64,000 nucleotides of DNA from Marivita hallyeonensis (lineage in GTDB: Bacteria > Pseudomonadota > Alphaproteobacteria > Rhodobacterales > Rhodobacteraceae), in NCBI RefSeq assembly GCF_900129875.1, contig NZ_FQXC01000001.1, positions 682,001 to 746,000 on the forward strand, written 5' to 3'. Position numbers and translations under genes: made by a program. Positions 1 through 64,000 of the stretch are shown piece by piece. The notes beneath the pieces are model-generated. The model searched no databases and had not been told where the DNA came from. It saw only the letters and a program-made list of their open reading frames with translations. Within the stretch, counting starts at the first letter, position 1, and the number at the start of each line of letters is the position of its first letter.

Positions 1-1
1 G

Positions 2-835
2 AAGATGGCAAGCATCGTTACCGGCATCGACGTGATCCTGTCCGGTCACACCCACGACGCGCTGCCGGAACCGGTGTTGATCGGCGAGACAATCATCGTT
101 GCCTCCGGATCGAACGGCAAATTCGTCAGCCGCGTCGATCTGGACGTGCAGAACGGACGCATGATGGGCTTCCGGCACAAGCTCATCCCGATCTTCTCTG
201 ACGTGATCGAACCGGATGCGGAAATGGCGGCGCTGATCGACGAACAACGCGCGCCGTTCAAGGATCAGCTTGAAGAGGTGATCGGTCAGACCGAAAGCCT
301 TCTCTATCGACGCGGCAACTTCAACGGGTCGTGGGACGACCTGATCTGCGACGCGCTCATCAGCGAACGGGATGCCGATATCGCCCTGTCGCCCGGCGTG
401 CGCTGGGGGCCGAGTTTGATCCCCGGTCAGGATATCACCCGCGAAGATATCTGGAACGTCACCTCAATGACCTACGGAGAGGCGTATCGCACTGAGATGA
501 CGGGCGAATTCCTCAAGGTCGTGCTGGAAGACGTGGCTGACAACATCTTCAATCCCGACCCCTATTACCAGCAGGGCGGGGACATGGTGCGCACCGGTGG
601 CCTTGGTTACCGGATCGACGTGAACAAGCCGCAGGGCGACCGCATCAGCGACATGACCCTGCTGCGCACGGGCGAGGCCATCGATCCGGCGAAGAATTAC
701 GTCGTCGCGGGCTGGGCGTCCGTGAATGAAGGCACCGAAGGACCGCAGATTTGGGACGTGGTCGAGAACCATATCAAAAAGCTCGGCACCGTCACCGTGA
801 ACGAAAACGACAGCGTCACCGTTGTGGGCGCCTGA
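2..835 (+). CDS. soxB: SoxB thiosulfohydrolase, C-terminal part (5' end outside window)
   Basis: SoxB is the periplasmic dimanganese enzyme of the Sox multienzyme system. It hydrolyses sulfate off the SoxY-bound sulfur chain. The reading frame is open to the left edge, so about 278 C-terminal residues are seen out of the usual ~560. The fragment begins with the metallophosphoesterase motif SGHTHD (fragment residues 14-19) and continues through a 5'-nucleotidase-type C-terminal domain. That domain includes YGEAYRTEMTGEFLK and a PYYQQGGDMVRTGGL stretch typical of SoxB. The stop is followed 18 bp later by soxC on the same strand, so the sox operon probably extends to the left with soxXYZA. Identification is by motif and gene order. 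Confidence 0.95.
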   Translation, partial: KMASIVTGIDVILSGHTHDALPEPVLIGETIIVASGSNGKFVSRVDLDVQNGRMMGFRHKLIPIFSDVIEPDAEMAALIDEQRAPFKDQLEEVIGQTESLLYRRGNFNGSWDDLICDALISERDADIALSPGVRWGPSLIPGQDITREDIWNVTSMTYGEAYRTEMTGEFLKVVLEDVADNIFNPDPYYQQGGDMVRTGGLGYRIDVNKPQGDRISDMTLLRTGEAIDPAKNYVVAGWASVNEGTEGPQIWDVVENHIKKLGTVTVNENDSVTVVGA

Positions 836-853
836 ACAAACGGAGTGTGAGAC

Positions 854-2128
854 ATGTCTGACATCCTCAAACCCTCGCGCCGCGCGTTTCTGCGTGGCTC
901 AGCTGCGGCAGCGGCAGGACTGACGGCGGGCGCAGCCGCACGTGCTGGAACACCTGATCCGCTCATCACCGAGATACAGCCTTGGGCGCAAGTCTTCGGC
1001 GATGGTGTTGATGCCACGCCCTATGGTCTGCCCATCGAGTACGAAAGCGACGTGATCCGGCGCAACGTGGAATGGCTCACCGCTGACACCACAAGCTCGA
1101 TCAACTTCACGCCGATCCACGCGCTCGACGGAACGATCACGCCGCAGGGCTGTGCGTTCGAACGGCACCACTCGGGCGCGATCGAGCTGCGCAAGCAGGA
1201 CTACCGCCTGATGGTCAATGGTCTTGTCGATACGCCGCTGGTGTTCACCTATGACGACCTCGAACGCTTCCCGCGCGAGAACCATGTGTATTTCTGCGAA
1301 TGCGCCGCGAACACCGGCATGGAATGGGCGGGGGCGCAGCTCAATGGTGCCCAATTCACGCACGGGATGATCCACAATATGGAATACACCGGCGTCTCGC
1401 TGCGCACGATCCTGAACGAAGCGGGTCTTGGGGCTGCTGGCGATCTGGCAGACAAATGGGTCTATGTCGAAGGCGCGGATGCGTCCTCGAACGGGCGGTC
1501 GATCCCGATGGAAAAAGCGCTCGACGATGTGCTTGTTGCCTTCAAGGCAAATGGTGAAGCGCTGCGTAAAGAACACGGCTACCCGGTGCGCCTTGTCGTT
1601 CCGGGCTGGGAAGGCAACCTCTGGGTCAAATGGCTGCGCCGCATCGAAGTGATGGACGGTCCCGTCGAAAGCCGGGAAGAGACGTCGAAATACACCGATA
1701 CGCTGGAAGATGGCACCAGCCGCAAATGGACATGGGTGATGGACGCGAAATCCGTCATCACCTCGCCCAGCCCGCAAGCACCGATCACACACGGCCACGG
1801 CTCGCTGGTGATCACCGGACTTGCATGGTCGGGCCACGGTGCGATCACGCGCGTGGATGTGTCCAAGGATGGCGGTGTCACGTGGGAGACCGCACGCCTA
1901 GCCAAGCCGGGCGAGAAAATGGCGCTGACGCGCTTCTACCTCGATACCGAGTGGAACGGCGAAGAGATGCTGCTGCAGGCCCGCGCGATGGACGAGACCG
2001 GCTATGTCCAGCCGACGAAGGATCAGCTGCGCGAAGTGCGTGGTGAGAATTCGATCTACCACAACAATTGTATTCAGACGTGGCACGTGATGCCGAACGG
2101 GGAGGCAGAAAATGTCGAAGTTTCCTAA
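854..2128 (+). CDS. soxC: SoxC, molybdenum subunit of sulfane dehydrogenase
   Basis: SoxC is the molybdopterin subunit of Sox(CD)2, which oxidises the outer sulfane sulfur on SoxY in the periplasm. The 424-residue protein starts with a Tat signal (SRRAFLRGS near residues 9-17). It has the sulfite-oxidase fold motif FCEC at residues 147-150 (followed by AANTG), whose cysteine normally coordinates Mo. The C-terminal part (VRLVVPGWEGNLWVKWLR, then the dimerisation domain with VDVSKDGGVTWETA) is typical of the family. The start has an upstream GGAGTGTGAGAC. The 3' end overlaps soxD by 17 bp, implying coupled translation of the two subunits. Confidence 0.95.
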   Translation: MSDILKPSRRAFLRGSAAAAAGLTAGAAARAGTPDPLITEIQPWAQVFGDGVDATPYGLPIEYESDVIRRNVEWLTADTTSSINFTPIHALDGTITPQGCAFERHHSGAIELRKQDYRLMVNGLVDTPLVFTYDDLERFPRENHVYFCECAANTGMEWAGAQLNGAQFTHGMIHNMEYTGVSLRTILNEAGLGAAGDLADKWVYVEGADASSNGRSIPMEKALDDVLVAFKANGEALRKEHGYPVRLVVPGWEGNLWVKWLRRIEVMDGPVESREETSKYTDTLEDGTSRKWTWVMDAKSVITSPSPQAPITHGHGSLVITGLAWSGHGAITRVDVSKDGGVTWETARLAKPGEKMALTRFYLDTEWNGEEMLLQARAMDETGYVQPTKDQLREVRGENSIYHNNCIQTWHVMPNGEAENVEVS

Positions 2129-3131
2129 ACTGATCGGAGGCGCGGCGCTTCTTGCATCCACGGCGGTGCTCACAACCGAGGCACTGGCAAACGGCAAACT
2201 TGGTCTGGGCCGCGAAGCACTGCCAGAAGAGATCGCTGCCTGGGATGTCGATATTCGCCCGGATGGTCAGGGCCTGCCTGTCGGCTCCGGTTCTGTCGCT
2301 GACGGGGAGATGCTGTTCTCCGACAATTGCGCAGCCTGCCACGGGGAATTCGCGGAAGGTGTCGACAACTGGCCAGAACTGGCCGGCGGTGAAGGCACCT
2401 TGGCGGATGAAGACCCGGTGAAGACGGTCGGAAGCTACTGGCCGTACCTGTCCACCGCGTGGGACTACGTCCACCGCTCCATGCCTTATGGCAGCGCGCA
2501 GACGCTGACCGATGACGAGGTTTACGCCATCGTCGCCTACATCCTCTACTCGAACTTTCTCGTTGAAGACGATTTCGTCCTGTCGAACGAGAATTTCCTC
2601 GACGTCGAAATGCCGAACGCGGACGGGTTCATCATCGATGATCGCGCTGAGGCGGAATATGCCCAGTGGCGGACCGAGCCTTGCATGAGTGACTGCAAGG
2701 ACAGCGTCGAAATCACGATGCGCGCGTCTGTGCTGAACGTGACCCCAGAGGACGAGGCGTCGGCCGACACCGGGGAAGCCGAGGTTGTTCAGGTCGCGGC
2801 TGCGGCGGAACCTGCGGTCGATCCCGCACTTGTCGAAGCCGGAGAGAAGGTGTTCGGCAAGTGCAAAGCCTGCCACCAAGTGGGCGAGGGGGCAAAGAAC
2901 CGCTCCGGCCCCATACTGAATGGCATTTTAGGTGCCGATATCGCGTCCGTGGACGGGTTCAGATACTCCAAGACGCTGGCTGAGATGGACGGCGTATGGA
3001 CTGAAGAAGCGCTTGCAGGCTTCCTCGCCGACCCGCGCGGTTATGCCAAGGGCACCAAGATGAGCTTTGCCGGATTGAAGAAGGAAGACGATATTGCAGC
3101 CGTTACTGCATATCTGTCGACGTTCGAATAA
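2112..3131 (+). CDS. soxD: SoxD, diheme cytochrome c subunit of sulfane dehydrogenase
   Basis: SoxD takes the electrons released by SoxC and passes them to the periplasmic cytochrome pool. The 339-residue protein has a Sec-type signal (hydrophobic residues 8-25, ending near ALA) and two class I heme sites: CAACH at 73-77 and CKACH at 251-255. The second is in a cytochrome c2-like C-terminal domain with a methionine ligand candidate in GTKMSFAGLK. The two domains are joined by an acidic, alanine-rich linker. Its start lies inside the soxC 3' end, preceded by GGGGAGGCAGAA, a strong ribosome binding site. Confidence 0.94.
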   Translation: MSKFPKLIGGAALLASTAVLTTEALANGKLGLGREALPEEIAAWDVDIRPDGQGLPVGSGSVADGEMLFSDNCAACHGEFAEGVDNWPELAGGEGTLADEDPVKTVGSYWPYLSTAWDYVHRSMPYGSAQTLTDDEVYAIVAYILYSNFLVEDDFVLSNENFLDVEMPNADGFIIDDRAEAEYAQWRTEPCMSDCKDSVEITMRASVLNVTPEDEASADTGEAEVVQVAAAAEPAVDPALVEAGEKVFGKCKACHQVGEGAKNRSGPILNGILGADIASVDGFRYSKTLAEMDGVWTEEALAGFLADPRGYAKGTKMSFAGLKKEDDIAAVTAYLSTFE

Positions 3132-3203
3132 GGTGATTTTGCGCGGCGCGGCATTGTCCTGCAGCGCGTCGCGACTGTCGAAGGTTCTGTTGGTGTAGGT
3201 ACA

Positions 3204-4181
3204 ATGGCACAGTCATCGGGCATGATCCTTTCGGTACTGGGCGGCGTGGCTTTGGTCCTTGGCACCGCCTATGGCTGGACGGCCCGAGACCATCGAGATG
3301 CCGAACTCGCGGCACTGACCGATCGCCTTGCGCAAGTCGAAGCCCGAAGTGCTTCCCTTTCCGAACAGGCCGCGCAAGTCTCTGAACTTGAGGCCAAATT
3401 GTCCGAGCTTGAAGCCGCTCTGGTTGCGGCGCAGGAAGAGGCCGAGGCCGCGCGACAGGCCGCTTTGGCACCCACGCCAGTCATTGAGTCACCAGCGGAG
3501 TCAGAACCCGAAGAGGACACCGTGGTTGCCGTCGCGGATGGGCTGGAGTTCGGCGACCCGGAACAGGGCAAGGCCGTGTTCGGGCAATGCAGCTTTTGCC
3601 ACAAGATCGGGCAGGGGGCGCAAGACGGCATCGGTCCACATCTGAACGGCATCTTCGGTCGCCGGGCAGGCGCGCATGAAGGGTTCAAATACTCCGAAGA
3701 CATGTCGATGATGGGCGCGGATGGTCTGACCTGGAACCTCGAGACTCTCAACGCCTACCTCGAGAACCCCAAAGCGCTCGTGTCGCGAACACGGATGAAT
3801 TTCGCGGGTCTTGAGGAGGAACAGGACCGAGCGGATATTCTGGCCTACCTGCGCCAGTTCTCGGCCAGCCCGCAGAACATTCCCGAAGCCGCACCCACTG
3901 CGCAGGCGCGCGAGGTCGAATTGCCGGACGATATCCTCGCCATTGTGGGGGACACGGATTACGGCGAATACCTGTCAAGCGAATGCAAGACCTGCCACCA
4001 GCAGGACGGCACCGACGAAGGCATCCCGTCAATCACGCAATGGCCCACCGAGGATTTCGTGATCGCGATGCACGCCTACAAGCAAAAGCTGCGTCCGCAT
4101 CCTGTCATGCAAATGATGGCGGGCCGATTGTCCGCAGAAGAGATTGCTGCATTGGCGGCGTATTTTGGTAATCTGGACTAG
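3204..4181 (+). CDS. soxE: SoxE-like diheme cytochrome c with N-terminal anchor and coiled coil
   Basis: This 325-residue protein sits between soxD and soxF, the place of soxE. SoxE is the diheme cytochrome partner of the SoxF flavoprotein. Residues ~6-25 form one hydrophobic segment, probably an uncleaved anchor. Residues ~30-90 are an Ala/Glu-rich heptad-like stretch predicted to be a coiled coil. A cytochrome c2-like domain follows with CSFCH at 129-133 and a Met in RTRMNFAGL, then a short C-terminal cytochrome domain with CKTCH at 261-265. The membrane anchor and coiled coil are more than a simple periplasmic SoxE needs, so it may dock at the membrane or oligomerise. The role follows from position and domains; the anchoring is inference. 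Confidence 0.82.
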   Translation: MAQSSGMILSVLGGVALVLGTAYGWTARDHRDAELAALTDRLAQVEARSASLSEQAAQVSELEAKLSELEAALVAAQEEAEAARQAALAPTPVIESPAESEPEEDTVVAVADGLEFGDPEQGKAVFGQCSFCHKIGQGAQDGIGPHLNGIFGRRAGAHEGFKYSEDMSMMGADGLTWNLETLNAYLENPKALVSRTRMNFAGLEEEQDRADILAYLRQFSASPQNIPEAAPTAQAREVELPDDILAIVGDTDYGEYLSSECKTCHQQDGTDEGIPSITQWPTEDFVIAMHAYKQKLRPHPVMQMMAGRLSAEEIAALAAYFGNLD

Positions 4182-4243
4182 GGCGAGAGGACGCCAGACA
4201 CAGATCGCACCTGATTTTTTCGAGTATTCCAGGGAGGAATGAT

Positions 4244-5512
4244 ATGAAACTGAACAGACGTGAATTCGTGGGCACCGGCGTCGCCGCAGCCTCAACGCTT
4301 GCCGCGCCGATAGTCCATGCGGCGGGGCACGGGAAGCCCAAGGTCGTGGTCGTCGGTGGCGGTGCCGGAGGCGCCACCGCGGCGCGCTACATCGCCAAGG
4401 ACAGCGAGGGCGAGATCGATGTGACGTTGATCGAACCGAGCCGCAGCTACTACACCTGCTTTTTTTCGAACCTTTACATCGGCGGCTTCCGCGAACTGGA
4501 CAGCATCGAGCATTCGTACGGAACACTGGCCGCAGAGTACGGAATCAACGTTGTGCACGACTGGGCCACGGGTGTGGATCGCGACGCGAAAACGGTTGCC
4601 TTGGCCGGTGGCGGGTCGGTGCCCTATGACCGGCTGGTGTTGAGCCCGGGCATTGATTTCGTCGAGGGATCGGTTGCGGGCTGGGATCTGAATGCGCAAA
4701 ACGCCATGCCGCATGCCTACAAGGGCGGCAGCCAGACCGAGCTTCTGAAGGCACAGATCGAAGCGATGCCGGAAGGCGGCACATTTGTCATGGTCGCCCC
4801 GCCCAATCCGTACCGTTGCCCGCCCGGACCGTACGAGCGCATCTCGATGGTGGCACATGTGCTGAACACGTCGAACCCCACCGCCAAGATCATCATCGCC
4901 GACCCGAAGGAAAGCTTTTCGAAGCAGGCGCTGTTCGAGGAAGGCTGGCAGAAGCATTATGGCGGCATGATTACCCGGATCGGTCCGGATTTCGGCGGCG
5001 GTAACGTGACCGTCGATCCTGCGGCGATGACGGTCGACATCGATGGCGAGACGGTGAATGCCGACGTGGTAAACGTCATCCCCGCGCAAAAGGCGGGTCA
5101 TATCTGTGACGCGGCAGGTCTGACTGAAGGCAACTGGGCACCTGTCGTGCCGCAGACGATGCAGTCGCGGATGGACGAGAACATCCACATCCTCGGCGAT
5201 GCCACCAACCAGGGCGACATGCCGAAATCCGGCTATTCGGCCAACTCTCAGGCCAAGGTGGCCGCGATGGCGGTGCGCGGGGCGCTGACCGGAAGCCGCG
5301 TGTTCCCGGCCAAATTCTCGAACACCTGCTGGTCTCTCATCGAGACCAATGACGGCGTGAAGGTCGGTGCCACCTATGAGGCGACCGACGAAAAGATCGC
5401 CAAGGTCGATGGGTTTGTGAGCCAGACCGGCGAAGACGCAGCGCTGCGCAAGGCGACTTACGAAGAAAGCATCGGCTGGTACGAAGGCATCACCACCGAC
5501 ATGTTCGGGTAA
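4244..5512 (+). CDS. soxF: SoxF, flavocytochrome c sulfide dehydrogenase flavoprotein
   Basis: SoxF is the periplasmic FAD protein of the Sox cluster and is related to the flavoprotein subunit of flavocytochrome c. It has sulfide dehydrogenase activity in vitro and passes electrons to SoxE. The 422-residue protein starts with a Tat-type leader (NRREFVGTG). It then has the dinucleotide-binding motif VVVVGGGAGGATAARYI. Cysteines 72 (in YYTCFFSN) and 362 (in SNTCWSLI) fit the redox disulfide of the family. The ATG has a GGGAGG ribosome binding site 8 bp upstream. It is the last gene of the visible sox run. Confidence 0.93.
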   Translation: MKLNRREFVGTGVAAASTLAAPIVHAAGHGKPKVVVVGGGAGGATAARYIAKDSEGEIDVTLIEPSRSYYTCFFSNLYIGGFRELDSIEHSYGTLAAEYGINVVHDWATGVDRDAKTVALAGGGSVPYDRLVLSPGIDFVEGSVAGWDLNAQNAMPHAYKGGSQTELLKAQIEAMPEGGTFVMVAPPNPYRCPPGPYERISMVAHVLNTSNPTAKIIIADPKESFSKQALFEEGWQKHYGGMITRIGPDFGGGNVTVDPAAMTVDIDGETVNADVVNVIPAQKAGHICDAAGLTEGNWAPVVPQTMQSRMDENIHILGDATNQGDMPKSGYSANSQAKVAAMAVRGALTGSRVFPAKFSNTCWSLIETNDGVKVGATYEATDEKIAKVDGFVSQTGEDAALRKATYEESIGWYEGITTDMFG

Positions 5513-5520
5513 GCCTTTCC

Positions 5521-5544
5521 GGGCCGGGCGCCAGTCCGGCCCTT
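5521..5544 (+). terminator. Candidate terminator hairpin after soxF
   Basis: A GC-rich stem (GGGCCGG at 5521-5527 pairing with CCGGCCC at 5536-5542, 8-base loop) begins 8 bp after the soxF stop and is followed by TTGTGT. The U tract is poor, so this may be a weak or Rho-assisted end of the sox transcript. Confidence 0.45.
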
Positions 5545-5575
5545 GTGTCGAACGGCTGGCGCCGTCCGACCGGAT

Positions 5576-5590
5576 GGGGGCTCTGCCCCC
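5576..5590. repeat. GGGGGC-TCT-GCCCCC hairpin, also seen with a variant loop at 19761-19775
   Basis: A 6-bp arm, 3-base loop palindrome. An identical-arm copy (loop AGC) lies at 19761-19775. Both sit in 3' flanks of genes next to a second GC stem. They look like a dispersed intergenic hairpin family rather than coding sequence. Confidence 0.5.
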
Positions 5591-5599
5591 GTCCGCCTG

Positions 5600-5916
5600 C
5601 GGCGCGTTTGACTGCGGCAGACACGAAGGCCACCAAGTTCTTCGTTCTTGCGTTCTGATATCCTGATCTGCTCCGTGCGGGTACGGTTCGTTCTTTGAAA
5701 CCACTCCATTTCTCTCGCAAGCCCCAAGTCTATTTTCAGAGACAAAATCGGTGTCGCGATGCGCCGTTCTCTTGTTATTGGCGTCGCAAGGTCAACGCCC
5801 AAATCTGCAACCACCTGCTTGCGCGTCAGGTCACTCGTTAGCGCGATCCATAACGCACCAGCCCGGAGTTCCTCCGTCGGTTTTATTCCGATGTTTTGCC
5901 TCCTTTGCTGCAACAA
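5600..5916 (-). pseudogene. Decayed IS3-family transposase orfA remnant
   Basis: Read on the minus strand, an open frame from about 5916 contains GIKPTEELRAGALWIALTSD and LTRKQVVADLGVDL. It later shows LGLAREMEWFQ. These match the helix-turn-helix and leucine-zipper layout of IS3-family OrfA proteins (consensus roughly RAGALRIALTSGLTRKQVAADLGVGL, then LARENERLRRENR). The middle of the helix-turn-helix to zipper linker is garbled. The C-terminal part is frameshifted; its DNA still resembles the usual EREILKKATKFF coding end. No orfB follows. It is a dead insertion-sequence scar between soxF and the sugar transporter. The boundaries are approximate. Confidence 0.6.
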
Positions 5917-6231
5917 GTGCTATCAAAGGATGGACATGACACCGCGAAAGCTGCGCAATGGTCCAAAGAGGATCAAAACCTGAACGAAGATGATCTTTAG
6001 TCACCGGTTCCAACGGGAGCAGGTCAAACCCAAAATTCGAAGACAGATCGTTCTGTTTTCGATGTCCTTCACACCAATGCGCCGTAACCGAAGATAAACA
6101 TGCAAGGTGTTGGTGAAGCACTGATTTCATACCCTCTGGCTGGGCGTCTTGAGATTCCAAGAAATCAAAACGGCAAACGAATGCGGCATGTTTTGCAGAT
6201 GCTCAGAGCGATCAAAACGAAAAGAGTGCTT
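5917..6231. other. Gene-free remainder of the soxF/ABC-permease gap
   Basis: This 315-bp stretch is AT-richer than its surroundings and contains only short overlapping open frames without recognisable motifs, codon bias or ribosome binding sites. It is probably eroded DNA from the same insertion event as the adjoining IS3 scar. I see no gene or convincing terminator for the minus-strand permease that ends at 6232. Confidence 0.5.
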
Positions 6232-7113
6232 TCAGCCCTTAACGGCTCCAGCTGTCAGACCGGACACGATCTGGCGTTGGAAGAACATGATCAGGAGGAA
6301 CAGTGGCGCGGTGGTTGAGACGACTGCGGCGACGGCGAACATGACGTTGCCCTTCGTCTGGGTCGTGCCGAGGAAGGACGCGATTTTCGGCACCATTGTC
6401 TGGTTCTGCTTGTCGAGGATCATCGCCGTCACGGCGAAGTCGTTGTACGCCAGCAAGAAGCTGAAGAGCCCCGTGGTGATGACGCCCGGCCACATCACCG
6501 GGATAATGACATAGCGAAACGCTTGGAACCGCGTACAGCCATCCACCATCGCGGACTCGTCGAGGTCCTGTGGGATGTTCTTGAAGAACGAATGCAGCAT
6601 CCAGAGCGTGAAGGGCTGGTTGATCGCCACAAGGACAATGATCGCGGTCGGCAGGTAGCCCCAGATATTCCAGTCGAAGAACACCGGAAGATATCCGGAC
6701 ACCAGCGTGATTGGCGGCATGGCCCTGAAGATGAGGGCGATGAGAAGGAACCAGAACGCGTAGCGATAGGTGGAGCGCGCCAGTGCGTAGCCGCCAAGCG
6801 TGCCGAAGGTAAGCGAGATCGACACGACAAAGAGGCAGACCAGCGTCGAATTCCACGCCGCACGCCAGAACTCTTCCTGCACCCAGGCACCATAATAGCC
6901 TTGGGTCGTGAAGGTGTCGCCGGTCTCGATCTCGGTCATGCGGCCGGTCAGGGCATTCGTCCAGTTGTTAAGCGAGAAGAAATCAGCCTCGACCTTGAAC
7001 GACCCCCAGAGCGTCCAGAAGAACGGAAAAGCCGCTGCGATCATCCAGACGACCAGCGTCACGAACAGGACGATCTGAAGAGCGAGGGGGCGTTTCTGAG
7101 CTTTACTGGCCAT
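6232..7113 (-). CDS. Sugar ABC transporter permease, MalG/UgpE type
   Basis: Inner-membrane permease of the CUT1 carbohydrate importer class, 293 residues, about six hydrophobic segments. The N-terminal helix is near residues 12-35 (LVTLVVWMIAAAFPFFWTLW). The cytoplasmic EAA loop reads DLDESAMVDGCTRFQAFRYV, with the conserved downstream P and G (IIPVMWPGVIT) that contacts the ATPase. It is the last gene of a four-gene minus-strand operon (ATPase, binding protein, permease, permease) and begins 12 bp after the preceding permease. The substrate cannot be read from the sequence. Confidence 0.92.
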   Translation of the reverse strand: MASKAQKRPLALQIVLFVTLVVWMIAAAFPFFWTLWGSFKVEADFFSLNNWTNALTGRMTEIETGDTFTTQGYYGAWVQEEFWRAAWNSTLVCLFVVSISLTFGTLGGYALARSTYRYAFWFLLIALIFRAMPPITLVSGYLPVFFDWNIWGYLPTAIIVLVAINQPFTLWMLHSFFKNIPQDLDESAMVDGCTRFQAFRYVIIPVMWPGVITTGLFSFLLAYNDFAVTAMILDKQNQTMVPKIASFLGTTQTKGNVMFAVAAVVSTTAPLFLLIMFFQRQIVSGLTAGAVKG

Positions 7114-7125
7114 CGATCGTCTCCC

Positions 7126-8148
7126 TCACGCCTTGCCGTAACTGCGATACGTGCGGACGAGCACGGGCGACAGCAGGATCGCGACGCCGATTACCGTCAA
7201 CACCGAGGTGGCGGCGGCAGAACTGAGCTGCTGCGTTTCACCGCTCAGATCGTTGTAGATCGCCCAACTCAGCGACGTCGCGTGGGCCTGCGCATTGAAG
7301 CTGATGATCGGCTCGAACACCCGGAAATTGTCCATGAGCTGGATCAGCGCGATGAAGGTCGTCAGGGGCAACAGATGCGGGATCACCACATGACGGATCT
7401 GCTGCCAGCGGCTCGCCCCGTCGATCCGGGCGGCCTCGAGCGTGTCGGTGCTCACGGTTTGCAGTCCGGCATAGTAGACGATGAATGCGAAGGGCGCAGA
7501 GGACCAGACACCATAGACCATCAGCATGATCCACATGAGACCGGTGTCGGCCTTGACTGAAAGCGACGGATCGTCCGCGAGGTATCGCAGCGCGGTGCCG
7601 ATCACGCCGCGGGCATCGACCATCCAGAACAGGATCAGACCGCCGATAAGTGGCGTCACGATATTGGGCAGGAGCGTGAAAAAGATCAGCGGCCCGCGCA
7701 GCGATCGCGCGGCACTGTTCACCGCGACGGCGATGATGAAACCGAAGAGGATCGTCAGCGGCGTGACGACTGCGACATATGTCAGAGTGAAGCCCAACGC
7801 CTTGTAGAAGGGCAGGTTCATCAGGCGAACGACGAAGTCACCGATGCCCTCGCTCTGCTGCCATGTCTGAGCGAATTCATTGACGGCAAGGTGGTTGCGA
7901 TCTTTGTAGATCTCGAGCCCGGCAAACCGCCCCAACGGTTGTTCTTCGCGTAAAGCGGCGGTGGCTTCCTGGTCGATTGCGGTCGCGGTCGTGCAGCCGA
8001 ACGGGCCGCAATTCTCGACCTCGATAATCACCTGTTCGTGGGCCACATGGAACGACTGGATCACGACCGAGACGATGGGGAAAAAGATAAACAGCATCAT
8101 CGCGGTGGCCGAGGGCAGAACGAACCAGAAGAAAGCGTTGTGTTTCAT
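7126..8148 (-). CDS. Sugar ABC transporter permease, MalF/UgpA type
   Basis: Partner permease of the CUT1 importer, 340 residues. After the first membrane helix (about residues 7-30) there is an unusually long periplasmic segment, residues ~32-105. It contains a CGPFGC pair of cysteines that could form a disulfide outside the membrane. The other helices follow, with an EAA motif (DTLEAARIDGASRWQQIRHV). The stop is 12 bp before the second permease start. The long loop probably contacts the binding protein; this is inference by analogy with MalF. Confidence 0.92.
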   Translation of the reverse strand: MKHNAFFWFVLPSATAMMLFIFFPIVSVVIQSFHVAHEQVIIEVENCGPFGCTTATAIDQEATAALREEQPLGRFAGLEIYKDRNHLAVNEFAQTWQQSEGIGDFVVRLMNLPFYKALGFTLTYVAVVTPLTILFGFIIAVAVNSAARSLRGPLIFFTLLPNIVTPLIGGLILFWMVDARGVIGTALRYLADDPSLSVKADTGLMWIMLMVYGVWSSAPFAFIVYYAGLQTVSTDTLEAARIDGASRWQQIRHVVIPHLLPLTTFIALIQLMDNFRVFEPIISFNAQAHATSLSWAIYNDLSGETQQLSSAAATSVLTVIGVAILLSPVLVRTYRSYGKA

Positions 8149-8223
8149 CGAAGGCCTTGCTCATGCGCGATGGGCTGAAAGGAGAGGCGAGGGCGGCGGA
8201 CCGCCCCCGCGTTGCGTAACGGG

Positions 8224-9465
8224 TTAGTTGACGAAGCCCTTTTCACGGGCGGCGGCTGTATAGGCCGCTTCGATGTCCGACAGCGTCTGCTCGGCGCTTT
8301 CGTCGCCCTGAAGGAAGTCTGCGATGTTGTCGCCCAGTGCGGTGTGCAGCAGCCCGTGATGCGGCAGCATCGGGTAGGGTGTGGTGCCCATCGAGATGGC
8401 CGAGAACACACCTTCGTTCACGGGGGCAGGCGTGTAGCCTTCGATCATCCACACCGCCTGACCCATCGTCTCGTCGTTCAGGATCGCGGGGCTGATGCCA
8501 TGCTTCATGGCCTTGAACGTCGCCTCCGCGTCTTCATCACTGATGTTCTTCGCGACAGTCCAGCCGTCCCACCACAGAGTCGACGCAGGCGTGCCGGCGC
8601 CGGCGACGGTCATCGGACCGGCGACAGCGGTGTTCTCATAGACCTGCGGCTCGGAGCCTTCGGCATCCATCAGAACGCCGGTCCGAGAGCCCCACATGTT
8701 CATGAGCGCGACGTTGCCTGCTTCCCACTCCGCGCTGGTGGCGTTCGAGTCGTGGGTCAGGAAGTCGGGGTTCATGTATTCGCTGAGCGCTTTCAGCATC
8801 TCAAGCGTCGCAACACCGGCTTCGTTGTTGATTGACACCTGTGCCGTACCCGGTTCGTAGAAAGACCCGCCGTGGCCGAGATACATGTTCACGAATTCCT
8901 GTGCGAGGTTCCAGCCAGCGGCATAGGCGCCGCCAAGTGGATACTCGAGGATGCCTTCAGAACGGATTGTTTCGGCTGCGGCCAGCATCTCTTCGTAGGT
9001 CTTCGGAGGCTCTGCGCCGATCTGTTCTAGGATGTCCGCGCGGTACACGAGGTGCTGCGCGTTCGCCATGAAGGCCACCGCCATCACCTGACCGTTGATG
9101 GTGATCAGCTGTTGGGTCGGGATGTCCTGACCATGCGCCGCGATCAGATCGTCCAGAGGACGGATCACGTCTTCGTTGATCAATGCCACGATGGACGAGT
9201 TCGCCACGATCGCCGTGGTGTATTCCGCTGGGTTGCCCTGCATACCGGGCAGGTTGATCGTCTGGTGATCCGCCGTGAGGTTGGCCTCAGCATCTGACAA
9301 GCCCTCACATGCTTGCGCATTGCGCGCAACTGTCTGGATCGCGGGGAATTCGTTGCCGATGATGCTGAGCCGTCCGCCGTCAATGCCGCAATCGGCCGCC
9401 ATCGCCGTCGTCGCGCCGGCGGCGGCAAGGAACGAGCCCGCCATCAGGATGTTTTTGAGTTTCAT
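8224..9465 (-). CDS. Periplasmic sugar-binding protein of the ABC transporter
   Basis: Family 1 extracellular solute-binding protein, 413 residues. It has a clear Sec signal (MKLKNILMAGSFLAAAGATT, cleavage near AMA-A at about residues 22-24). The mature protein has the family pattern: an early substrate-loop region (NLPGMQGNPAEYTTAIVA), EVINED-like hinge regions, and the central FVNMYLGHGGSFYEPG. ATG has AGGGAGACC upstream on the minus strand. It lies between the ATPase and the first permease of the operon, with 75-bp gaps on each side that may hold stabilising hairpins. Highest expression in the operon is expected but not shown. Confidence 0.92.
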   Translation of the reverse strand: MKLKNILMAGSFLAAAGATTAMAADCGIDGGRLSIIGNEFPAIQTVARNAQACEGLSDAEANLTADHQTINLPGMQGNPAEYTTAIVANSSIVALINEDVIRPLDDLIAAHGQDIPTQQLITINGQVMAVAFMANAQHLVYRADILEQIGAEPPKTYEEMLAAAETIRSEGILEYPLGGAYAAGWNLAQEFVNMYLGHGGSFYEPGTAQVSINNEAGVATLEMLKALSEYMNPDFLTHDSNATSAEWEAGNVALMNMWGSRTGVLMDAEGSEPQVYENTAVAGPMTVAGAGTPASTLWWDGWTVAKNISDEDAEATFKAMKHGISPAILNDETMGQAVWMIEGYTPAPVNEGVFSAISMGTTPYPMLPHHGLLHTALGDNIADFLQGDESAEQTLSDIEAAYTAAAREKGFVN

Positions 9466-9541
9466 TTTGGTCTCCCTGTGTGTTCAGGTGCGTCTTGCAA
9501 GCCCGCACCATTGTGTCCCGGTTGTCCGGGAATATCGTGTC

Positions 9542-10594
<1,053 letters not shown>

Positions 10595-10894
10595 GCTTCC
10601 CCCTGCGCAAAGAGCATTTTTGCGGTAGACTGGCTCAGCAAGCCACAGGCATCTGCGTTTGGCAAGAATTCTTTGCAAACGTGTGCAAAAAACCGATGCC
10701 GGGCTATCACGCGGTGGTACATCCTGGCAGATGACGCCACTGCACAGGGGAGGAGACGGCTGAAAAACGCTTGGAACGCAGCGTCATGACGAATTTGTCG
10801 TTGCGTCGCACTGTCTTGCTTGGCGCGATTTTCCGCTAAAGACAGCGCAGAACAATTGATCCGCGGATCTGCGGGACACGTGGGAGGGGACACC
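10595..10894. other. Divergent promoter region, sugar transporter operon / acyl-CoA synthetase
   Basis: This 300-bp gap separates divergent transcription units. It holds the LacI-type operator described separately and, next to it, an imperfect palindrome centred on AAGAATTCTT at about 10664-10673. No coding sequence with a ribosome binding site is seen. I could not fix promoter hexamers with confidence. Confidence 0.6.
10672..10689. promoter_or_regulatory. Candidate LacI-family operator
   Basis: TTTGCAAACGTGTGCAAA is an 18-bp palindrome with one mismatch and a central CG, the classic layout of LacI-family sugar regulators. It lies 78 bp upstream of the transporter ATPase start. No lacI-type gene is in the window. 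Confidence 0.6.
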
Positions 10895-12775
10895 ATGACA
10901 TTCGCCAGCTTTGAAGACCGGAACGCAATCGAAAACGAGATGCCGTGGGACGCTCGCGATCTTCCCAGAACGCTTTACGGCCAACTCAGCAAAACTGCGA
11001 CTGCGTTCCCCGATAGACCTGCGGTCAGTTACCAGTTGTTGTCCGCGCCGACCGACAAGGCAGAGACGCTGACCTGGTCCGAACTGCACAGCAAAACCGT
11101 TCAGGCGGCGAACCTCTTTCGCAAGCTTGGTGTCGGCGAAAATGACGTGGTCGCCTATGTCCTGCCCAACTGTCACGAGACCATCCTAACGCTGCTTGGC
11201 GGAGCGATCGCGGGTATTGTGAACCCGATCAACCCGCTACTTGAACCCGAACAGATCGGCGCAATTCTGCGGGAAACCGATGCCAAGGTCGTCGTGACGC
11301 TCAAAGCGTTCCCCAAAACGGATGTGGCCCAAAAAGTGGCCGAGGCCTGCCGCCACGCCCCGCATGTGCAAACGGTGCTTGAGGTTGACCTCAACCGTTA
11401 CCTGACCCCGCCGAAATCGTGGATCGTGCCGCTTGTGCGGCCCAAGAACCCGGGCGGGCACCATGCCGATGTGCTCAGCTTCAACGCTGAACTGAAAAAA
11501 CAGAATACGACGCTCGATTTCGCGGACAGTTCCGACGACCGGGTTGCCGCCTATTTCCACACCGGTGGCACGACCGGGATGCCCAAGGTCGCGCAGCATC
11601 GCTATTCTGGACTGATCTACAACGGCTGGCTCGGCAATCGACTGCTCTTTACCGAAGAGGACAGCATCATGTGCCCGCTGCCGCTCTTCCACGTGTTCGC
11701 CTGTCACGTGATCCTGATGGCGTCGGTCGTTTCGGGCGCGCATACAGTCTTTCCGACGCCGCAAGGTTATCGGGGTGAAGGCGTGTTCGACAATTTCTGG
11801 AAGCTCTGCGAGCGCTGGAAAACCACTTTCGTGATCACCGTTCCAACGGCGATGTCGGCGCTGATGCAACGTCCGGTCGATGCCGATCTTTCGGCGATCA
11901 AGACAGCGTTTTCGGGCTCATCCCCGCTGCCGCTTGAATTGTTCAACCGGTTCGAGAAGGCCTGCGGCGTGACGGTCGTCGAAGGCTACGGTCTGACCGA
12001 GGCGACCTGCCTTGTCTCGTGCAACCCGCCCGACGGAGAAAAGAAGGTCGGATCGGTCGGCATTCCGTTTCCGTACACCGACGTCAAGATCATCACGCAA
12101 AAGGACGGTTCCGTCATTGAATGCGCGGCGGACGAAATCGGCGAGATCTGCGTTTCGAACCCCGGGGTCTTTGCCGGGAACACGTATACCGAAGCCGAAA
12201 AGAACGCCGACCTGTTCTACTACGACAAGTACCTGCGTACCGGCGATCTGGGACGGATCGACCCGGATGGCTACCTCTGGATCACCGGTCGCGCGAAAGA
12301 CTTGATCATCCGCGGCGGGCATAACATCGATCCGGCCGAAATCGAAGAAGCTCTGCTTGCGCATCCGGCCGTCGCCTTCGCCGGGGCCATCGGGCAACCC
12401 GACGCGCATGCCGGAGAACTGCCCTGTGCCTTCGTCGAACTGGTCGCAGGCGCGTCCACCACCGAGGAAGAACTCCTGGAGCATTGCACCGTCCACGTCC
12501 ACGAACGCGCGGCCTATCCCAAGCACATGACAATCCTCGACGAACTGCCGAAAACCGCGGTTGGAAAGGTCTTCAAACCCGACCTGCGTAAACACGCCAT
12601 CACCCGCGTCTTCAACGCAGCCTTGGACAAGGCAGGCAGCCCGGCCCGCGTGGTATCGGTCATCGACGACAAGAAACGCGGGCTTGTTGCACAGGTTGAC
12701 CTGCACGGCGCGGCAACAGACGACGTCGGCCACATCCTCGGCAATTTCGCCAACCGCTGGGAAGAGGCGGCCTGA
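10895..12775 (+). CDS. AMP-binding acyl-CoA synthetase
   Basis: ANL-superfamily enzyme, 626 residues from the ATG at 10895, which has GGGAGGGGA 5 bp upstream. It activates a carboxylic acid to acyl-AMP and then to acyl-CoA. Visible motifs are the P-loop YFHTGGTTGMPK, the A5-type GYGLTEATC, the A7 YLRTGDLGRID hinge region and the catalytic lysine region PKTAVGKVFKPDLR near the C-terminus. The sequence is typical of fadD-like synthetases with undefined chain length. It is transcribed away from the sugar transporter and stands alone; a hairpin pair follows the stop. Confidence 0.9.
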   Translation: MTFASFEDRNAIENEMPWDARDLPRTLYGQLSKTATAFPDRPAVSYQLLSAPTDKAETLTWSELHSKTVQAANLFRKLGVGENDVVAYVLPNCHETILTLLGGAIAGIVNPINPLLEPEQIGAILRETDAKVVVTLKAFPKTDVAQKVAEACRHAPHVQTVLEVDLNRYLTPPKSWIVPLVRPKNPGGHHADVLSFNAELKKQNTTLDFADSSDDRVAAYFHTGGTTGMPKVAQHRYSGLIYNGWLGNRLLFTEEDSIMCPLPLFHVFACHVILMASVVSGAHTVFPTPQGYRGEGVFDNFWKLCERWKTTFVITVPTAMSALMQRPVDADLSAIKTAFSGSSPLPLELFNRFEKACGVTVVEGYGLTEATCLVSCNPPDGEKKVGSVGIPFPYTDVKIITQKDGSVIECAADEIGEICVSNPGVFAGNTYTEAEKNADLFYYDKYLRTGDLGRIDPDGYLWITGRAKDLIIRGGHNIDPAEIEEALLAHPAVAFAGAIGQPDAHAGELPCAFVELVAGASTTEEELLEHCTVHVHERAAYPKHMTILDELPKTAVGKVFKPDLRKHAITRVFNAALDKAGSPARVVSVIDDKKRGLVAQVDLHGAATDDVGHILGNFANRWEEAA

Positions 12776-12801
12776 CCAAGGTTCGGATCGGCTTCGCTGA
12801 T

Positions 12802-12820
12802 CCGCAGGGAACGCCTGCGG
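12802..12820 (+). terminator. Candidate hairpin after acyl-CoA synthetase
   Basis: CCGCAGG at 12802-12808 pairs with CCTGCGG at 12814-12820, just after a smaller GGATC/GATCC stem. No U run follows directly, so Rho-independent termination is uncertain. Confidence 0.3.
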
Positions 12821-12897
12821 CTCGAGTGATCACACCTTTTGAATAAGAAATGTACGGCCTCTACTTGACGAAATATTGACAGCGCACCGATGTTGCG

Positions 12898-13293
12898 ATG
12901 GTGAAAGTCGCGCCAAACCCTCCTCCGAGTGTTGATGCCGCCTTGGCGGTACATCCGGAGGCTATACAAACGGTGCTGCACGAGCTGCGCGCTCTGATCC
13001 TAGACGTGGCGTCTGTGACGGACGGGATCGGAGACGTGACGGAAACTCTGAAATGGGGCCAGCCGTCATTTTCGGTTCCGACAGGCACGCCGTTGAGGAT
13101 TGGGGTTACCAAGGCAGGAGCTCCCGCCTTGTTCGTTCACTGCCAGACGACTGTCATTGCGGATGCCCGCGCTGTGTTTTCTGGCGATCTTCGCTTCGAG
13201 GGAAACCGCGCGGTTGTGTTTGATACAGACACGGCTTTGCCCGAAAGCGCTTTGCGCCATGTCATTCGCGCAGCGCTCACCTATCGGCTTTGA
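12898..13293 (+). CDS. DUF1801 (YdhG-like) domain protein
   Basis: 131-residue soluble protein of the DUF1801 family, small alpha/beta proteins of unknown biochemical role. Family marks are the N-terminal helix region (ALAVHPEAIQTVLHELRALI), the conserved ETLKWGQPSF and the C-terminal DTALPESALRHVIRAAL. It starts at ATG with only a weak upstream purine stretch. It is monocistronic and converges with the amidase gene, leaving 6 bp between stops. No function is proposed. Confidence 0.8.
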   Translation: MVKVAPNPPPSVDAALAVHPEAIQTVLHELRALILDVASVTDGIGDVTETLKWGQPSFSVPTGTPLRIGVTKAGAPALFVHCQTTVIADARAVFSGDLRFEGNRAVVFDTDTALPESALRHVIRAALTYRL

Positions 13294-13299
13294 CGCGCT

Positions 13300-14724
13300 T
13301 TAGGAACGTGTCGGCCCCATTGGATCGATCAGGGTCACGGGCAAGGCGAGCGCCTGTTCGAGGCTGTGCGCGACCTGCAAGAGCCGCCCTTCGCCGCGCG
13401 GCGGGCCGATAAGCTGTAGTCCGACGGGAAGGCCCGAGGCCGTGAACCCGACGGGCAGTGACAAGGCGGGCAAGCCCGCCACGGTCGACAGGAACGCAAA
13501 GCGCAGCCAATCGATGTAGTCGTTCATCTTCTGGCCCGCGACCTCGGTCGGGTACTCGATCTCGACCGGGAAGGGCGGGATGCCGTTCACTGGCAGGGCC
13601 AGCACGTCGTACGTCTCAAAGAAGACGCGCATCGTGTTGTAGATGGCCGAGCGGTCCCGTTCCGCCGCCGCGAAATCGGCGAAGGTCATGGCGTCGGCAT
13701 CCGCCACGTTGCCGAGGATCGTTGCCTTGTAATGCTGCCGGATCTCGGGTGGGGTGATCTGATAGCTGCCAAGGAAGGACAGGCACCGCATCGCGCGGAA
13801 CGCGTCCGCCAGGCGCGGCAGGTCGGGGCAGTGCTCTTCGATCTGGACCTTCGGCGACTGCACCAACTCCAGGGCCGCACGCAGGACGCTTTCGATCTCC
13901 CCCATGATCGGCGCAAAGCCGTTCATGTTTGGTGTAAAGGCGATCCGGATCTCGCCCGCGTCGCGTTGCGCGGTCTCGAAGAACGACTGTTCCGGCGCCG
14001 GGAAAGAGATTGGCCAAGTCGGGTCCCAGCCGGACATCGCATCGAGAAACAGCGCACAGTCCAGCACGTCGCGTGCCATTGGTCCGTCGACGCCGCCATT
14101 GTGAAACCCAAGCTGTGCCGAACTGCCGCCCGCCACGCCGGGCGAGGGTCGCATGCCGACGATGCCGCAGAAATTGGCGGGGCTGCGCAGACTGCCGCCA
14201 TAGTCCGATCCGTGGCTGAGCCAGAACTCCCCGGTGGCGAGAGACACCGCCGCACCGCCCGACGATCCGGCAGGGGTCAAAGCGGTGTTCCACGGATTGC
14301 GCGTGATGCCGAACACCGCGTTGAAGGTTTGCGCCCCAGCACCCAGTTCGGGCGTGTTCGTCTTGCCAAGGACCACCGCGCCACGCTCTTCCAGACGGAG
14401 CACCAGCGGATCAGAGGCGTCGGGCACGTGATCGGCATAGCCTTTTGTCCCGAAGGTGGTGCGCACGCCTTTGACGGGATTCAGATCCTTGATCCCGATG
14501 GGCAGGCCTGCCAGCAGGCTGTCCGCGCTGGTTTTGGCGGCACGGGCGCGCTCCGGGCAGCGCGTGACCACGGCGTTCACTTCCGGTTCGACCTGATCCA
14601 TCCGCGCAAGGCTCGCGTCGATCAAATCGGTCGTCGAGACCTCTCGCTTGCGCAGAAGTGTGATCACATCGCGCGCGGATTTCGCGCACAGTTCCGGGCC
14701 TGAGAACGTGGTTTCGGGGCGCAT
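13300..14724 (-). CDS. Amidase-signature family amidohydrolase
   Basis: 474-residue amidase-signature enzyme hydrolysing an amide bond. The Ser-cisSer-Lys triad is visible: lysine in GIKDLNP (~residue 78), the cis-serine in TPAGSSGGAA and the nucleophile in GSDYGGSLRSPA (~residue 174). Family members act on amides ranging from aryl amides to aminoacyl-tRNA, so the substrate is unknown. There are no gatB/gatC neighbours, which argues against GatA. It is the distal gene of a minus-strand run that includes a regulator, an enolase-superfamily enzyme and an alcohol dehydrogenase. Confidence 0.88.
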   Translation of the reverse strand: MRPETTFSGPELCAKSARDVITLLRKREVSTTDLIDASLARMDQVEPEVNAVVTRCPERARAAKTSADSLLAGLPIGIKDLNPVKGVRTTFGTKGYADHVPDASDPLVLRLEERGAVVLGKTNTPELGAGAQTFNAVFGITRNPWNTALTPAGSSGGAAVSLATGEFWLSHGSDYGGSLRSPANFCGIVGMRPSPGVAGGSSAQLGFHNGGVDGPMARDVLDCALFLDAMSGWDPTWPISFPAPEQSFFETAQRDAGEIRIAFTPNMNGFAPIMGEIESVLRAALELVQSPKVQIEEHCPDLPRLADAFRAMRCLSFLGSYQITPPEIRQHYKATILGNVADADAMTFADFAAAERDRSAIYNTMRVFFETYDVLALPVNGIPPFPVEIEYPTEVAGQKMNDYIDWLRFAFLSTVAGLPALSLPVGFTASGLPVGLQLIGPPRGEGRLLQVAHSLEQALALPVTLIDPMGPTRS

Positions 14725-14804
14725 CGGTCACCTTTCCATGGAATGGCCCGCACCAAAGGGTCTTCCGTGCGGGCAAATGACGGGCAAACGGAGGGGACGC
14801 CGTA

Positions 14805-15125
14805 TCAGGATTTGCAGAACATGTCGTAGAGCAGGTCGATCATGCGTTCCGTATTGGTATCGCTCAGACTGTAGTAGATCGTCTTGCCTTCCCTGCGGGT
14901 CTTCACAAGGGACTCGTCCCGCAATCGGGCAAGCATCTGGCTCACCGCCGCCTGACGTATGCCAAGGAGGCTTTCAAGTTCGCCGACCGACTTCTCGCCC
15001 GTGCCGAGATGGCACAGGATCATCAGCCGTCCTTCATGCGCAAGTGTTTTGAGAAACGCCGTGGCATGCGCCGCGTTTGTGGCCATGTCCTGCGCCGGGG
15101 AAGAATGCATTGCGACATCCGACAT
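14805..15125 (-). CDS. ArsR-family regulator resembling SqrR/BigR persulfide sensors
   Basis: 106-residue winged-helix repressor. The start at 15125 gives a normal ArsR length; an upstream extension is low-complexity and lacks homology. The recognition region reads LLGIRQAAVSQMLARLRDESLV and the wing is TRREGKTIYYSL. Only two cysteines occur: C38 in LMILCHLGTGEKSV and C104 near the C-terminus (YDMFCKS). Their 66-residue spacing and surrounding residues match SqrR, BigR and SoxR-type sulfide/persulfide sensors, which repress sulfide-oxidation genes until a polysulfide bridge forms. Metal-binding ELCVC motifs of ArsR proper are absent. It is not next to the sox genes but 9.6 kb away. The sensor role is inference. 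Confidence 0.8.
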   Translation of the reverse strand: MSDVAMHSSPAQDMATNAAHATAFLKTLAHEGRLMILCHLGTGEKSVGELESLLGIRQAAVSQMLARLRDESLVKTRREGKTIYYSLSDTNTERMIDLLYDMFCKS

Positions 15126-15195
15126 AAAGGGTACCCTGGTTACTCCGGGCGGCGTATAGCACCGTTCCCCGCCCGGACACAAAGCTTTACATGCG

Positions 15196-16434
15196 TTAAA
15201 TCGTATCTGTTGCGGGAGGAGCACCGCCCATGAAGGCATTGCCGTCCTGGTAGTTGCAGGGCGCCTCCTGCATCTGCAGGTGCAATCCGTCGCCGGTATA
15301 GGGTCGGCTTCGCGCGAGGTCTTCGTCGACATCGATGCCTAGGCCGGGCGTATCTGGTGCCGTGATGTAGCCGTTTTCGACGCGTATGGTGTCGCGGATC
15401 AGGTCCCGGTGGAAGGCGGTCTCGATCGATTCCGCGATAAGCACATTGGGGATCGACGTGCACAGATGGATATTGGCGGCCCATTCGATGGGGCCTGCAT
15501 ACAGATGCGGTGCCATCTCTGCGTTGAAAGCCTCGGCCATTCCGGCAAGCTTCTTCATCTCCCAGATACCACCCGCACGCCCCAGCGCGGGTTGCAGGAT
15601 CCTGGCCCCGCCGGTGCGCAGCAGTGTGGCAAACTCGGTTTTTGTCGTCATCCTTTCCCCGGTGGCAATCGGGATGCGCACCGCGCGCGCCACCTCGGCG
15701 AATTCGAGCAGATTGTCGGGTGGGATCGGTTCTTCGTACCAGAGCGGCAGATAGGGCTCGATTGCCTGTCCCAGCCGGATGGCGCCCGAGGTGGTGAACT
15801 GTCCATGGGTGCCAAACAGCAGGTCTGCCTTGTTGCCCACTGCCGCGCGGATTGCTTTGCACATCTCGACCGACAAGGCGATGTCGGTCATCGCAGGCTG
15901 GTGTCCGCCATGGATCGTGTAGGGCCCTGCAGGATCGAACTTGAGCGCGGTATACCCCCGTTCGACATATGCGACTGCGGCCTCGGCAAGGGCGTCGGGG
16001 TCAACCCAGAAGGTCTCAAGACTGTGATGGGGCAGGGGGTAGAGATAGGTATAGGCCCGCACCTTGGGCGTCATGCGCCCGCCGAGAAGCGCCCAGACCG
16101 GACGCTCCCGCGCTTTTCCGAGGATGTCCCAGCAGGCGATCTCAAGCCCCGAAAACGCGCCCATGACCGTCAAATCGGGGCGCTGCGTGAAGCCCGAAGA
16201 GTACACCCGCCGGAACATCAACTCGATATTCTCGGGGGTTTCGCCCTTCATGTGCCGGTCGAAAACGTCCTGAATGACGGCGAGCATCGCCTCTGGTCCG
16301 ACCGAAGACGCGTAGCACTCGCCCCAACCAGTGATCCCGGTGTCGGTGGCGACCTTGACCAGTGTCCAATACCGCCCGCCCCAGCCGGGTGGCGGGGGCG
16401 CGGTGGTAATCACATCCACGCTGTGCAGCTTCAT
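15196..16434 (-). CDS. Mandelate racemase/muconate lactonizing enzyme family protein (sugar-acid dehydratase-like)
   Basis: 412-residue enolase-superfamily enzyme. The N-terminal capping domain includes the conserved WGECYAS loop. The barrel carries LKFDPAGPY, acidic metal ligands around LLFGTHGQF and WYEEPIPP, and TGERM with a late APHLYAGPIEW catalytic-base region. The pattern resembles D-galactonate/mannonate dehydratase-type members that remove water from sugar acids, but the precise substrate cannot be assigned. It is followed downstream by the ArsR-type regulator (70-bp gap). Upstream is the Zn alcohol dehydrogenase (46-bp gap), suggesting a small catabolic operon. Confidence 0.85.
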   Translation of the reverse strand: MKLHSVDVITTAPPPPGWGGRYWTLVKVATDTGITGWGECYASSVGPEAMLAVIQDVFDRHMKGETPENIELMFRRVYSSGFTQRPDLTVMGAFSGLEIACWDILGKARERPVWALLGGRMTPKVRAYTYLYPLPHHSLETFWVDPDALAEAAVAYVERGYTALKFDPAGPYTIHGGHQPAMTDIALSVEMCKAIRAAVGNKADLLFGTHGQFTTSGAIRLGQAIEPYLPLWYEEPIPPDNLLEFAEVARAVRIPIATGERMTTKTEFATLLRTGGARILQPALGRAGGIWEMKKLAGMAEAFNAEMAPHLYAGPIEWAANIHLCTSIPNVLIAESIETAFHRDLIRDTIRVENGYITAPDTPGLGIDVDEDLARSRPYTGDGLHLQMQEAPCNYQDGNAFMGGAPPATDTI

Positions 16435-16480
16435 CTCGTCCCGTCCTCCACGTCGTTCTGAAACCTTTGCGACGTCGGGA

Positions 16481-17560
16481 TCAAAAGACGATCACGTTCC
16501 GCTTGGCATCGCCCGAATTGGTGTCCGCAATCGCCTCGTTGATCTGGTCGAGCGACCAGCGGCCTGAAACCAGTTCGTCAAGTTTCAAACGCCCCTGGTC
16601 ATAGAGGTCGGCGAGCCACGGGATGTCCCGACGGATCACCACATCGCCCATCTTCGACCCGATCATGCCTTGCGCCATGTAGGCCTGCACCACGGGTTCA
16701 TACTCGGCCATCGCGCCGGAATGCGGCATGCCCACCATCACCATGCGCCCGCCCCAGCCCAGGTAACGTGGCGCATCGTTATAGGCTGGGATCGCGCCAA
16801 CGGTGATCGCGACCACATCCGCCCCGCGCCCAAGAATGCGCATCGCCTCTTTCCACGGCGCGTCCTGCGTCGCCAGAACCCCGTCGGTCGCGCCGAACGC
16901 CTTGGCGGTTTCCAGCTTTTCCTCTGTCACATCGACGGCAACGACCCGACGCGCACCCGCGATCCGCGCACCTTGAATGGCGTTCAGGCCAACACCACCT
17001 GCGCCGATCACCACCACGTCTTCGCCTGCGCGCAGCCGTCCGGCATTCACGATCGCACCGACGCCGGTGATCACACCACAGGCCAACAGCGCCACCGCCT
17101 CGGGCGGCATCGTGTCGGGCAGGGGGACGACCTGGCTCTGGTCCACGACGACCTTTTCAGCGAAAGCACCGCAATTCATGGCCTGCACCACCGATGTCCC
17201 GTCCGCGCGCGACAGCGGCGACTCGGCCGATCGCGGCGTTTCGCAGATGGTGGGCTTTCCGCTTGCGCAGTTCGGGCATTGACCGCAGGCCCGGATCAGC
17301 GTCACCACCACCCGTTGCCCGTCCAGCAGGCCAGTCACACCCGGTCCAAGGGCTGTCACCCGTCCGGCGGCCTCGTGCCCGTAGACGGCGGGCAGATCAC
17401 CGCCCCACGCGCCTTCGGCGTAATGAATGTCGGAATGGCAAATGGCGACGGCGTCGAGCGTCACCTCGATCTCGCCCGCGCCGGGCGCGCGCAGCTCCAG
17501 CTCTTCTATGGTCAGGGGTTCGCCGAAGGCGGTGCAGACGGCAGCTTTGATCCGGGGCAT
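16481..17560 (-). CDS. Zinc-dependent alcohol dehydrogenase (class III-like MDR family)
   Basis: 359-residue medium-chain dehydrogenase. The catalytic zinc motif is ICHSDIHY with GHEAAGRV. The structural zinc cysteines are in CGQCPNCASGKPTIC. The Rossmann motif is GAGGVGLNAI followed by an acidic VDV, favouring NAD. The layout resembles the S-hydroxymethyl-thiol/benzyl alcohol branch. The start has GGAGGG on the minus strand. It is followed by the dehydratase-like gene and probably oxidises an alcohol in the same catabolic route; that link is inference. Confidence 0.88.
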   Translation of the reverse strand: MPRIKAAVCTAFGEPLTIEELELRAPGAGEIEVTLDAVAICHSDIHYAEGAWGGDLPAVYGHEAAGRVTALGPGVTGLLDGQRVVVTLIRACGQCPNCASGKPTICETPRSAESPLSRADGTSVVQAMNCGAFAEKVVVDQSQVVPLPDTMPPEAVALLACGVITGVGAIVNAGRLRAGEDVVVIGAGGVGLNAIQGARIAGARRVVAVDVTEEKLETAKAFGATDGVLATQDAPWKEAMRILGRGADVVAITVGAIPAYNDAPRYLGWGGRMVMVGMPHSGAMAEYEPVVQAYMAQGMIGSKMGDVVIRRDIPWLADLYDQGRLKLDELVSGRWSLDQINEAIADTNSGDAKRNVIVF

Positions 17561-17638
17561 GTGCCCTCCCTCGTTGGATTTTTGCCCACCGTGCGTCGGC
17601 CCGGGGGCAAGTGCAAGCGGGAAGCCGACCCCAGACTG

Positions 17639-18844
17639 TCAGGCTGCGACCGGCCTGCGCTGCGGCCATAGGAAGACGACCAGCGCAATCAGGATCAGGC
17701 CAAGAGACAGGAGAAACGGCGCGCCCGGGAAATAGACGGGTGCCGTGCCACGGGTGAACTCCGCGAAGGTGAACGTCATGATCATCGGGGACACAATCAT
17801 CGCCACGGCCCCGACCGAGGTCAGTGCGCCCTGCAACTCTCCCTGCCGCTTGTCGCCCACCGCTTTCGACATGATCCCCTGAAGCGCAGGTGTAATCACC
17901 GCGCCCAGCGCTGCAAGCGGCGTCAGCACAAGTGCGACCGTGCCCGAGGTCACGATGGCCAGCGCGCCGAAGGCGAAGACGTCGAAGACCAGCCCGTAGA
18001 TGACCGTCCCGCGTTCGCCCAGACGGCGCAGGATCAGGCGGATCAACCCGCCCTGTACAATGGCCATCATGATCCCGAAGAGTCCCAGCGACAGCCCGAT
18101 CATCCCGGCATTCCAGCCGAACCGCGCCTGTCCGAAATAGGCCCAGACCGCCGGATAGACGAAGAACGCGACCTGATAGAGGAAAAACACCACGAACAGC
18201 CGCCCGATGCCGGGCAGGTCTCGCATCGATTTGAACGCACCAAACGGGTTGGCGCGGCGCCATTCGAACGGTCGCCGGATGGCATCGGTCACCGTCTCGG
18301 TCAGAACGACATACCCAAGCACCGCATTGGCCCCGGCGAGCGCCGCCGCCGCCCAGAACGGCGCGCGCGTGCCGAACTCGCCCAGCACCCCACCCAATAG
18401 CGGTCCGATCACGAACCCGATCCCGAAGGCCGCGCCGACAAGGCCGAAGTTCTGGGCCTTCTTCTCGGGGTCCGAAATGTCAGCCATGTAGGCGTTGGCG
18501 GTCGATTGCGTCGCCGCCGTGATCCCGCCGACGATGCGGCCGATGAACAACAGCCAGATACTGCCCGCGACCGCCATCACAACGTAATCCGCCGCCATCA
18601 CTGCAAGGCTGATCAGCAGGACGGGGCGCCGCCCATACCGGTCCGATAGATTTCCCATCACCGGCCCGAACAGGAACTGCATCACCGCAAAGACCGTGGT
18701 GAGTACGCCGCCCCAAAGTGCTGCACTGGCCAGATCGCCGCCTGTGACCTCGCGGATCAGATCGGGCATCACCGGGATGATCAGCCCAACCCCCATCGCG
18801 TCGATCATGACGCTGAGCAGGATAAAGACGACGGGCAGGCGCAT
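17639..18844 (-). CDS. MFS transporter of the TCR/Tet type
   Basis: 401-residue major facilitator with about 12 hydrophobic segments. The signature loop between helices 2 and 3 reads GNLSDRYGRRPVLL and the motif C region is GFVIGPLLGGVLG. Both are typical of the tetracycline-exporter (DHA1/TetA) branch. Many chromosomal members have no proven antibiotic substrate, so resistance should not be assumed. It lies upstream of the alcohol dehydrogenase on the same strand with a 78-bp gap and has its own start without strong overlap. A drug or metabolite proton antiporter is the safest call. Confidence 0.88.
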   Translation of the reverse strand: MRLPVVFILLSVMIDAMGVGLIIPVMPDLIREVTGGDLASAALWGGVLTTVFAVMQFLFGPVMGNLSDRYGRRPVLLISLAVMAADYVVMAVAGSIWLLFIGRIVGGITAATQSTANAYMADISDPEKKAQNFGLVGAAFGIGFVIGPLLGGVLGEFGTRAPFWAAAALAGANAVLGYVVLTETVTDAIRRPFEWRRANPFGAFKSMRDLPGIGRLFVVFFLYQVAFFVYPAVWAYFGQARFGWNAGMIGLSLGLFGIMMAIVQGGLIRLILRRLGERGTVIYGLVFDVFAFGALAIVTSGTVALVLTPLAALGAVITPALQGIMSKAVGDKRQGELQGALTSVGAVAMIVSPMIMTFTFAEFTRGTAPVYFPGAPFLLSLGLILIALVVFLWPQRRPVAA

Positions 18845-18910
18845 GGGGCGAGACTTTCAGAAGGCGCGCAACCGCGCCCTCACGTGTAAACTACAGCTGA
18901 CACGTCGCGG

Positions 18911-19699
18911 TCAATGCGCCTGCGCCTCGATGAATTCCAAAAGCACGCGGGCATATTCCTCGGGTTTTTCCACGCATGGCAGGTGGCCCGCACCGCGGAT
19001 CAGGTGAAACTGCGACCCGGGGATCAGATCGACGGTTTCGCGAACCAGATCGGGCGGCGTCGAGCCATCCTCGCTGCCCGCAATGCCGAGTGTCGGCAGG
19101 CGCAGACCAGAGGTCGGCGTCATGAAATCCGTGCCCGAGATCGCGTGCGAACACCCAATGTACCCTTCTGCCGGTTGCCGCACGAGCATGTTGCGCCAGG
19201 CGTGAAAGCCATCCGTCTTGCGGAACGTGTCGGAAAACCACCGCTGCATGACACTATCGGCAAGCGCTTCGATGCCGCCCGCTTCGACCCCCGCGATGCG
19301 CTCGGCCCACATCTCGCGCGTGGCGATCTTGGCGCCGGTGTTGGACAGCACCATCGCGCGGACAAGGTCGAGCCGCTTCGCGGCCAGCCCCTGTGCGATC
19401 ATCCCGCCGATCGACAGGCCGACAAAGATCACATCGCGCAGGTCAAGATGATCCATGAGCCTCTCGACATCGCGCACCAGCGTGCCCATCGCATAAGGGG
19501 CGGGGGTGCATTCCGACAGGCCATGCCCGCGTTTGTCGTAGCGAATGTACCGCAAACCCTGCTTCGGCAGGAGATCGATCACCTGATCCCAGAGCCGCAG
19601 ATCGGTGCCGAGCGAATTCGCGAACACCACGGGCGCACCCTCGGGATCGCCGTCTACCCGGTAATGCAACTTGATGTCCCCCAGATCGGCAATCTTCAT
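18911..19699 (-). CDS. pcaD: Alpha/beta hydrolase, 3-oxoadipate enol-lactonase type
   Basis: 262-residue hydrolase closely patterned on PcaD, which opens 3-oxoadipate enol-lactone in the protocatechuate branch of the beta-ketoadipate pathway. The nucleophile elbow is VGLSIGGM (Ser96), the acid is in GSEDGSTPP and the histidine in GAGHLPCVEKPEEY. The oxyanion region is NSLGTDLRLWDQ, as in PcaD. No other pca gene is near, so the assignment rests on sequence pattern alone. A related lactonase is possible. Confidence 0.75.
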   Translation of the reverse strand: MKIADLGDIKLHYRVDGDPEGAPVVFANSLGTDLRLWDQVIDLLPKQGLRYIRYDKRGHGLSECTPAPYAMGTLVRDVERLMDHLDLRDVIFVGLSIGGMIAQGLAAKRLDLVRAMVLSNTGAKIATREMWAERIAGVEAGGIEALADSVMQRWFSDTFRKTDGFHAWRNMLVRQPAEGYIGCSHAISGTDFMTPTSGLRLPTLGIAGSEDGSTPPDLVRETVDLIPGSQFHLIRGAGHLPCVEKPEEYARVLLEFIEAQAH

Positions 19700-19742
19700 C
19701 GCGAAGCCCTCTACTTCTCTGTTTCAAAAATACCTCGGGGGA

Positions 19743-19775
19743 GTCGCCGCTTGCGGCGACGGGGGCAGCGCCCCC
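19743..19775. repeat. Tandem intergenic hairpins
   Basis: Two adjoining palindromes: GTCGCCGC/GCGGCGAC at 19743-19760 and GGGGGC/GCCCCC at 19761-19775. The second shares its arms with the hairpin at 5576-5590. They lie just after the EEP gene stop (minus strand) and may end or protect its transcript. Confidence 0.5.
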
Positions 19776-19781
19776 TGATCC

Positions 19782-20981
19782 CTACCGTACCCGCAAATGC
19801 GCCATGATCTGCCCGTGATCACTCGCCAGTTTGTTATACGGTGCCTCGGGATGGCTGCCATCGGTCAGATGATCGTTGAGCACGCTGAAATAGGTCATGT
19901 CGCCAATCCGATCCGGGACGTCCGGATCGAAATGCTGCGACAGCCAGATCTGGTCGATGCTTTCGAACACGCCGCCAAAAGCCGAGGTATAGACCATGTC
20001 GCGCAGCGATTTGCGCACGAACAGCTTCTCGGCGGAATGCAGGCGCACACGCTCGACCGCCTCTGTGATGGCGTCGTTTTCCTCTTGTGAGTACCGGTCC
20101 GCACGGTGTTCGGCGTCGTGGCGCAGCATCCAGGCGTAGTTCTTGAACGGGCGTTCGCCGCTGATGATCTCGGAACTGACCGCGTGTTCCCCGTCATTGT
20201 AGTCGCCCATGGCGATGACCGGTCGACCAGCGCTCAACTCCGCAAGGATCTCGCGCCGCAGGATCCACGCTTCTGCCATCCGCCGCACCGCTGCCCGCAA
20301 GGATCCCATCGCACGCCCAAGCGGATCGTATCGGGTCAGGTCCGCCTCGGGCGCGTATTCCGCACCGGCGGGTTTGATGAACTCGCCCAGCTTTGATTTG
20401 AGGTGGCAATTGAACACGGTGATGGTCTGTGACCCCATGCGCACCCGGACCTTGAGGATGGGACGCGACAGCCGCCGCAGCGTGAAATGTCCCGCATCGC
20501 CTCCACCCAAACCGCGCAGGGGCGCAAAAGGAATGACCAGAGGGTCAGGCAGATCCTGAATGATCTCCGGCGCGTCTTCGAACCCGAGGCGTGACAGGAT
20601 CGCCACCCCGGGACGGCGTTCTCCGGGGACACCCTCATCCGCCGAGTTCGGCGCAAAGGCCAGTGCCGCGCCTGCATATCCGACGCTTTCCAGGCGGCGG
20701 AAAATCGCCTTCTTGCGGTAGGATTTGGTGCGGTCCGGTTGCGCCGCCTCGTTCAGCAGAGCGGCGCGGCGCGAGGTCTCATCCACCACGGCCCGCAGCG
20801 CGTCTTCCTCGAAGATCTCCTGAAAGCCCACGATATCGGCATCGAGCGCCAGAAGCTGGTCCGCCAGCCAATCCTCTTTCCAGGCGTACTCCTCGGGTGT
20901 GTAGGTCTGGAACTTGTAGTATTCCTGATCCGGCCCGATCAGGTTCTTGACGTTGAAACTGGCAACCGTGACGTCCTGCAT
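19782..20981 (-). CDS. Endonuclease/exonuclease/phosphatase family protein
   Basis: 399-residue EEP-fold metallohydrolase from the ATG at 20981, which overlaps the upstream stop as TGATG; a GTG one codon earlier is also possible. N-terminal VASFNVKNL and DIVGFQEI supply the metal-binding Asn and Glu. Central FNCHLKSK and AMGDYNDG, and the C-terminal SDHGQI, complete the DNase I/AP-endonuclease-like active site. It has no secretion signal. Substrate (nucleic acid or phospho-lipid/sugar) is undetermined. It is translated with the dehydratase-like gene before it. Confidence 0.85.
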   Translation of the reverse strand: MQDVTVASFNVKNLIGPDQEYYKFQTYTPEEYAWKEDWLADQLLALDADIVGFQEIFEEDALRAVVDETSRRAALLNEAAQPDRTKSYRKKAIFRRLESVGYAGAALAFAPNSADEGVPGERRPGVAILSRLGFEDAPEIIQDLPDPLVIPFAPLRGLGGGDAGHFTLRRLSRPILKVRVRMGSQTITVFNCHLKSKLGEFIKPAGAEYAPEADLTRYDPLGRAMGSLRAAVRRMAEAWILRREILAELSAGRPVIAMGDYNDGEHAVSSEIISGERPFKNYAWMLRHDAEHRADRYSQEENDAITEAVERVRLHSAEKLFVRKSLRDMVYTSAFGGVFESIDQIWLSQHFDPDVPDRIGDMTYFSVLNDHLTDGSHPEAPYNKLASDHGQIMAHLRVR

Positions 20982-21958
20982 CACCCTTCTCCAAACCGCT
21001 CCAGCGCGGCGATGAAGACCGGGCGGTCCACGTTGCCGCCCGAAATCGTCACGACCACGGTATCTCCCTCGATCTCGTCCGCATGATAGAGCGCCGCTGC
21101 AAGGGCCACGGCACCCCCCGGTTCCGCGACCAGTTTCAAGCGTGCGAACGCTTGCGCCATCGCCATCTGCGCCTCATCATCGGTCACGACGATCCCCGGT
21201 CCGCAAAGCCGCTGCATGATCGGAAAGGTAATGGCGCCCGGCTGTGGTGTGATGATCGCATCGCACAGGCCGCCGGATGTCGCCGCATTGCGCTCGATCC
21301 GGCCCGATTTCAGAGAGCGCGTCACGTCGTCGAACCCTTCCGGTTCCACCGGCCGGACACGCAGGCCGGGTGATTTCGCGTCGAGTGCCAAGGCAATGCC
21401 CGACGTAAACCCACCGCCACCGCAGCAGACAAGCACCTCCGCCTCTGTGACGCCAAGCGCCTTCGCCTGATCCGCGATTTCGAGCCCGCAAGTGCCTTGC
21501 CCGGCGATCACCTCGGGTTCATCGAAGGGTTTGATCAAGGTCAGACCGCGCGCGTTCGAAAGCTCCGCGCCGATCGCGTCCCGATCTTCGGTGCTTCGGT
21601 CATAGAGGACCACCTCGGCCCCCAATGCGCGCGTGTTGTCGATCTTCATGCGCGGCGCGTCGGACGGCATGATGATCACCGCGGCCACCCCGAACTGCTG
21701 CGCGGCCAGTGCCACGCCTTGCGCGTGGTTGCCTGATGAAAACGCGATCACTCCATTTGCCCGCACGTCCTCTGGCAAGGCCGACACCGCGGCCCTGGCC
21801 CCGCGATACTTGAAGCTTCCGGTGTGCTGCAGGCATTCCGGTTTCACCAGAACCCGCCGCCCGGCGATCTCGTCCAGAAAGGGCGAGGACAAAAGGGGCG
21901 TGCGGCGTACATGTCCCGTCAAGCGCGTTGCGGCAGCCTCGATCCGTTCAATGTCCAT
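20981..21958 (-). CDS. Threonine/serine dehydratase-like PLP enzyme
   Basis: 325-residue fold-type II PLP enzyme. The Schiff-base lysine is in HTGSFKYRGA (about residue 51). SSGNHAQGVA binds the substrate carboxylate, the phosphate-binding loop is CCGGGGFTSG, and there is a C-terminal ISGGNVD. It matches short threonine ammonia-lyases or serine racemase-like enzymes without a regulatory ACT domain. Biosynthetic IlvA is usually longer, so a catabolic or racemase role is possible. It starts 3 bp after the alpha/beta hydrolase stop and its own stop overlaps the EEP gene start. Confidence 0.87.
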   Translation of the reverse strand: MDIERIEAAATRLTGHVRRTPLLSSPFLDEIAGRRVLVKPECLQHTGSFKYRGARAAVSALPEDVRANGVIAFSSGNHAQGVALAAQQFGVAAVIIMPSDAPRMKIDNTRALGAEVVLYDRSTEDRDAIGAELSNARGLTLIKPFDEPEVIAGQGTCGLEIADQAKALGVTEAEVLVCCGGGGFTSGIALALDAKSPGLRVRPVEPEGFDDVTRSLKSGRIERNAATSGGLCDAIITPQPGAITFPIMQRLCGPGIVVTDDEAQMAMAQAFARLKLVAEPGGAVALAAALYHADEIEGDTVVVTISGGNVDRPVFIAALERFGEG

Positions 21959-21961
21959 CGG

Positions 21962-22783
21962 TCACCTCAACATATCCAGCCAGCGCCGCAACGCATCGAG
22001 GCTCTCTGGTTCGTCCAGAAACGGGATATGCCCGCGATCCGGCACATCTGCCGCGATCATATCCGGGCGCCGCGTCTTCATCTCCTCGAAGGTGGATTTG
22101 GCGAGCAGGTCGGAATTCGCGCCACGGATACAGGCCAGCGGCAACCCGGCCAGAGCGTCGAACAAGGGCCAGGCGTCCGGGGCGGGCTCCGCCCCGCTGT
22201 TCAACACGGCGTCCCGCAGCTTGGGATCATAGGTCAACGCCAGCCCATCTTCGGTCTCATGGAACAGGCGTTGCGCCTCTTCCATCCAACGCGATTTGGG
22301 CACATTGGCAAACCCCGTCATCACGCGTTCGCGGGCTTCGGCCACCTCGGCGTGGCTGCGCAAAGCCGGGGTCCGACCGAGGTAATCCTTAATCACCTCC
22401 AACCCCTCGGGGGCAATTTCGGGCCCGATGTCGTTCAAAGCCACACCCAGCATGCGGTCTTTCACCACCGACGCCATGACCATCGCGATTAGACCACCCC
22501 GGCTGGTGCCGAGGATTGCCGCTTTCTCGAGCCCGAGGTGATCCATCAGCTCCACCGCATCGCGCCCTTCGACCGGGATATGATACGTCGACGGGTCGGC
22601 CCAATCGGATTGCCCCCGCCCGCGATAATCGAGCCGTATCAGGCGTACATTGCTCAGATGCGGCGCCACGAAATCAAAGTCGCGCCCATCCCGTGTCAAT
22701 CCGGCCAGGCAAACCAGCGGAAGCCCGTCGCCTTCATCGGTGTAATGCAGCGACAGCCCGTCAGATGTGGGGAATGTGGGCAT
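21962..22783 (-). CDS. Alpha/beta hydrolase
   Basis: 273-residue hydrolase. HG-type oxyanion region LAGLTRDGRDF, strand-turn RLDYRGRGQSDWAD, nucleophile elbow LGTSRGGLIAM (Ser near 102) and C-terminal histidine in DRGHIPFLDEPES. The lid region (about 130-210) is typical of small esterases/lactonases, but no substrate can be named. Its start overlaps the stop of the haloacid dehalogenase gene by one base, so the two are probably translationally coupled in a four-gene operon. Confidence 0.85.
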   Translation of the reverse strand: MPTFPTSDGLSLHYTDEGDGLPLVCLAGLTRDGRDFDFVAPHLSNVRLIRLDYRGRGQSDWADPSTYHIPVEGRDAVELMDHLGLEKAAILGTSRGGLIAMVMASVVKDRMLGVALNDIGPEIAPEGLEVIKDYLGRTPALRSHAEVAEARERVMTGFANVPKSRWMEEAQRLFHETEDGLALTYDPKLRDAVLNSGAEPAPDAWPLFDALAGLPLACIRGANSDLLAKSTFEEMKTRRPDMIAADVPDRGHIPFLDEPESLDALRRWLDMLR

Positions 22784-23460
22784 CAGGCCAACTCCGGCAG
22801 GCGTGTGAGGTCGGTCAACTGGTGTTGCGGCACATGCGGCAGGCGATCCACGGGATCACCGGCGCGATTGACCCAGACCGTGTCGAACCCATAGCCCGAG
22901 GCGCCAGCGGCATCCCACCCGTTGGACGAGACAAAGAGCACATCCCCTTTCGCACAGCCGAAGCGCGCGCCGACCATGTCGTAGACTTGCGACGACGGCT
23001 TGAAGATGGCCACGTCTTCCACCGACAGCACAGCATCTAGAAACGTTGCGATCCCCGCGCTGTCGACCGCGCCTTCGAGCATATCCTTGCTGCCGTTCGA
23101 CAGGATCGCACAGGTCTTCCCGGCCGCCTTGAGCTGCGCCAGCATCATCGGCACTTCCTTGTAAGCCGGGAGTTCCCAATAGAGCGCCAAAAGCCGTTCG
23201 CGCAGTTCAGGATCGTCGGTCAGACCGACCTTTTCCATCGCCCAGTCGAGTCCGTCCTTGGTGACGTCCCAGAACGGGGTGTAGTCGCCCGTGATCGTGC
23301 GCAGCCACGTGTATTGCAGCTGCTTCTGCCGCCAATGCTCGGCCAGTTGAGGCCAGACCGCGTTCAGCCCGTCGCGCCCCGGCTCATCGGCCGCGACCCG
23401 CGCCGCCGCCGCGACGTCGAACAACGTGCCGTAGGCGTCGAATACACAGACTTGCGCCAT
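22783..23460 (-). CDS. Haloacid dehalogenase, type II
   Basis: 225-residue HAD-superfamily enzyme from the ATG at 23460 (AGGAAG ribosome binding site; an upstream extension is rejected). Motif I is VFDAYGTLFD with the nucleophilic Asp, motif II CAILSNGS, motif III lysine in VAIFKPSSQVY, and the type-II signature is SSNGWDAAGASGYGFDTVWV. These fit (S)-2-haloacid dehalogenases, which replace a halide with hydroxyl at C2 of short acids. Substrate range is not provable from sequence. First gene of the operon running to 19782. Confidence 0.88.
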   Translation of the reverse strand: MAQVCVFDAYGTLFDVAAAARVAADEPGRDGLNAVWPQLAEHWRQKQLQYTWLRTITGDYTPFWDVTKDGLDWAMEKVGLTDDPELRERLLALYWELPAYKEVPMMLAQLKAAGKTCAILSNGSKDMLEGAVDSAGIATFLDAVLSVEDVAIFKPSSQVYDMVGARFGCAKGDVLFVSSNGWDAAGASGYGFDTVWVNRAGDPVDRLPHVPQHQLTDLTRLPELA

Positions 23461-23563
23461 ACCACTTCCTTTTGTCGTTTGGCGTAAAGTGTCAGATGCC
23501 GGTGTCAGAGGAAAGAGGGAGTCCGCCCGCCCGGCATCATCCAAGAATTTACTGGCGGTGCTG

Positions 23564-23585
23564 AGAATCTTCGTACGAAGATTCT
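23564..23585. repeat. Perfect 22-bp palindrome
   Basis: AGAATCTTCGT followed directly by ACGAAGATTCT, with no mismatch. It sits between the dehalogenase start and the rpsU terminator, 16 bp from the latter. It could be a regulator site or a dispersed palindrome; nothing in the window decides between them. Confidence 0.6.
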
Positions 23586-23600
23586 GACAAGCAAGGATTT

Positions 23601-23640
23601 AAAAAAGACAAACCCCCGAAAGGCAAATGCCTCGGGGGTC
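23601..23640 (-). terminator. Rho-independent terminator of rpsU
   Basis: Read on the minus strand, a stem beginning ACCCCCGAGGCA pairs with TGCCTTTCGGGGGT (one bulge) and is followed by TTGTCTTTTTT. It lies 33 bp after the rpsU stop. Confidence 0.85.
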
Positions 23641-23672
23641 GTCAAAAGTCTCTAAGTGCTGGAAAGAACTGC

Positions 23673-23879
23673 TTAGAGCATACCTTCGCGCTGCGCTTTC
23701 TTGCGCGCGAGTTTGCGCGCACGGCGGATCGCTTCGGCTTTCTCGCGGGCTTTTTTCTCCGATGGTTTTTCGAAGTGCTGACGCAGCTTCATTTCACGGA
23801 AAACGCCTTCACGTTGCAGCTTTTTCTTCAGAGCGCGGAGCGCCTGATCGACGTTGTTGTCACGAACACTAACCTGCAT
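23673..23879 (-). CDS. rpsU: Small ribosomal subunit protein bS21
   Basis: 68-residue basic protein of the 30S platform, near the anti-Shine-Dalgarno end of 16S rRNA. The family pattern is complete: [20 protein letters not shown] at the start, [20 protein letters not shown] in the middle and an Arg/Lys-rich tail ([19 protein letters not shown]). AGGTGG lies about 10 bp before the ATG. It is monocistronic with a strong terminator downstream. In the upstream 5' region GGATTTGCA occurs twice in tandem (about 23905-23925). Confidence 0.97.
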
Positions 23880-23966
23880 GTGGTTTTCACCACCTTTCTA
23901 AGTTGGATTTGCAAGGATTTGCAGGAGCGCGCCGTATAGCAAGCGATCTTCCGTTTGTCCAGTGCG

Positions 23967-24689
23967 TCAGCTGTTATCGACTCCGCCCGTCGATGTCGCA
24001 CCGGTGGTCGACAACGGATTGGCCGGATTGAGAAAGATCCCAAGCGACAGCAGCGCAAAGATGCATTCGTACACTTCCCAGCGACGGCTCTCCCCGAGGA
24101 ACGGAATGATCACCGTCACGATCAACGCAAAGAGCGCGTGATGCTGGTGCGGGACCGGAATGACGAGCCGCTCGGTCACGCGACGTACCCAGGCCGCACG
24201 CGGCCAGAGGACCGGCAGAATGATCAGATAACTCAGGATGATGTAGGACAGGGCCGGTCCGAAAATCAGCTCGTCCAGTTTCACGCCGCCGATCACCAGG
24301 TTGTGGAAGGTAAACTCCTGCTGATCGTTGTTTTCCTGAAAGTATTCCGGGCTCTCGAAACCAAGGATGCGCTGACCCCAGGACACCTCTTCCCCCGCGA
24401 CCCAGATATAGGCGAGCCCGTAGAGCGTCCCGAGGACCAGCGCCAACCGGGTGATCGCGCCCCGCACACGCCAGACCCGCGCCAGCAGCACCGCACCCGC
24501 ACACGCCAATCCGACCGCTGTGGCGTTCTCCACCAGCGAATCCTCTGCGCCGAAATAGATGAAGAACGCGTCTCGCGACAAAGCGGACACCACAAATGCC
24601 GCAAAAAGCAGCGCGCCGCCCAGAAAAAGAAAGATCGCGTCGATGGTCTGCCGGGTCACCGGATGCTCCTGTGTCGATTGATCGATCAT
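23967..24689 (-). CDS. Uncharacterised integral membrane protein
   Basis: 240 residues with about six hydrophobic segments (near 18-38, 55-75, 82-100, 145-163, 185-200 and 210-225). Between them is a conserved-looking polar stretch GEEVSWGQRILGFESPEYF and then ENNDQQEFTFHN. I recognise the GEExSWGQR pattern only from uncharacterised bacterial membrane proteins, and no enzymatic role is assigned. It is transcribed toward rpsU, divergent from the COQ9 gene. A small GTGCA/TGCAC stem lies upstream at about 24723-24738. Confidence 0.65.
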   Translation of the reverse strand: MIDQSTQEHPVTRQTIDAIFLFLGGALLFAAFVVSALSRDAFFIYFGAEDSLVENATAVGLACAGAVLLARVWRVRGAITRLALVLGTLYGLAYIWVAGEEVSWGQRILGFESPEYFQENNDQQEFTFHNLVIGGVKLDELIFGPALSYIILSYLIILPVLWPRAAWVRRVTERLVIPVPHQHHALFALIVTVIIPFLGESRRWEVYECIFALLSLGIFLNPANPLSTTGATSTGGVDNS

Positions 24690-24878
24690 CTACCAGCACA
24701 CCGAGCGTAACCCCAGAGCCTGCCGTGCAAAAAACTGCACAGTGTCGTGTTGAAAGCGCATCTCGGACATCCGTCCCATCCATGGTCTGCAGTCCTCGAA
24801 GAGCGCGCGACTGGAAGCCTGGGTGTAAACGGGCTACCTCTTGGTCATAGCCAAATTCGCCTCTGGGGACTCCGATCC

Positions 24879-25568
24879 ATGACCGACACACCCGACACCG
24901 CAACGCAGCTCCTTGACGCCGCTCTGATGCATGTGCCGTTCGACGGGTGGTCCGAAACCGCCTTCAAGGCCGCCATCGCAGACACCGGCGTCGCGCCGGC
25001 CGTCGCGCGCGGGCTGTTTCCACGCGGCGCGATCGATCTGGCGGCGGCGTATCACCGGCGCGGCGATGATCTGATGGTGGCCGCACTGGAACGGGAGGAC
25101 CTCTCGTCGCTCCGGTTCCGCGACAAGGTCGCCCGTGCAGTTCGCCTTCGGCTCGAAATCGTCGAAGACAAAGAGGCGGTCCGCCGCGGCGCCACGCTAT
25201 TTGCGCTGCCGATGCACGCGGCAGAGGGTGCAAAGCTCATCTGGGGCACCGCTGACCGCATCTGGATCGCGCTGGGCGACAGCTCGCGTGACATCAACTG
25301 GTACACCAAACGCGCGACGCTTTCGGGCGTGTACTCCTCGACCGTGCTTTACTGGCTGGGTGACGATTCGCTCGATCATCAGGCGACCTGGGCCTTCCTC
25401 GACCGCCGCATCGACGATGTGATGAAGATCGAAGAGGTCAAAGCCCGCGTCCGCAAGGCCCCAGGCCTCGGCCCCTTGATGACCCGGGCCGAGCAGGCGC
25501 TGTCCCGCGTCCGCCCTCCCAAACCCCGCCGCGATGACCTCCCCGGCGGCTGGACCGTCCCGCGCTGA
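24879..25568 (+). CDS. COQ9-family ubiquinone biosynthesis protein
   Basis: 229-residue protein of the COQ9/RpsU-linked family, a lipid-binding accessory to ubiquinone synthesis in alphaproteobacteria and mitochondria. The TetR-like helical N-terminal part (WSETAFKAAIADTGV) is followed by LFPRGAIDLAAAYHRRGD and the conserved SRDINWYTKRATLSGVYSS and LDRRIDDVMKIE segments. The start at 24879 was chosen because homology begins there and the upstream extension is unrelated. It is divergent from the membrane protein gene and close to rpsU, a common alphaproteobacterial arrangement. Confidence 0.88.
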   Translation: MTDTPDTATQLLDAALMHVPFDGWSETAFKAAIADTGVAPAVARGLFPRGAIDLAAAYHRRGDDLMVAALEREDLSSLRFRDKVARAVRLRLEIVEDKEAVRRGATLFALPMHAAEGAKLIWGTADRIWIALGDSSRDINWYTKRATLSGVYSSTVLYWLGDDSLDHQATWAFLDRRIDDVMKIEEVKARVRKAPGLGPLMTRAEQALSRVRPPKPRRDDLPGGWTVPR

Positions 25569-25664
25569 TCACTTTCTCCGAAGGTCAGCTGTGCGGGACT
25601 TTGCTGCCATTCGATATTCCTGACTTTCCCGCAAGTTCTTGTTTTCGCCGGATCTCCGTGAATT

Positions 25665-26525
25665 CTATCGATACGTCGGTAGTTCTATGGATTCACTCGG
25701 CCATCGTAACAAGAAGACCCGATCAAAGGGCGTCTGGACTGGGGTTGTCACCGAAACTGAACTGAATTGGGTCGCGTATGCAGATGGCGGAAAGGAACTT
25801 CCTTTTTTCCTGTCTTTATTCGCGGAGACTTGCATCACATCAAAGACGACCAACAGCCAGTGTTGGTCACAGGAACGATAGCCTGAGATTGCCTTAGATT
25901 TTGCCCGTAGAATGGGATTAAGAACGTTGTCCGTGAGAACTGGAGGCGACCCGCCGCCGCCGCCACCAACCTTTGTGTCGTGATCACCATCCTTGTATAT
26001 GCCTACACTCTGCATGTAGTTCGGCAGCGGAACACGCTCAGCATCAGCTGGTTCGACAGAGCGGAACCTCGTTGAATTCGCGGAATAAAATCTCAAAGCA
26101 CCGGGGTTCTGGAGTAATCTGGCTTGATTGCGTAGCTGAGATGCAAGGCCCTTGAGCATCTTCCAATCATCGCTAGAAACCGGCACGCCTTCGTTATGAC
26201 TCACCGAAATGATCACTCCGGCCTCATCACCAACCTCATCTCTCAAGGCAATATCGAAATCCCTCTGGGCCCGAGCGACTTGTAGTGGTGAAAAACCTGA
26301 CCCGGCCGAATTATTATGAACGGCCAAAGTCAATTCGATCCCAACCTTCAATTCTCCAATTTTAGCTACAAAGTCAGGCCGTTCAGAAGGTTGGGTCAAA
26401 TCTGGGGCGATATTCTGGAGCCGAAAGAACTGCTCCAGCCAAGAGTATTCAAAATCTTTATCTTCTGGTCTCAAAACTAATCGCCTCACTGAACCCGAGA
26501 TAGCTTGAGCATAGCTCGCCAGCAA
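25665..26525 (-). CDS. Unknown protein with a possible PD-(D/E)XK nuclease-like motif, likely acquired
   Basis: About 286 residues. The frame begins at a TTG (26525) without a ribosome binding site; a GTG 12 codons later is an alternative, and the 5' end may be eroded. RPDFVAKIGELKVGIELTLA has the proline-aspartate, then E-x-T arrangement of some restriction-like nucleases. There is also a Gly6 run (VGGGGGGSPP) and the C-terminal segments WLLVVFDVM and FDRVFLLRWPSE. Base composition is clearly more AT-rich, and codon choice less GC3-biased, than the flanking COQ9 and RNase genes. No partner methylase or toxin/antitoxin gene adjoins. Function is not recognised; the nuclease idea is inference from one motif. 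Confidence 0.55.
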   Translation of the reverse strand: MLASYAQAISGSVRRLVLRPEDKDFEYSWLEQFFRLQNIAPDLTQPSERPDFVAKIGELKVGIELTLAVHNNSAGSGFSPLQVARAQRDFDIALRDEVGDEAGVIISVSHNEGVPVSSDDWKMLKGLASQLRNQARLLQNPGALRFYSANSTRFRSVEPADAERVPLPNYMQSVGIYKDGDHDTKVGGGGGGSPPVLTDNVLNPILRAKSKAISGYRSCDQHWLLVVFDVMQVSANKDRKKGSSFPPSAYATQFSSVSVTTPVQTPFDRVFLLRWPSESIELPTYR

Positions 26526-26620
26526 GGAAACTTGTGTAGATTGGGCTCATTGCAGACACTCGTCGGTGATGTGCGCCGACTACTCGCCTGACCTACCAAA
26601 CGCAGGACAATCCCGAAGCC

Positions 26621-27259
26621 CTACCGGATCGGTTCGAGCAGTGCGTCCGTCATCTGGCAATCGCGCACGACATCCCGGCCGCACGGCACTGGCTCCAGCG
26701 ATTTGGACAAACAGATCCGTGCCTCCTGAATGCGGCCCTGTTTGCAGGTGATGGTGATCATGTCCGGTTCAAGCTGCGGATTGGCTTCGAGGAATGCCTC
26801 TTCGACCACGGAGGCGGGCAGTTTCACCGCGTCTTCCAGACGGCGAAAGATCTCTGGGCGGACAACGGTCGCAAACGCGTCCCGCGACAGCGCGTAGTAA
26901 TCCTCTGCAGACAGGCCCGAGCAGACCCCATGCTTGTTCCACTGGTGCCACGCAAGGCCTGACGTGCCCATGATATCCGCCATGTCCCGCGTCATCGCGC
27001 GGGACGGGTTGCGCTCGGTTGTGGGGCAGAAGGACGGCCAGCCGCGATGGTATTGCGGCCAGAGCCCGTGCAGGATCCAGCCGAAATCGGCATCGGCTTC
27101 GCATTGCGGTGAGTTCCGCGCGTCGCCTTCGATGGCGCACCATGTGGGGGACCAGCTGAGCGACATGACGTAGTAGTCGAACACGCCGGACCGGTCGCCT
27201 TCGGACCGGGCCACGTACACCGTTGACATCGCAATCAGTGCCGCCAGCAATACGCGCAT
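26621..27259 (-). CDS. RNase T2 family ribonuclease
   Basis: 212-residue secreted or periplasmic endoribonuclease cleaving RNA through a 2',3'-cyclic phosphate. It has a Sec signal MRVLLAALIAMSTVYVARSE. The CAS-1 motif FGWILHGLWPQ and CAS-2 motif WHQWNKHGVCSG hold both catalytic histidines. Several cysteines in the C-terminal part suggest disulfides. The start at 27259 has GAGGGAAGAG upstream; the open frame further left is unrelated and overlaps trcR. It is divergent from trcR with a 135-bp gap. Confidence 0.9.
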   Translation of the reverse strand: MRVLLAALIAMSTVYVARSEGDRSGVFDYYVMSLSWSPTWCAIEGDARNSPQCEADADFGWILHGLWPQYHRGWPSFCPTTERNPSRAMTRDMADIMGTSGLAWHQWNKHGVCSGLSAEDYYALSRDAFATVVRPEIFRRLEDAVKLPASVVEEAFLEANPQLEPDMITITCKQGRIQEARICLSKSLEPVPCGRDVVRDCQMTDALLEPIR

Positions 27260-27394
27260 TTGCTCTTCCCTCTTTGCCGCCGCGCGACTATACAGCCGCC
27301 AAGTTCCCTGACAATGGAAACCTGTCCCGGCCGATCCGGGACCTCCCGGACCCGCTCCGGGAGAGCGAAAAAGAATTGCGTAAGGAGACGCGAG

Positions 27395-28144
27395 ATGGGC
27401 AAACCGATCATGGCCAAGGCCACCGCTGTCTGGCTGGTGGACAACACGACGTTGACGTTCAAGCAGATCGCCGATTTCACCGGCATGCACGAGCTTGAAG
27501 TGCAGGGCATTGCCGATGGCGATGTGGCGGCAGGCGTCAAAGGCTTCGACCCCATCGCCAACAATCAGCTTGAGCCCGAAGAGATCAAGAAGGCCGAGAC
27601 CGACCCGGCCCACAAGCTCAGGCTCAAGGTCTACGCCGCCGCACAGGGCGAAGAAAAGCGCCGTGGCCCGCGCTACACACCGCTGTCCAAACGTCAGGAC
27701 CGTCCGGCGTCGATCCTCTGGCTGGTGAAGTTTCACCCCGAACTGAGCGACGGCCAGATCTCCAAGCTGGTCGGCACGACCAAACCGACAATCCAGGCGA
27801 TCCGCGAGCGGACGCATTGGAACATCAACAACATCCAACCCATCGACCCGGTGGCGCTGGGCCTCTGCAAGCAGTCCGAACTGGACGCCGCCGTCGCCAA
27901 GGCAGCCAAAAAGCAGGAAGCGGTGATGTCGGATGACGAACGCCGCAAGCTCGTGTCGACCGAGCAGAGCCTCGAAATGGACGCCGAACCGCGCCTGCCA
28001 TCGGCCATCGAAGGTCTCGAAACCTTCAGCCTCACCGGCACGCCGGACGAGGAGGAAGAGAAGAAAGACGACGATTACGCCGACGCCGATAGCTTCTTCA
28101 ACCTGCCCGACGGCCCTCGGGACGACGAAGACGACAAGGACTGA
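27395..28144 (+). CDS. trcR: TrcR/DUF1013 cell-cycle transcriptional regulator
   Basis: 249-residue DUF1013 protein. This family is conserved through the alphaproteobacteria and described as an RNA polymerase-associated cell-cycle regulator (TrcR). The N-terminal region AVWLVDNTTLTFKQIADFTG and the middle LWLVKFHPELSDGQISKLVG are two HTH-like repeats. IRERTHWNINNIQPIDPVAL follows, and the C-terminal ~60 residues are strongly acidic (EEEEKKDDDYADADSF). The start at 27395 has TAAGGAGACG upstream. A terminator follows 27 bp after the stop. Confidence 0.88.
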   Translation: MGKPIMAKATAVWLVDNTTLTFKQIADFTGMHELEVQGIADGDVAAGVKGFDPIANNQLEPEEIKKAETDPAHKLRLKVYAAAQGEEKRRGPRYTPLSKRQDRPASILWLVKFHPELSDGQISKLVGTTKPTIQAIRERTHWNINNIQPIDPVALGLCKQSELDAAVAKAAKKQEAVMSDDERRKLVSTEQSLEMDAEPRLPSAIEGLETFSLTGTPDEEEEKKDDDYADADSFFNLPDGPRDDEDDKD

Positions 28145-28170
28145 CGTCTTTCATATCGATGATCTGAAAC

Positions 28171-28203
28171 ATGGCGCATCCAACGGGTGCGCCATTTCTT
28201 TTA
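28171..28203 (+). terminator. Rho-independent terminator of trcR
   Basis: ATGGCGCA at 28171-28178 pairs with TGCGCCAT at 28188-28195, 9-base loop, followed by TTCTTTT. Confidence 0.85.
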
Positions 28204-28222
28204 CCGGCGTTGGTCAAAACGA

Positions 28223-30868
28223 TCAGCCGCGCGAGAACCACACGAGGATTTGCCCCGCAATCAGCGGCACGACACTGAAGACCACCGCAAGGGCAACACC
28301 GGACAGGTCGGGCGGCGGTAACCGCAGGACTTCCGAAAAGAGTGGCAGCCAGACGGCTGCAACGGTCAACAGAAGGCACAGCGCAATGGCGATCCATATA
28401 TACGGGTTGCGCGAGATTTCGTTGACGATCACCCCGTCCCGGCGCTTGCGCACGTTGAACACGTTCCAAAGCTGCGCAAAGGCGATTGTCAGAAACGCGA
28501 TGGTGATCGCCTCTGGCTGCGCGGTTCCCAGATAGAACAGCGCACCCGCATAGGCCCCAAGCGTCGCGCAGGCGATGATCAAGCCGAGAACCGAGATATG
28601 GATCCACGCAGCCCGGTTGACGATGGGCGCTTTCGGATCGCGCGGCGGGTCTTTCATCACGGACGCATCACCGCGCCCCAGGCCAAGCGCGAACGCCGGG
28701 AAGACATCTGTCACGAGATTGAGAAACAGGATCTGCAATGGCAACAGCGGCGTAGACAGGCCCAGCCCCAAGGCAAAGGCAACGACCAGCACTTCGCTGA
28801 CATTGCAGGACATCAGGTACACCACGAAATTGCGGATGTTCGAGGCGATGATCCGTCCCTGCATCACCGCTTCGGCGATGGTGCTGAACGCATCGTCGAG
28901 CAAAACGATCTCGGACGCTTCGCGCGCCACCTGCGTGCCACGTTGGCCCATGGCGATGCCAATATCGGCTTTCTTGAGGGCAGGGGCGTCGTTCACGCCA
29001 TCGCCGGTCATCGCAACGATGCGGCCCTCTTTCTGGTGAAATGCCACGAGATCGAGCTTGTTCGCCGGGGCCACCCGGGCGAAGATCCGTGCCTTGCTGA
29101 TGCGCTCGGCAAAATCGGGATCGAGGTTTTCCGGATCGAAATCGCGCAACTCACGCCCCTGAACCACGTCCGCACCGGCTTCTGCAATGCCAGCTTCCGT
29201 GGCGATGGCGGCCGCGGTCGTGGGGTGGTCCCCGGTGATCATGACGACATCGATGCCCGCGTCCCGGCAGGCGGCAATAGCGGCGGGCACGTCCTCGCGC
29301 ACCGGATCGGCGAGACAGACCAGCCCGATCAGCTCCAGCTGCTCGAACGGGTCTTTGAGAGAGGTGCCATCGGCCCGCATTGCGAGCGCTAGACACCGCA
29401 ACCCTTTCGCCGTTTCTTCCTTCGTTTTCGTCAGCCATCCCTTCTTTTCGTCACCGGTCAGGGGCACTGGACCCGACGGACCGACCACAGTTGTGCTGGC
29501 CGCAATCACCGCTTCCGGGGCGCCTTTGACCAGAAAGACAGACCCGTCTTGAACGGCATGCACTGTCGCCATCATCAAGAGGTCGGGATCGAACGGGTGG
29601 GTTTGCGTTGCCGGACCAATGCCGCAGACCCGGGCCGTATCGAATGCCGCCTCGTCTGCCGCGCGGACCAGTGCCGCTTCCATAGGGTCACCGGCATAGG
29701 CAGAGCCGGGTCCGGTCGTGTTGCACAACGCGCCGACGCAGAAGGCCCACCGCAACGCGGCGTTCTCGTCGATCCGCAGACCGTCCATCTTTTCCAGGTC
29801 AACCGTTGCATCGGGCAGGATGAAGCGGACCACTTCCATGCGGTTCTCGGTCAGCGTGCCCGTCTTGTCGGTGAGGATCATCGTGGTGGAGCCGAGCGTT
29901 TCGACCGCCGACAGGCGGTTGATCAACGCATTGCGCCGCGCCATGCGCAGCATCCCGCGCGCAAGGCAGAGCGTGGCGACAATTGGCAGACCTTCGGGAA
30001 TGGCGGCGACGGCAAGGGCGACGCCGGTCTGGATCATGTCGGCCAGCGGCTGGTCCCGCAGCACGCCCAGAAGGACCGTCAAAACCACAAGAACCAGCGT
30101 CAGACCGATCAGCCTTTGCCCCAGCCGGTCCAACCGCCGTTCCAGCGGGGACGCCTCGTCTTCCACGCTTTGCAGCAGATGCGCGATCTGACCGATTTCG
30201 GTACCCATCCCGGTGGCCGTCACAACCGCTTCGCCCTGACCCTGCGTGACCGAAGACCCCCGATGCGCCATCGATGTGCGGTCTCCCAGGACCGCGTCCG
30301 CTGCAACCGGAGTGGTGGATTTCGACACCGGAACGGATTCGCCCGTCAGTGTGGATTCGTCGCAATGCAGGTTCGTGGTCGCGATCAGCCGCGCATCCGC
30401 CGGAACCAGATCCCCCGCCTCCAGAAGCACAATATCCCCCGGAACAAGGTCTTGCGCCGGGACGGTGGTCACGCGGGCATCCCGGCGAACCCGAGCAAAA
30501 AGCTGCGCGTAGGCGTAAAGCGCCTCCATCGATCGCGCCGCGCGAAGTTCGGTGACGAAACCGATGGTCGTGTTGATCACCAGCACGAGTGCGACGGCGA
30601 TGGCTTCGACATAGTCGGTCAGAAAAACCGAGAACACCGCAGCCCCGACCAGCAGCCATGTCACAAGGCTGTTGAACTGATGCAGAAGGATCGACAGCAC
30701 GCTGCGCGGCTTTTGCCGCTGCAACAAGTTGGGGCCGTATTTGGTAGATCGTGATGCGACTTCGGCCGCGCTCAGCCCCGTGTCGGGCGAAACGCCAAGC
30801 CAAGCCACCACCTGATCCGATGGCGCCGAATAGGGATGTCGTTCACTCGATGATTCAGGCTCATCCAT
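28223..30868 (-). CDS. P-type cation-transporting ATPase (P2/Ca2+-type)
   Basis: 881-residue ATP-driven cation pump with the full P-type layout. The N-terminal cation-ATPase region is residues ~15-75 and the actuator loop has TLTGES. Helix 4 carries PEGLP (VAAIPEGLPIVATLC). The phosphorylation site is ILTDKTGTLTEN, the hinge TGDGVNDAPALKKADIG. Helices 5-6 contain SCNVSEVLVV and NLVTDVFPAFALG, the positions that coordinate ions in Ca2+ and Na+ pumps. Heavy-metal domains are absent. It starts 10 bp after ppsA on the same strand and has only a weak ribosome binding site, so it likely depends on the ppsA transcript. Ion specificity (Ca2+, Na+ or Mn2+) is open. Confidence 0.92.
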   Translation of the reverse strand: MDEPESSSERHPYSAPSDQVVAWLGVSPDTGLSAAEVASRSTKYGPNLLQRQKPRSVLSILLHQFNSLVTWLLVGAAVFSVFLTDYVEAIAVALVLVINTTIGFVTELRAARSMEALYAYAQLFARVRRDARVTTVPAQDLVPGDIVLLEAGDLVPADARLIATTNLHCDESTLTGESVPVSKSTTPVAADAVLGDRTSMAHRGSSVTQGQGEAVVTATGMGTEIGQIAHLLQSVEDEASPLERRLDRLGQRLIGLTLVLVVLTVLLGVLRDQPLADMIQTGVALAVAAIPEGLPIVATLCLARGMLRMARRNALINRLSAVETLGSTTMILTDKTGTLTENRMEVVRFILPDATVDLEKMDGLRIDENAALRWAFCVGALCNTTGPGSAYAGDPMEAALVRAADEAAFDTARVCGIGPATQTHPFDPDLLMMATVHAVQDGSVFLVKGAPEAVIAASTTVVGPSGPVPLTGDEKKGWLTKTKEETAKGLRCLALAMRADGTSLKDPFEQLELIGLVCLADPVREDVPAAIAACRDAGIDVVMITGDHPTTAAAIATEAGIAEAGADVVQGRELRDFDPENLDPDFAERISKARIFARVAPANKLDLVAFHQKEGRIVAMTGDGVNDAPALKKADIGIAMGQRGTQVAREASEIVLLDDAFSTIAEAVMQGRIIASNIRNFVVYLMSCNVSEVLVVAFALGLGLSTPLLPLQILFLNLVTDVFPAFALGLGRGDASVMKDPPRDPKAPIVNRAAWIHISVLGLIIACATLGAYAGALFYLGTAQPEAITIAFLTIAFAQLWNVFNVRKRRDGVIVNEISRNPYIWIAIALCLLLTVAAVWLPLFSEVLRLPPPDLSGVALAVVFSVVPLIAGQILVWFSRG

Positions 30869-30877
30869 GCGCCGATA

Positions 30878-33265
30878 TCATCGTTGATTTTCTGCCTCCG
30901 CAACCTGTGTTTTGACCCGGAAGAAACTGTCCGGGGTCACAGAGATGGAATCGATGCCGAATTCGACAAGCGTCCGGGCGAATTCCGGGTAATTCGACGG
31001 AGCCTGCCCACACAACCCGACCTTTGCCCCCGCGCCGTGGGCCTTTTCGATCACCGTTCGGATCATCCACTGCACCGCGTCGTGGCGTTCGTCGAACAGC
31101 GGCGCCAGCTGGTCGCTGTCCCGGTCGATGCCAAGCGTCAGCTGCGTCAGGTCGTTCGATCCGATGGAGAAGCCGTCGAACCGCTCAGCGAACGCCTCGG
31201 CGAGGATCACGTTCGAGGGCACTTCGCACATCACATAGATCTGCAGCCCGTTCTCTCCGCGCGTGAGACCTTCTTCGGCCATGACGGCCAGAACCTTGTC
31301 CGCCTCTTCCGGAGTCCGGCAGAACGGCACCATGATCAACACATTGTCAAAGCCCGCGCTTTCGCGCAGCCGGTGGATGGCCCGGCATTCAAGGCGGAAC
31401 CCGTCGATATAGGCCGGGTCGTAGTACCGCGACGCCCCGCGCCAGCCGATCATCGGGTTCGACTCTTCCGGTTCGAACTGCCGACCGCCCAGAAGATCGG
31501 CGTATTCGTTGGTCTTGAAATCGCTCAGTCGCAGGATCATCGGGTTGGGATAGGCGACCGCAGCGATCCGCGACAGACCCAGCGCAAGCTGATCGACGAA
31601 GTATTCGGCCTTGTCGTCATACCCTTTGGTGAGGTTTTCGATTTCGGCCCGCACCTCGGCATCGCGCAGATCCTGGAATTTCAAAAGTGCCATCGGATGC
31701 ACGCGGATCGTGTTCGAGATCACGAATTCCATCCGGGCCAGTCCGACCCCATCGCAGGGCAATCGCCACCACCGTGCCGCAATGGCTGGGTTCGCAAGGT
31801 TGAGCATCACCTTCGTGCGCGTCTCGGGCACATCGTCGAGTTTCAGGTCTTCAATCTTGAACGTCGCCTGTCCGGCGTAGACGTACCCTTCATCCCCTTC
31901 GGCGCAGCATACCGTGACTTCCTGCTGATCGTGCAGCACATGCGTCGCGTCTCCGCAGCCGACAATGGCCGGCACGCCAAGCTCGCGGCTGACGATGGCG
32001 GCGTGGCTGGTGCGCCCGCCGTGATCCGTCACAATGGCCGACGCGCGCTTCATCACCGGCACCCAGTCCGGATCGGTGGTAGACGTGACAAGCACCGATC
32101 CGTCGACGAAGTCGTCGATATCTTTGACGTCCTCTATCAGACAGACACGCCCCGTGGCGATCTGTTCGCCCACTGACAGACCGGTCGTCATCACCGGGCC
32201 ATGATCTCCAATCTGGTAGCTTTTCAATGTCCCCGCCGCGACGCGGGACTGCACCGTTTCAGGCCGCGCCTGCACGATGAAAAGCTGCCCGGTATTGCCG
32301 TCCTTGGCCCATTCCATATCCATCGGTTGGCCGTAATGCGCTTCGATGGTGGCGGCCTGCCGCGCAAGGTCGAGAACCTCGTCATCGCTCAAGACAAAGC
32401 GTTCGCGCTCGGCTTTCGAGGTCGGCACATTGCGCACCGGATCAGGCCCGTCGTCACTGGAATAGATCATCTTGATCTCTTTTGCGCCGAGCTTCTTTTC
32501 CACGATGGGCTTGACCCCGTCGCGCGTCAGGAACGGTTTATAGACCTGAAACTCATCCGGTGTGACCGCGCCCTGAACCACGTTTTCGCCGAGTCCCCAG
32601 GCAGCATTGATAAGGATGATCTTGTCGAAGCCCGATTCCGTATCGATGGAGAACATTACGCCCGACCCGCCAATGTCCGAGCGCACCATCTGCTGCACGC
32701 CGACCGACAGTGCGACGTCCATATGATCAAAGCCCTTGACCTTGCGATAGGTGATCGCCCGGTCGGTGAAAAGCGAGGCAAAGCATTTGCGGCAGGCGGT
32801 CAGAAGGTCGTCTTCGCCGACAACATTCAGATACGTCTCCTGCTGCCCGGCAAAGCTTGCATCCGGCAGGTCCTCCGCCGTGGCGCTGGAACGCACCGCC
32901 ACCGACACGTTGGGCTGCCCGGCCCGGTCCGACAGATCGCGATACGCTTGCCGGATCGCCGCCTCGGTTGCTTCGGGCCAGTCCCCGGCGACAATCGCAT
33001 TGCGAATGCTGTCGCCGGTCTGGTGCAGGCTGATCTTTCCAGCGTCGTGATCCGCCAACACCTCAGAGATGACCGTGTGCAGGTTATTGGCCGCGATGTA
33101 CTTCCGAAACGCATCGGCCGTGGTCGCAAATCCTGGCGGAACAAGAATGTTCTTCGCGCCAAGCTCTTGCACCATTTCCCCGAGCGACGAGTTCTTGCCG
33201 CCGACAAGAGCCACGTCATCGCGACGCAACTCATCGAAAAAGATCACCTCGTCCTTGTTTCCCAT
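30878..33265 (-). CDS. ppsA: Phosphoenolpyruvate synthase
   Basis: 795-residue cytoplasmic PEP synthase (pyruvate + ATP + water to PEP + AMP + Pi), close to the usual ~790. The ATP-grasp N-terminal domain has VALVGGKNSSLGEM and AVRSSATAEDLPDASFAGQQ. The swivelling domain carries the phosphohistidine in DHGGRTSHAAIVSRELG. The C-terminal PEP-binding barrel has GVGLARMEF and SNDLTQLTLGIDRDS. The ATG at 33265 has GGAGGA 7 bp upstream; a GTG one codon earlier is the alternative. It is transcribed divergently from a small gene, with an FNR-type box midway, and leads into the P-type ATPase gene. Confidence 0.95.
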   Translation of the reverse strand: MGNKDEVIFFDELRRDDVALVGGKNSSLGEMVQELGAKNILVPPGFATTADAFRKYIAANNLHTVISEVLADHDAGKISLHQTGDSIRNAIVAGDWPEATEAAIRQAYRDLSDRAGQPNVSVAVRSSATAEDLPDASFAGQQETYLNVVGEDDLLTACRKCFASLFTDRAITYRKVKGFDHMDVALSVGVQQMVRSDIGGSGVMFSIDTESGFDKIILINAAWGLGENVVQGAVTPDEFQVYKPFLTRDGVKPIVEKKLGAKEIKMIYSSDDGPDPVRNVPTSKAERERFVLSDDEVLDLARQAATIEAHYGQPMDMEWAKDGNTGQLFIVQARPETVQSRVAAGTLKSYQIGDHGPVMTTGLSVGEQIATGRVCLIEDVKDIDDFVDGSVLVTSTTDPDWVPVMKRASAIVTDHGGRTSHAAIVSRELGVPAIVGCGDATHVLHDQQEVTVCCAEGDEGYVYAGQATFKIEDLKLDDVPETRTKVMLNLANPAIAARWWRLPCDGVGLARMEFVISNTIRVHPMALLKFQDLRDAEVRAEIENLTKGYDDKAEYFVDQLALGLSRIAAVAYPNPMILRLSDFKTNEYADLLGGRQFEPEESNPMIGWRGASRYYDPAYIDGFRLECRAIHRLRESAGFDNVLIMVPFCRTPEEADKVLAVMAEEGLTRGENGLQIYVMCEVPSNVILAEAFAERFDGFSIGSNDLTQLTLGIDRDSDQLAPLFDERHDAVQWMIRTVIEKAHGAGAKVGLCGQAPSNYPEFARTLVEFGIDSISVTPDSFFRVKTQVAEAENQR

Positions 33266-33324
33266 CACTCGCTCCTCCGCTGCTCGGGCCTTTGTGGATC
33301 GTAACCGGGGCGCGTGGCGGAACC

Positions 33325-33338
33325 TTGATCTCTGTCAA
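33325..33338. promoter_or_regulatory. FNR/CRP-family box (TTGAT-N4-GTCAA)
   Basis: TTGATCTCTGTCAA is a perfect symmetric match to the FNR/FnrL/Dnr consensus. Its centre (33331.5) is 66 bp from the ppsA ATG and 62 bp from the ATG at 33394. A class II site at -41.5 would place both transcription starts 20-25 bp before those codons. On the minus strand TACGAT at 33298-33303 fits the -10 position. Confidence 0.75.
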
Positions 33339-33393
33339 CGCCGAAGCGGACAAGCCCCGCCATCGTGACCACAACAGATTGAGGGAGAGATCT

Positions 33394-33744
33394 ATGGACA
33401 TGGAACTTGCCGCGCTGGCCGAAGACGTCGAAGCCGCATTGGTCTTGGAAGACGACCTTGCCGATCGGGCCCTGAAGGTGATCAACGGCATGGCGTCCGA
33501 TCTTGGCATTGCACGCGCCGATCTGGATTCGACCGACAGCGTGCTTGGCGTCATCTACAAGGTGCGCCCTGGCTGGAGCGTGTCGATCCGCGGCAACGCC
33601 ACCATGCCCAACGGCCACTGGCGCTGCACCCTGCGCAAGTCGTCTTCGCGCGACAATGACGAATACCTCGGCATCGGGCGCGGTCCGACCTTGCCGCATT
33701 CGCTTCTGGCCGCGCTACTCAAGGCGATGAGCTTCACCAAATAG
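33394..33744 (+). CDS. Small protein of unknown function in the redox island
   Basis: 116 residues, soluble, acidic N-terminal half (DMELAALAEDVEAALVLEDD) and a C-terminal region with RPGWSVSIRGNATMPNGHWR and LPHSLLAALLKAMSF. I do not recognise a family. The start at 33394 has GAGGGAGAG upstream. It is divergent from ppsA across the FNR-type box and 41 bp before the PfkB gene on the same strand, so it is probably co-expressed with the energy genes. Confidence 0.75.
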   Translation: MDMELAALAEDVEAALVLEDDLADRALKVINGMASDLGIARADLDSTDSVLGVIYKVRPGWSVSIRGNATMPNGHWRCTLRKSSSRDNDEYLGIGRGPTLPHSLLAALLKAMSFTK

Positions 33745-33785
33745 CGCACTTTTGACAAGCGTCGGAACCGTTTAGAAGGGTGCGC

Positions 33786-34733
33786 ATGAGCGCTGTCTTG
33801 ACCATCACCACGAACCCGGCAGTCGATATGGCAACAACAGTTGCGAGCGTCGTCGCCGGACCGAAACTCCGATGCAAAGCGCCTCGCTGGGACGCAGGCG
33901 GGGGCGGCGTGAATGTGGCCCGCGCGATCCGCAAGCTCGGCGGCGCTTCGCTTGCCCTGGTTGCGACCGGTGGATCACTGGGCGAGCGTCTCTTGGCGCT
34001 TTTGGCCGCCGAAGGCGTCGCTGCCCTGCCGGTTCCAGTTTCCGCCGAGACGCGTATCAGTTTTGCGGTGATGGACGAAGGCACCGGCGAGCAATATCGC
34101 TTTGGCGTTCCCGGAGAAGACGTGACCGAAGCGGAAGGTGCCGCACTTTTGAGCGCGGTCGCGGACGCCGCACGCAATCACGAGGTTGCCGTCTTCAGTG
34201 GCAGCGTCGCACCCGGCCTTCCCATCGATTTCGTGGCTCAAGTGCAAAGTGCTTTGGCGCCTGCCGAAACACGCCTTGTTGTCGATACGTCCGCAGCGGC
34301 GCTGGCGCAGCTGCTGGCCCGTCCTGTCGGCGTCCATGCGCTGCGGCTCGACCGTGCCGAGGCTGAAAAAGCCGCCGCCAGACCACTCGACACCATTGCC
34401 GACTGCAGGGATTTCGCGGCTACCTTGGTCACCCAGGGCGTGGCCGAGATCGTTGTCATCGGACGTGGGGCGGACGGATCTGTTCTTGTGTCGAAAGATC
34501 GACGCATCCACGCGTGGGGGCCACTGGTGCCGGTGCTGAGCAAGGTCGGCGCGGGCGACACCTTCGTCGGCGCTTTCAGCCTGAGCCTCTCGCGTGGTGA
34601 GCCATTGGACACTGCCCTGATGCGCGGCGTTGCGGGCGCGGCGGCAACCGTCGGCACCGAAGGGACTGCACTTTGCGACAAGGACACGGCCGACGCCATC
34701 TTCGCGCAGTGTGAGTATGCGGATCTGACCTGA
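33786..34733 (+). CDS. PfkB-family sugar (phospho)kinase, 1-/6-phosphofructokinase type
   Basis: 315-residue ribokinase-fold kinase. It opens with ITTNPAVDMATTV, the N-terminal signature of the PfkB/FruK/LacC branch. It has the glycine-rich DAGGGGVNVARAI and the C-terminal catalytic motif SKVGAGDTFVGAF with the base Asp. Substrate could be fructose-6-phosphate, fructose-1-phosphate or tagatose-6-phosphate. The neighbouring PEP synthase fits a role at the glycolytic/gluconeogenic switch. ATG at 33786 is preceded by AGAAGG; an in-frame GTG lies two codons earlier. It converges with the antiporter gene. Confidence 0.85.
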   Translation: MSAVLTITTNPAVDMATTVASVVAGPKLRCKAPRWDAGGGGVNVARAIRKLGGASLALVATGGSLGERLLALLAAEGVAALPVPVSAETRISFAVMDEGTGEQYRFGVPGEDVTEAEGAALLSAVADAARNHEVAVFSGSVAPGLPIDFVAQVQSALAPAETRLVVDTSAAALAQLLARPVGVHALRLDRAEAEKAAARPLDTIADCRDFAATLVTQGVAEIVVIGRGADGSVLVSKDRRIHAWGPLVPVLSKVGAGDTFVGAFSLSLSRGEPLDTALMRGVAGAAATVGTEGTALCDKDTADAIFAQCEYADLT

Positions 34734-34744
34734 GGCTGGGACAG

Positions 34745-35929
34745 TCACTCACCTGCCTGTTGGCGCGCCTCATTTACCATACGGTCCTGCCGTCGGATGA
34801 TGGCCAGGGTGATGGGCGGTCCAAACAACTCGAACACCACGGTCGCGGCGATTGTCACGGTCAGGATCGTTGCCGCCCATTGCGGCACGGTTTCCGCCGC
34901 GACCAGCGCCATCCCAACGGCGACCCCGGCCTGAGGCAATAGCGCGATCCCGTACAAGTGCCGTTCCTCCTTCGGTACACCGGCCAGCCAGGCACCTATG
35001 CTGCCACTGGCAAGACGCGCAAGCACGCGCAGTCCCACATACGCCGCGGCAACCCATCCGAGAGCCCGGAGCGCGTCCAACTCAAGCGATGCGCCCGCCA
35101 AAAGGAAGAACAGCAACATGAACGGCTGTTCGATCTGCTCGATCTCGTTGAAGGCGTACTCGTGGTGACTGGCAAGATTGGCAATCATCGCGCCTGCCGT
35201 CATGCCCGCGATAAGGAAGGACACATCCATCCAAAGTGCCAGCCCGGCGGTCAGGAACACGATGCCGAACGCCTCGGTCTGCAAGGGTTCGCCGCTCTTG
35301 AGCCGCCCAGACAGATACGCCGCCGGGCCACCGATCACGACACCCAGCAATAACGCCCCGCCGATGTGGTGCCCCGCGTTCAGGATCGGACCCGACCAGT
35401 CGTCTGACGGGTTCACCGCGGCGAGGCACAGGCTGAAGACGATGAGCCCCCACACATCGTCGATGGCCACGATCCCGCTGATCGTCTCGGTGAACCCGTT
35501 GCGCACCCCGGACTGTTGGATCACATCGGCAATTGCCGCCGGTGCCGTGGCGGTCGCGATAGCGCCAAGCAGCAGCGCCAGTCCCGGGTGAAGACCCAGC
35601 GCGGACAGACCAATCCAAACGGTCAGTGTCGTGCCGATGACGATCATCACCGAGATGAAGAAAATCGCCCGCCCATGTTGCGTCAGGTTCTCGCGCGTGA
35701 GGTCCGCGCCCAGCAGAAACGCCACCATCGTCAGTGCCACGACCGAGATTGGCTCGAACCAGTCCGCTGATTGATCGGGCAAGAGGCCAAAGCCGGACTG
35801 ACCGACCACCAGCCCTAACATGAGTAAAAGCGTGACCCGGGGCAGGCGGGTCACGCGCCCGAAATGTTCGGCCGCCAGACCGCCCAGAAACAGGACACCC
35901 AGCGTGATCAACGGAAGCGCCTGATCCAT
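34745..35929 (-). CDS. Cation:proton antiporter, CPA2/NhaP-KefB-like
   Basis: 394 residues with about 12 hydrophobic segments and no C-terminal nucleotide-binding domain. Conserved features are an early GLVVGQSGFGLLPD region, the central ATATAPAAIADVIQQSGV and the VAIDDVWGLIVFSL segment, whose acidic residue is typical of electroneutral Na+(K+)/H+ antiporters. It follows the pentaheme cytochrome gene on the same strand (45 bp) and is probably co-transcribed. Next to an Na+-pumping NADH dehydrogenase it may use or rebuild the Na+ gradient; that is inference. Confidence 0.87.
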   Translation of the reverse strand: MDQALPLITLGVLFLGGLAAEHFGRVTRLPRVTLLLMLGLVVGQSGFGLLPDQSADWFEPISVVALTMVAFLLGADLTRENLTQHGRAIFFISVMIVIGTTLTVWIGLSALGLHPGLALLLGAIATATAPAAIADVIQQSGVRNGFTETISGIVAIDDVWGLIVFSLCLAAVNPSDDWSGPILNAGHHIGGALLLGVVIGGPAAYLSGRLKSGEPLQTEAFGIVFLTAGLALWMDVSFLIAGMTAGAMIANLASHHEYAFNEIEQIEQPFMLLFFLLAGASLELDALRALGWVAAAYVGLRVLARLASGSIGAWLAGVPKEERHLYGIALLPQAGVAVGMALVAAETVPQWAATILTVTIAATVVFELFGPPITLAIIRRQDRMVNEARQQAGE

Positions 35930-35974
35930 TTTGGTGACCTTATCCTTAAGCGGGCTGCGCGCCGGGTCCGCCGG

Positions 35975-37156
35975 TTAGCGCAGCAGGTCCATCGCTTCGA
36001 AGTCGATGCCCAACGGGCCGCTGAGATCTGCAATGGAGTCGTAGAGAAGCTCTAGCGCGTATTTCGGATTATGGGCGTAGTTGCCCGGATCGGCGGTCAC
36101 GAGCTTCCAGTTGAACGCGGTACGCAGGCTGCGCGGCGTCCAGGACCCATAGGCCACGGGCCGCCCGTCCTCACCGGTGTCGATGACGCCATCCCCGTTG
36201 GCATCCGAGAAGAAGTACGGATAGCGATTTCCGTCATAAATGACCGGTGCGCCGGCAACCTCTTCCGTGTAGTCGCGGATCAGGTCCAGAAGTGTTTCGG
36301 CGTTCGCGGAAATGTCAGAGCTGATGCCGACCGACACGTTGCCACTGCCATCATAGCTTTGCCGCGCAATACGGATTTCCTCGGGGCTGTTGGCCTGGTG
36401 ACAGGTCAGGCACGGCTCGAATTCAACTTCAAGCGTGTGCGGCTCGTGGCAGGAATTGCAACTCGCAACCGGGCGGGCGTGGAAGAACCGTCCCGAATAG
36501 TCCTTTCCGTCGTAGTGATACCCTGATGCGCCGTAGCCGCCCAGCCACGTCGCCGCAGCCGTCGCATAATGCGGGTTGATGAAGCGTAGGTCGCCATTCG
36601 GCTCGTCCACGGCAAGGTTCGCAATCGCGGTTTCCACGTTGATCCCTGCCGTCCGTCCCTGATGGCAGGTCAGGCAGGACGCCTCGACCCCCTGCACAGG
36701 ATGCACCAACCCGCTGGGAAAGGTGATCTCTTTGATGTTGGCAAGCCCCGCATTGTGGCATGTCCCGCAATCGACGACACCGCCCGTGTTGATCGTTCCG
36801 TTGACCACGCCGGCCTCGGTGCCATCCAACCCGTGAAAATCGCGGAACCCTTCGCCCGAGTGGCAGGTCGCGCAGGCGGCGCGGATCTCGCCATCGTCGT
36901 CCCAGTGACTGAATGCTTCGGCAGCCGCGTTGGCATGGGCAGAACGGAACCAGTCCGCGATTGCCTTGTCGTTGTCGATCTTGATTTCGGCAGGCGTAAA
37001 CGGGCCCGACTGCGGAAGCGCAAAGGGAATCGCGGCCTCGCCCTCTTCGTTTGAGGCGCCATCTGATTGGGCAAACGCTAGCCCGCCAAGCAGGCAGGCG
37101 GCAAAACTGGACATCAAAATCAACGACTTGGGGGATAGAATAGGGCGCGCGGACAT
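35975..37156 (-). CDS. Periplasmic pentaheme cytochrome c with an EF-hand-type loop
   Basis: 393 residues from the ATG at 37156 (AGGAGA upstream). A signal peptide covers about residues 1-30 (LILMSSFAACLLGGLAFAQ). Five CXXCH heme sites occur: CATCH 95-99, CGTCH 130-134, CLTCH 161-165, CNSCH 233-237 and CLTCH 249-253. The C-terminal part is heme-free and contains a complete EF-hand/dockerin-like loop, DANGDGVIDTGE at 318-329. Further His residues (SGYHYDG, NPHYATA) could be distal ligands. It does not match nitrite reductase NrfA (no CXXCK) or NapC/NirT. It likely shuttles electrons in the periplasm and may be Ca2+-stabilised. It is divergent from nqrA and followed by the antiporter. Confidence 0.82.
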   Translation of the reverse strand: MSARPILSPKSLILMSSFAACLLGGLAFAQSDGASNEEGEAAIPFALPQSGPFTPAEIKIDNDKAIADWFRSAHANAAAEAFSHWDDDGEIRAACATCHSGEGFRDFHGLDGTEAGVVNGTINTGGVVDCGTCHNAGLANIKEITFPSGLVHPVQGVEASCLTCHQGRTAGINVETAIANLAVDEPNGDLRFINPHYATAAATWLGGYGASGYHYDGKDYSGRFFHARPVASCNSCHEPHTLEVEFEPCLTCHQANSPEEIRIARQSYDGSGNVSVGISSDISANAETLLDLIRDYTEEVAGAPVIYDGNRYPYFFSDANGDGVIDTGEDGRPVAYGSWTPRSLRTAFNWKLVTADPGNYAHNPKYALELLYDSIADLSGPLGIDFEAMDLLR

Positions 37157-37224
37157 CAAAACTCTCCTGATGTGAGATCTGGATGAATCATCCACAGCCT
37201 AGGCCGGGAAGAGGCAGTCACACG

Positions 37225-37238
37225 TTGACGTCGATCAT
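37225..37238. promoter_or_regulatory. Weak FNR-like box upstream of nqrA
   Basis: TTGACGTCGATCAT fits TTGAY-N4-ATCAA with one mismatch at the end. It lies 100 bp before the nqrA ATG and 68 bp before the cytochrome gene ATG in the divergent region. A TGGATG/CATCCA palindrome is nearby at 37180-37194. Confidence 0.4.
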
Positions 37239-37338
37239 ATGAGCCTCCGAATCCCGTTGCTAAGCTGCGGTTTGTGCGACGTGTGGGATCACACGGAAAA
37301 GCGCTGCACGGATGGCAGCACAGCTCAGCGGAGGCAGA

Positions 37339-38607
37339 ATGGTCTTTTTCGGGCGCAATGCCGGATTGATGCCGGAATTTCCGTCTCCGGCGGGGCCGTC
37401 AGAGATCGAGGACGTCGTCACCGAGGAAGCGGCGATCCGGCCACCCTTGGGGCGCGCGGTCGCTGTGACGCCCTTGGTCAAAGAGGGCGACACCGTCGCG
37501 CGAGGCGCCGCACTTGCCTGCCTGCGCCACGCGCCGGATGTGTGCTTCGCTGCCCCCATCGCAGGCAAGGTCGCGCGCATGTCCCTTCTGCCCGGCCGCC
37601 GTATGTCGGAAATCGTGCTCTTCCGTGACGACAGTGGCGGCGTTGAGACGCACGACACCAACAAGGCCGACACGCAATCTGGTTTGCGCCGACTGATGCA
37701 GGACGCCGGGATGTGGCCCCGGATCGCGCGTCGCCCGTTCGGCGGTATGCCGCACCACGCCGAAACCCCTGCCGCGATTTTCGTCATGGCCACCGACACC
37801 CGCCCGCAAGCTCCGAATGTCCAAAAAGCCTTGGACGGCCAGAGAGACGCCTTCGCCCGCGGCCTCGACGCGCTCACGCTTCTGACTGACGGCCCGGTGG
37901 TCCTTTGCCACCCCGAAGGCGTGCCGGGTGTCGACACGAAAGCGGTCAGTGACCGCATCCAGTTCGCACCACGCGGCACGCGACATCCGCAAGGGTCACC
38001 CGGTATCTGCATCCACCAACTTTATCCCGCAGACATCGACACGCCGGTCTGGGACGTTCACGCCGAAGACGTGGCGGCGCTGGGCACGCTTCTCACCACC
38101 GGCTCTTTGCCGATGACGCGCCTCGTCAGCATTGCCGGTCCGGCGCTGCGAGAGAGCCGCACCGTCCGCACGCATATCGGGGCCGACCTGAGGCAGCTCA
38201 CACAACGCATCGTCGCGCCCGGACCGCATTTGCTGATGTCAGGCTCGCCGCTCGACGGCCTTTCGGCGCGTTGGCTTGGGGGCCGGGACCGGCAAGTCGC
38301 CGTGCTTCCGCGCGCCGCGCCCGCAAGACAGACACACTGGCTCTTCGCCGCGCTCACGCAGTCGGCGGGAACGCGACCCGCGATCCCGACCACGGCACTA
38401 TCGCAGGCCTTCGGCGGGGCCTTACCCGCCGCCGCGTTCATCCGCGCCTTGGCCTCCGGCGATGAAGAAACCGCAATGACCTTCGGCCTCCTGTCCCTTC
38501 TCGAAGAGGACGTGGCGCTCGCCGATTACGTTCTCAGCGAAGGTGGCACACTCCTTGCACAGTTCCGCGCCCTTCTCGACCATGTCGAAACGGAGTTCGC
38601 GGCATGA
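37339..38607 (+). CDS. nqrA: Na+-translocating NADH:quinone reductase subunit A
   Basis: 422-residue cytoplasmic subunit of Na+-NQR, divergent from the gammaproteobacterial form. Recognisable parts are the barrel-sandwich region with VKEGDTVARGAAL and AAPIAGKVARM, the middle AIFVMATDTRP, LVSIAGPALRESRTVRTHIG and the C-terminal SLLEEDVALADYVL. ATG at 37339 has GCGGAGGCAGA upstream; an earlier in-frame ATG at 37312 is less likely. It begins a nine-gene operon (nqrABCDEF-apbE-nqrM-CBS) whose members overlap or almost touch. NqrA carries no redox centre itself but contributes to the quinone site region. Confidence 0.88.
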   Translation: MVFFGRNAGLMPEFPSPAGPSEIEDVVTEEAAIRPPLGRAVAVTPLVKEGDTVARGAALACLRHAPDVCFAAPIAGKVARMSLLPGRRMSEIVLFRDDSGGVETHDTNKADTQSGLRRLMQDAGMWPRIARRPFGGMPHHAETPAAIFVMATDTRPQAPNVQKALDGQRDAFARGLDALTLLTDGPVVLCHPEGVPGVDTKAVSDRIQFAPRGTRHPQGSPGICIHQLYPADIDTPVWDVHAEDVAALGTLLTTGSLPMTRLVSIAGPALRESRTVRTHIGADLRQLTQRIVAPGPHLLMSGSPLDGLSARWLGGRDRQVAVLPRAAPARQTHWLFAALTQSAGTRPAIPTTALSQAFGGALPAAAFIRALASGDEETAMTFGLLSLLEEDVALADYVLSEGGTLLAQFRALLDHVETEFAA

Positions 38608-39386
38608 TCCGGGGCCTCTGGAGTCGCGAGACGGTCGCGATGGTGCTGCTGGCCGCCTATCTGCCGCTTGGCCTGTTCTGGCTCTGGCTCGGCGGGGTCG
38701 ACGCCATCGGGCGTCTTGGTCTGTCGGCACTGGTCGTGGCGTTCTGGCATCTTGTCTTCATGCTGGCCCGGGCGCAGGCGCCATCTTTGGCGGCGCTGAT
38801 CACCGCGTTCGCCATCGCGATGCTTGCTCCCGAGGATCTGGGCGTGTTCCGCCTCGCGTTGGGCATCAGCTTTGGCGTTGTCATGGGTGAACTGGTCTTT
38901 GGCGGTTGGGGCCGCAACGTGGTCAACCCTGCAACCGTTGCGCTGGCCTTCCTCGGTTTCGGGTTCCCGTCGTTTGCCTGGCCTATCTTTGACGCGCCCG
39001 TGGCCTGGGCGGCAATCCCCGCCGCGCTGATCGGCGTCCTGACAGGTGCCCTGTCCGCTGCCCTGCTGGGCGGGGCAGGGGCCGTCGCCCTGATCGCACT
39101 CGCGGCAGGACTTCTACCGCAGGACGCGCTGCTCGTCAGCGGGATCGTCCTTGTCCTTCTGGTGGCCGATCCCGTCACATCGGCCGCGACCCATCTCGGC
39201 CGCTGGATCAACGGCGCGCTCTACGCGAGCTTGGTCGTGCTGTTCGCCACCAACTGGACAGGCGCGGCACCGGTCCAGATCGCAGTCGCTGCCGCCCTGC
39301 TGTCATCGCTTGCCGCACCGCTTCTGGACGAGAAGGTGCTGGCCCTCTGGATCTACCAACGCAGGAGGCGTCATGGCCGGACCTGA
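38604..39386 (+). CDS. nqrB: Na+-NQR subunit B, shortened form
   Basis: 260-residue membrane protein, versus ~400-420 in classical NqrB. Membrane segments include LVFGGWGRNVVNPATVALAF, which corresponds to the conserved VFGG-GKN-NPA motif. The late LLVADPVTSAATHLGRWING matches the NqrB/RnfD DPV-A-T-G motif. The N-terminal extension is missing. No SGAT motif is seen where NqrB and RnfD normally attach FMN covalently by a threonine. It overlaps nqrA by 4 bp and nqrC by 14 bp. Assignment as NqrB rests on the two conserved motifs and operon position; electron transfer may differ from the textbook complex. Confidence 0.82.
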   Translation: MIRGLWSRETVAMVLLAAYLPLGLFWLWLGGVDAIGRLGLSALVVAFWHLVFMLARAQAPSLAALITAFAIAMLAPEDLGVFRLALGISFGVVMGELVFGGWGRNVVNPATVALAFLGFGFPSFAWPIFDAPVAWAAIPAALIGVLTGALSAALLGGAGAVALIALAAGLLPQDALLVSGIVLVLLVADPVTSAATHLGRWINGALYASLVVLFATNWTGAAPVQIAVAAALLSSLAAPLLDEKVLALWIYQRRRRHGRT

Positions 39387-40167
39387 CTGGAACCCCCTGC
39401 GCCGCGTGCTGGCGCTGCCCAACGAAAGTCGCCTGAAAACGGTGGTCATGGCCTTCCTCGTGTCGGCGATCTGCGCCGCGCTTGTGAGCGGCGCGACCGT
39501 TGTGCTGCGCCCGATCCAGACCGCCAACCGCGCCGCAGAGGAACAGGCGCGCATCGCCGCGCTGGTCGAGGGGATCCCCGGCATGGCCGCGATCCTCGAA
39601 CAGTCCGGGGGAACCTTGTCGACCGTGGTGATCGATCTCGCTCGCGGGCGCGCCGCCGCAGATGTGACACCGGCCACACTCGACGCCGCGCTTGCTGATC
39701 CCGGCAACTGGACCCGGCTTGAGCCGGGACAAGATCTTGCCGGTCTGGGGCAGCGTCCCAATTTCGCGCAAATCTACCTTCTGCGCGATGGCGATCAGGT
39801 CTCCGTGGTTCTTCTTCCGCTCAGCGGGCAGGGGTATGGCGGGCGGATCGATGCGATCCTCGCACTTCGCGGCGACATGAATACCATCGCGGGCCTCACG
39901 GTCACGCAGCACTCAGAAACCCCCGGGCTGGGCGCGCGGATCGAGGAATCATCGTGGCAAGCCAGCTTTCCGGGAACAGAGCTGCGCGACGACAGCGGCG
40001 AGATACGGTTTCGCGTGGAACGCGGTCCGGCCTCGGGCGTGCACGAGGTCGACGGCATCACCGGCGCGACCCGCACGGGGCGCGGCGTCACGCAAATGGT
40101 CCGCTTCTGGCTTGGGCCGGACGGCTACGGGCCGCTGATCGACGCCATCGCGCGCGGGGAGTTCTAG
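39373..40167 (+). CDS. nqrC: Na+-NQR subunit C (covalent FMN)
   Basis: 264 residues. One N-terminal membrane helix (about 24-46) is followed by a periplasmic FMN-binding domain. The flavinylation motif DGITGATRT is at 227-235, with Thr235 the expected FMN phosphoester site, matching the Dxx(s/t)gAtxT consensus used by ApbE. GYGGRIDAILAL and HSETPGLGARI are typical of NqrC/RnfG. The ATG at 39373 has GCAGGAGG upstream and lies within the nqrB 3' end. Confidence 0.92.
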   Translation: MAGPDWNPLRRVLALPNESRLKTVVMAFLVSAICAALVSGATVVLRPIQTANRAAEEQARIAALVEGIPGMAAILEQSGGTLSTVVIDLARGRAAADVTPATLDAALADPGNWTRLEPGQDLAGLGQRPNFAQIYLLRDGDQVSVVLLPLSGQGYGGRIDAILALRGDMNTIAGLTVTQHSETPGLGARIEESSWQASFPGTELRDDSGEIRFRVERGPASGVHEVDGITGATRTGRGVTQMVRFWLGPDGYGPLIDAIARGEF

Positions 40168-40170
40168 GGC

Positions 40171-40836
40171 ATGGCCGCGCAGTTGAATGTCTGGCGCACC
40201 CTGACCGATCCGCTCATCCGGCAGAACCCGGTGACGCTGCAGATCCTCGGCATCTGCTCGGCCCTTGCCGTCACGACGACACTTGCCACGGCGCTGACCA
40301 TGTCGATCTCCCTGACCGTGGTCCTGACGCTTGCCGCGGGTGTCATCAGCATGATCCGGCGGCACATCCCGGACACCATCCGCCTCATCGTGCAGATCGT
40401 GATCGTCGCCTCTCTGGTGATCGTGATCGACCAGATCCTGCGCGCCTATTTCGCCGAGATAAGCCGTGCCCTGTCGGTCTATGTCGGGCTCATCACGACG
40501 AACTGCCTCGTCCTTGGCCGCACCGAGTCCTACGCGCGCCATCACGCCCCAATCCCCGCGATGGTCGATGCCTTGGGCAACGGGCTTGGCTATTCGCTGA
40601 TCCTCATCGTCATCGGAGGCCTGCGCGAACTCTTCGGCAAAGGTGCGCTGTTCGGGACGCAGGTTTTTCCGCTGGCCGAAACCGGCGGCTGGTTCACACC
40701 GCTAAGCCTGATGCTTCTGGCACCCTCCGCGTTCTTCCTGCTCGGACTGCTCGTCTGGGCGGTTCGCAGCTTCTGGAGCGAACAGGTTGAAGCGCCGGAA
40801 CACACGCCCCCCTTGCGTGTGGAGCCTGCCGAATGA
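40171..40836 (+). CDS. nqrD: Na+-NQR subunit D
   Basis: 221-residue membrane subunit with about six helices. Cysteines 29 (LGICSALAV) and 112 (TTNCLVLG) fall exactly where NqrD contributes two ligands to the intramembrane 2Fe-2S cluster shared with NqrE. The conserved PALGLG-like segment is MVDALGNGLGYSLILI. It starts 3 bp after the nqrC stop and overlaps nqrE by 4 bp. Confidence 0.93.
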   Translation: MAAQLNVWRTLTDPLIRQNPVTLQILGICSALAVTTTLATALTMSISLTVVLTLAAGVISMIRRHIPDTIRLIVQIVIVASLVIVIDQILRAYFAEISRALSVYVGLITTNCLVLGRTESYARHHAPIPAMVDALGNGLGYSLILIVIGGLRELFGKGALFGTQVFPLAETGGWFTPLSLMLLAPSAFFLLGLLVWAVRSFWSEQVEAPEHTPPLRVEPAE

Positions 40837-41447
40837 CCGCGCTTTGGGATCTCTTCCTGATGGCGGCCTTCGTCGACAACATGCCGCTGACGCTCTTTCT
40901 GGGGCTGTGCACGTTCCTTGCCTTGTCGAAGCGTCCCGAAGCTGCGTTTGGCCTCGGTATCGCGATGATCTGTGTGCTTGGCGTGACGGTGCCTCTGAAC
41001 AACCTGATCTATCAGGGCCTTCTCGCGCCCGGGGCGTGGTCCTGGGCAGGCCTGCCCGACCTTGACCTGTCTTACCTGTCACTCATCGCGTTTATCGGTG
41101 TGATCGCGGCATCGGTGCAGGTGCTCGAACTCCTGCTCGACCGGTTTCTGCCGTCGATCCACACCGCCTTCGGCGTCTTCCTGCCCTTGCTCACCGTGCA
41201 ATGCGCGATCCTTGCGGGCAGCCTCTTCATGGTCGAACGCAGCTACACATTCGTGGAATCGGCGGTCTTTGGACTGGGCAGCGGGTTCGGCTTCGCCGTT
41301 GCGGTCGCCATGCTCGCCGCGATCCGGTCTCGACTGGCCTATGCGGATCTGCCCGCCGGGCTGCGCGGTCTGGGCATCGCCTTTGTACTGGCCGGGTTGA
41401 TGTCGCTGGGCTTTGCCTCCTTCGCACAAATGGCAGCGGCGCAATGA
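40833..41447 (+). CDS. nqrE: Na+-NQR subunit E
   Basis: 204-residue membrane subunit, the inverted-topology partner of NqrD. Cysteines 26 (FLGLCTFLA) and 124 (TVQCAILAG) are in the positions that complete the intramembrane 2Fe-2S site. The helices and the phrase GVFLPLLTVQCAILAG are highly conserved in NqrE/RnfA. It overlaps both neighbours by 4 bp (ATGA junctions). Confidence 0.93.
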   Translation: MTALWDLFLMAAFVDNMPLTLFLGLCTFLALSKRPEAAFGLGIAMICVLGVTVPLNNLIYQGLLAPGAWSWAGLPDLDLSYLSLIAFIGVIAASVQVLELLLDRFLPSIHTAFGVFLPLLTVQCAILAGSLFMVERSYTFVESAVFGLGSGFGFAVAVAMLAAIRSRLAYADLPAGLRGLGIAFVLAGLMSLGFASFAQMAAAQ

Positions 41448-42667
41448 CCGAGGTTCTGCTGGGAAGCCTTGTCATCGTGGCGCTGATCGTCGGCATGGCT
41501 ATGGGGGTCCTGATCCTGCAACGCAGGCTGATCCCGGACACCGGCCTGGATATCGCGGTGAACGAAACACTCCACGTCTCCGCGCGGCGGGGCGACAGGC
41601 TTCTGAGTGCGTTGCACGGCGCAGGGATCATGATCCCCGCTGCCTGTGCCGGGTCGGGCACTTGCGGGCTGTGCCGGGTAACCGTCACGGGCGATGGCGC
41701 GGGGGAACCGCAGGCCACCGAACGCGGCGTCCTTTCCCCACGTGAACGCCGCGCCCACATGCGGCTTGCCTGCCAGACCAGCCTGCGCGGCGATTGCGCG
41801 GTCAAGGTGCCGGACGATGTGCTCACCTCCGGGGCGCGGTTCGTCAGTAAGATCGCCTCGACCCGCATGCTGGCCCCGTTGATCCGCGAGATCGTGGTCG
41901 ATCTGCCGAAAGAGCAGTCCTCGGAGTTCCGCGCGGGCGATTTCATGCAGATCACGGCACCGCCGTACAGGCTGGACTTCGGAACCCTTGAGCTGCCCCC
42001 GGAGTATCGCGACGCCTGGGACATCGCAGGCTGGAGCGCGATGAGCGTCACGTCCGATGCCGAGGTCACGCGGGCCTATTCTCTCGCCACCCGGCCCGAG
42101 GACCAGGGTCAGGCGGTGTTCAACATCCGCCTTGCCGTGCCACCCGCGGGCCGCGAAGACGAGGTGCCGCCGGGCCTCGTGTCGTCCTGGCTCTTTTCGG
42201 TGAAGTCCGGCGACGATATCACGCTGTCCGGACCCTTCGGCAGTTTCCACATCCAGCCGACCGAGCGCGAGATGGTCTATGTCGGCGGCGGCGTCGGCAT
42301 GGCCCCGCTGCGCGCCATGATCCACCAGGCACTGTCGCAGGGTACCACCCGCCGCATTCGCTACTTCTACGGCGCCCGCTCCGCTGCCGATCTCTTCTAC
42401 GCCGACGAGTTCACCCAACTGGCTGACCGTCACGCCAATTTCAGCTTTTCACCGGCCTTGTCAGACCCCGCGCCCGGCGATCGCTGGACCGGAGCAACCG
42501 GGTTCATCCACGAAACCCTGCGCGCCGAGATGAGTCGCCACCCTGCGCCGGAGGACTGCGAGTATTACCTGTGCGGCCCGCCGGTCATGGTCTCTGCCGT
42601 CCTCGCGACACTGGGGCGCCTCGGAGTCGACCGCAGCGCGATCTTTTACGATGATTTTGGAGCCTGA
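41444..42667 (+). CDS. nqrF: Na+-NQR subunit F (NADH-oxidising, 2Fe-2S and FAD)
   Basis: 407 residues. The N-terminal anchor is about residues 5-27. The plant-type ferredoxin domain has cysteines 68, 74, 77 and 110 (CAGSGTCGLC, then LACQT). The FAD domain has RAYSLAT, the NADH domain has YVGGGVGMAPLRAM, and the C-terminal CGPPVMVSAVL ends in FYDDFGA. This is the NADH entry point of the complex. ATG at 41444 overlaps nqrE. Confidence 0.95.
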   Translation: MTEVLLGSLVIVALIVGMAMGVLILQRRLIPDTGLDIAVNETLHVSARRGDRLLSALHGAGIMIPAACAGSGTCGLCRVTVTGDGAGEPQATERGVLSPRERRAHMRLACQTSLRGDCAVKVPDDVLTSGARFVSKIASTRMLAPLIREIVVDLPKEQSSEFRAGDFMQITAPPYRLDFGTLELPPEYRDAWDIAGWSAMSVTSDAEVTRAYSLATRPEDQGQAVFNIRLAVPPAGREDEVPPGLVSSWLFSVKSGDDITLSGPFGSFHIQPTEREMVYVGGGVGMAPLRAMIHQALSQGTTRRIRYFYGARSAADLFYADEFTQLADRHANFSFSPALSDPAPGDRWTGATGFIHETLRAEMSRHPAPEDCEYYLCGPPVMVSAVLATLGRLGVDRSAIFYDDFGA

Positions 42668-42670
42668 GAC

Positions 42671-43648
42671 ATGACCCACCGTTCACATGGCCTTTCCCGA
42701 CGTCACGTGCTTGGCTGTATCGGAGCGACGCTTGCCTTGCCCAACGCCCTTCGGGCCAGCCAGACGAACATGATCCAAGGGACTGCGTTCGGCACCCATT
42801 GGCGCGTCATGGCGTCGACGGCAGAGGTGGGCGCCGAGATGACCCGACGGGTCGATGCGATCTGCGCCGAAGTCGACCAGCAATTCTCACCGTGGCGTCC
42901 GGACAGCCTCCTAAGCCGCTTCAACCACGGCGGGGCAGGGGACAGATTGTCCGAGCCTGACGTGCTCACAGTCACTGCCGCCGCGCTCGACATCGCCCGC
43001 AAAAGCGACGGTGCTTTCGATCCAACCGTAGGACCGCTCGTCGCCCGCTGGGGTTTTGGCCCGATCACCGAAGGAGGCGCAGCGGACTGGCGCGCGCTGG
43101 ATCTGACCGAAACAGACCTGTCCAAAAACACGCCCGACCTGACGCTCGACCTCTGCGGCATCGCCAAGGGCTGGGCGCTCGATCGGATCGCGCACGAGGC
43201 GCGCCGCTCCGGCCATGACAACCTGCTGTTCGATCTCGGCGGGGAATTTGTGGCGTTGGGCCAGCATCCCGATGGGCGAGATTGGCAGATCGCCATCGAA
43301 CCGCCGATCCCGGGCGCGCAACCGCACATCGTGTTGCGCCTGCCGCCCGGCATGGCGGTGGCGACCTCCGGAACAGCCGCGCAAAGCTACAGCGTCAACG
43401 GGCGGCTCTACAGCCACATCATCGACCCGGTGACCGGCACGCCGGCAACGGGCAGGCTGCGCTCTGTCACCGTGGCCGCCGCCGACGCGATGACGGCCGA
43501 TGGCTGGGCCACCGCGCTCTTCGTCGCCGGGGACATCGCCGGACCGGATCTGGCGCGGACCCACCAGATCGACGCTGTGTTCCAGATCGAAGCCGAGGGC
43601 ACACTAAGAGACGTGCGTACAGGCTCCGTGTCGGGTCTGATCCTGTGA
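42671..43648 (+). CDS. apbE: ApbE, FAD:protein FMN transferase
   Basis: 325-residue periplasmic Mg-dependent transferase that attaches FMN to threonine in Nqr/Rnf subunits. A Tat-like or lipoprotein-like leader (SRRHVLGCIGATLALP) starts the protein. Conserved segments are FGTHWRV, EVDQQFSPWRPDSLLSRFN, DPTVGPLV, the DLCGIAKGWALD loop, FDLGGEF and the C-terminal HIIDPVTG with AMTADGWATALFV. It follows nqrF by 3 bp, so its target here is surely NqrC; no second target motif is seen in NqrB. Confidence 0.93.
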   Translation: MTHRSHGLSRRHVLGCIGATLALPNALRASQTNMIQGTAFGTHWRVMASTAEVGAEMTRRVDAICAEVDQQFSPWRPDSLLSRFNHGGAGDRLSEPDVLTVTAAALDIARKSDGAFDPTVGPLVARWGFGPITEGGAADWRALDLTETDLSKNTPDLTLDLCGIAKGWALDRIAHEARRSGHDNLLFDLGGEFVALGQHPDGRDWQIAIEPPIPGAQPHIVLRLPPGMAVATSGTAAQSYSVNGRLYSHIIDPVTGTPATGRLRSVTVAAADAMTADGWATALFVAGDIAGPDLARTHQIDAVFQIEAEGTLRDVRTGSVSGLIL

Positions 43649-43664
43649 TGCAAAGGATACGCTG

Positions 43665-43841
43665 ATGGAAATCCTGTTTGCCATCGCCATCGTGACACTC
43701 GCTGCCGGAGGTGTCGGGATCGGCCTGATTTTTGGACGTGGACCGGCCAAGACCAGTTGCGGCGCAGCGGACGCTTTGTCCGTCGGGCGCTGCCGCGACT
43801 GCCCACTCCGCCGACGCGCCGCATCGAAGGAGGCGTCATGA
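43665..43841 (+). CDS. nqrM: NqrM-like Na+-NQR maturation protein (58 aa)
   Basis: Short gene of 58 codons (ATG 43665, TGA 43839-43841). The product has one N-terminal membrane helix (EILFAIAIVTLAAGGVGIGL), then GRGPAKTSCGAAD with Cys32, and a CRDC pair (Cys43, Cys46) before a basic tail. This matches NqrM (DUF539), which supplies or inserts iron for the cluster between NqrD and NqrE. It starts 16 bp after apbE and overlaps the CBS gene by 4 bp (ATGA). Family members often have a fourth cysteine, not seen here. Confidence 0.85.
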   Translation: MEILFAIAIVTLAAGGVGIGLIFGRGPAKTSCGAADALSVGRCRDCPLRRRAASKEAS

Positions 43842-44230
43842 CCGAATATCGTGTCAGAGCAATCATGCGCACCGACATTCCGACCCTGACGGCCGAGACG
43901 CCCATCCGCCGCGCTGTTGCGGTGCTGGTCGACACAAAGTCCGCGGCGGCCCCTGTGCTTGGCGATGACGGCGCGCTGATCGGTATCCTGACGCAGAAAG
44001 ACTGCTTCCGCCCCGCGCTGCACGCCAGCTACCATCGCGAATGGACAGGGCGCGTCGCCGATCACATGTCACACGAGGTGATCGCCGTGACGATAGAAGA
44101 CGAGGTCATTCGTGTCGCAGAGATGTTCCTTGAACATCCGCACCGCGTTTTCCCGGTTATCAACGGTTCAAGCGTCGCGGGGCTTGTGCATCGCTCGGAT
44201 GTGCTTGCCCTTCTCAGCCGGATGGGCTGA
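43838..44230 (+). CDS. Tandem CBS-domain protein
   Basis: 130 residues made of two CBS domains (about 8-60 and 73-128), a Bateman module that binds adenine nucleotides. RAIMRTDIPTLTAETPIRRA and VADHMSHEVIAVTIEDEVIR are the two domain starts; RDVL-like HRSDVLALLSRM ends the second. There is no fused enzyme or channel. It is translationally coupled to nqrM and ends the nqr operon, so it may sense the energy state of the module (inference). It converges with recR. Confidence 0.87.
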   Translation: MTEYRVRAIMRTDIPTLTAETPIRRAVAVLVDTKSAAAPVLGDDGALIGILTQKDCFRPALHASYHREWTGRVADHMSHEVIAVTIEDEVIRVAEMFLEHPHRVFPVINGSSVAGLVHRSDVLALLSRMG

Positions 44231-44253
44231 GCCGCCCCTTCAAGACGAAACCT

Positions 44254-44847
44254 TCAAATCGCCTTGCGCGCGTTGAGCGCCGCCGAAATCGTCCCTTCGT
44301 CGAGGTAATCAAGCTCACCTCCAATCGGCACACCCTGCGCCAGTGATGTCAGGGTCACGCGCCCTTCCAACTGGTCGGCGATGTAATGCGCGGTGGTCTG
44401 GCCGTCGATTGTCGCATTGAGCGCCAGGATCACCTCGGTGATCTCTTCGCTCTCGACGCGGGCCTGCAGTTTCGGGATGCGCAGTTCCTCTGGGCCGACC
44501 TGATCCAGTGCCGACAGCGTCCCGCCAAGGACATGGTAACGCCCCTTGAACACGCCCGCGCGCTCCATCGCCCAAAGATCGGCCACGTCTTCCACGACAC
44601 AGAGCAGCCCCGTCGCCCGCCGCGCGTCCTCGCAGATCTCGCAGATATCCTGCGTGCCGATGTTGCCGCAGTTCAGGCATTCCCGCGCATCGCGCGCGAC
44701 CCGTGTCATCAGCTCGGCCAGCGGGCTCAGAAGCAGCGCCCGCTTGCGGATCATGTGCAACACCGCACGCCGCGCCGATCGCGGCCCCAGCCCCGGGAGC
44801 CGCGCCATCATCGCGATCAGCGCTTCGATGTCGTTGGTGTCACGCAT
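44254..44847 (-). CDS. recR: Recombination mediator RecR
   Basis: 197-residue RecFOR-pathway protein that helps load RecA at gaps. The N-terminal helix-hairpin-helix has [18 protein letters not shown]. The zinc finger is [16 protein letters not shown] and the Toprim domain has [15 protein letters not shown] and [16 protein letters not shown]. The usual C-terminal [15 protein letters not shown] is intact. It lies downstream of ybaB and dnaX, the standard bacterial order. Confidence 0.96.
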
Positions 44848-44889
44848 GGTGCCGCGTCACCCCTGAGGATGACAGAAGGACGCTGTTGA

Positions 44890-45234
44890 TCAAAACGGCA
44901 GCTTCATCCCCGGCGGCAGACCCAGCCCTTCGGTCAGCTTCGCCATCTCTTCCTGCGACTTTGTTTGCGCCTTCTGCTGCGCATCCTTGATCGCGGCAAG
45001 GATCAGGTCCTCGACCACTTCCTTGTCATCGCCGTTGAAGATCGACGGATCGATGTCGAGCGCCGTCAATTCGCCCTTGGCCGTTGCGGTCGCCTTGACC
45101 AGACCAGCACCAGATTCCCCGACCACGGTCATCGTCTCCAGGTCTTCCTGTATCTGGGCCATCTTGCCCTGCATTTCCTGCGCGGCCTTCATCATCTTGG
45201 CCATGTCGCCCATTTGGCCCAAACCCTTGAACAT
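44890..45234 (-). CDS. YbaB/EbfC nucleoid-associated protein
   Basis: 114-residue DNA-binding dimer of the YbaB/EbfC family. The N-terminal MFKGLGQMGDMAKMMKAAQE helix carries the family's methionine-rich start. VESGAGLVKATATAKGEL and the C-terminal GLGLPPGMKLPF complete the pattern. It stands between dnaX and recR, the conserved gene order, suggesting a link to replication/recombination. Confidence 0.94.
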   Translation of the reverse strand: MFKGLGQMGDMAKMMKAAQEMQGKMAQIQEDLETMTVVGESGAGLVKATATAKGELTALDIDPSIFNGDDKEVVEDLILAAIKDAQQKAQTKSQEEMAKLTEGLGLPPGMKLPF

Positions 45235-45251
45235 ATTGCTCTCTCCGAGTG

Positions 45252-45635
45252 TCAGCGCCTCTCACGTGGCGGCGCGGTGTAAAAGATCGTCCCCACACAT
45301 ATTGCAGCGATGATGGCGATGAACAAGGCGGGGTTCCCGACGCAGCCTTCCGCAAAGGCCGCTTTGCGCGACTCCGGCGCCAGCATGGTGATGAAGGTGA
45401 CAAATGCCGTCCATCCCAGAACGACGACCAGCCCACCCCACGAACTCCTGAACCGCAAGGCAAGTACAGTGCCAAAGGCAAGGACCAACGCCGCCGGCGT
45501 CGTCGCGAGAAACATCGCCTCCTGCGCCATGCTCACCGGTGTGCCATCCCAGGACGGCCGCTGCTCTGCACAGGTGTCTGCGATGGCCGCCGTCGGCAGC
45601 AGCGACAGGATCACCCCTCTTCGAACGGGTCCCAT
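45252..45635 (-). CDS. Small membrane/secreted protein downstream of dnaX
   Basis: 127 residues from the ATG at 45635, which overlaps the dnaX 3' end by 25 bp. A GTG exactly overlapping the dnaX stop (45614) is the alternative. The longer form has a better signal peptide: basic MGPVRR, then GVILSLLPTAAIADTC. The mature part has three hydrophobic segments (about 50-68, 72-92 and 104-122). No family is recognised. It is co-directional between dnaX and ybaB, where related genomes usually have no gene. Confidence 0.6.
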   Translation of the reverse strand: MGPVRRGVILSLLPTAAIADTCAEQRPSWDGTPVSMAQEAMFLATTPAALVLAFGTVLALRFRSSWGGLVVVLGWTAFVTFITMLAPESRKAAFAEGCVGNPALFIAIIAAICVGTIFYTAPPRERR

Positions 45636-47362
45636 TCGTCTTCCACTTCCGGCAACGCCTCGGCTTCGGCCTCGGCGGCAAGTTGATCGGGCGTCCGGAC
45701 CTCTGCGATGGTCGCGCCCGGGAACGTCTCCAGTACCGCCTTTACCAAAGGATGCTCCGCCGCCTCCGCCTTGATTGCCAGTTCCTCGGCATCCCGCACC
45801 TCTGCGATCGTGGCAGCCTCCGAGCCGTTGACAACGGACACGCCCCACCGGTTCCCCGTCCAGCGCTGCAATGCACTCCCCAGTCGCTGGGCCAGATCGC
45901 CGGGCGCAGTCTCGGTCGGTGTGAATTCGATCCGGCCGGGCTGATAGGCCGCCAGACGGACATATCCCTCCACTTCGACAAGCAGCTTCACATCCCGGTT
46001 CGCGCGGATCAGCTCGATCACATGCTCGAACGTCGGATAACGCGCCAGCGCCTGATCAGCAGCAACAGCCACGGCGGCACCGCCATGCGACGCATGCGGG
46101 CCGGACGTCGTGCCATGTGTGGGGGCAGGGGTGCCCATGGCCTGTGTCGGTGACGCACCAGAACCCGCCGACATTCCACCACCCTGCGGGGATGGCGGCG
46201 GCGGCGCGTCCTGCAAGCGCTTTACGAGGTCCTCCGGGCTGGGCAACTCCGACACATGGGTCATGCGAATGATCGCCATCTCGGCGGCCATCATCGCGTT
46301 CGGCGCGTTCGCCACCTCATCCAGCGCCTTGAGCAACATCTGCCACAGCCGAGTCAACGGGCGCATTCCCAGCGCACCGGCGAAATCCTGTCCGCGCTGA
46401 CGCTCGTCCGGGCTGATCGTCGGGTCCTCCGCCGCGTCGGGCGTGATCTTCACCACCGAGATCCAGTGCGTGATCTCTGCCAGATCGCGCAGCACCGCCA
46501 TCGGGTCGGCCCCATCGGCGTATTGCGCGGACAGCTCGGTCAACGCGCCCGCCGCGTCGCCTTTCATCACCAGATCGAAGAGGTCGAGAACCCGCCCCCG
46601 ATCCGCCAGTCCCAGCATCGCGCGCACCTGATCGGCGCCGGTTTCACCTGCGCCATGGCTGATCGCCTGATCCAAGAGCGACGTCGCATCCCGCGCCGAC
46701 CCTTCCGCCGCACGGGTGATGAGCGCCAGCGCGTCATCGGTGATCTCGGCCCCTTCCGCCGTCGCGATCCGGCGCAACAGGGCAATCATCTCTTCCGGTT
46801 CGATCCGCCGCAAATCGAACCGCTGACAGCGTGACAGAACCGTGACCGGCACCTTGCGAATCTCGGTGGTCGCGAAGATGAACTTCACATGCTCAGGCGG
46901 CTCTTCCAGCGTCTTCAACAGCGCGTTGAACGCGCTGGTCGACAACATGTGCACTTCGTCGATGATGTAGATCTTGTAGCGCGCAGACGCCGCCCGGTAA
47001 TGCACGGAGTCGATGATCTCGCGGATATCGCCGACACCGGTGCGCGAGGCTGCGTCCATCTCCATGACGTCGACGTGGCGGCCTTCCATGATCGCCACGC
47101 AGTGTTCACACTGGCCGCAGGGTTCTGTCGTCGGTCCGCCGGACCCATCCGTCCCGATGCAGTTCAGTCCCTTCGCGATGATCCGCGCTGTCGTGGTCTT
47201 CCCAATCCCCCGGATGCCCGTCATCACAAAGGCCTGCGCGATGCGGTCCGCCTCGAACGCGTTCTTGAGCGTGCGCACCATCGCCTCTTGCCCAACCAGA
47301 TCGGCAAAAGTTTCCGGGCGATACTTGCGGGCAAGCACCTGATAGGCGGGCGTGTCTGACAT
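45611..47362 (-). CDS. dnaX: DNA polymerase III subunit gamma/tau
   Basis: 583-residue clamp-loader ATPase. Walker A is GIRGIGKTTTARIIAKGL. The zinc module comprises Cys residues in LNCIGTDG and CGQCEHC, Walker B IIDEVHML, and sensor region FATTEIRKVPVTVLSRCQRF. Domain III follows to about 370. The proline/glycine-rich linker (PPPPSPQGGGMSAGSG) leads to a tau C-terminal part ending DEWDPFEEG. Full length suggests tau; I did not find a clear slippery frameshift site. First gene of the dnaX-ybaB-recR run. Confidence 0.95.
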   Translation of the reverse strand: MSDTPAYQVLARKYRPETFADLVGQEAMVRTLKNAFEADRIAQAFVMTGIRGIGKTTTARIIAKGLNCIGTDGSGGPTTEPCGQCEHCVAIMEGRHVDVMEMDAASRTGVGDIREIIDSVHYRAASARYKIYIIDEVHMLSTSAFNALLKTLEEPPEHVKFIFATTEIRKVPVTVLSRCQRFDLRRIEPEEMIALLRRIATAEGAEITDDALALITRAAEGSARDATSLLDQAISHGAGETGADQVRAMLGLADRGRVLDLFDLVMKGDAAGALTELSAQYADGADPMAVLRDLAEITHWISVVKITPDAAEDPTISPDERQRGQDFAGALGMRPLTRLWQMLLKALDEVANAPNAMMAAEMAIIRMTHVSELPSPEDLVKRLQDAPPPPSPQGGGMSAGSGASPTQAMGTPAPTHGTTSGPHASHGGAAVAVAADQALARYPTFEHVIELIRANRDVKLLVEVEGYVRLAAYQPGRIEFTPTETAPGDLAQRLGSALQRWTGNRWGVSVVNGSEAATIAEVRDAEELAIKAEAAEHPLVKAVLETFPGATIAEVRTPDQLAAEAEAEALPEVEDEWDPFEEG

Positions 47363-47442
47363 GCGGGCTCCCTCGGATCGTGGCCAAACCTATGCCGCCC
47401 CCGCGCCAGCGTCCACCGCTGCCGTAAGCTTTTCCCCAGAAA

Positions 47443-47820
47443 TCAAAGCAACCAGAGAATGGCCCCGGTCGCCACGGCGCCAAGGCTCAGAACTGCGGTG
47501 ATCCAAGCCATGTTGCGCGCCGATTGGCTGCGGGTGTCGTGATCGTCCATGTCTTTCTGGGTCAGGCTGCAATTGCGCCACGCGGCCCAAAAGATCATCA
47601 GCGCCACAAGGACAAAGACCGAGGCAACCGTTTTCGGGATCCATGTCGGTTCAAACGGCCCGAACAGCGCACGCAAACCCAAGGCCAGCGCGACCGAGGC
47701 CATGCCCGTGCGCATCCAGCCCGCAAAGGTCCGTTCGTTTGCCAGAACGGTGCGCGCCTCCGCCCAATCCGTGCGGTCTTCGGCCAGATCATTCTTGTCA
47801 GACACGCAAGCGGAACGCAC
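47443..47820 (-). CDS. DUF202 (YidH-like) membrane protein
   Basis: 125 residues with three hydrophobic segments (about 38-55, 63-80 and 103-123). The DUF202 motif LANERTFAGWMRTGMASVALALG is present. There is no ATG; GTG at 47820 or 47805 must start it, and neither has a strong ribosome binding site. Function of the family is unknown. It begins 24 bp after the tungstate regulator stop, so it may be the last gene of that operon. Confidence 0.8.
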   Translation of the reverse strand: MRSACVSDKNDLAEDRTDWAEARTVLANERTFAGWMRTGMASVALALGLRALFGPFEPTWIPKTVASVFVLVALMIFWAAWRNCSLTQKDMDDHDTRSQSARNMAWITAVLSLGAVATGAILWLL

Positions 47821-47844
47821 GAACGACCGCCGGGTTCCCGAAGG

Positions 47845-48735
47845 TCAGCCGTTCCAGCGCACGGTCCCGGCCTCCGACACGTCGTATCCCGGCATCGCAC
47901 CGGCGTGGTCTTTGAAGGCTTCGGAGGTCAGAAACCGCACGAAACGTTGCATCGGCGGCTCGAAATACGCGCGTCGGCTCACCAGCAGGTCAAAGCGTTC
48001 TTCGATCAGCGGTACGAAGCCCAGCTTGTGCTGGTGCGCAAGTACCTCAAGGCCGAAGGTCACGTCCGTGTCCTCTGACACCACATCGAACACCGCGTCC
48101 GCCTCGCTGCGCGCAACCGGGCCAAAGCGCAGCGCATCCGCCGCCACACCGGCCTGCGCCAGAAGATGATCGAACAGAATCTGCGTGCCTGCTCCGGGTT
48201 GTCGGGGCGTGACCTTGCGCCCGACAAGATCAGCAACACCTGTGACCTGCGACGACAGGTTTCTCCGAAGCACCAGCCCCCGCCGCCGTTTGGCAAAGGC
48301 CAGAAGCGCGACCGGCTCCCCTTCGAACCGGGCGGCGGCGGGCACGTTCCAATCCCCCGATGCGGCATCGAAAATGTGGATCCCGGCCGCCAGCCCTTCG
48401 CGGTTGGCGAACCGGTCCAACCCATCCTGAGACCCGTCGAAGAAAGTCGCGATCCCGCATTCCGACTGCCGCAATGTCCAATCGAGAAGGGGGTCGTGGC
48501 TGCCCAGAAACACGGACGGCCGCGCCGCATCCGGCCCGCTTTCTCCGCTCTGACCCTGAGCCAGCCAGCGATGCACCGCCTGTTCCGGGAACAGAAGCTT
48601 GCCCGTGACCTTGGAGCACGGCACGGTCCCGCTGGAGGCGAGATCATAGACCTTGCGTTCCTTGATCCGCAAAAGCTCGGCCAGTTCCGGCACGGTCAGG
48701 TAGCGTTCGGGCGAGGATGTGTTGCGGTTCAGCAT
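47845..48735 (-). CDS. One-component regulator: excisionase-type HTH plus periplasmic-binding-like domain
   Basis: 296 residues. The N-terminal winged-helix of the excisionase/MerR-like HTH_17 kind is residues ~10-60 (YLTVPELAELLRIKERKVYDLASSGTVPCSK). The rest is a substrate-binding-protein-like domain (from about 72: VFLGSHDPLLDWTLRQSECG; later FEGEPVALLAFAKR and PRQPGAGTQILFDHLLA). The combination is known from molybdate/tungstate-linked regulators. It directly follows tupA, so it most likely senses tungstate or molybdate in the cytoplasm and controls tupBCA. It has no signal peptide. Confidence 0.82.
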   Translation of the reverse strand: MLNRNTSSPERYLTVPELAELLRIKERKVYDLASSGTVPCSKVTGKLLFPEQAVHRWLAQGQSGESGPDAARPSVFLGSHDPLLDWTLRQSECGIATFFDGSQDGLDRFANREGLAAGIHIFDAASGDWNVPAAARFEGEPVALLAFAKRRRGLVLRRNLSSQVTGVADLVGRKVTPRQPGAGTQILFDHLLAQAGVAADALRFGPVARSEADAVFDVVSEDTDVTFGLEVLAHQHKLGFVPLIEERFDLLVSRRAYFEPPMQRFVRFLTSEAFKDHAGAMPGYDVSEAGTVRWNG

Positions 48736-48791
48736 GGTGGGTTAACTATGTCCAACGAGGTCTCGCGCGGCAAGATGGAGCGGGACGAAGA

Positions 48792-49601
48792 TTATTGCGC
48801 GTTCGGAAAGAAAAGCTGCTGGCCGTCCCGCGTATATGCGCCAATCGCGCTTTGGCCGTCAGCCGAGACCAGCCAGTCGATAAAGGCCTGACCGTCTTCT
48901 GCCTTCACGGATGGGCAGCGGGACGGGTTCACGAGGATGACGCCATACTGGTTGAACAGCGCCGGATCGCCTTCGACCACAATCCCGAAATCACCCTTGT
49001 TGCCAAAGCTGATCCATGTCGCCCGGTCGGTCATGACATAGCCGCTCATCCCGACCCCGACGTTCAGCGTCGCGCCCATGCCCGACCCGGTTTCCCGGTA
49101 CCACGTCCCGGATGCGCCGGTCGGGTCGATATCCGCAGACGCCCAGAGCGCCATCTCTTTCTTGTGGGTTCCACTGTCGTCCCCACGGGAAACGAACAAC
49201 GCCTCCGTCTCGGCTATGGCTGTCAGTGCCACTGCCGCATCCGACCCGCCCGCGATACCCGCCGGGTCCGAGGGTGGGCCGACGAAGACGAAGTCGTTAT
49301 ACATCACATCCGCCCGCGACACGCCGTAGCCCTCCTGCACAAAGGCCTCCTCCGCCGCCTTCGCGTGCACCAGCAACACATCGCCGTCGCAATTCTGCGC
49401 ATTGCGAATGGCTTGCCCGGTGCCCACGGCCACGACGTTGACGGTGATCCCGGTCGCCTTGGCAAAGATCGGCAGGATGTGGTCGTACAAGCCTGAATTG
49501 GCCGTCGACGTCGTCGACTGAACGAGGATCGAACGCTCTGCCCATAGGGGGCTGCTCATGGCGAACAGCAAACCTGCGGCGAGCAATGTGGACAAACGCA
49601 T
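48792..49601 (-). CDS. tupA: Tungstate-binding protein TupA
   Basis: 269-residue periplasmic oxyanion-binding protein. It has a Sec signal (MRLSTLLAAGLLFAMSSPLW) and starts at the ATG at 49601; an upstream ATG has no ribosome binding site. The mature N-terminus carries the tungstate motif STTSTANSGLYDHILP, and GDDSGTHKKEMALW provides the second binding loop. VNPSRCPSVKAEDGQAFIDW is typical of TupA. It supplies tungstate for W- or Mo-cofactor enzymes. It lies between tupC (33 bp upstream) and the regulator gene (56 bp downstream). Confidence 0.93.
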   Translation of the reverse strand: MRLSTLLAAGLLFAMSSPLWAERSILVQSTTSTANSGLYDHILPIFAKATGITVNVVAVGTGQAIRNAQNCDGDVLLVHAKAAEEAFVQEGYGVSRADVMYNDFVFVGPPSDPAGIAGGSDAAVALTAIAETEALFVSRGDDSGTHKKEMALWASADIDPTGASGTWYRETGSGMGATLNVGVGMSGYVMTDRATWISFGNKGDFGIVVEGDPALFNQYGVILVNPSRCPSVKAEDGQAFIDWLVSADGQSAIGAYTRDGQQLFFPNAQ

Positions 49602-49634
49602 GGAAGGGCTCTCTGACGTCATTTGGGGAACGGC

Positions 49635-50372
49635 TTAAAGGACCATGAGGTTCGACAGATACGCCCGCGCCTCACGCGACACTGGCGCGCGAAAGAACGC
49701 GTCCGTCGTACTGTGCTCGACGATGCGCCCGACCGACACAAACGCCACGCTGTCCGCCAGACGTCGCGCTTGCCCGACGTCGTGGGTGACCAGTACGCAG
49801 AGTGTACCGTGATGGCGCTCTTCGCAGAGGATCTCTTCGATCAGCCGTGCGGAATTCGGGTCAAGGCTCGCCGTGGGTTCATCGAGGAACAGAACCCGCG
49901 GCCGGATCGCCAAAGCCCGTGCCAAGGCAAGCCGTTGCTGCTCACCTCCTGACAACAGCCGGGCGGGTTGCCGGTTGCGCCCTTCCAGCCCGACGCGTTT
50001 CAGCAGCGCATCGCGAAAGGTCGGGTCCGCGGATCGGCGGGATTTGAGAACGAAATCCACATTGGCCGCCACAGATCGGCGCAGCAGGACGGGTTTCTGA
50101 AACACCATAGCCTGCGCCACCCGGTCGGATGCCGACATCGTATCACCCCGCCATCGCACCGCGCCCGCATCCGGCGTGAGCAATCCGTGCAGCAACCGAA
50201 GCGTCAGGCTCTTGCCCGCGCCATTCGGGCCGATAAGGCAATGAATGCCGCTGTCGGGCAGGTGAAGGGTCAACCCGTCGATCAAGCGCGACCGCCCCGG
50301 GGCGTAGTGCAGGTCCGTTGCCGACAGACCGGCGTCAGCCTCAAGCTCAAGATATGACGCCGTATCACGCAT
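49635..50372 (-). CDS. tupC: Tungstate ABC transporter ATPase TupC
   Basis: 245-residue ABC ATPase. Walker A is GPNGAGKSLTLR, Q-loop region AMVFQKPVLLRRSV, signature LLSGGEQQRLALARAL, Walker B VLFLDEPTASLDPNS and H-loop VTHDVGQARRLAD. It overlaps tupB by 8 bp and is followed by tupA, so it is the transporter's energiser. Confidence 0.92.
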   Translation of the reverse strand: MRDTASYLELEADAGLSATDLHYAPGRSRLIDGLTLHLPDSGIHCLIGPNGAGKSLTLRLLHGLLTPDAGAVRWRGDTMSASDRVAQAMVFQKPVLLRRSVAANVDFVLKSRRSADPTFRDALLKRVGLEGRNRQPARLLSGGEQQRLALARALAIRPRVLFLDEPTASLDPNSARLIEEILCEERHHGTLCVLVTHDVGQARRLADSVAFVSVGRIVEHSTTDAFFRAPVSREARAYLSNLMVL

Positions 50373-51072
50373 AGGCCGACCTCGTTGCCGTGGCGCGAAC
50401 CGAATAGACCAGCGCGTTGACCACCAGCGCCAGTGTCATCAGCACCATGCCAAGGGCTAGAGCCAGCGCCAGTTCCCCTTTTGAAGTCTCAAGTGCAATG
50501 GCCGTCGTCATCACCCGCGTAAGGTGGTCGATATTGCCGCCGACGATGATCACCGCGCCCACCTCGGCCACCGCGCGCCCGAACCCGGCCAGTGCCACGG
50601 TCAGCAGCGCATACCGCCCATCCCAGACAAGCGCTTGAACCCTCTGCACCCAGCCAAGCGCAAAAGACCGGAACTGTTCCGCATATTCCCGGTCCATGTC
50701 CTCAAGCACCTGCCGCGACAGCGCCGCCACGATTGGAGTGATGAGAAGTGTCTGCGCAATGATCATCGCCGTCGGGGTGTAGAGCAGCCCGAGAAACCCA
50801 AGCGGACCGGAGCGCGAGAGATAGAGGTACACAAACAGACCCACCACCACCGGCGGCAGCCCCATCAGCGCGTTCACGATCACCAGTGCCACCCCGCGAC
50901 CGCGAAAACGCGTCGTCGCCAGAAGCGCGCCAAGCGGCAGACCAAAGGCGCAGGCGAGAACCGTCGCGCTCAGGCTGACGTAAAGCGACAACCGGACGAT
51001 CTCGAACAGGTCCGCGTCCGCTGAGATCACCAGTCCAAGGGCGAGGCCAAGCGCCTCGGAGATGCTTTGCAT
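50365..51072 (-). CDS. tupB: Tungstate ABC transporter permease TupB
   Basis: 235-residue permease with five to six membrane segments. The EAA region is DMDREYAEQFRSFALGWVQR and GRAVAEVGAVIIVGGNID is the signature of TupB/ModB-like permeases. It is the first gene of the tupBCA operon, with a 14-bp inverted repeat 15-57 bp upstream of its ATG. It overlaps tupC. Confidence 0.92.
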   Translation of the reverse strand: MQSISEALGLALGLVISADADLFEIVRLSLYVSLSATVLACAFGLPLGALLATTRFRGRGVALVIVNALMGLPPVVVGLFVYLYLSRSGPLGFLGLLYTPTAMIIAQTLLITPIVAALSRQVLEDMDREYAEQFRSFALGWVQRVQALVWDGRYALLTVALAGFGRAVAEVGAVIIVGGNIDHLTRVMTTAIALETSKGELALALALGMVLMTLALVVNALVYSVRATATRSAYA

Positions 51073-51086
51073 GCAAACCGCACTTC

Positions 51087-51129
51087 TGCATAATTTCCGG
51101 TAAATGCAGTGTCGTCCGGAAATTATGCA
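51087..51129. promoter_or_regulatory. 14-bp perfect inverted repeat upstream of tupB, candidate operator
   Basis: TGCATAATTTCCGG at 51087-51100 is exactly complementary to CCGGAAATTATGCA at 51116-51129 with a 15-bp spacer. A TTTGCATGCAAA palindrome adjoins at 51066-51077. The site overlaps the expected tupB promoter and lies in the intergenic region toward trmO. It is the best candidate operator for the tungstate regulator at 47845-48735. Confidence 0.65.
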
Positions 51130-51262
51130 AGATCAATGAATCCACCGCGCATTTTGATCGATTTGCCCTTATCCTTTAGTCTTACTTGGGCTGGCGTCAT
51201 TGGTGATCAGGCTGGCAAATGTAAACGAAATCAATGTGATGCTGCATCCGGGGGAGGGCGCT

Positions 51263-51754
51263 TTGAACCAGGCAGATACAACCGGCATCCGTTCCGGCGA
51301 GGTCATCAACCCGGCCGAGGTGCAAAACGACGCGTTTGTACAGTTCATCGGTACGATCCGTACGCCGTTCACAACTCGCGATCTCTGCCCGCGACAAGGT
51401 GCGCTGGACGGGCCAGACTGCCGCCTTGAGGTTCTGCCGGAGTGGCAAGCAGCGCTCAAAGGCATCGAAAAATTCGCGATGCTCGACGTCCTCTACTGGC
51501 TGCACGAATCCCGCCGCGATCTTGTTCTGCAAAGCCCGAAAAATACCGGGAACACCGTCGGCACCTTCGCCTTGCGATCTCCTGTCCGGCCCAATCCCAT
51601 CGGGTTGTCCCAAGTGCGTCTGATCCGTGTTGAGGACGGTGCAGTGATTGTTAAGGGATTGGATTGCCTCGATAAAACCCCACTCATCGACATCAAGCCG
51701 AACCGCTGTGAGTACACGCCTGAAGCGCCGTTCAAAGCCGCCGATCAGGCCTGA
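51263..51754 (+). CDS. trmO: TrmO-type tRNA-Thr A37 N6-methyltransferase
   Basis: 163 residues from a TTG at 51263, chosen because GGGGGAGGG lies just before it; an ATG at 51239 has no ribosome binding site. Single TsaA-like beta-barrel domain: FVQFIGTIRTPF at the start, MLDVLYWLHE, then the signature RSPVRPNPIGLSQVRL and GLDCLDKTPLIDIKP. TrmO uses SAM to methylate t6A37 in threonine tRNA. It is on the plus strand after the tup intergenic region and converges with the decarboxylase gene (3 bp between stops). Confidence 0.88.
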   Translation: MNQADTTGIRSGEVINPAEVQNDAFVQFIGTIRTPFTTRDLCPRQGALDGPDCRLEVLPEWQAALKGIEKFAMLDVLYWLHESRRDLVLQSPKNTGNTVGTFALRSPVRPNPIGLSQVRLIRVEDGAVIVKGLDCLDKTPLIDIKPNRCEYTPEAPFKAADQA

Positions 51755-51757
51755 GAG

Positions 51758-53230
51758 CTATAGCTTGGCATCCCGGCAGTCGGCGACGGATTGAACTGCG
51801 ATTTCAATGTCCTCGGCCTGCGTCCGGTGATTTGTGATCGCCGCCCGCAGGCAGGTCACGTCCTCTCCGTCCGGCGTCTGCGCGGTTGTCGTTGAGAACA
51901 CGGCCAACCCGCGCATCTGCAGATCCTGCGCAATCCGGGTGTTGAGCGCACTCTGCTCCGTCGCGCTCAGTGTCGCGTCCGCCGTAAACACACACAGGTT
52001 TGACACCACCGGCGCGACCAAGGCCATTTTATCTTCCGTTTCAACAAGTTGTCCCATGAGCGCCGCCTGTCGGCAATTCGCCGTGATCGCCGTGCCGAGT
52101 CCCTTTGCGCCATGTGCGCGGATCGTACACCACGCCTTCAGCGCGCGATTCCCCCGGGACAGATCGGTTCCATAATCGCAGAACCACGGGTCGCCTCCGG
52201 CCAGCCCGTTTTCCATTGAGGACAGATAGGCCGGCCGGTTGGCGAACGTCGCCCGATGATCCGCCTCGTCACGGATCAACACCAGCCCGCAATCATACGG
52301 CACGAACATCCATTTGTGGAAATCGCAGGCAATGCTGTCGGCGCGGTCGATCCCGTCCGTGAGCGCGCGCCACGGGTCTTCGGCAAGCCGTGTCCAAGCG
52401 CCAAAAGCGCCGTCGACATGCAGCCACAAGTCTTCATCCCGGGCGAGGTCGGCCAGGGCGGTCAAATCGTCGAACGTGCCGAAATCCACTGACCCCGACG
52501 TGCCCACAATCGCAAACGGCACACATCCGTTTGCCCGATCTTCTGCGATTTGGGCACGCATTGCGGACACATCCAGACCATCTGCGCCCGATGGCAAAAG
52601 CCGCAAGCCCTCCGCGCCTATCCCCATGATTTCCAGTGCATTTTGCGTGGACGCGTGCACCTGTGTGCTGGCATAAACGGTTAGCTTATGGTCACTGTTC
52701 CCCACACGCCGCACATCTGCGCCCAACACCTTGTGCCGCGCGGTCGACAGCGCGATGACCGTGGCCTGTGATGTTCCGGTGACCAGCACGCCCGATGCGG
52801 AGGATGGCAATCCCATCTGCCGCCGGGCCCAGTCGATCACCTCGCGCTCGACGTAAACGCTGCCATGATCGCGCCCGCCGCAATTGGCGTTCATCGTCGC
52901 CGCCACCATTTCGGACATCAGACCCTCGACAACGCCCGTTCCGTGGACCCAGCCAAAGAAGCGCGGATGCGTGTTGCCAGTCGCATAGGGCATGATCTGA
53001 TCGCGCAGCGTGCTGGCCAAGTCTGTGGCATCCGCACCGTCTTCTGACAGACGGTAACTGTCCCGCACATCCTGTGGTACCGGTTGCCACGGATGTTCAC
53101 CCGCGCTGGTAAGCCGGTCGAGGCAGGCATCCAACAGGTGATGCGCGGACGCGCGGAAGGCGGCCCAGTCCTTTGGGTCCAGCGTTGGCTGATTGGCGGT
53201 ATCGTCCGGTGTGCCTGTATCAAAGCTCAT
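51758..53230 (-). CDS. Group II pyridoxal-dependent amino-acid decarboxylase
   Basis: 490-residue PLP enzyme of the aromatic-amino-acid/glutamate decarboxylase family (fold type I). The N-terminal part has HPRFFGWVHGTGVVEGLMSE, the PLP ring pocket GVLVTGTSQATVIAL, the aspartate in WLHVDGAFGAW and the Schiff-base lysine in ACDFHKWMFVPYDCG. Substrate (aromatic amino acid, glutamate or aspartate) cannot be fixed from sequence. It is monocistronic, with the ribosome binding region just inside 53231-53245, converging with trmO. Confidence 0.88.
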   Translation of the reverse strand: MSFDTGTPDDTANQPTLDPKDWAAFRASAHHLLDACLDRLTSAGEHPWQPVPQDVRDSYRLSEDGADATDLASTLRDQIMPYATGNTHPRFFGWVHGTGVVEGLMSEMVAATMNANCGGRDHGSVYVEREVIDWARRQMGLPSSASGVLVTGTSQATVIALSTARHKVLGADVRRVGNSDHKLTVYASTQVHASTQNALEIMGIGAEGLRLLPSGADGLDVSAMRAQIAEDRANGCVPFAIVGTSGSVDFGTFDDLTALADLARDEDLWLHVDGAFGAWTRLAEDPWRALTDGIDRADSIACDFHKWMFVPYDCGLVLIRDEADHRATFANRPAYLSSMENGLAGGDPWFCDYGTDLSRGNRALKAWCTIRAHGAKGLGTAITANCRQAALMGQLVETEDKMALVAPVVSNLCVFTADATLSATEQSALNTRIAQDLQMRGLAVFSTTTAQTPDGEDVTCLRAAITNHRTQAEDIEIAVQSVADCRDAKL

Positions 53231-53321
53231 GGCCCGTCCTTTTTTACGTACAATTTCCTACGAAAAGGTCGCCGACGCCAAGAGCCAAAGCTGAATCCCG
53301 TTCACTGAGGGGCAAACCGAC

Positions 53322-53352
53322 ACAAAAAGGCCGCCCTGGTGCGGGCGGCCTT
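53322..53352 (-). terminator. Rho-independent terminator of the mscS gene
   Basis: Minus-strand stem AAGGCCGCCC/GGGCGGCCTT (arms 53327-53336 and 53343-53352, 6-base loop) ends in TTTTTGTG. It is 26 bp after the channel gene stop. Confidence 0.85.
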
Positions 53353-53377
53353 GCAAAAATTTCCCGCGTTTTGCGGT

Positions 53378-54325
53378 CTATTCCGCTGCGAGGGATGCGT
53401 CCTTGCGGTCGTCTCCATCCGCGTCGATCACTTGCACCTTGGGGTCCTGATGCAGCAGTGTGCGCGTCGGGAACGGAATATCCACCCCATTCTCATCCAG
53501 CGCCTCTTTCACCTTCCGCTTCATGTCGGCCTGATACTGGAAGTACACATCCGCGTCACACCAGACACGGACGAGGAAATCGACGCTGCTGGCGTTGAGG
53601 TTGTTCACCTGGATGAACGGCTCTGGGTCGCTATGCGAGCGGTCGTCCGACATGATGGCATCGCGAATGGTCCGCTCTGCATCGGCCAGATTGGCGCCGT
53701 AGCCGACCCCGAATGTCCACTCTGCGCGGCGCTTGGGGTAGCCGGAATAGTTCTTTATCGTGTTTCCCCAGACCTCGGAATTCGGCACAACGACCTGCAC
53801 GTTCCCGAGGTCCGCAATCTCGGTGTAGTTGAGGGTGATGTCCTTGACCGTCCCGACAACATCGTTGACCTGCACGAAATCGCCGATCTTCAGGGGCCGG
53901 AAAATGATGATCATCACGCCGGCCGCGACGTTCGACAATGTGCCCTGCAACGCAAGACCAATCGCCAGACCGGCCGCACCGATCATCGCGACGATTGAGG
54001 TCGTCTGAACACCGAACGTGTTCAGAATGAAGAGACCCGTGAAGGCGAGGATCGTGTACCGGGCGATGTTGCCGAGGAAGGTAAACAGCGTCTTGTCGAG
54101 CTGCGTGTAATGGTCGTTCAGTGCTCGGATGCGCCGTCCGACAAAGCCGGAAATGGTCAGGCCCAGGAACAGGATCGCGAGGGCCGCGGCGACGTTTCCA
54201 GCGAGGCCGAGGATGGCTTCGAGCGTCAGAAGATCGGAGAGGGATGTGCCTTGGTAGATGTCCTGTGACATCGCCGATTGGACCCACGAGCCTATCGTGT
54301 TGAAGAAGTTCTGCACCGTTTCCAT
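53378..54325 (-). CDS. Small-conductance mechanosensitive channel (MscS family)
   Basis: 315-residue inner-membrane channel. Three helices occur near 35-57, 80-100 and 108-130; the pore helix region GAAGLAIGLALQGTLSNVAAG carries the Gly/Ala packing of MscS TM3. The beta domain is DFVQVNDVVGTVKDI, and the C-terminal alpha/beta part includes FLVRVWCDADVYFQYQADM. It releases solutes under hypo-osmotic stress. It is a single gene with a strong terminator. Confidence 0.92.
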   Translation of the reverse strand: METVQNFFNTIGSWVQSAMSQDIYQGTSLSDLLTLEAILGLAGNVAAALAILFLGLTISGFVGRRIRALNDHYTQLDKTLFTFLGNIARYTILAFTGLFILNTFGVQTTSIVAMIGAAGLAIGLALQGTLSNVAAGVMIIIFRPLKIGDFVQVNDVVGTVKDITLNYTEIADLGNVQVVVPNSEVWGNTIKNYSGYPKRRAEWTFGVGYGANLADAERTIRDAIMSDDRSHSDPEPFIQVNNLNASSVDFLVRVWCDADVYFQYQADMKRKVKEALDENGVDIPFPTRTLLHQDPKVQVIDADGDDRKDASLAAE

Positions 54326-54398
54326 TCCAATTGCTCCGGTAAAAGTCGTTGCCTTTCAACGCACAGCGCTGCGAAAAGTTGCAAAGCCACCGCCCCAA

Positions 54399-54430
54399 AC
54401 GCAAAAGGCCGCCCGGACGGACGGCCTTTC
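54399..54430 (-). terminator. Rho-independent terminator of rplM-rpsI
   Basis: Minus-strand stem AAAGGCCG/CGGCCTTT (arms 54422-54429 and 54404-54411, 10-base loop), followed by TTGCGTTT. It is 18 bp after the rpsI stop. Confidence 0.75.
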
Positions 54431-54447
54431 GACGATATGTCTTGCGA

Positions 54448-54948
54448 TTAACGCTTGGAGAACTGGAAGCTCCGGCGCGCCTTGCGCTTACCGTATTTCT
54501 TCCGTTCCACCACGCGGCTGTCGCGGGTGAGGAACCCGGCCGCCTTGAGCGACGGGCGCAGCGACGGATCGTAAAGCTGCAGCGCCTTGGAGATGCCGTG
54601 CTTGACCGCGCCGGCCTGACCGGACAGTCCACCGCCCTTGACGGTTGCCATCACGTCGAATTGGTCGGCAACGCCGGCCACGTCGAACGGCTGGCGCAGG
54701 ATCATCTGCAGCACGGGGCGAGCGAAATAGGAGTTCATTTCCTTGCCATTGACGCTGACCTTGCCGGAACCCGGCTTGATCCAGACGCGGGCAACCGCGT
54801 CCTTCCGCTTGCCGGTGGCATAGGCGCGACCGAATTCGTCACGCTGCGGTTCGCGCGAGATTTCTTCGGCGGTCGAACCCTGCACCGCGCCAATGTCGTC
54901 GGTGACGGCTTTCGCCAGCTCGTCGAGGGAGTTGATTTGCTCAGCCAT
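54448..54948 (-). CDS. rpsI: Small ribosomal subunit protein uS9
   Basis: 166-residue uS9, with an alphaproteobacterial N-terminal extension of about 38 residues ([20 protein letters not shown]). Core signature: [40 protein letters not shown], and the C-terminal [15 protein letters not shown] whose tail reaches the ribosomal P site. It overlaps rplM by one base (TAATG). Confidence 0.97.
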
Positions 54949-55412
54949 TATTTCGCCGTCCGTGTGTTCTTGGAGTTCATGGACTTCACATCCAGCACTT
55001 CGGGGCTTTGCGCCTCGTGCGGGTGTTCACCGCCTGCGTAGACGCGCAGGTTGGTCATTTGCTTGCGGGCCAGACGGTTGCCGGGCAGCATGCGCTGAAC
55101 GGCTTTCTGGACCACACGCTCGGGATGCGCGCCTTCGAGGATCTGTTGCTTGGTGCGGCTCTTGATGCCACCCGGGTAGCCGGTGTGCCAGTAGTAGTTT
55201 TCCTGACGCTTGTTGCCGGTTAGCTGGATCTTGTCCGCATTGATGACGATGACATTGTCACCCATGTCCATATGCGGAGTGAAGGACGGCTTGTGCTTGC
55301 CGCGCAGGCGGGTGGCGACGATCGAAGCGAGACGACCCAGAACGACGCCCTCTGCGTCGATCAGGATCCATTTCTTGTCGATGTCTGCCGGTGTTGCAGA
55401 ATAGGTCTTCAT
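54948..55412 (-). CDS. rplM: Large ribosomal subunit protein uL13
   Basis: 154-residue uL13. [37 protein letters not shown] and [19 protein letters not shown] are diagnostic, with [16 protein letters not shown] near the end. It is the first gene of rplM-rpsI, preceded by a readable promoter about 65-95 bp upstream. Confidence 0.97.
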
Positions 55413-55478
55413 CGTGGGATGTCCCTGACGTTTGATGTTGGTGCAGGGCGCAGCGCACCCCGAATATCCGATGCGCGG

Positions 55479-55506
55479 GTTATAAGGATTGCCAAATCGC
55501 AGTCAA
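55479..55506 (-). promoter_or_regulatory. Sigma-70-type promoter of rplM-rpsI
   Basis: Minus strand: TTGACT (55506-55501), 16-bp spacer, TATAAC (55484-55479). Upstream, at 55516-55570, the DNA is strikingly AT-rich with A/T tracts, fitting an UP element for a ribosomal promoter. Confidence 0.7.
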
Positions 55507-55588
55507 GCGGCGTTTATCGTAATAAATTATGCAAAATCATATACTTCAAAATAAGGTATTAATATACCCCAATGCTTGCGAGGTCTTT

Positions 55589-56113
55589 TCACGCCGCCTC
55601 GAGGTCCAGTTTGCGGTAAACGAGGTATTTGTCGAGTTCTGGCGGGTTCCCATTGCCGTTGTAGCGCGGGGTTTCACCGAACCCGAGCCGGTCGTAAAGC
55701 GCAAGCATAGAGCTGTTGCCGCGCACGGTGTCGGCATAGATCGTGGTGGCGCCCATCTCTCGCGCTTTTTCGATGCGCATCTCGATCAGCTTGCGCCCCA
55801 GACCGAATCCGCGCGCTAGATCCCGCACATATAAACGTTTCAATTCCGCACGGTTCGCGTCGAGCATGCGCATGAAACCACAGCCCAGCAGGAAGCCCGA
55901 GCTATCCCGTGCGAGCAGGATTGCACCGTTGGGCGGCATGAACTGATCAAGTGCCGCGATGCTGGTTTTCACTTCTTTATCAATGGAAAGCCGCGGTCCG
56001 CCTACGTTCATCAGGCGTTCCTGAATCTGGGCATAATACTCGGTCAGAAGCTCGGACAACTCGTCCACGTCCGGCTTCGTGTCGGCAAATGTCAGGGACA
56101 GATCAATCGGCAT
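55589..56113 (-). CDS. GNAT-family N-acetyltransferase
   Basis: 174 residues. The GNAT fold is readable: strand with GAILLARDSSGFLLGCGFMR, RAELKRLYVRDLARGFGLGRKLI (motif A, acetyl-CoA pyrophosphate loop ARGFGLGRKL) and SMLALYDRLGFGETPRY (motif B). Acceptor unknown. It is monocistronic on the minus strand, upstream of the AT-rich rplM promoter region. Confidence 0.87.
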   Translation of the reverse strand: MPIDLSLTFADTKPDVDELSELLTEYYAQIQERLMNVGGPRLSIDKEVKTSIAALDQFMPPNGAILLARDSSGFLLGCGFMRMLDANRAELKRLYVRDLARGFGLGRKLIEMRIEKAREMGATTIYADTVRGNSSMLALYDRLGFGETPRYNGNGNPPELDKYLVYRKLDLEAA

Positions 56114-56198
56114 AGGGCGGTTTCCGCGGTGAGTCGCGCGGCAAGCCTAGCAACGGTTCACGAACCCGGCGACAATTTTTTAATCAATGCGCGGAAAA

Positions 56199-57650
56199 TC
56201 AGACACTTATCTGCTCTGGCGGGTGCTGAAGCAAATCCCGCAGCTCGTGCATGGCGGTTTCGAACTGCGCAAGCGGGAGCTGCGCGTTGACGGCAATCCG
56301 CACTGCATGCGGTGCGCGGCCTTCGCGCCCGACAAAATCTTCGGCCGGCCGGATCTTGATGTTCAGCGACTCCGCCGCTTGGCAGAAGGCCGACGCCCGC
56401 CAGCCCGATGGCAGCTTCAGCCAGAAGAACGGCACGTCCTCGCGCCAGCCCAGATCGAATTGCCCCAATGCGTTGACCGCCGCGCGGATATAGGGGCGCA
56501 TATAGGCAATCACCTGATCGACAAGGTCATCGGCACGCGGATCGGTCAGCAATCGAGTCGTCAGGTCGGCCAACGGCGTGGCGAGGCCGAAAAAGCCATG
56601 CTCCGCCGCGCGGCGAAGTCCGGCACCCTGACCATGCGGGGCAACGGCATAGCCGATGCGCAATGCCGGTGTCAGGACTTTGGAGATGGACGAGACGTAC
56701 CAGCCACGTTCATTCGCCAGCATCCGGTAGGTCGGGGCGCGCGCTGTGCCCATGCGATAGCAATCGTCCTCAAGCACTTGCAGATCGCAACGTCGGGCGA
56801 CGTCGACGATCTCTCGCCGGCGCTCCAGCGGGGTAAATCCGGTGGTCGGGTTGTGCACCTCTGGGCTTGTGCAAAACACCTGCGCCGCGTGCGTCCGCGC
56901 CAGCTGTTCCAACGCGTCGGGCCTGACACCTTGGGCGTCCATCGGCACTGCCACGACCTTTGCACGCAGCAGTTCGGCGGCGCGGCGGAAGCCCGAATAG
57001 GCCAGTTCTTCCACAAGAATGACCGGTGACGGCCCGGTCAGCACCGTTTGCAACACCAGCCCGATTCCATTCTGGCCGCCATGGCTGAGCACGATGTCGT
57101 TCTCTTCGAGCGGCCCAAGTGGGGTTCCACGCAACCAGCGCACGACCGCTTCGCGCGCCGGACGGAAGGCGCGTCGGTTCGGGTAATGCATAAGGCCGGA
57201 AGGCGGGTTCTGCGCCACCTCTCCCATCAGTTGCCGGATCAGACGCGCCTGACCGACATTGGGCAGGGCCGGCGAGATCAGGTTGATGTCACTGATGCGC
57301 CCGTCGCTGCCATGCGGCACGCCATCCACTTCGATCGGGTCAGGGTCCCGCAACCGCTTGGGGTCGGCCACGAAGGTGCCGCGCCCGACCTCGGCCACCG
57401 CCTCGCGCGCATTGACCAAGAGCGTGTAGGCGCGCGCGACCGTTCCAGGAGTGATGCCAAGTGACCAGGCCAGTTCGCGCACCGGGGGCAGCTTGTCGCC
57501 AGGTGACAGGGCTCCGCTCGCGATGGCGGTCCGCAGTGCATCTGCGACGCGTTTGTATTTCGGACCTGGGCCAGCCTGAGGCAGCGCGACGATCTGATCT
57601 GCAGAAATTGTATCGGGCACAATCTTTCTCTGGATTGGATGTTCCGGCAA
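56199..57650 (-). CDS. MocR-type GntR/aminotransferase-like transcriptional regulator
   Basis: 483 residues. The N-terminal GntR winged helix is about 25-95 (LRTAIASGALSPGDKLPPVR, LGITPGTVARAYTLLV). The rest is a fold-type I aminotransferase-like domain with the PLP lysine in SSISKVLTPALRIGY and DDCYRMGTAR. MocR proteins usually respond to an amino acid or PLP and activate a divergent gene. Here the divergent gene encodes a DUF1127 protein. Several TGTAT(C/T)G repeats lie in the 82-bp gap and its flank. Confidence 0.88.
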   Translation of the reverse strand: MPEHPIQRKIVPDTISADQIVALPQAGPGPKYKRVADALRTAIASGALSPGDKLPPVRELAWSLGITPGTVARAYTLLVNAREAVAEVGRGTFVADPKRLRDPDPIEVDGVPHGSDGRISDINLISPALPNVGQARLIRQLMGEVAQNPPSGLMHYPNRRAFRPAREAVVRWLRGTPLGPLEENDIVLSHGGQNGIGLVLQTVLTGPSPVILVEELAYSGFRRAAELLRAKVVAVPMDAQGVRPDALEQLARTHAAQVFCTSPEVHNPTTGFTPLERRREIVDVARRCDLQVLEDDCYRMGTARAPTYRMLANERGWYVSSISKVLTPALRIGYAVAPHGQGAGLRRAAEHGFFGLATPLADLTTRLLTDPRADDLVDQVIAYMRPYIRAAVNALGQFDLGWREDVPFFWLKLPSGWRASAFCQAAESLNIKIRPAEDFVGREGRAPHAVRIAVNAQLPLAQFETAMHELRDLLQHPPEQISV

Positions 57651-57716
57651 ATGTATCGCTTTTTGTATTGCGATGCTTTGATATGTATCGTGATTCTATT
57701 GGATTGTGTCAATACA
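57609..57716. promoter_or_regulatory. Repeat cluster, candidate MocR operator
   Basis: TGTATCG or TGTATTG occurs at 57609-57615, 57652-57658, 57664-57670 and 57684-57690, and inverted (CAATACA) at 57710-57716. ATGTATCG at 57651 and 57683 is an exact direct repeat with 32-bp spacing, about three helical turns. MocR dimers commonly bind such direct repeats. Confidence 0.5.
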
Positions 57717-57732
57717 TTTGAGGAGTACACCC

Positions 57733-57960
57733 ATGACACACGCAACACATGCCCCCCAGATCGCCTATCTTGGTGCACAGTCCACGCTGTCCCCACTGGC
57801 CGTCGTGGCGTTGCGCGTCGCGGTGACCCTCACGAAATGGTCCGAACGCCGCCGCACCCGGCTACATCTTGCGCAGCTAGATGATCATCTTCTGCGCGAT
57901 GTGGGACTGGATCGTCAGACGGCGTTCAAAGAGGCGAAGCGGCAATTCTGGCTGGTGTAA
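57733..57960 (+). CDS. DUF1127 (YjiS-like) small protein
   Basis: 75 residues. The C-terminal DUF1127 signature is HLLRDVGLDRQTAFKEAKRQ, after an arginine-rich WSERRRTRLHLAQLDD segment. In other alphaproteobacteria such proteins act in RNA turnover or phosphate/carbon regulation, but no role is shown here. ATG at 57733 with GAGGAG upstream, divergent from the MocR gene, strong terminator downstream. Confidence 0.85.
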   Translation: MTHATHAPQIAYLGAQSTLSPLAVVALRVAVTLTKWSERRRTRLHLAQLDDHLLRDVGLDRQTAFKEAKRQFWLV

Positions 57961-57983
57961 ATCCCTGCGCCAGTCAGTGACTG

Positions 57984-58018
57984 GGGGCGCAAAGACCGGC
58001 TTTGCGCCCCTTTTTTGT
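57984..58018 (+). terminator. Rho-independent terminator of the DUF1127 gene
   Basis: GGGGCGCAAAG (57984-57994) pairs with CTTTGCGCCCC (58000-58010), followed by TTTTTTGTTT. Confidence 0.92.
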
Positions 58019-58049
58019 TTGCGCGTCCGTCGGTCCATCGCATCGCACA

Positions 58050-58079
58050 CAAAAAAAGCGGTAGCTTGCGCTACCGCTT
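58050..58079 (-). terminator. Rho-independent terminator of the DUF481 gene
   Basis: Minus-strand stem AAGCGGTAGC/GCTACCGCTT (58070-58079 and 58056-58065) with a 4-base loop, followed by TTTTTGTGTG. Confidence 0.9.
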
Positions 58080-58115
58080 GTCGTCGTCTCGAACCACATG
58101 AGGGACATGGGTGGT

Positions 58116-58949
58116 TTAGTTGAAAGAATAGACCAGTGAGACGCCGATTGTGTTGTCCGTATCCTTGAATCCGGGCTCTGGATCCGTGTGATATTCGGTC
58201 AGAATGCTTGTCCGAAGAGCCAGAGTATCCGTCATGGAAACGCTGATCGCGAGATCGTTGTAGATCACTGTGTCCGACGAAGAACCGACAATGTCAGTGT
58301 CGTTTGTCAAATACACAGTCTCAGTCAGTTTCTGCGAATAATCCGACGAGATGCCAAAGGCTTCTTCGTTGATGTCAGCCTTGCCGACGTCACTCAGCTC
58401 TGCGAAGCGGTATCCCGGTCCGGCCTGAACCGACCATTGCCGATTGGGGTCGTTGAAGATGCGGTAGCCCGCGCCCAGAAGAAGGAATGTATCGGTCTCG
58501 AATGCCGAGAATTCGTCCACTGACCCCTGCAGTTTGGCAAAGCCAAAAACGCGCGGATTGAAGTCACGGGTATACTCAAGGCCGTAGAACAGGCTTTCTT
58601 CGTTCTTTTCGCCGTCATCTTCGCCATAGCTGTAGCTAAGCTGAAGTTCGTAGCCATTGACGCCCTGCACGTAGTTCAGATCGGCGCCAACTCCCAGATC
58701 AAAGCTGTCGGTATTGCCGGTGTTCGCGATGCCGCGCACTGCAACCGAGCCGGTAAAGCCCTGTGGACGGCCCTCGTTGCCGAACCGGTCGATATCCCGC
58801 TCTGCGTCGTCTTCGATCGCTTCGATGAGGTCTTCGTTGCGGTCTTCGGCGACGTTGGTGCCTGCAAACACGTCTTGTGCAGAAGCCGCTGACGCAAGGA
58901 CAGACATGATGGCGAACGCGCTGACAGCAGCGCGAAGAGATGTTTCCAT
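58116..58949 (-). CDS. DUF481 outer-membrane beta-barrel protein (YdiY-like)
   Basis: 277 residues. A Sec signal (AAVSAFAIMSVLASAASAQ) is followed by an acidic N-terminal stretch. Then come repeated amphipathic strands such as GSVAVRGIANTGNTDSFDLG, VNGYELQLSYSYGEDDGEKN and, at the end, NTIGVSLVYSFN with the terminal aromatic residue typical of outer-membrane barrels. The family is called salt-induced outer membrane protein; the role is unknown. It is monocistronic with its own terminator. A 17-bp palindrome lies 24-40 bp upstream. Confidence 0.87.
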   Translation of the reverse strand: METSLRAAVSAFAIMSVLASAASAQDVFAGTNVAEDRNEDLIEAIEDDAERDIDRFGNEGRPQGFTGSVAVRGIANTGNTDSFDLGVGADLNYVQGVNGYELQLSYSYGEDDGEKNEESLFYGLEYTRDFNPRVFGFAKLQGSVDEFSAFETDTFLLLGAGYRIFNDPNRQWSVQAGPGYRFAELSDVGKADINEEAFGISSDYSQKLTETVYLTNDTDIVGSSSDTVIYNDLAISVSMTDTLALRTSILTEYHTDPEPGFKDTDNTIGVSLVYSFN

Positions 58950-59294
58950 TTTTATTTTCCCTAGAAGGTGTGCACAGAAACATTCTGTGTTGACAGGTAA
59001 TTAGCACTCTTGGCGACCAGTGTACGAAGTACTTGCAGTTGCGGTACGCGTCGCCGCGAAACTGTGCAGCGCCATCACATAAGCGCGTCTTGGCCGACGA
59101 ATTGTTGTGCAATAACAATGGCAGCCGTTGGAGCATGTCGCGCGCCAATCATTTTGTTGAAAAGGGCCTTGTAAAGCACCCCGGTACGACATGGATCCCA
59201 GGGGGTCTTTTCATGCTGAAAAACACCCCGATACGGGCGCCTGCTTGCGCGTTACACCGACATCGAATTCCCGCGTCCCCGCCGGAGATGCGCC
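58950..59294. other. Intergenic region upstream of the DUF481 gene
   Basis: 345 bp without a credible gene. It holds CACAGAA-ACA-TTCTGTG at 58973-58989 (described separately) and ATTGTT/AACAAT arms at 59101-59119. The rest shows no ORF with a ribosome binding site, no tRNA fold and no clear promoter that I can read by eye. Confidence 0.6.
58973..58989. promoter_or_regulatory. Perfect 17-bp palindrome in the DUF481 leader
   Basis: CACAGAA-ACA-TTCTGTG, 7-bp arms. It lies 24-40 bp upstream of the ATG, so it falls in the 5' leader or promoter and could be an operator. No regulator gene is adjacent. Confidence 0.45.
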
Positions 59295-59717
59295 TTATCT
59301 GGCGGGCGGAATGGAATAGGTCAGATTGGCCCGCGCCACCGGGTCGGGCGATCCTTCGGAGTAAAGCAAGACCTCTGTCACGCTTAGCGTTTTGCCGAGC
59401 TTCAAGAGTTTCGCATGCGCCACGACGTCGACCCCGGCTGCGGGCTTGCGCATGAAATCGATCGAACAATTGGTCGTCACCGCAAGCGCTTCCTTGCCGA
59501 TCCGGGCCATTGTCGCGACATAGGCGGCCACGTCGGCAAGACTGAACATGGCCGGTCCCGAAACCGTGCCGCCCGGGCGAAGGTGCTGCTCCGAGGCGTG
59601 CAGGCGCATGACCAGCAGGTCTTCATCCAGCCGGTCGATCCCGAACATGCCTTTCACCTGCGGAAAGACCTCGTCCAGAAATTCTGCCATCTCGTCTGCC
59701 GGAACTTTGATTGGCAT
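59295..59717 (-). CDS. PaaI-type hotdog thioesterase
   Basis: 140-residue hotdog-fold acyl-CoA thioesterase. Active-site region LRPGGTVSGPAMFSLADVAA (the conserved G-sG-F-LAD pattern), then the VTTNCSIDFMRKPAAG strand typical of PaaI-like enzymes. Substrate unknown. It is divergent from an enoyl-CoA hydratase gene (56 bp), suggesting both serve acyl-CoA turnover. Confidence 0.88.
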   Translation of the reverse strand: MPIKVPADEMAEFLDEVFPQVKGMFGIDRLDEDLLVMRLHASEQHLRPGGTVSGPAMFSLADVAAYVATMARIGKEALAVTTNCSIDFMRKPAAGVDVVAHAKLLKLGKTLSVTEVLLYSEGSPDPVARANLTYSIPPAR

Positions 59718-59773
59718 GCTTTCCTCCCCTGCCTGCAGCCGTTAGAGTTGCGCCAAGTCACTGGGAGGACAAG

Positions 59774-60559
59774 ATGAAAATCTTGGAACGTCGCGACACA
59801 AACGCGGTCTGTCACCTGCACCTGAATGCGCCAGAGCGGCTGAACGCGCTGTCGGACGAGATGCTGGCCGCGCTGCAAGAGCAGATTGACGCCCTGCACG
59901 AGGACAAGAGCATTCGGGTTGTCGTCCTGTCCGGCGCAGGCAAGGCATTTTGCGCCGGGCATGACCTCAAACAGATGACGGCAGGTCGCCAGGCCGAGGA
60001 TGGCGGCAAGGCCTATTTCAAGGACTTGTTCGACCGCTGCGCGCGCGTGATGACCGGCGTTCAGAAACTGCCGCAACCGGTGATCGCGCAGGTGCATGGC
60101 ATCGCGACCGCCGCCGGGTGCCAGTTGGTTGCCTCTTGCGACATGGCTGTTGCGGCCGAAGGCACACGGTTCGGGGTGAACGGTGTGAATATCGGGCTGT
60201 TCTGTTCGACCCCGATGGTGGCCTTGTCGCGCAACATCCCGCGCAAGCAGGCGTTCGAGATGTTGGTCACCGGTCAGTTCATCGATGCCTCCCGGGCCGA
60301 GCAACTGGGCCTTATCAACAAGGTTGTGCCCGAAGCCGATCTTGCCGACGAAACACAAAAGCTGGCAGAGCTTGTCGCCGGGAAGCTGGGCGTCGCCGTG
60401 AAAATCGGCAAGCAGGCATTCTACGAACAGGCTCAGATGACGCTGACCGATGCCTATGCCTATACCGGCGACGTCATGGTCGAAAACATGCTCTACCGCG
60501 ACACCGAGGAAGGAATCAGCGCGTTTCTGGAAAAGCGCCCGCCTGACTGGACGCAATAA
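59774..60559 (+). CDS. Enoyl-CoA hydratase/isomerase family protein
   Basis: 261-residue crotonase-fold enzyme. ATG at 59774 has GGGAGGAC upstream. The oxyanion hole is AFCAGHDLKQM and the second one IATAAGCQLVASCDMA. One catalytic acid of classical enoyl-CoA hydratases (Glu of EEE/GxE) is replaced in the sequence GCQLVASCD, as in the ECHDC3-like branch, so hydratase activity is uncertain. The C-terminal region ends EGISAFLEKRPPDW, as in crotonases. It is 5 bp before nadD. Confidence 0.85.
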   Translation: MKILERRDTNAVCHLHLNAPERLNALSDEMLAALQEQIDALHEDKSIRVVVLSGAGKAFCAGHDLKQMTAGRQAEDGGKAYFKDLFDRCARVMTGVQKLPQPVIAQVHGIATAAGCQLVASCDMAVAAEGTRFGVNGVNIGLFCSTPMVALSRNIPRKQAFEMLVTGQFIDASRAEQLGLINKVVPEADLADETQKLAELVAGKLGVAVKIGKQAFYEQAQMTLTDAYAYTGDVMVENMLYRDTEEGISAFLEKRPPDWTQ

Positions 60560-60564
60560 ATCAC

Positions 60565-61170
60565 ATGCATCATGCACGTCTCCCCCTGCGCCCCGGCATG
60601 GCGGTGGGTCTGCTCGGCGGGTCATTCGATCCGGCGCATGACGGGCATGTACACCTGACGAAAACCGCACTGACGCGCTTTGGCCTGGATCGGGTGATCT
60701 GGCTCGTGTCGCCGGGCAACCCGCTCAAGGCCAAGGGGCCAGCGCCGCTGTCCACCAGAGTGACGCACGCGCGGGACATCATGCAGGACCCCCGCGTGCT
60801 GGTCAGCGATTTCGAGGCGCAGGTGGGTACCCGCTATACCGCTGCCACACTGGATGTGCTGCTTTCCGCCTATCCCGGGGTTCGGTTTGTCTGGCTCATG
60901 GGCGCCGACAATCTGCAGCAATTTCATCGCTGGGACCGGTGGGAGGATATCCTGAACGCCGTGCCGCTTGGCGTCCTCGCGCGACCCGGCTGGCGGCAAT
61001 CCGCGCTGCATTCGCGCGCCGCGCGGCAGTACAGGGCCTGCCGCATCCACGCGCAGGCGGCGCGCCTTCTGGCACACAGTAGCCCGCCGTCGTGGTGTTT
61101 CGTCAACATGCCGATGACGCCCGTCAGTTCCACGCAGATCCGGGAGAACGGTGGCTGGACGACAGCTTGA
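60565..61170 (+). CDS. nadD: Nicotinate-nucleotide adenylyltransferase
   Basis: 201-residue enzyme making deamido-NAD from NaMN and ATP. The nucleotidyltransferase motif GLLGGSFDPAHDGHVHLT holds the (H/T)xGH site. VSPGNPLKAKG, FVWLMGADNLQQFHRWDRW and the C-terminal MTPVSSTQIRE (ISST-type motif) are all present. It usually sits beside rsfS and rlmH; here it is behind an enoyl-CoA hydratase-like gene. Alternative ATG at 60598 would remove 11 residues. Confidence 0.94.
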   Translation: MHHARLPLRPGMAVGLLGGSFDPAHDGHVHLTKTALTRFGLDRVIWLVSPGNPLKAKGPAPLSTRVTHARDIMQDPRVLVSDFEAQVGTRYTAATLDVLLSAYPGVRFVWLMGADNLQQFHRWDRWEDILNAVPLGVLARPGWRQSALHSRAARQYRACRIHAQAARLLAHSSPPSWCFVNMPMTPVSSTQIRENGGWTTA

Positions 61171-61248
61171 TCCACTCTGCCGAATTCCGGGCCAACCTCA
61201 CCAAACCGTGTCCTTGTCTCGCGCCGGATCGTGGAGTTAGATCAGGTC

Positions 61249-62757
61249 ATGTCACGACCTCTTTCACGGCGCGCGCTCCTCGGTGGGTTGGCGGCTTTCG
61301 GGCTGGGGCAATCAGCCTTGGCGCAGTCCACGCTGGCGCCTTTGACGTCGCTGCGCCCGACCGGGCGTGGGACGGACCTTCTCAAGGCGTATCAGCCGCC
61401 GCTCTCTGAACTTGTTGCTGCGTCCGGCCTGCCCGGAAAAGTCAGCGTGCAGGTTGCAGATGTGAATACGGGGTTGGTTCTCGAATCGCACAATCCGCTG
61501 CGCGCGCTTCCCCCCGCCAGCGTCGCCAAGGCATTGACGGCCTGCTACGCGCTTGATGTGCTGGGGCCCGGTTATCATTTCGAAACCCGCCTTCTCGCGT
61601 CCGGTCCCGTCGAGAATGGCAGGTTGGACGGCGACCTGATCCTCGCAGGAGGAGGTGATCCCACGCTGGACACCGACGCTCTGGCCGATATGGCCAAGCG
61701 CTTGCGGGAAGAGGCAGGCATTACCGAGGTGATGGGGCGCTTCCTCATCTGGGACGGCGCTTTGCCGCTGGTTCGCGAGATCGACCCGGAACAACCCGTG
61801 CAGGTGGGGTACAACCCTGGGATTTCGGGCCTCAACCTGAACTTCAATCGCGTCCATTTCGAATGGAAACGCGCGGGCGAAGGGTACTCGGTCACGATGG
61901 ATGCACGGTCGGAGTCGCTCCGCCCTGACGTGCGCACCGCGCGCATGCGGATCGAGCCGCGCAGGTTTCCGATCTATACCTACGCCGATGCAGGAACCCA
62001 TGACGCCTGGACCGTGGCGCAGGGGGCTCTGGGAAAACAGGGCGCGCGATGGCTGCCGGTCCGGAAGCCCGCACTCTACGCTGCAGAGGTGTTTCAGACG
62101 CTCGCGCGGTCGAACGGGATCGTTCTGAAAACCGGCGAAAAGATCGACGCCATTCCAGAGGGCACGACGCCCCTTGTCACACACCAAAGCGCCCCACTCC
62201 GGATCATTCTGCGGGACATGTTGCGGTATTCGACCAACATCACAGCCGAATGCGTGGGCATGACGGCGACGAACGCACGGGCCGGGTCTGTCACGACGCT
62301 CAAAGGGTCGGCGGAGGCCATGAATGCTTGGGCGGTGGAAACGCTCGGCATGTCCGCACCCGCGCTTGAGGATCACTCGGGCCTTGGGGATGACAGCCGT
62401 CTTTCCGCTCGGGACATGGTCAAGGCGCTGATTGCGGCACGCAAGGCAATGGGCATCAAACCACTTCTCCGAACGCATCCCTTGCGAACCGAAGAGCGTG
62501 AGATCATTAAAGACCATCCGATGAAAGTGCAGGCCAAAACAGGGACACTGAATTTCGTCAGCGGCCTGGGCGGCTTCATCGATTTGCCGGACGGGACCGA
62601 ACTCGCCTTCGCCTTTTTCTCAGCCGATTTGCCCAGCCGAGACGCCCTGAGCCGTGAAGAACGCGAACGCCCGCCGGGCGGCAAGACTTACAACACCCGT
62701 GCGCGGAAGTTGCAGCAACGCATGCTGGCACGCTGGGGCATCGTCTACAACAGCTGA
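61249..62757 (+). CDS. dacB: D-alanyl-D-alanine carboxypeptidase/endopeptidase (PBP4, S13 family)
   Basis: 502 residues from ATG 61249; a GTG at 61231 is an alternative. A Tat-type leader (LSRRALLGGLAAFGLGQ) is visible. The S13 triad motifs are SVAK (in PPASVAKALTACY), SxN in YSTNITAE and KTG in VQAKTGTLNFVSG. The long insert with LDGDLILAGGGDPTL is typical of PBP4 domain II. It acts in the periplasm on peptidoglycan stem peptides. Export through Tat is unusual for PBP4 but common in this order. Confidence 0.9.
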   Translation: MSRPLSRRALLGGLAAFGLGQSALAQSTLAPLTSLRPTGRGTDLLKAYQPPLSELVAASGLPGKVSVQVADVNTGLVLESHNPLRALPPASVAKALTACYALDVLGPGYHFETRLLASGPVENGRLDGDLILAGGGDPTLDTDALADMAKRLREEAGITEVMGRFLIWDGALPLVREIDPEQPVQVGYNPGISGLNLNFNRVHFEWKRAGEGYSVTMDARSESLRPDVRTARMRIEPRRFPIYTYADAGTHDAWTVAQGALGKQGARWLPVRKPALYAAEVFQTLARSNGIVLKTGEKIDAIPEGTTPLVTHQSAPLRIILRDMLRYSTNITAECVGMTATNARAGSVTTLKGSAEAMNAWAVETLGMSAPALEDHSGLGDDSRLSARDMVKALIAARKAMGIKPLLRTHPLRTEEREIIKDHPMKVQAKTGTLNFVSGLGGFIDLPDGTELAFAFFSADLPSRDALSREERERPPGGKTYNTRARKLQQRMLARWGIVYNS

Positions 62758-62774
62758 GCCCCAATGGTTGCCAT

Positions 62775-63683
62775 TCAATTCTCCAGAGCATCGGTAATGC
62801 GACCACTTTGAGATTGTTCTAAGTGTCGCGAAGCCAGGTCATACAGCAGGATATCTTGCGCGAAATGCACCGAGAGCCTTTGACGGAGGTCGTCATCTAG
62901 AAATGCGTCAGGCGACAGGGTTTGGGCATCGTCTAAATCTGATGGAAGCACGTCAGCGACACAGTCTCTTGCGGTATCTGAAGACGCATAGCGCGCCCGG
63001 TTTTTGTGAGGGAGGTCGATTCTCTGCCCAACGTGCACGTCCAGGTCGGATTTCAAAACAGCAAGGTGTTCCGTCGTATAAACATGGGTGAACGGAATAG
63101 CCTTCAGCTGCAGCGATTGCGGTCGCCAGTGCGGGTCCAGTCGCGCCGGGTTCTCGCGCAGGATGTCATTTGCAAACGCTCTGAAAGTGATGCCGCGTTC
63201 ATAATCTGCCGCGGTCAGGTCCCACACCCCTAGACTGCGTAACATGACCGGGTCGATGGTGATCCCGGCCTCTTTCACCATACGGTTTTTGACGAATTTT
63301 TCGACGTACACGCTGACCAACCTATCAACCGGATGTCGCAATACGACAAAGCGCATCCATAACGGGTCGAACAGCCGTTCCATGATGTCTTTTTCGGAAC
63401 GGTGCAGAAACAAGAGATCGGTCGTCTCGGTGTCCAGAAGCCGATGAATGTCTTCGCCGGGCCTCTGCTCGGTGAGCCCACCGAGTTTTGCCATCAGCGT
63501 TTTCAGCGAAGAGCACGCGTTTTTTGCAATCGGCATATATATGACCTTTACGGGGTCCGCGATCATCGCCTGCTTCAACGGAAATCGCTTGAAACGCGGT
63601 GTACTTGGCGGGTCCTCGAAATGGTAATAGCGCCACGTTTGACGTCGGCGGAGCCTGTCATGGGCGGTCTTCAGAAAGGACAT
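62775..63683 (-). CDS. Sulfotransferase family 2-like protein
   Basis: 302 residues. The PAPS 5'-phosphosulfate loop is IYMPIAKNACSSLKTLM and the 3'-phosphate site is FVVLRHPVDRLVSVYVEKF, the layout of carbohydrate (HNK-1/chondroitin-like) sulfotransferases. It would transfer sulfate to a sugar or surface glycan. Codon use and base composition look less GC-rich than the flanking genes, and no polysaccharide operon adjoins, suggesting acquisition. It converges with dacB (17 bp between stops). Confidence 0.8.
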   Translation of the reverse strand: MSFLKTAHDRLRRRQTWRYYHFEDPPSTPRFKRFPLKQAMIADPVKVIYMPIAKNACSSLKTLMAKLGGLTEQRPGEDIHRLLDTETTDLLFLHRSEKDIMERLFDPLWMRFVVLRHPVDRLVSVYVEKFVKNRMVKEAGITIDPVMLRSLGVWDLTAADYERGITFRAFANDILRENPARLDPHWRPQSLQLKAIPFTHVYTTEHLAVLKSDLDVHVGQRIDLPHKNRARYASSDTARDCVADVLPSDLDDAQTLSPDAFLDDDLRQRLSVHFAQDILLYDLASRHLEQSQSGRITDALEN

Positions 63684-63710
63684 GTATCTTTTTGCGATCC
63701 GTTGATGCGA

Positions 63711-64000
63711 TCAAAGCCGCATGTGACGGGCCCGCGATCCGCGTTCGATGGCGGCGGCGTGCAGGCGGTCGATTTCCAGCTCGTACCGGACTTCTTCCAG
63801 AAGGCGCAGCTCGGTTTCTTTCAGCGTCCCGTCCGCTGCCGCAACGTCGCAGGCCAGCGCGTAGGCTGTCTCGAACAATCGCGTGGGCAGATTGTCCCGG
63901 ATCAGTCCAAACAAAGCGTCAAGACCGTCTTCCTGCTCGAACAGATCGAAGACCAGAGCGGACATCGTCGGGATACGCCCCTCATCGTATTCGGCGAAAA
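63711..64000 (-). CDS. TerB-like tellurite-resistance family protein, 3' part (5' end outside window)
   Basis: The frame is open across the right edge; the visible C-terminal ~96 residues include FAEYDEGRIPTM and a helical bundle with ACDVAAADGTLKETELRLLE, the repeated acidic D-x-D-G-x-x-x-x-E motif of TerB. TerB-like proteins are linked to tellurite resistance and stress; function here is unproven. An internal ATG at 63965 is not the true start. Confidence 0.78.
   Translation of the reverse strand, partial: FAEYDEGRIPTMSALVFDLFEQEDGLDALFGLIRDNLPTRLFETAYALACDVAAADGTLKETELRLLEEVRYELEIDRLHAAAIERGSRARHMRL

What the first reader, a model, noticed from the sequence alone, without database searches (positions are those of the whole stretch)
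28223..44230. A 16-kb redox and ion-energy island with a shared FNR-type signal
Seen: P2-type cation ATPase, PEP synthase, unknown small protein, PfkB kinase, CPA2 antiporter, pentaheme cytochrome c, then nqrABCDEF-apbE-nqrM-CBS. The genes are arranged as divergent pairs around two intergenic regions, each with an FNR-like box. Known: Nqr pumps Na+, FNR-family proteins respond to oxygen or nitric oxide, and PpsA and PfkB steer carbon at PEP/fructose phosphates. Inference: this is a coordinated low-oxygen or dormancy module coupling NADH oxidation to Na+ export, antiport and carbon storage. I do not know it as a described unit.
Basis: partly seen in the sequence, partly recalled or inferred. 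Interest (0 to 1): 0.78.

Follow-up and report, generated by a model that had tools for sequence, protein, structure and literature searches.

The report
Rewired sodium pump with heme partner
A bacterium carries an altered version of the sodium-pumping respiratory enzyme NQR that has lost the parts normally used to hand electrons to quinone, and it is encoded back to back with a five-heme cytochrome that probably takes those electrons instead, so nature may have built a test of how this pump works.

Summary
The 16-kb island as a unit is not conserved: its core is ~8.3 kb (pentaheme cytochrome c, divergent from nqrABCDEF-apbE-nqrM-CBS; 35975-44230). NqrB is only 260 aa. It keeps the membrane fold but lacks the periplasmic loop carrying covalent FMN and the N-terminal stretch that holds the quinone pocket in Vibrio NQR, i.e. 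the route from NqrC-FMN to quinone. NqrC, D, E and F keep their cofactor motifs. This short NqrB is one lineage (single branch, support 100), under purifying selection, in 46 of 390 genomes of the order sample; 43 of the 46 have the intact pentaheme cytochrome divergent from nqrA. Two further loci have another heme protein there, and relatives of the cytochrome pair with a ferric-reductase-like oxidoreductase, which points to the cytochrome as electron partner. The FNR-type box is real: conserved at the cyt-nqr promoter and upstream of ppsA. Most likely: a low-oxygen, perhaps ion-pumping NADH:cytochrome c oxidoreductase; direction and final acceptor unknown, biochemistry untested. Closest known: Na+-NQR, two-subunit Nqr/Rnf-like complexes, Methanosarcina Rnf-MmcA. 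New variant of a known kind.

The parts
35975..37156 (-). pentaheme c-type cytochrome (cyt5), signal peptide and no lipobox by eye; GTG start at 37195 also possible
   Evidence: 5 CXXCH plus five invariant extra His in 27- and 41-row alignments; 72 of 72 named orthologues with an intact ORF have 5 hemes; Pfam Cytochrome_C7
37225..37238 (.). FNR-type box between cyt5 and nqrA, 2 mismatches here
   Evidence: conserved in relatives
37312..38607 (+). nqrA, divergent homologue (203 bits, cut-off 505)
38604..39386 (+). nqrB, short type, 260 aa: no FMN loop, no N-terminal quinone-site segment
39373..40167 (+). nqrC with flavinylation motif DGITGATRT
40171..40836 (+). nqrD with both cluster Cys
40833..41447 (+). 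nqrE with both cluster Cys
41444..42667 (+). nqrF, 2Fe-2S Cys motif, FAD and NAD domains
42671..43648 (+). apbE flavin transferase
43665..43841 (+). nqrM-like, 58 aa, Cys-rich C-terminus
   Evidence: position and motif; similar ORF in 68 of 68 named loci with apbE and cbs hits, by a loose pattern; no Pfam hit
43838..44230 (+). two-CBS-domain protein, end of the conserved unit
   Evidence: cbs hit in 75 of 80 named loci
34745..35929 (-). CPA2-like antiporter, frequent but not constant neighbour of cyt5
   Evidence: within 100 bp of cyt5 in 18 of 80 named loci
33325..33338 (.). FNR-type box between ppsA and the small ORF, 1 mismatch
   Evidence: box upstream of ppsA in 24 of 27 genomes at <=2 mismatches, window included
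30878..33268 (-). ppsA, probable member of the same regulon, rarely linked
28223..30868 (-). type-II P-ATPase, 9 bp downstream of ppsA; not part of the conserved core
33394..33744 (+). small ORF of unknown family, 116 aa
33780..34733 (+). PfkB-family sugar kinase; no hit in 80 named loci

Best explanation
The cluster encodes an NQR-derived membrane complex in which electrons run between cytosolic NADH and a periplasmic pentaheme cytochrome c, not between NADH and quinone. SHOWN (sequence): the NqrF cluster motif, the NqrD/E Cys and the NqrC flavinylation motif are retained; NqrB keeps the membrane fold (predicted model) but has lost the FMN-bearing periplasmic loop and the N-terminal stretch that holds the quinone pocket in Vibrio NQR; a cytochrome gene is divergent from nqrA in nearly all relatives examined, with a conserved FNR-type box in many of them. 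INFERRED: NADH -> FAD -> 2Fe-2S (NqrF) -> 2Fe-2S (NqrD/E) -> FMN (NqrC) -> cytochrome, switched on at low oxygen. Ion pumping through NqrD/E is plausible because these subunits are the closest to their canonical counterparts. The opposite flow (cytochrome to NAD+, driven by the ion gradient) is not excluded.
For: NqrB: 1 of 76 named short NqrB has any [ST]GA[ST], outside the loop; 39 of 39 newly fetched order-sample NqrB have none. Control: 25 of 25 canonical NqrB keep the loop with xGAT (19 [ST]GAT, 6 AGAT), as do the 6 family canonical rows. The short profile matches Vibrio NqrB in two pieces, about 129-220 and 277-411. The model (pLDDT 92.8) finds NqrB and RnfD structures first. NqrC [ST]GA[TS] in 76 of 76 (72 by the strict pattern), NqrF 2Fe-2S motif in 76 of 76. 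Linkage: 79 of 80 named loci, chosen by the cytochrome, have divergent nqrA (L136 is a contig end). In the order sample, chosen by NqrB, an intact divergent cytochrome in 43 of 46. In the family sample of 22 short-NqrB genomes, 18 have it divergent, G013 has it broken and on the same strand, G012 has a tetraheme c3-like protein and G108 an EB_dh-family protein with a CXXCH divergent from nqrA, G036 has none. Partner swap: in 6 of 9 family loci with the cytochrome but no nqr, the divergent neighbour is one protein cluster, Ferric_reduct+FAD+NAD in the 2 members tested. dN/dS for nqrB 0.07-0.32, nqrA 0.11-0.26, cytochrome 0.03-0.08 over 6 pairs. The genome has no other PF02508 (NqrD/E, RnfA/E) hit and has a complex I 49-kDa subunit.
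Against: No biochemistry. Divergent adjacency does not prove electron transfer. NqrA and NqrB are retained and under selection, so they do something, perhaps still quinone chemistry. NqrC's FMN might pass electrons straight to a non-covalent flavin in NqrB, as suggested for the two-subunit Nqr/Rnf-like complexes. Loss of the quinone-pocket segment rests on alignment of the N-terminus, where similarity is weak. 3 of 46 genomes lack an intact cytochrome at the site. The cytochrome model is poor (pLDDT 63), so its heme layout is unknown. The Phe gate F338/F342 is replaced (Ile/Leu in the window, my reading of the alignment), so any pumping through NqrB may be changed or lost.
Confidence: 0.57

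Rival explanations
1. Reverse flow: the cytochrome collects electrons in the periplasm and the complex pushes them uphill to NAD+, using a Na+ or H+ gradient.
For: The anatomy is the same; reverse operation is described for RNF. The genome has complex I for NADH oxidation.
Against: I identified no electron-donating enzyme fixed beside it; most neighbour clusters were not annotated, and those tested were ABC ATPases, an acyl-CoA-synthetase-like and an E1-dehydrogenase protein, and an exchanger. An FNR-type box fits an electron-disposal role at least as well.
Confidence: 0.2
2. Still a quinone reductase: NqrC FMN hands electrons directly to the non-covalent flavin of short NqrB and on to quinone; the cytochrome is a side entry or exit.
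For: NqrA and NqrB are kept under purifying selection. In the Nqr/Rnf-like complexes the C-type flavin is proposed to sample a non-covalent site in a B-type subunit without FMN.
Against: Both the FMN loop and the N-terminal quinone-pocket segment are missing, and cytochrome linkage is nearly constant.
Confidence: 0.18
3. The cytochrome is itself a terminal reductase (for example of a nitrogen or sulfur oxide), fed by the complex.
For: Weak profile similarity to pentaheme nitrite reductase NrfA (3ubr, E 5.7e-5, 7.5e-4); the top Foldseek hits of the poor model are NrfA (probability up to 0.20, none below E 0.001).
Against: A nine-heme electron-transfer cytochrome scores nearly as well (1duw, E 3.2e-4). 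All five motifs are CXXCH, not CXXCK. Five further His are invariant: they could serve five bis-His hemes, but NrfA too is recalled to have four distal ligands plus one active-site His, so the count does not decide. The 16-residue spacing of the last two hemes is unlike NrfA (recalled).
Confidence: 0.15
4. One reading: the whole 16 kb is one coordinated low-oxygen module for energy and carbon storage.
For: FNR-type boxes at two promoters, conserved; ppsA co-occurs with short NQR, 12 genomes with both of 149; antiporters recur nearby. In Dinoroseobacter a Dnr regulator controls a Na+/H+ antiporter and Na+-gradient genes matter for anaerobic growth (PMC5398030, passages).
Against: Gene order outside the core is not conserved: pfkB hit in 0, ppsA in 2 and ATPase in 7 of 80 named loci.
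Confidence: 0.1
5. The short NqrB marks a decaying complex without function.
For: Some loci are broken (G013, G510).
Against: dN/dS well below 1 for nqrA, nqrB and the cytochrome in 6 pairs; found in 46 of 390 genomes of the order sample, with the other motifs kept in the named set.
Confidence: 0.03

Closest known systems
Na+-NQR (Vibrio cholerae type)
   Same: Six subunits, apbE and an nqrM-like gene, NqrF FAD/NAD and 2Fe-2S motif, NqrD/E cluster Cys, NqrC flavinylation motif
   Different: NqrB lacks the FMN loop and the N-terminal quinone-site segment; near-constant divergent cytochrome; NqrA, B and C fall below the NCBIfam equivalog cut-offs; separated from canonical NqrB by one branch of 1.75 changes per column
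Nqr/Rnf-like two-subunit complexes (PMC11334425, passages and section 9 read)
   Same: B-type subunit without flavinylation site, C-type subunit with one; proposed one-way NAD(P)H to extracytosolic transfer
   Different: Those have two subunits, with an NAD domain fused to the B-type protein; here all six NQR subunits are present and the input route would run through NqrF and D/E
Methanosarcina Rnf with MmcA (PMC12174285 passages; PMC11024163 search listing only)
   Same: An RNF/NQR-type pump with a multiheme cytochrome c as extra partner
   Different: There the six RNF subunits are present with the cytochrome as an addition; here the normal exit route is deleted, the input is NQR-type, and the cytochrome has five hemes
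Ferric_reduct + FAD/NAD oxidoreductase paired with the same cytochrome family (loci L087, L089, L091-L094)
   Same: Divergent pair of this cytochrome with a membrane NAD(P)H module
   Different: Ferric-reductase-like conduit in place of NQR; six loci in one clade of the cytochrome tree

Membership tests
Na+-NQR | All six subunits nqrA-F in one operon | tested here: met
   (operon by gene order)
Na+-NQR | NqrF FAD/NAD domains and 2Fe-2S motif | tested here: met
   76 of 76 named NqrF have the Cys motif
Na+-NQR | Cys pairs of NqrD and NqrE for the membrane 2Fe-2S | tested here: met
Na+-NQR | Covalent-FMN motif in NqrC | tested here: met
   76 of 76 named with [ST]GA[TS]
Na+-NQR | Covalent-FMN loop in NqrB | tested here: not met
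   canonical control 25 of 25
Na+-NQR | N-terminal NqrB segment forming the quinone pocket | tested here: not met
   no counterpart of about the first 50 residues of Vibrio NqrB (weak similarity there); role of that segment from PMC12174285
Na+-NQR | Na+ pumping and NADH:quinone activity | not testable with these tools
   needs biochemistry; D346 and D397 counterparts are kept (D189 nearly invariant, D242 invariant)
Nqr/Rnf-like two-subunit complex | B-type domain fused to NAD-binding domain, two subunits only | tested here: not met
   NqrB is separate and six subunits are present
Pentaheme nitrite reductase NrfA | CXXCK catalytic heme (recalled) | tested here: not met
   five CXXCH in window and relatives
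FNR-type regulon | Conserved TTGAT-N4-ATCAA box in the promoter | tested here: met
FNR-type regulon | Oxygen-dependent expression | not testable with these tools
   needs RNA-seq

The most novel reading that the evidence does not exclude
A quinone-independent, ion-pumping NADH:cytochrome c oxidoreductase built from NQR by deleting its exit route, so that the periplasmic FMN of NqrC becomes the terminal flavin and feeds interchangeable periplasmic heme proteins. If it pumps without FMN in NqrB, the coupling step must lie at NqrD/E and NqrC.
Probability: 0.42. Interest if true: 0.87.

Novelty: new variant of a known kind. Interest (0 to 1): 0.73.

Why it matters
A 2025 review (PMC12174285, passages) calls the cofactors of the shared NQR/RNF membrane core strictly conserved and shows mechanisms that move Na+ at RnfA/E in one case and through NqrB in the other. 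This lineage keeps one half of the cofactor chain and has lost the other, so it could show directly which half pumps. It would also be an entry of NADH electrons into the periplasmic cytochrome pool that bypasses quinone, present in 46 of 390 genomes of the order sample and in some named genomes outside the family.

Tried and rejected
Island conservation: rejected beyond the core. The ORF at 33265-33699 (-) as the small protein: no family hit; the + strand ORF fits the promoter layout better. Decay of nqrB: rejected by dN/dS. Cytochrome structure: the model was too poor to read heme geometry. Counting invariant His to show bis-His coordination: not decisive, since NrfA would give the same count (recalled); my note had called it decisive. 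A promoter motif other than the FNR-type box: 7-mer and 5-mer palindrome counts gave nothing clearer. Rows dropped: two NqrB rows from G510 (L196, L319, the same place), a broken gene read into nqrC; L082 (broken) from the cytochrome alignment and tree, L316 from the NqrB tree; weak cytochrome hits in G034 and G012:C45 were not followed; of 31 ppsA matches I counted 28, leaving out G034, G097 and G146 (about 350 of 796 aa, 42-45% identity), and read 27 upstream regions (G061 is in pieces). The trees use part of the rows at hand: 66 NqrB and 39 cytochrome rows. Recurrent neighbour clusters: an acyl-CoA-synthetase-like protein, an E1 dehydrogenase, ABC ATPases and a second Na_H_Exchanger in the five proteins tested. 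Literature searches for this arrangement gave no description that I saw: (PMC open-licence library only; in several papers I read passages only, most listed papers were not opened).
Full report
What is there. The two boxes exist (33325, 1 mismatch; 37225, 2 mismatches), but in the window alone boxes with up to 2 mismatches are not clearly beyond chance (23 found, 16.1 expected, 6 of 100 shuffles as many).

NqrB is 260 aa where canonical NqrB is about 400. Aligned with canonical NqrB of the same family, it lacks the N-terminal stretch and the periplasmic loop with the DG[FY][ST]GAT flavinylation site. A profile of 20 short NqrB matches Vibrio cholerae NqrB in two pieces (about 129-220 and 277-411) with nothing in between. 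The AlphaFold model of the short protein is confident (pLDDT 92.8), and the 15 PDB matches with E <= 0.001 are all NqrB or RnfD (query TM 0.70-0.82, rmsd 3.4-12.3), so the membrane fold is kept. [quoted passage not shown] Both the FMN site and the quinone-pocket segment are gone here. The other cofactor motifs are kept: NqrF 2Fe-2S in 76 of 76, NqrC [ST]GA[TS] in 76 of 76 (72 of 76 by the strict pattern), and the NqrD and NqrE Cys. Of 76 named short NqrB one (L160) has a [ST]GA[ST] string, but not in the loop region; of 44 further rows, two have it, both the broken G510 gene read into nqrC. As a control, 25 of 25 canonical NqrB loci have xGAT in the loop, 19 as [ST]GAT and 6 as AGAT. Asp346 and Asp397 of Vibrio NqrB have counterparts (D189, D242), while the Phe gate 338/342 is Ile/Leu in the window (my reading of the alignment; gate residues). 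Identity to the six family canonical loci is 52-55% for NqrD and 55-58% for NqrE, against 28-31% for NqrA, 34-36% for NqrC and 39-40% for NqrF.

How general it is. Short-type NqrB: 22 of 149 genomes in the family sample (46 of 149 had any NqrB match), 46 of 390 in the order sample and 2 of 385 in the class sample, all in the window's family (E <= 1e-15). In 398 genomes drawn across the phylum, 5, all of this family, matched the short profile in one piece among the matches listed (capped list). A cytochrome-based scan of named genomes (80 loci kept of 475) also found the unit outside the family: Martelella, Mesorhizobium, Nitratireductor, Devosia, Aquamicrobium, Shinella, Microvirga, and one contig labelled Granulosicoccus. 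In a tree of 66 NqrB (loop and N-terminus left out), 35 short and 31 canonical rows are split by one branch (support 100, length 1.75; quick method, SH-aLRT only, with a warning about long branches). dN/dS in six close pairs is 0.07-0.32 (nqrB), 0.11-0.26 (nqrA) and 0.03-0.08 (cytochrome), so these look like working genes.

The cytochrome. The divergent gene encodes a five-heme cytochrome with a signal peptide (by eye): 72 of 72 named orthologues with an intact ORF have five CXXCH, and five further His are invariant in 27 and 41 rows. In the named set, chosen by this cytochrome, 79 of 80 loci have divergent nqrA; the 80th is a contig fragment. In the order sample, chosen by NqrB, 43 of 46 have an intact (five-heme) divergent cytochrome; G1121 has a remnant, G1178 and G036 none. 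In the family sample of 22, 18 have it divergent; in G013 it is broken and on the same strand; G012 has a tetraheme cytochrome c3-like protein at that place, G108 an EB_dh-family protein with a CXXCH, G036 none. The six canonical nqr loci fetched from the family have no multiheme ORF within the 20 kb read. Nine cytochrome loci of the family sample are not beside nqr; in six the divergent neighbour belongs to one protein cluster, which is Ferric_reduct + FAD + NAD in the two members tested, and these six form one clade lying among nqr-linked cytochromes. Thus the same cytochrome family is paired with two different membrane NAD(P)H modules, and the short NQR with different heme proteins. That is the main reason to regard the cytochrome as its electron partner.

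The promoter signal. In 80 cyt-nqrA intergenic regions (79 named and the window), 12 have <=1 and 38 have <=2 mismatches to TTGAT-N4-ATCAA; 40 shuffles gave means of 0.7 and 8.15; other orders of the same letters gave at most 1 and 20, other spacers at most 2 and 21. So about half of the named regions have no such box at <=2 mismatches. In the order sample, 18 and 28 of the 38 regions tested (of 46), controls at most 1 and 11. Upstream of ppsA: 17 and 24 of 27 genomes (window included), best permuted word 2 and 3, with 23 of the 24 lying 59-106 bp from the start. Many of these genomes are related, so the sites are not independent. An FnrL-like protein with a Cys cluster is in the genome (name recalled), but other FNR/DNR-type regulators share this box (passages), so the regulator is not named. 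The main texts of the FnrL/Dnr study of Dinoroseobacter (PMC5398030) and of the alphaproteobacterial regulon study (PMC2908626) hold no 'nqr', 'ppsA' or 'phosphoenolpyruvate' (term counts); the former does report Dnr control of a Na+/H+ antiporter and a role of Na+-gradient genes in anaerobic growth.

Mechanism. Most likely NADH electrons pass NqrF, the NqrD/E cluster and NqrC FMN, and leave to the periplasmic cytochrome at low oxygen (inferred). Whether ions are pumped, in which direction electrons flow, and what finally takes or gives them are open. The genome has a complex I subunit and no other NqrD/E-RnfA/E hit, so this complex is probably an auxiliary route. Rivals are listed with their tests.

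Place among known systems. It is derived from NQR but fails two features of Na+-NQR tested here, so I do not file it as a Na+-NQR. It works most like a cross of the two-subunit Nqr/Rnf-like complexes, whose B-type subunit also lacks the flavin site (PMC11334425, section 9 read), and Methanosarcina Rnf with its multiheme cytochrome (PMC11024163 seen in the listing only). I saw no description of it in the open-licence library (searches; passages of PMC8238504, PMC11334425, PMC12174285 and PMC4014512).

Noticed in passing
window 30878-33268 and L222-L248: ppsA of this type has an FNR-type box upstream in 24 of 27 genomes (<=2 mismatches, window included). Of 30 genomes with short NQR or a clear cytochrome homologue, 16 also have ppsA (28 of 149 do; p 1e-6, not corrected for phylogeny).
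   Followed up: partly
window 43838-44230: A small protein of two CBS domains closes the operon in most relatives (hit in 75 of 80 named loci); perhaps a nucleotide sensor for the complex.
   Followed up: no
L084 1373-2689, L085 1172-1522: Unrelated proteins (EB_dh family with a CXXCH; tetraheme c3-like) take the place of the pentaheme cytochrome next to short NQR.
   Followed up: partly
L087, L089, L091-L094: The same cytochrome family is divergent from a Ferric_reduct + FAD/NAD oxidoreductase; 4 of these 6 upstream regions hold an FNR-type box at <=2 mismatches.
   Followed up: partly
L076, L080: Near the cytochrome in these two loci lie ppsA, an acyl-CoA-synthetase-like protein and an E1-dehydrogenase-like protein, the last two typed by Pfam in L080 only.
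   Followed up: no
L066 8870-10600: A second kind of antiporter (Na_H_Exchanger + TrkA_N) directly follows the CBS gene in G116.
   Followed up: no
L088 7494-9311: A nine-heme cytochrome lies beside a pentaheme cytochrome without nqr.
   Followed up: no
L082 (G013), L319 (G510), L310 (G1121): Loci with broken nqr or cytochrome genes, perhaps signs of loss.
   Followed up: no
G099 and G125 (L065/L097, L078/L098): Two genomes of the family sample carry both a short and a canonical nqr operon.
   Followed up: no
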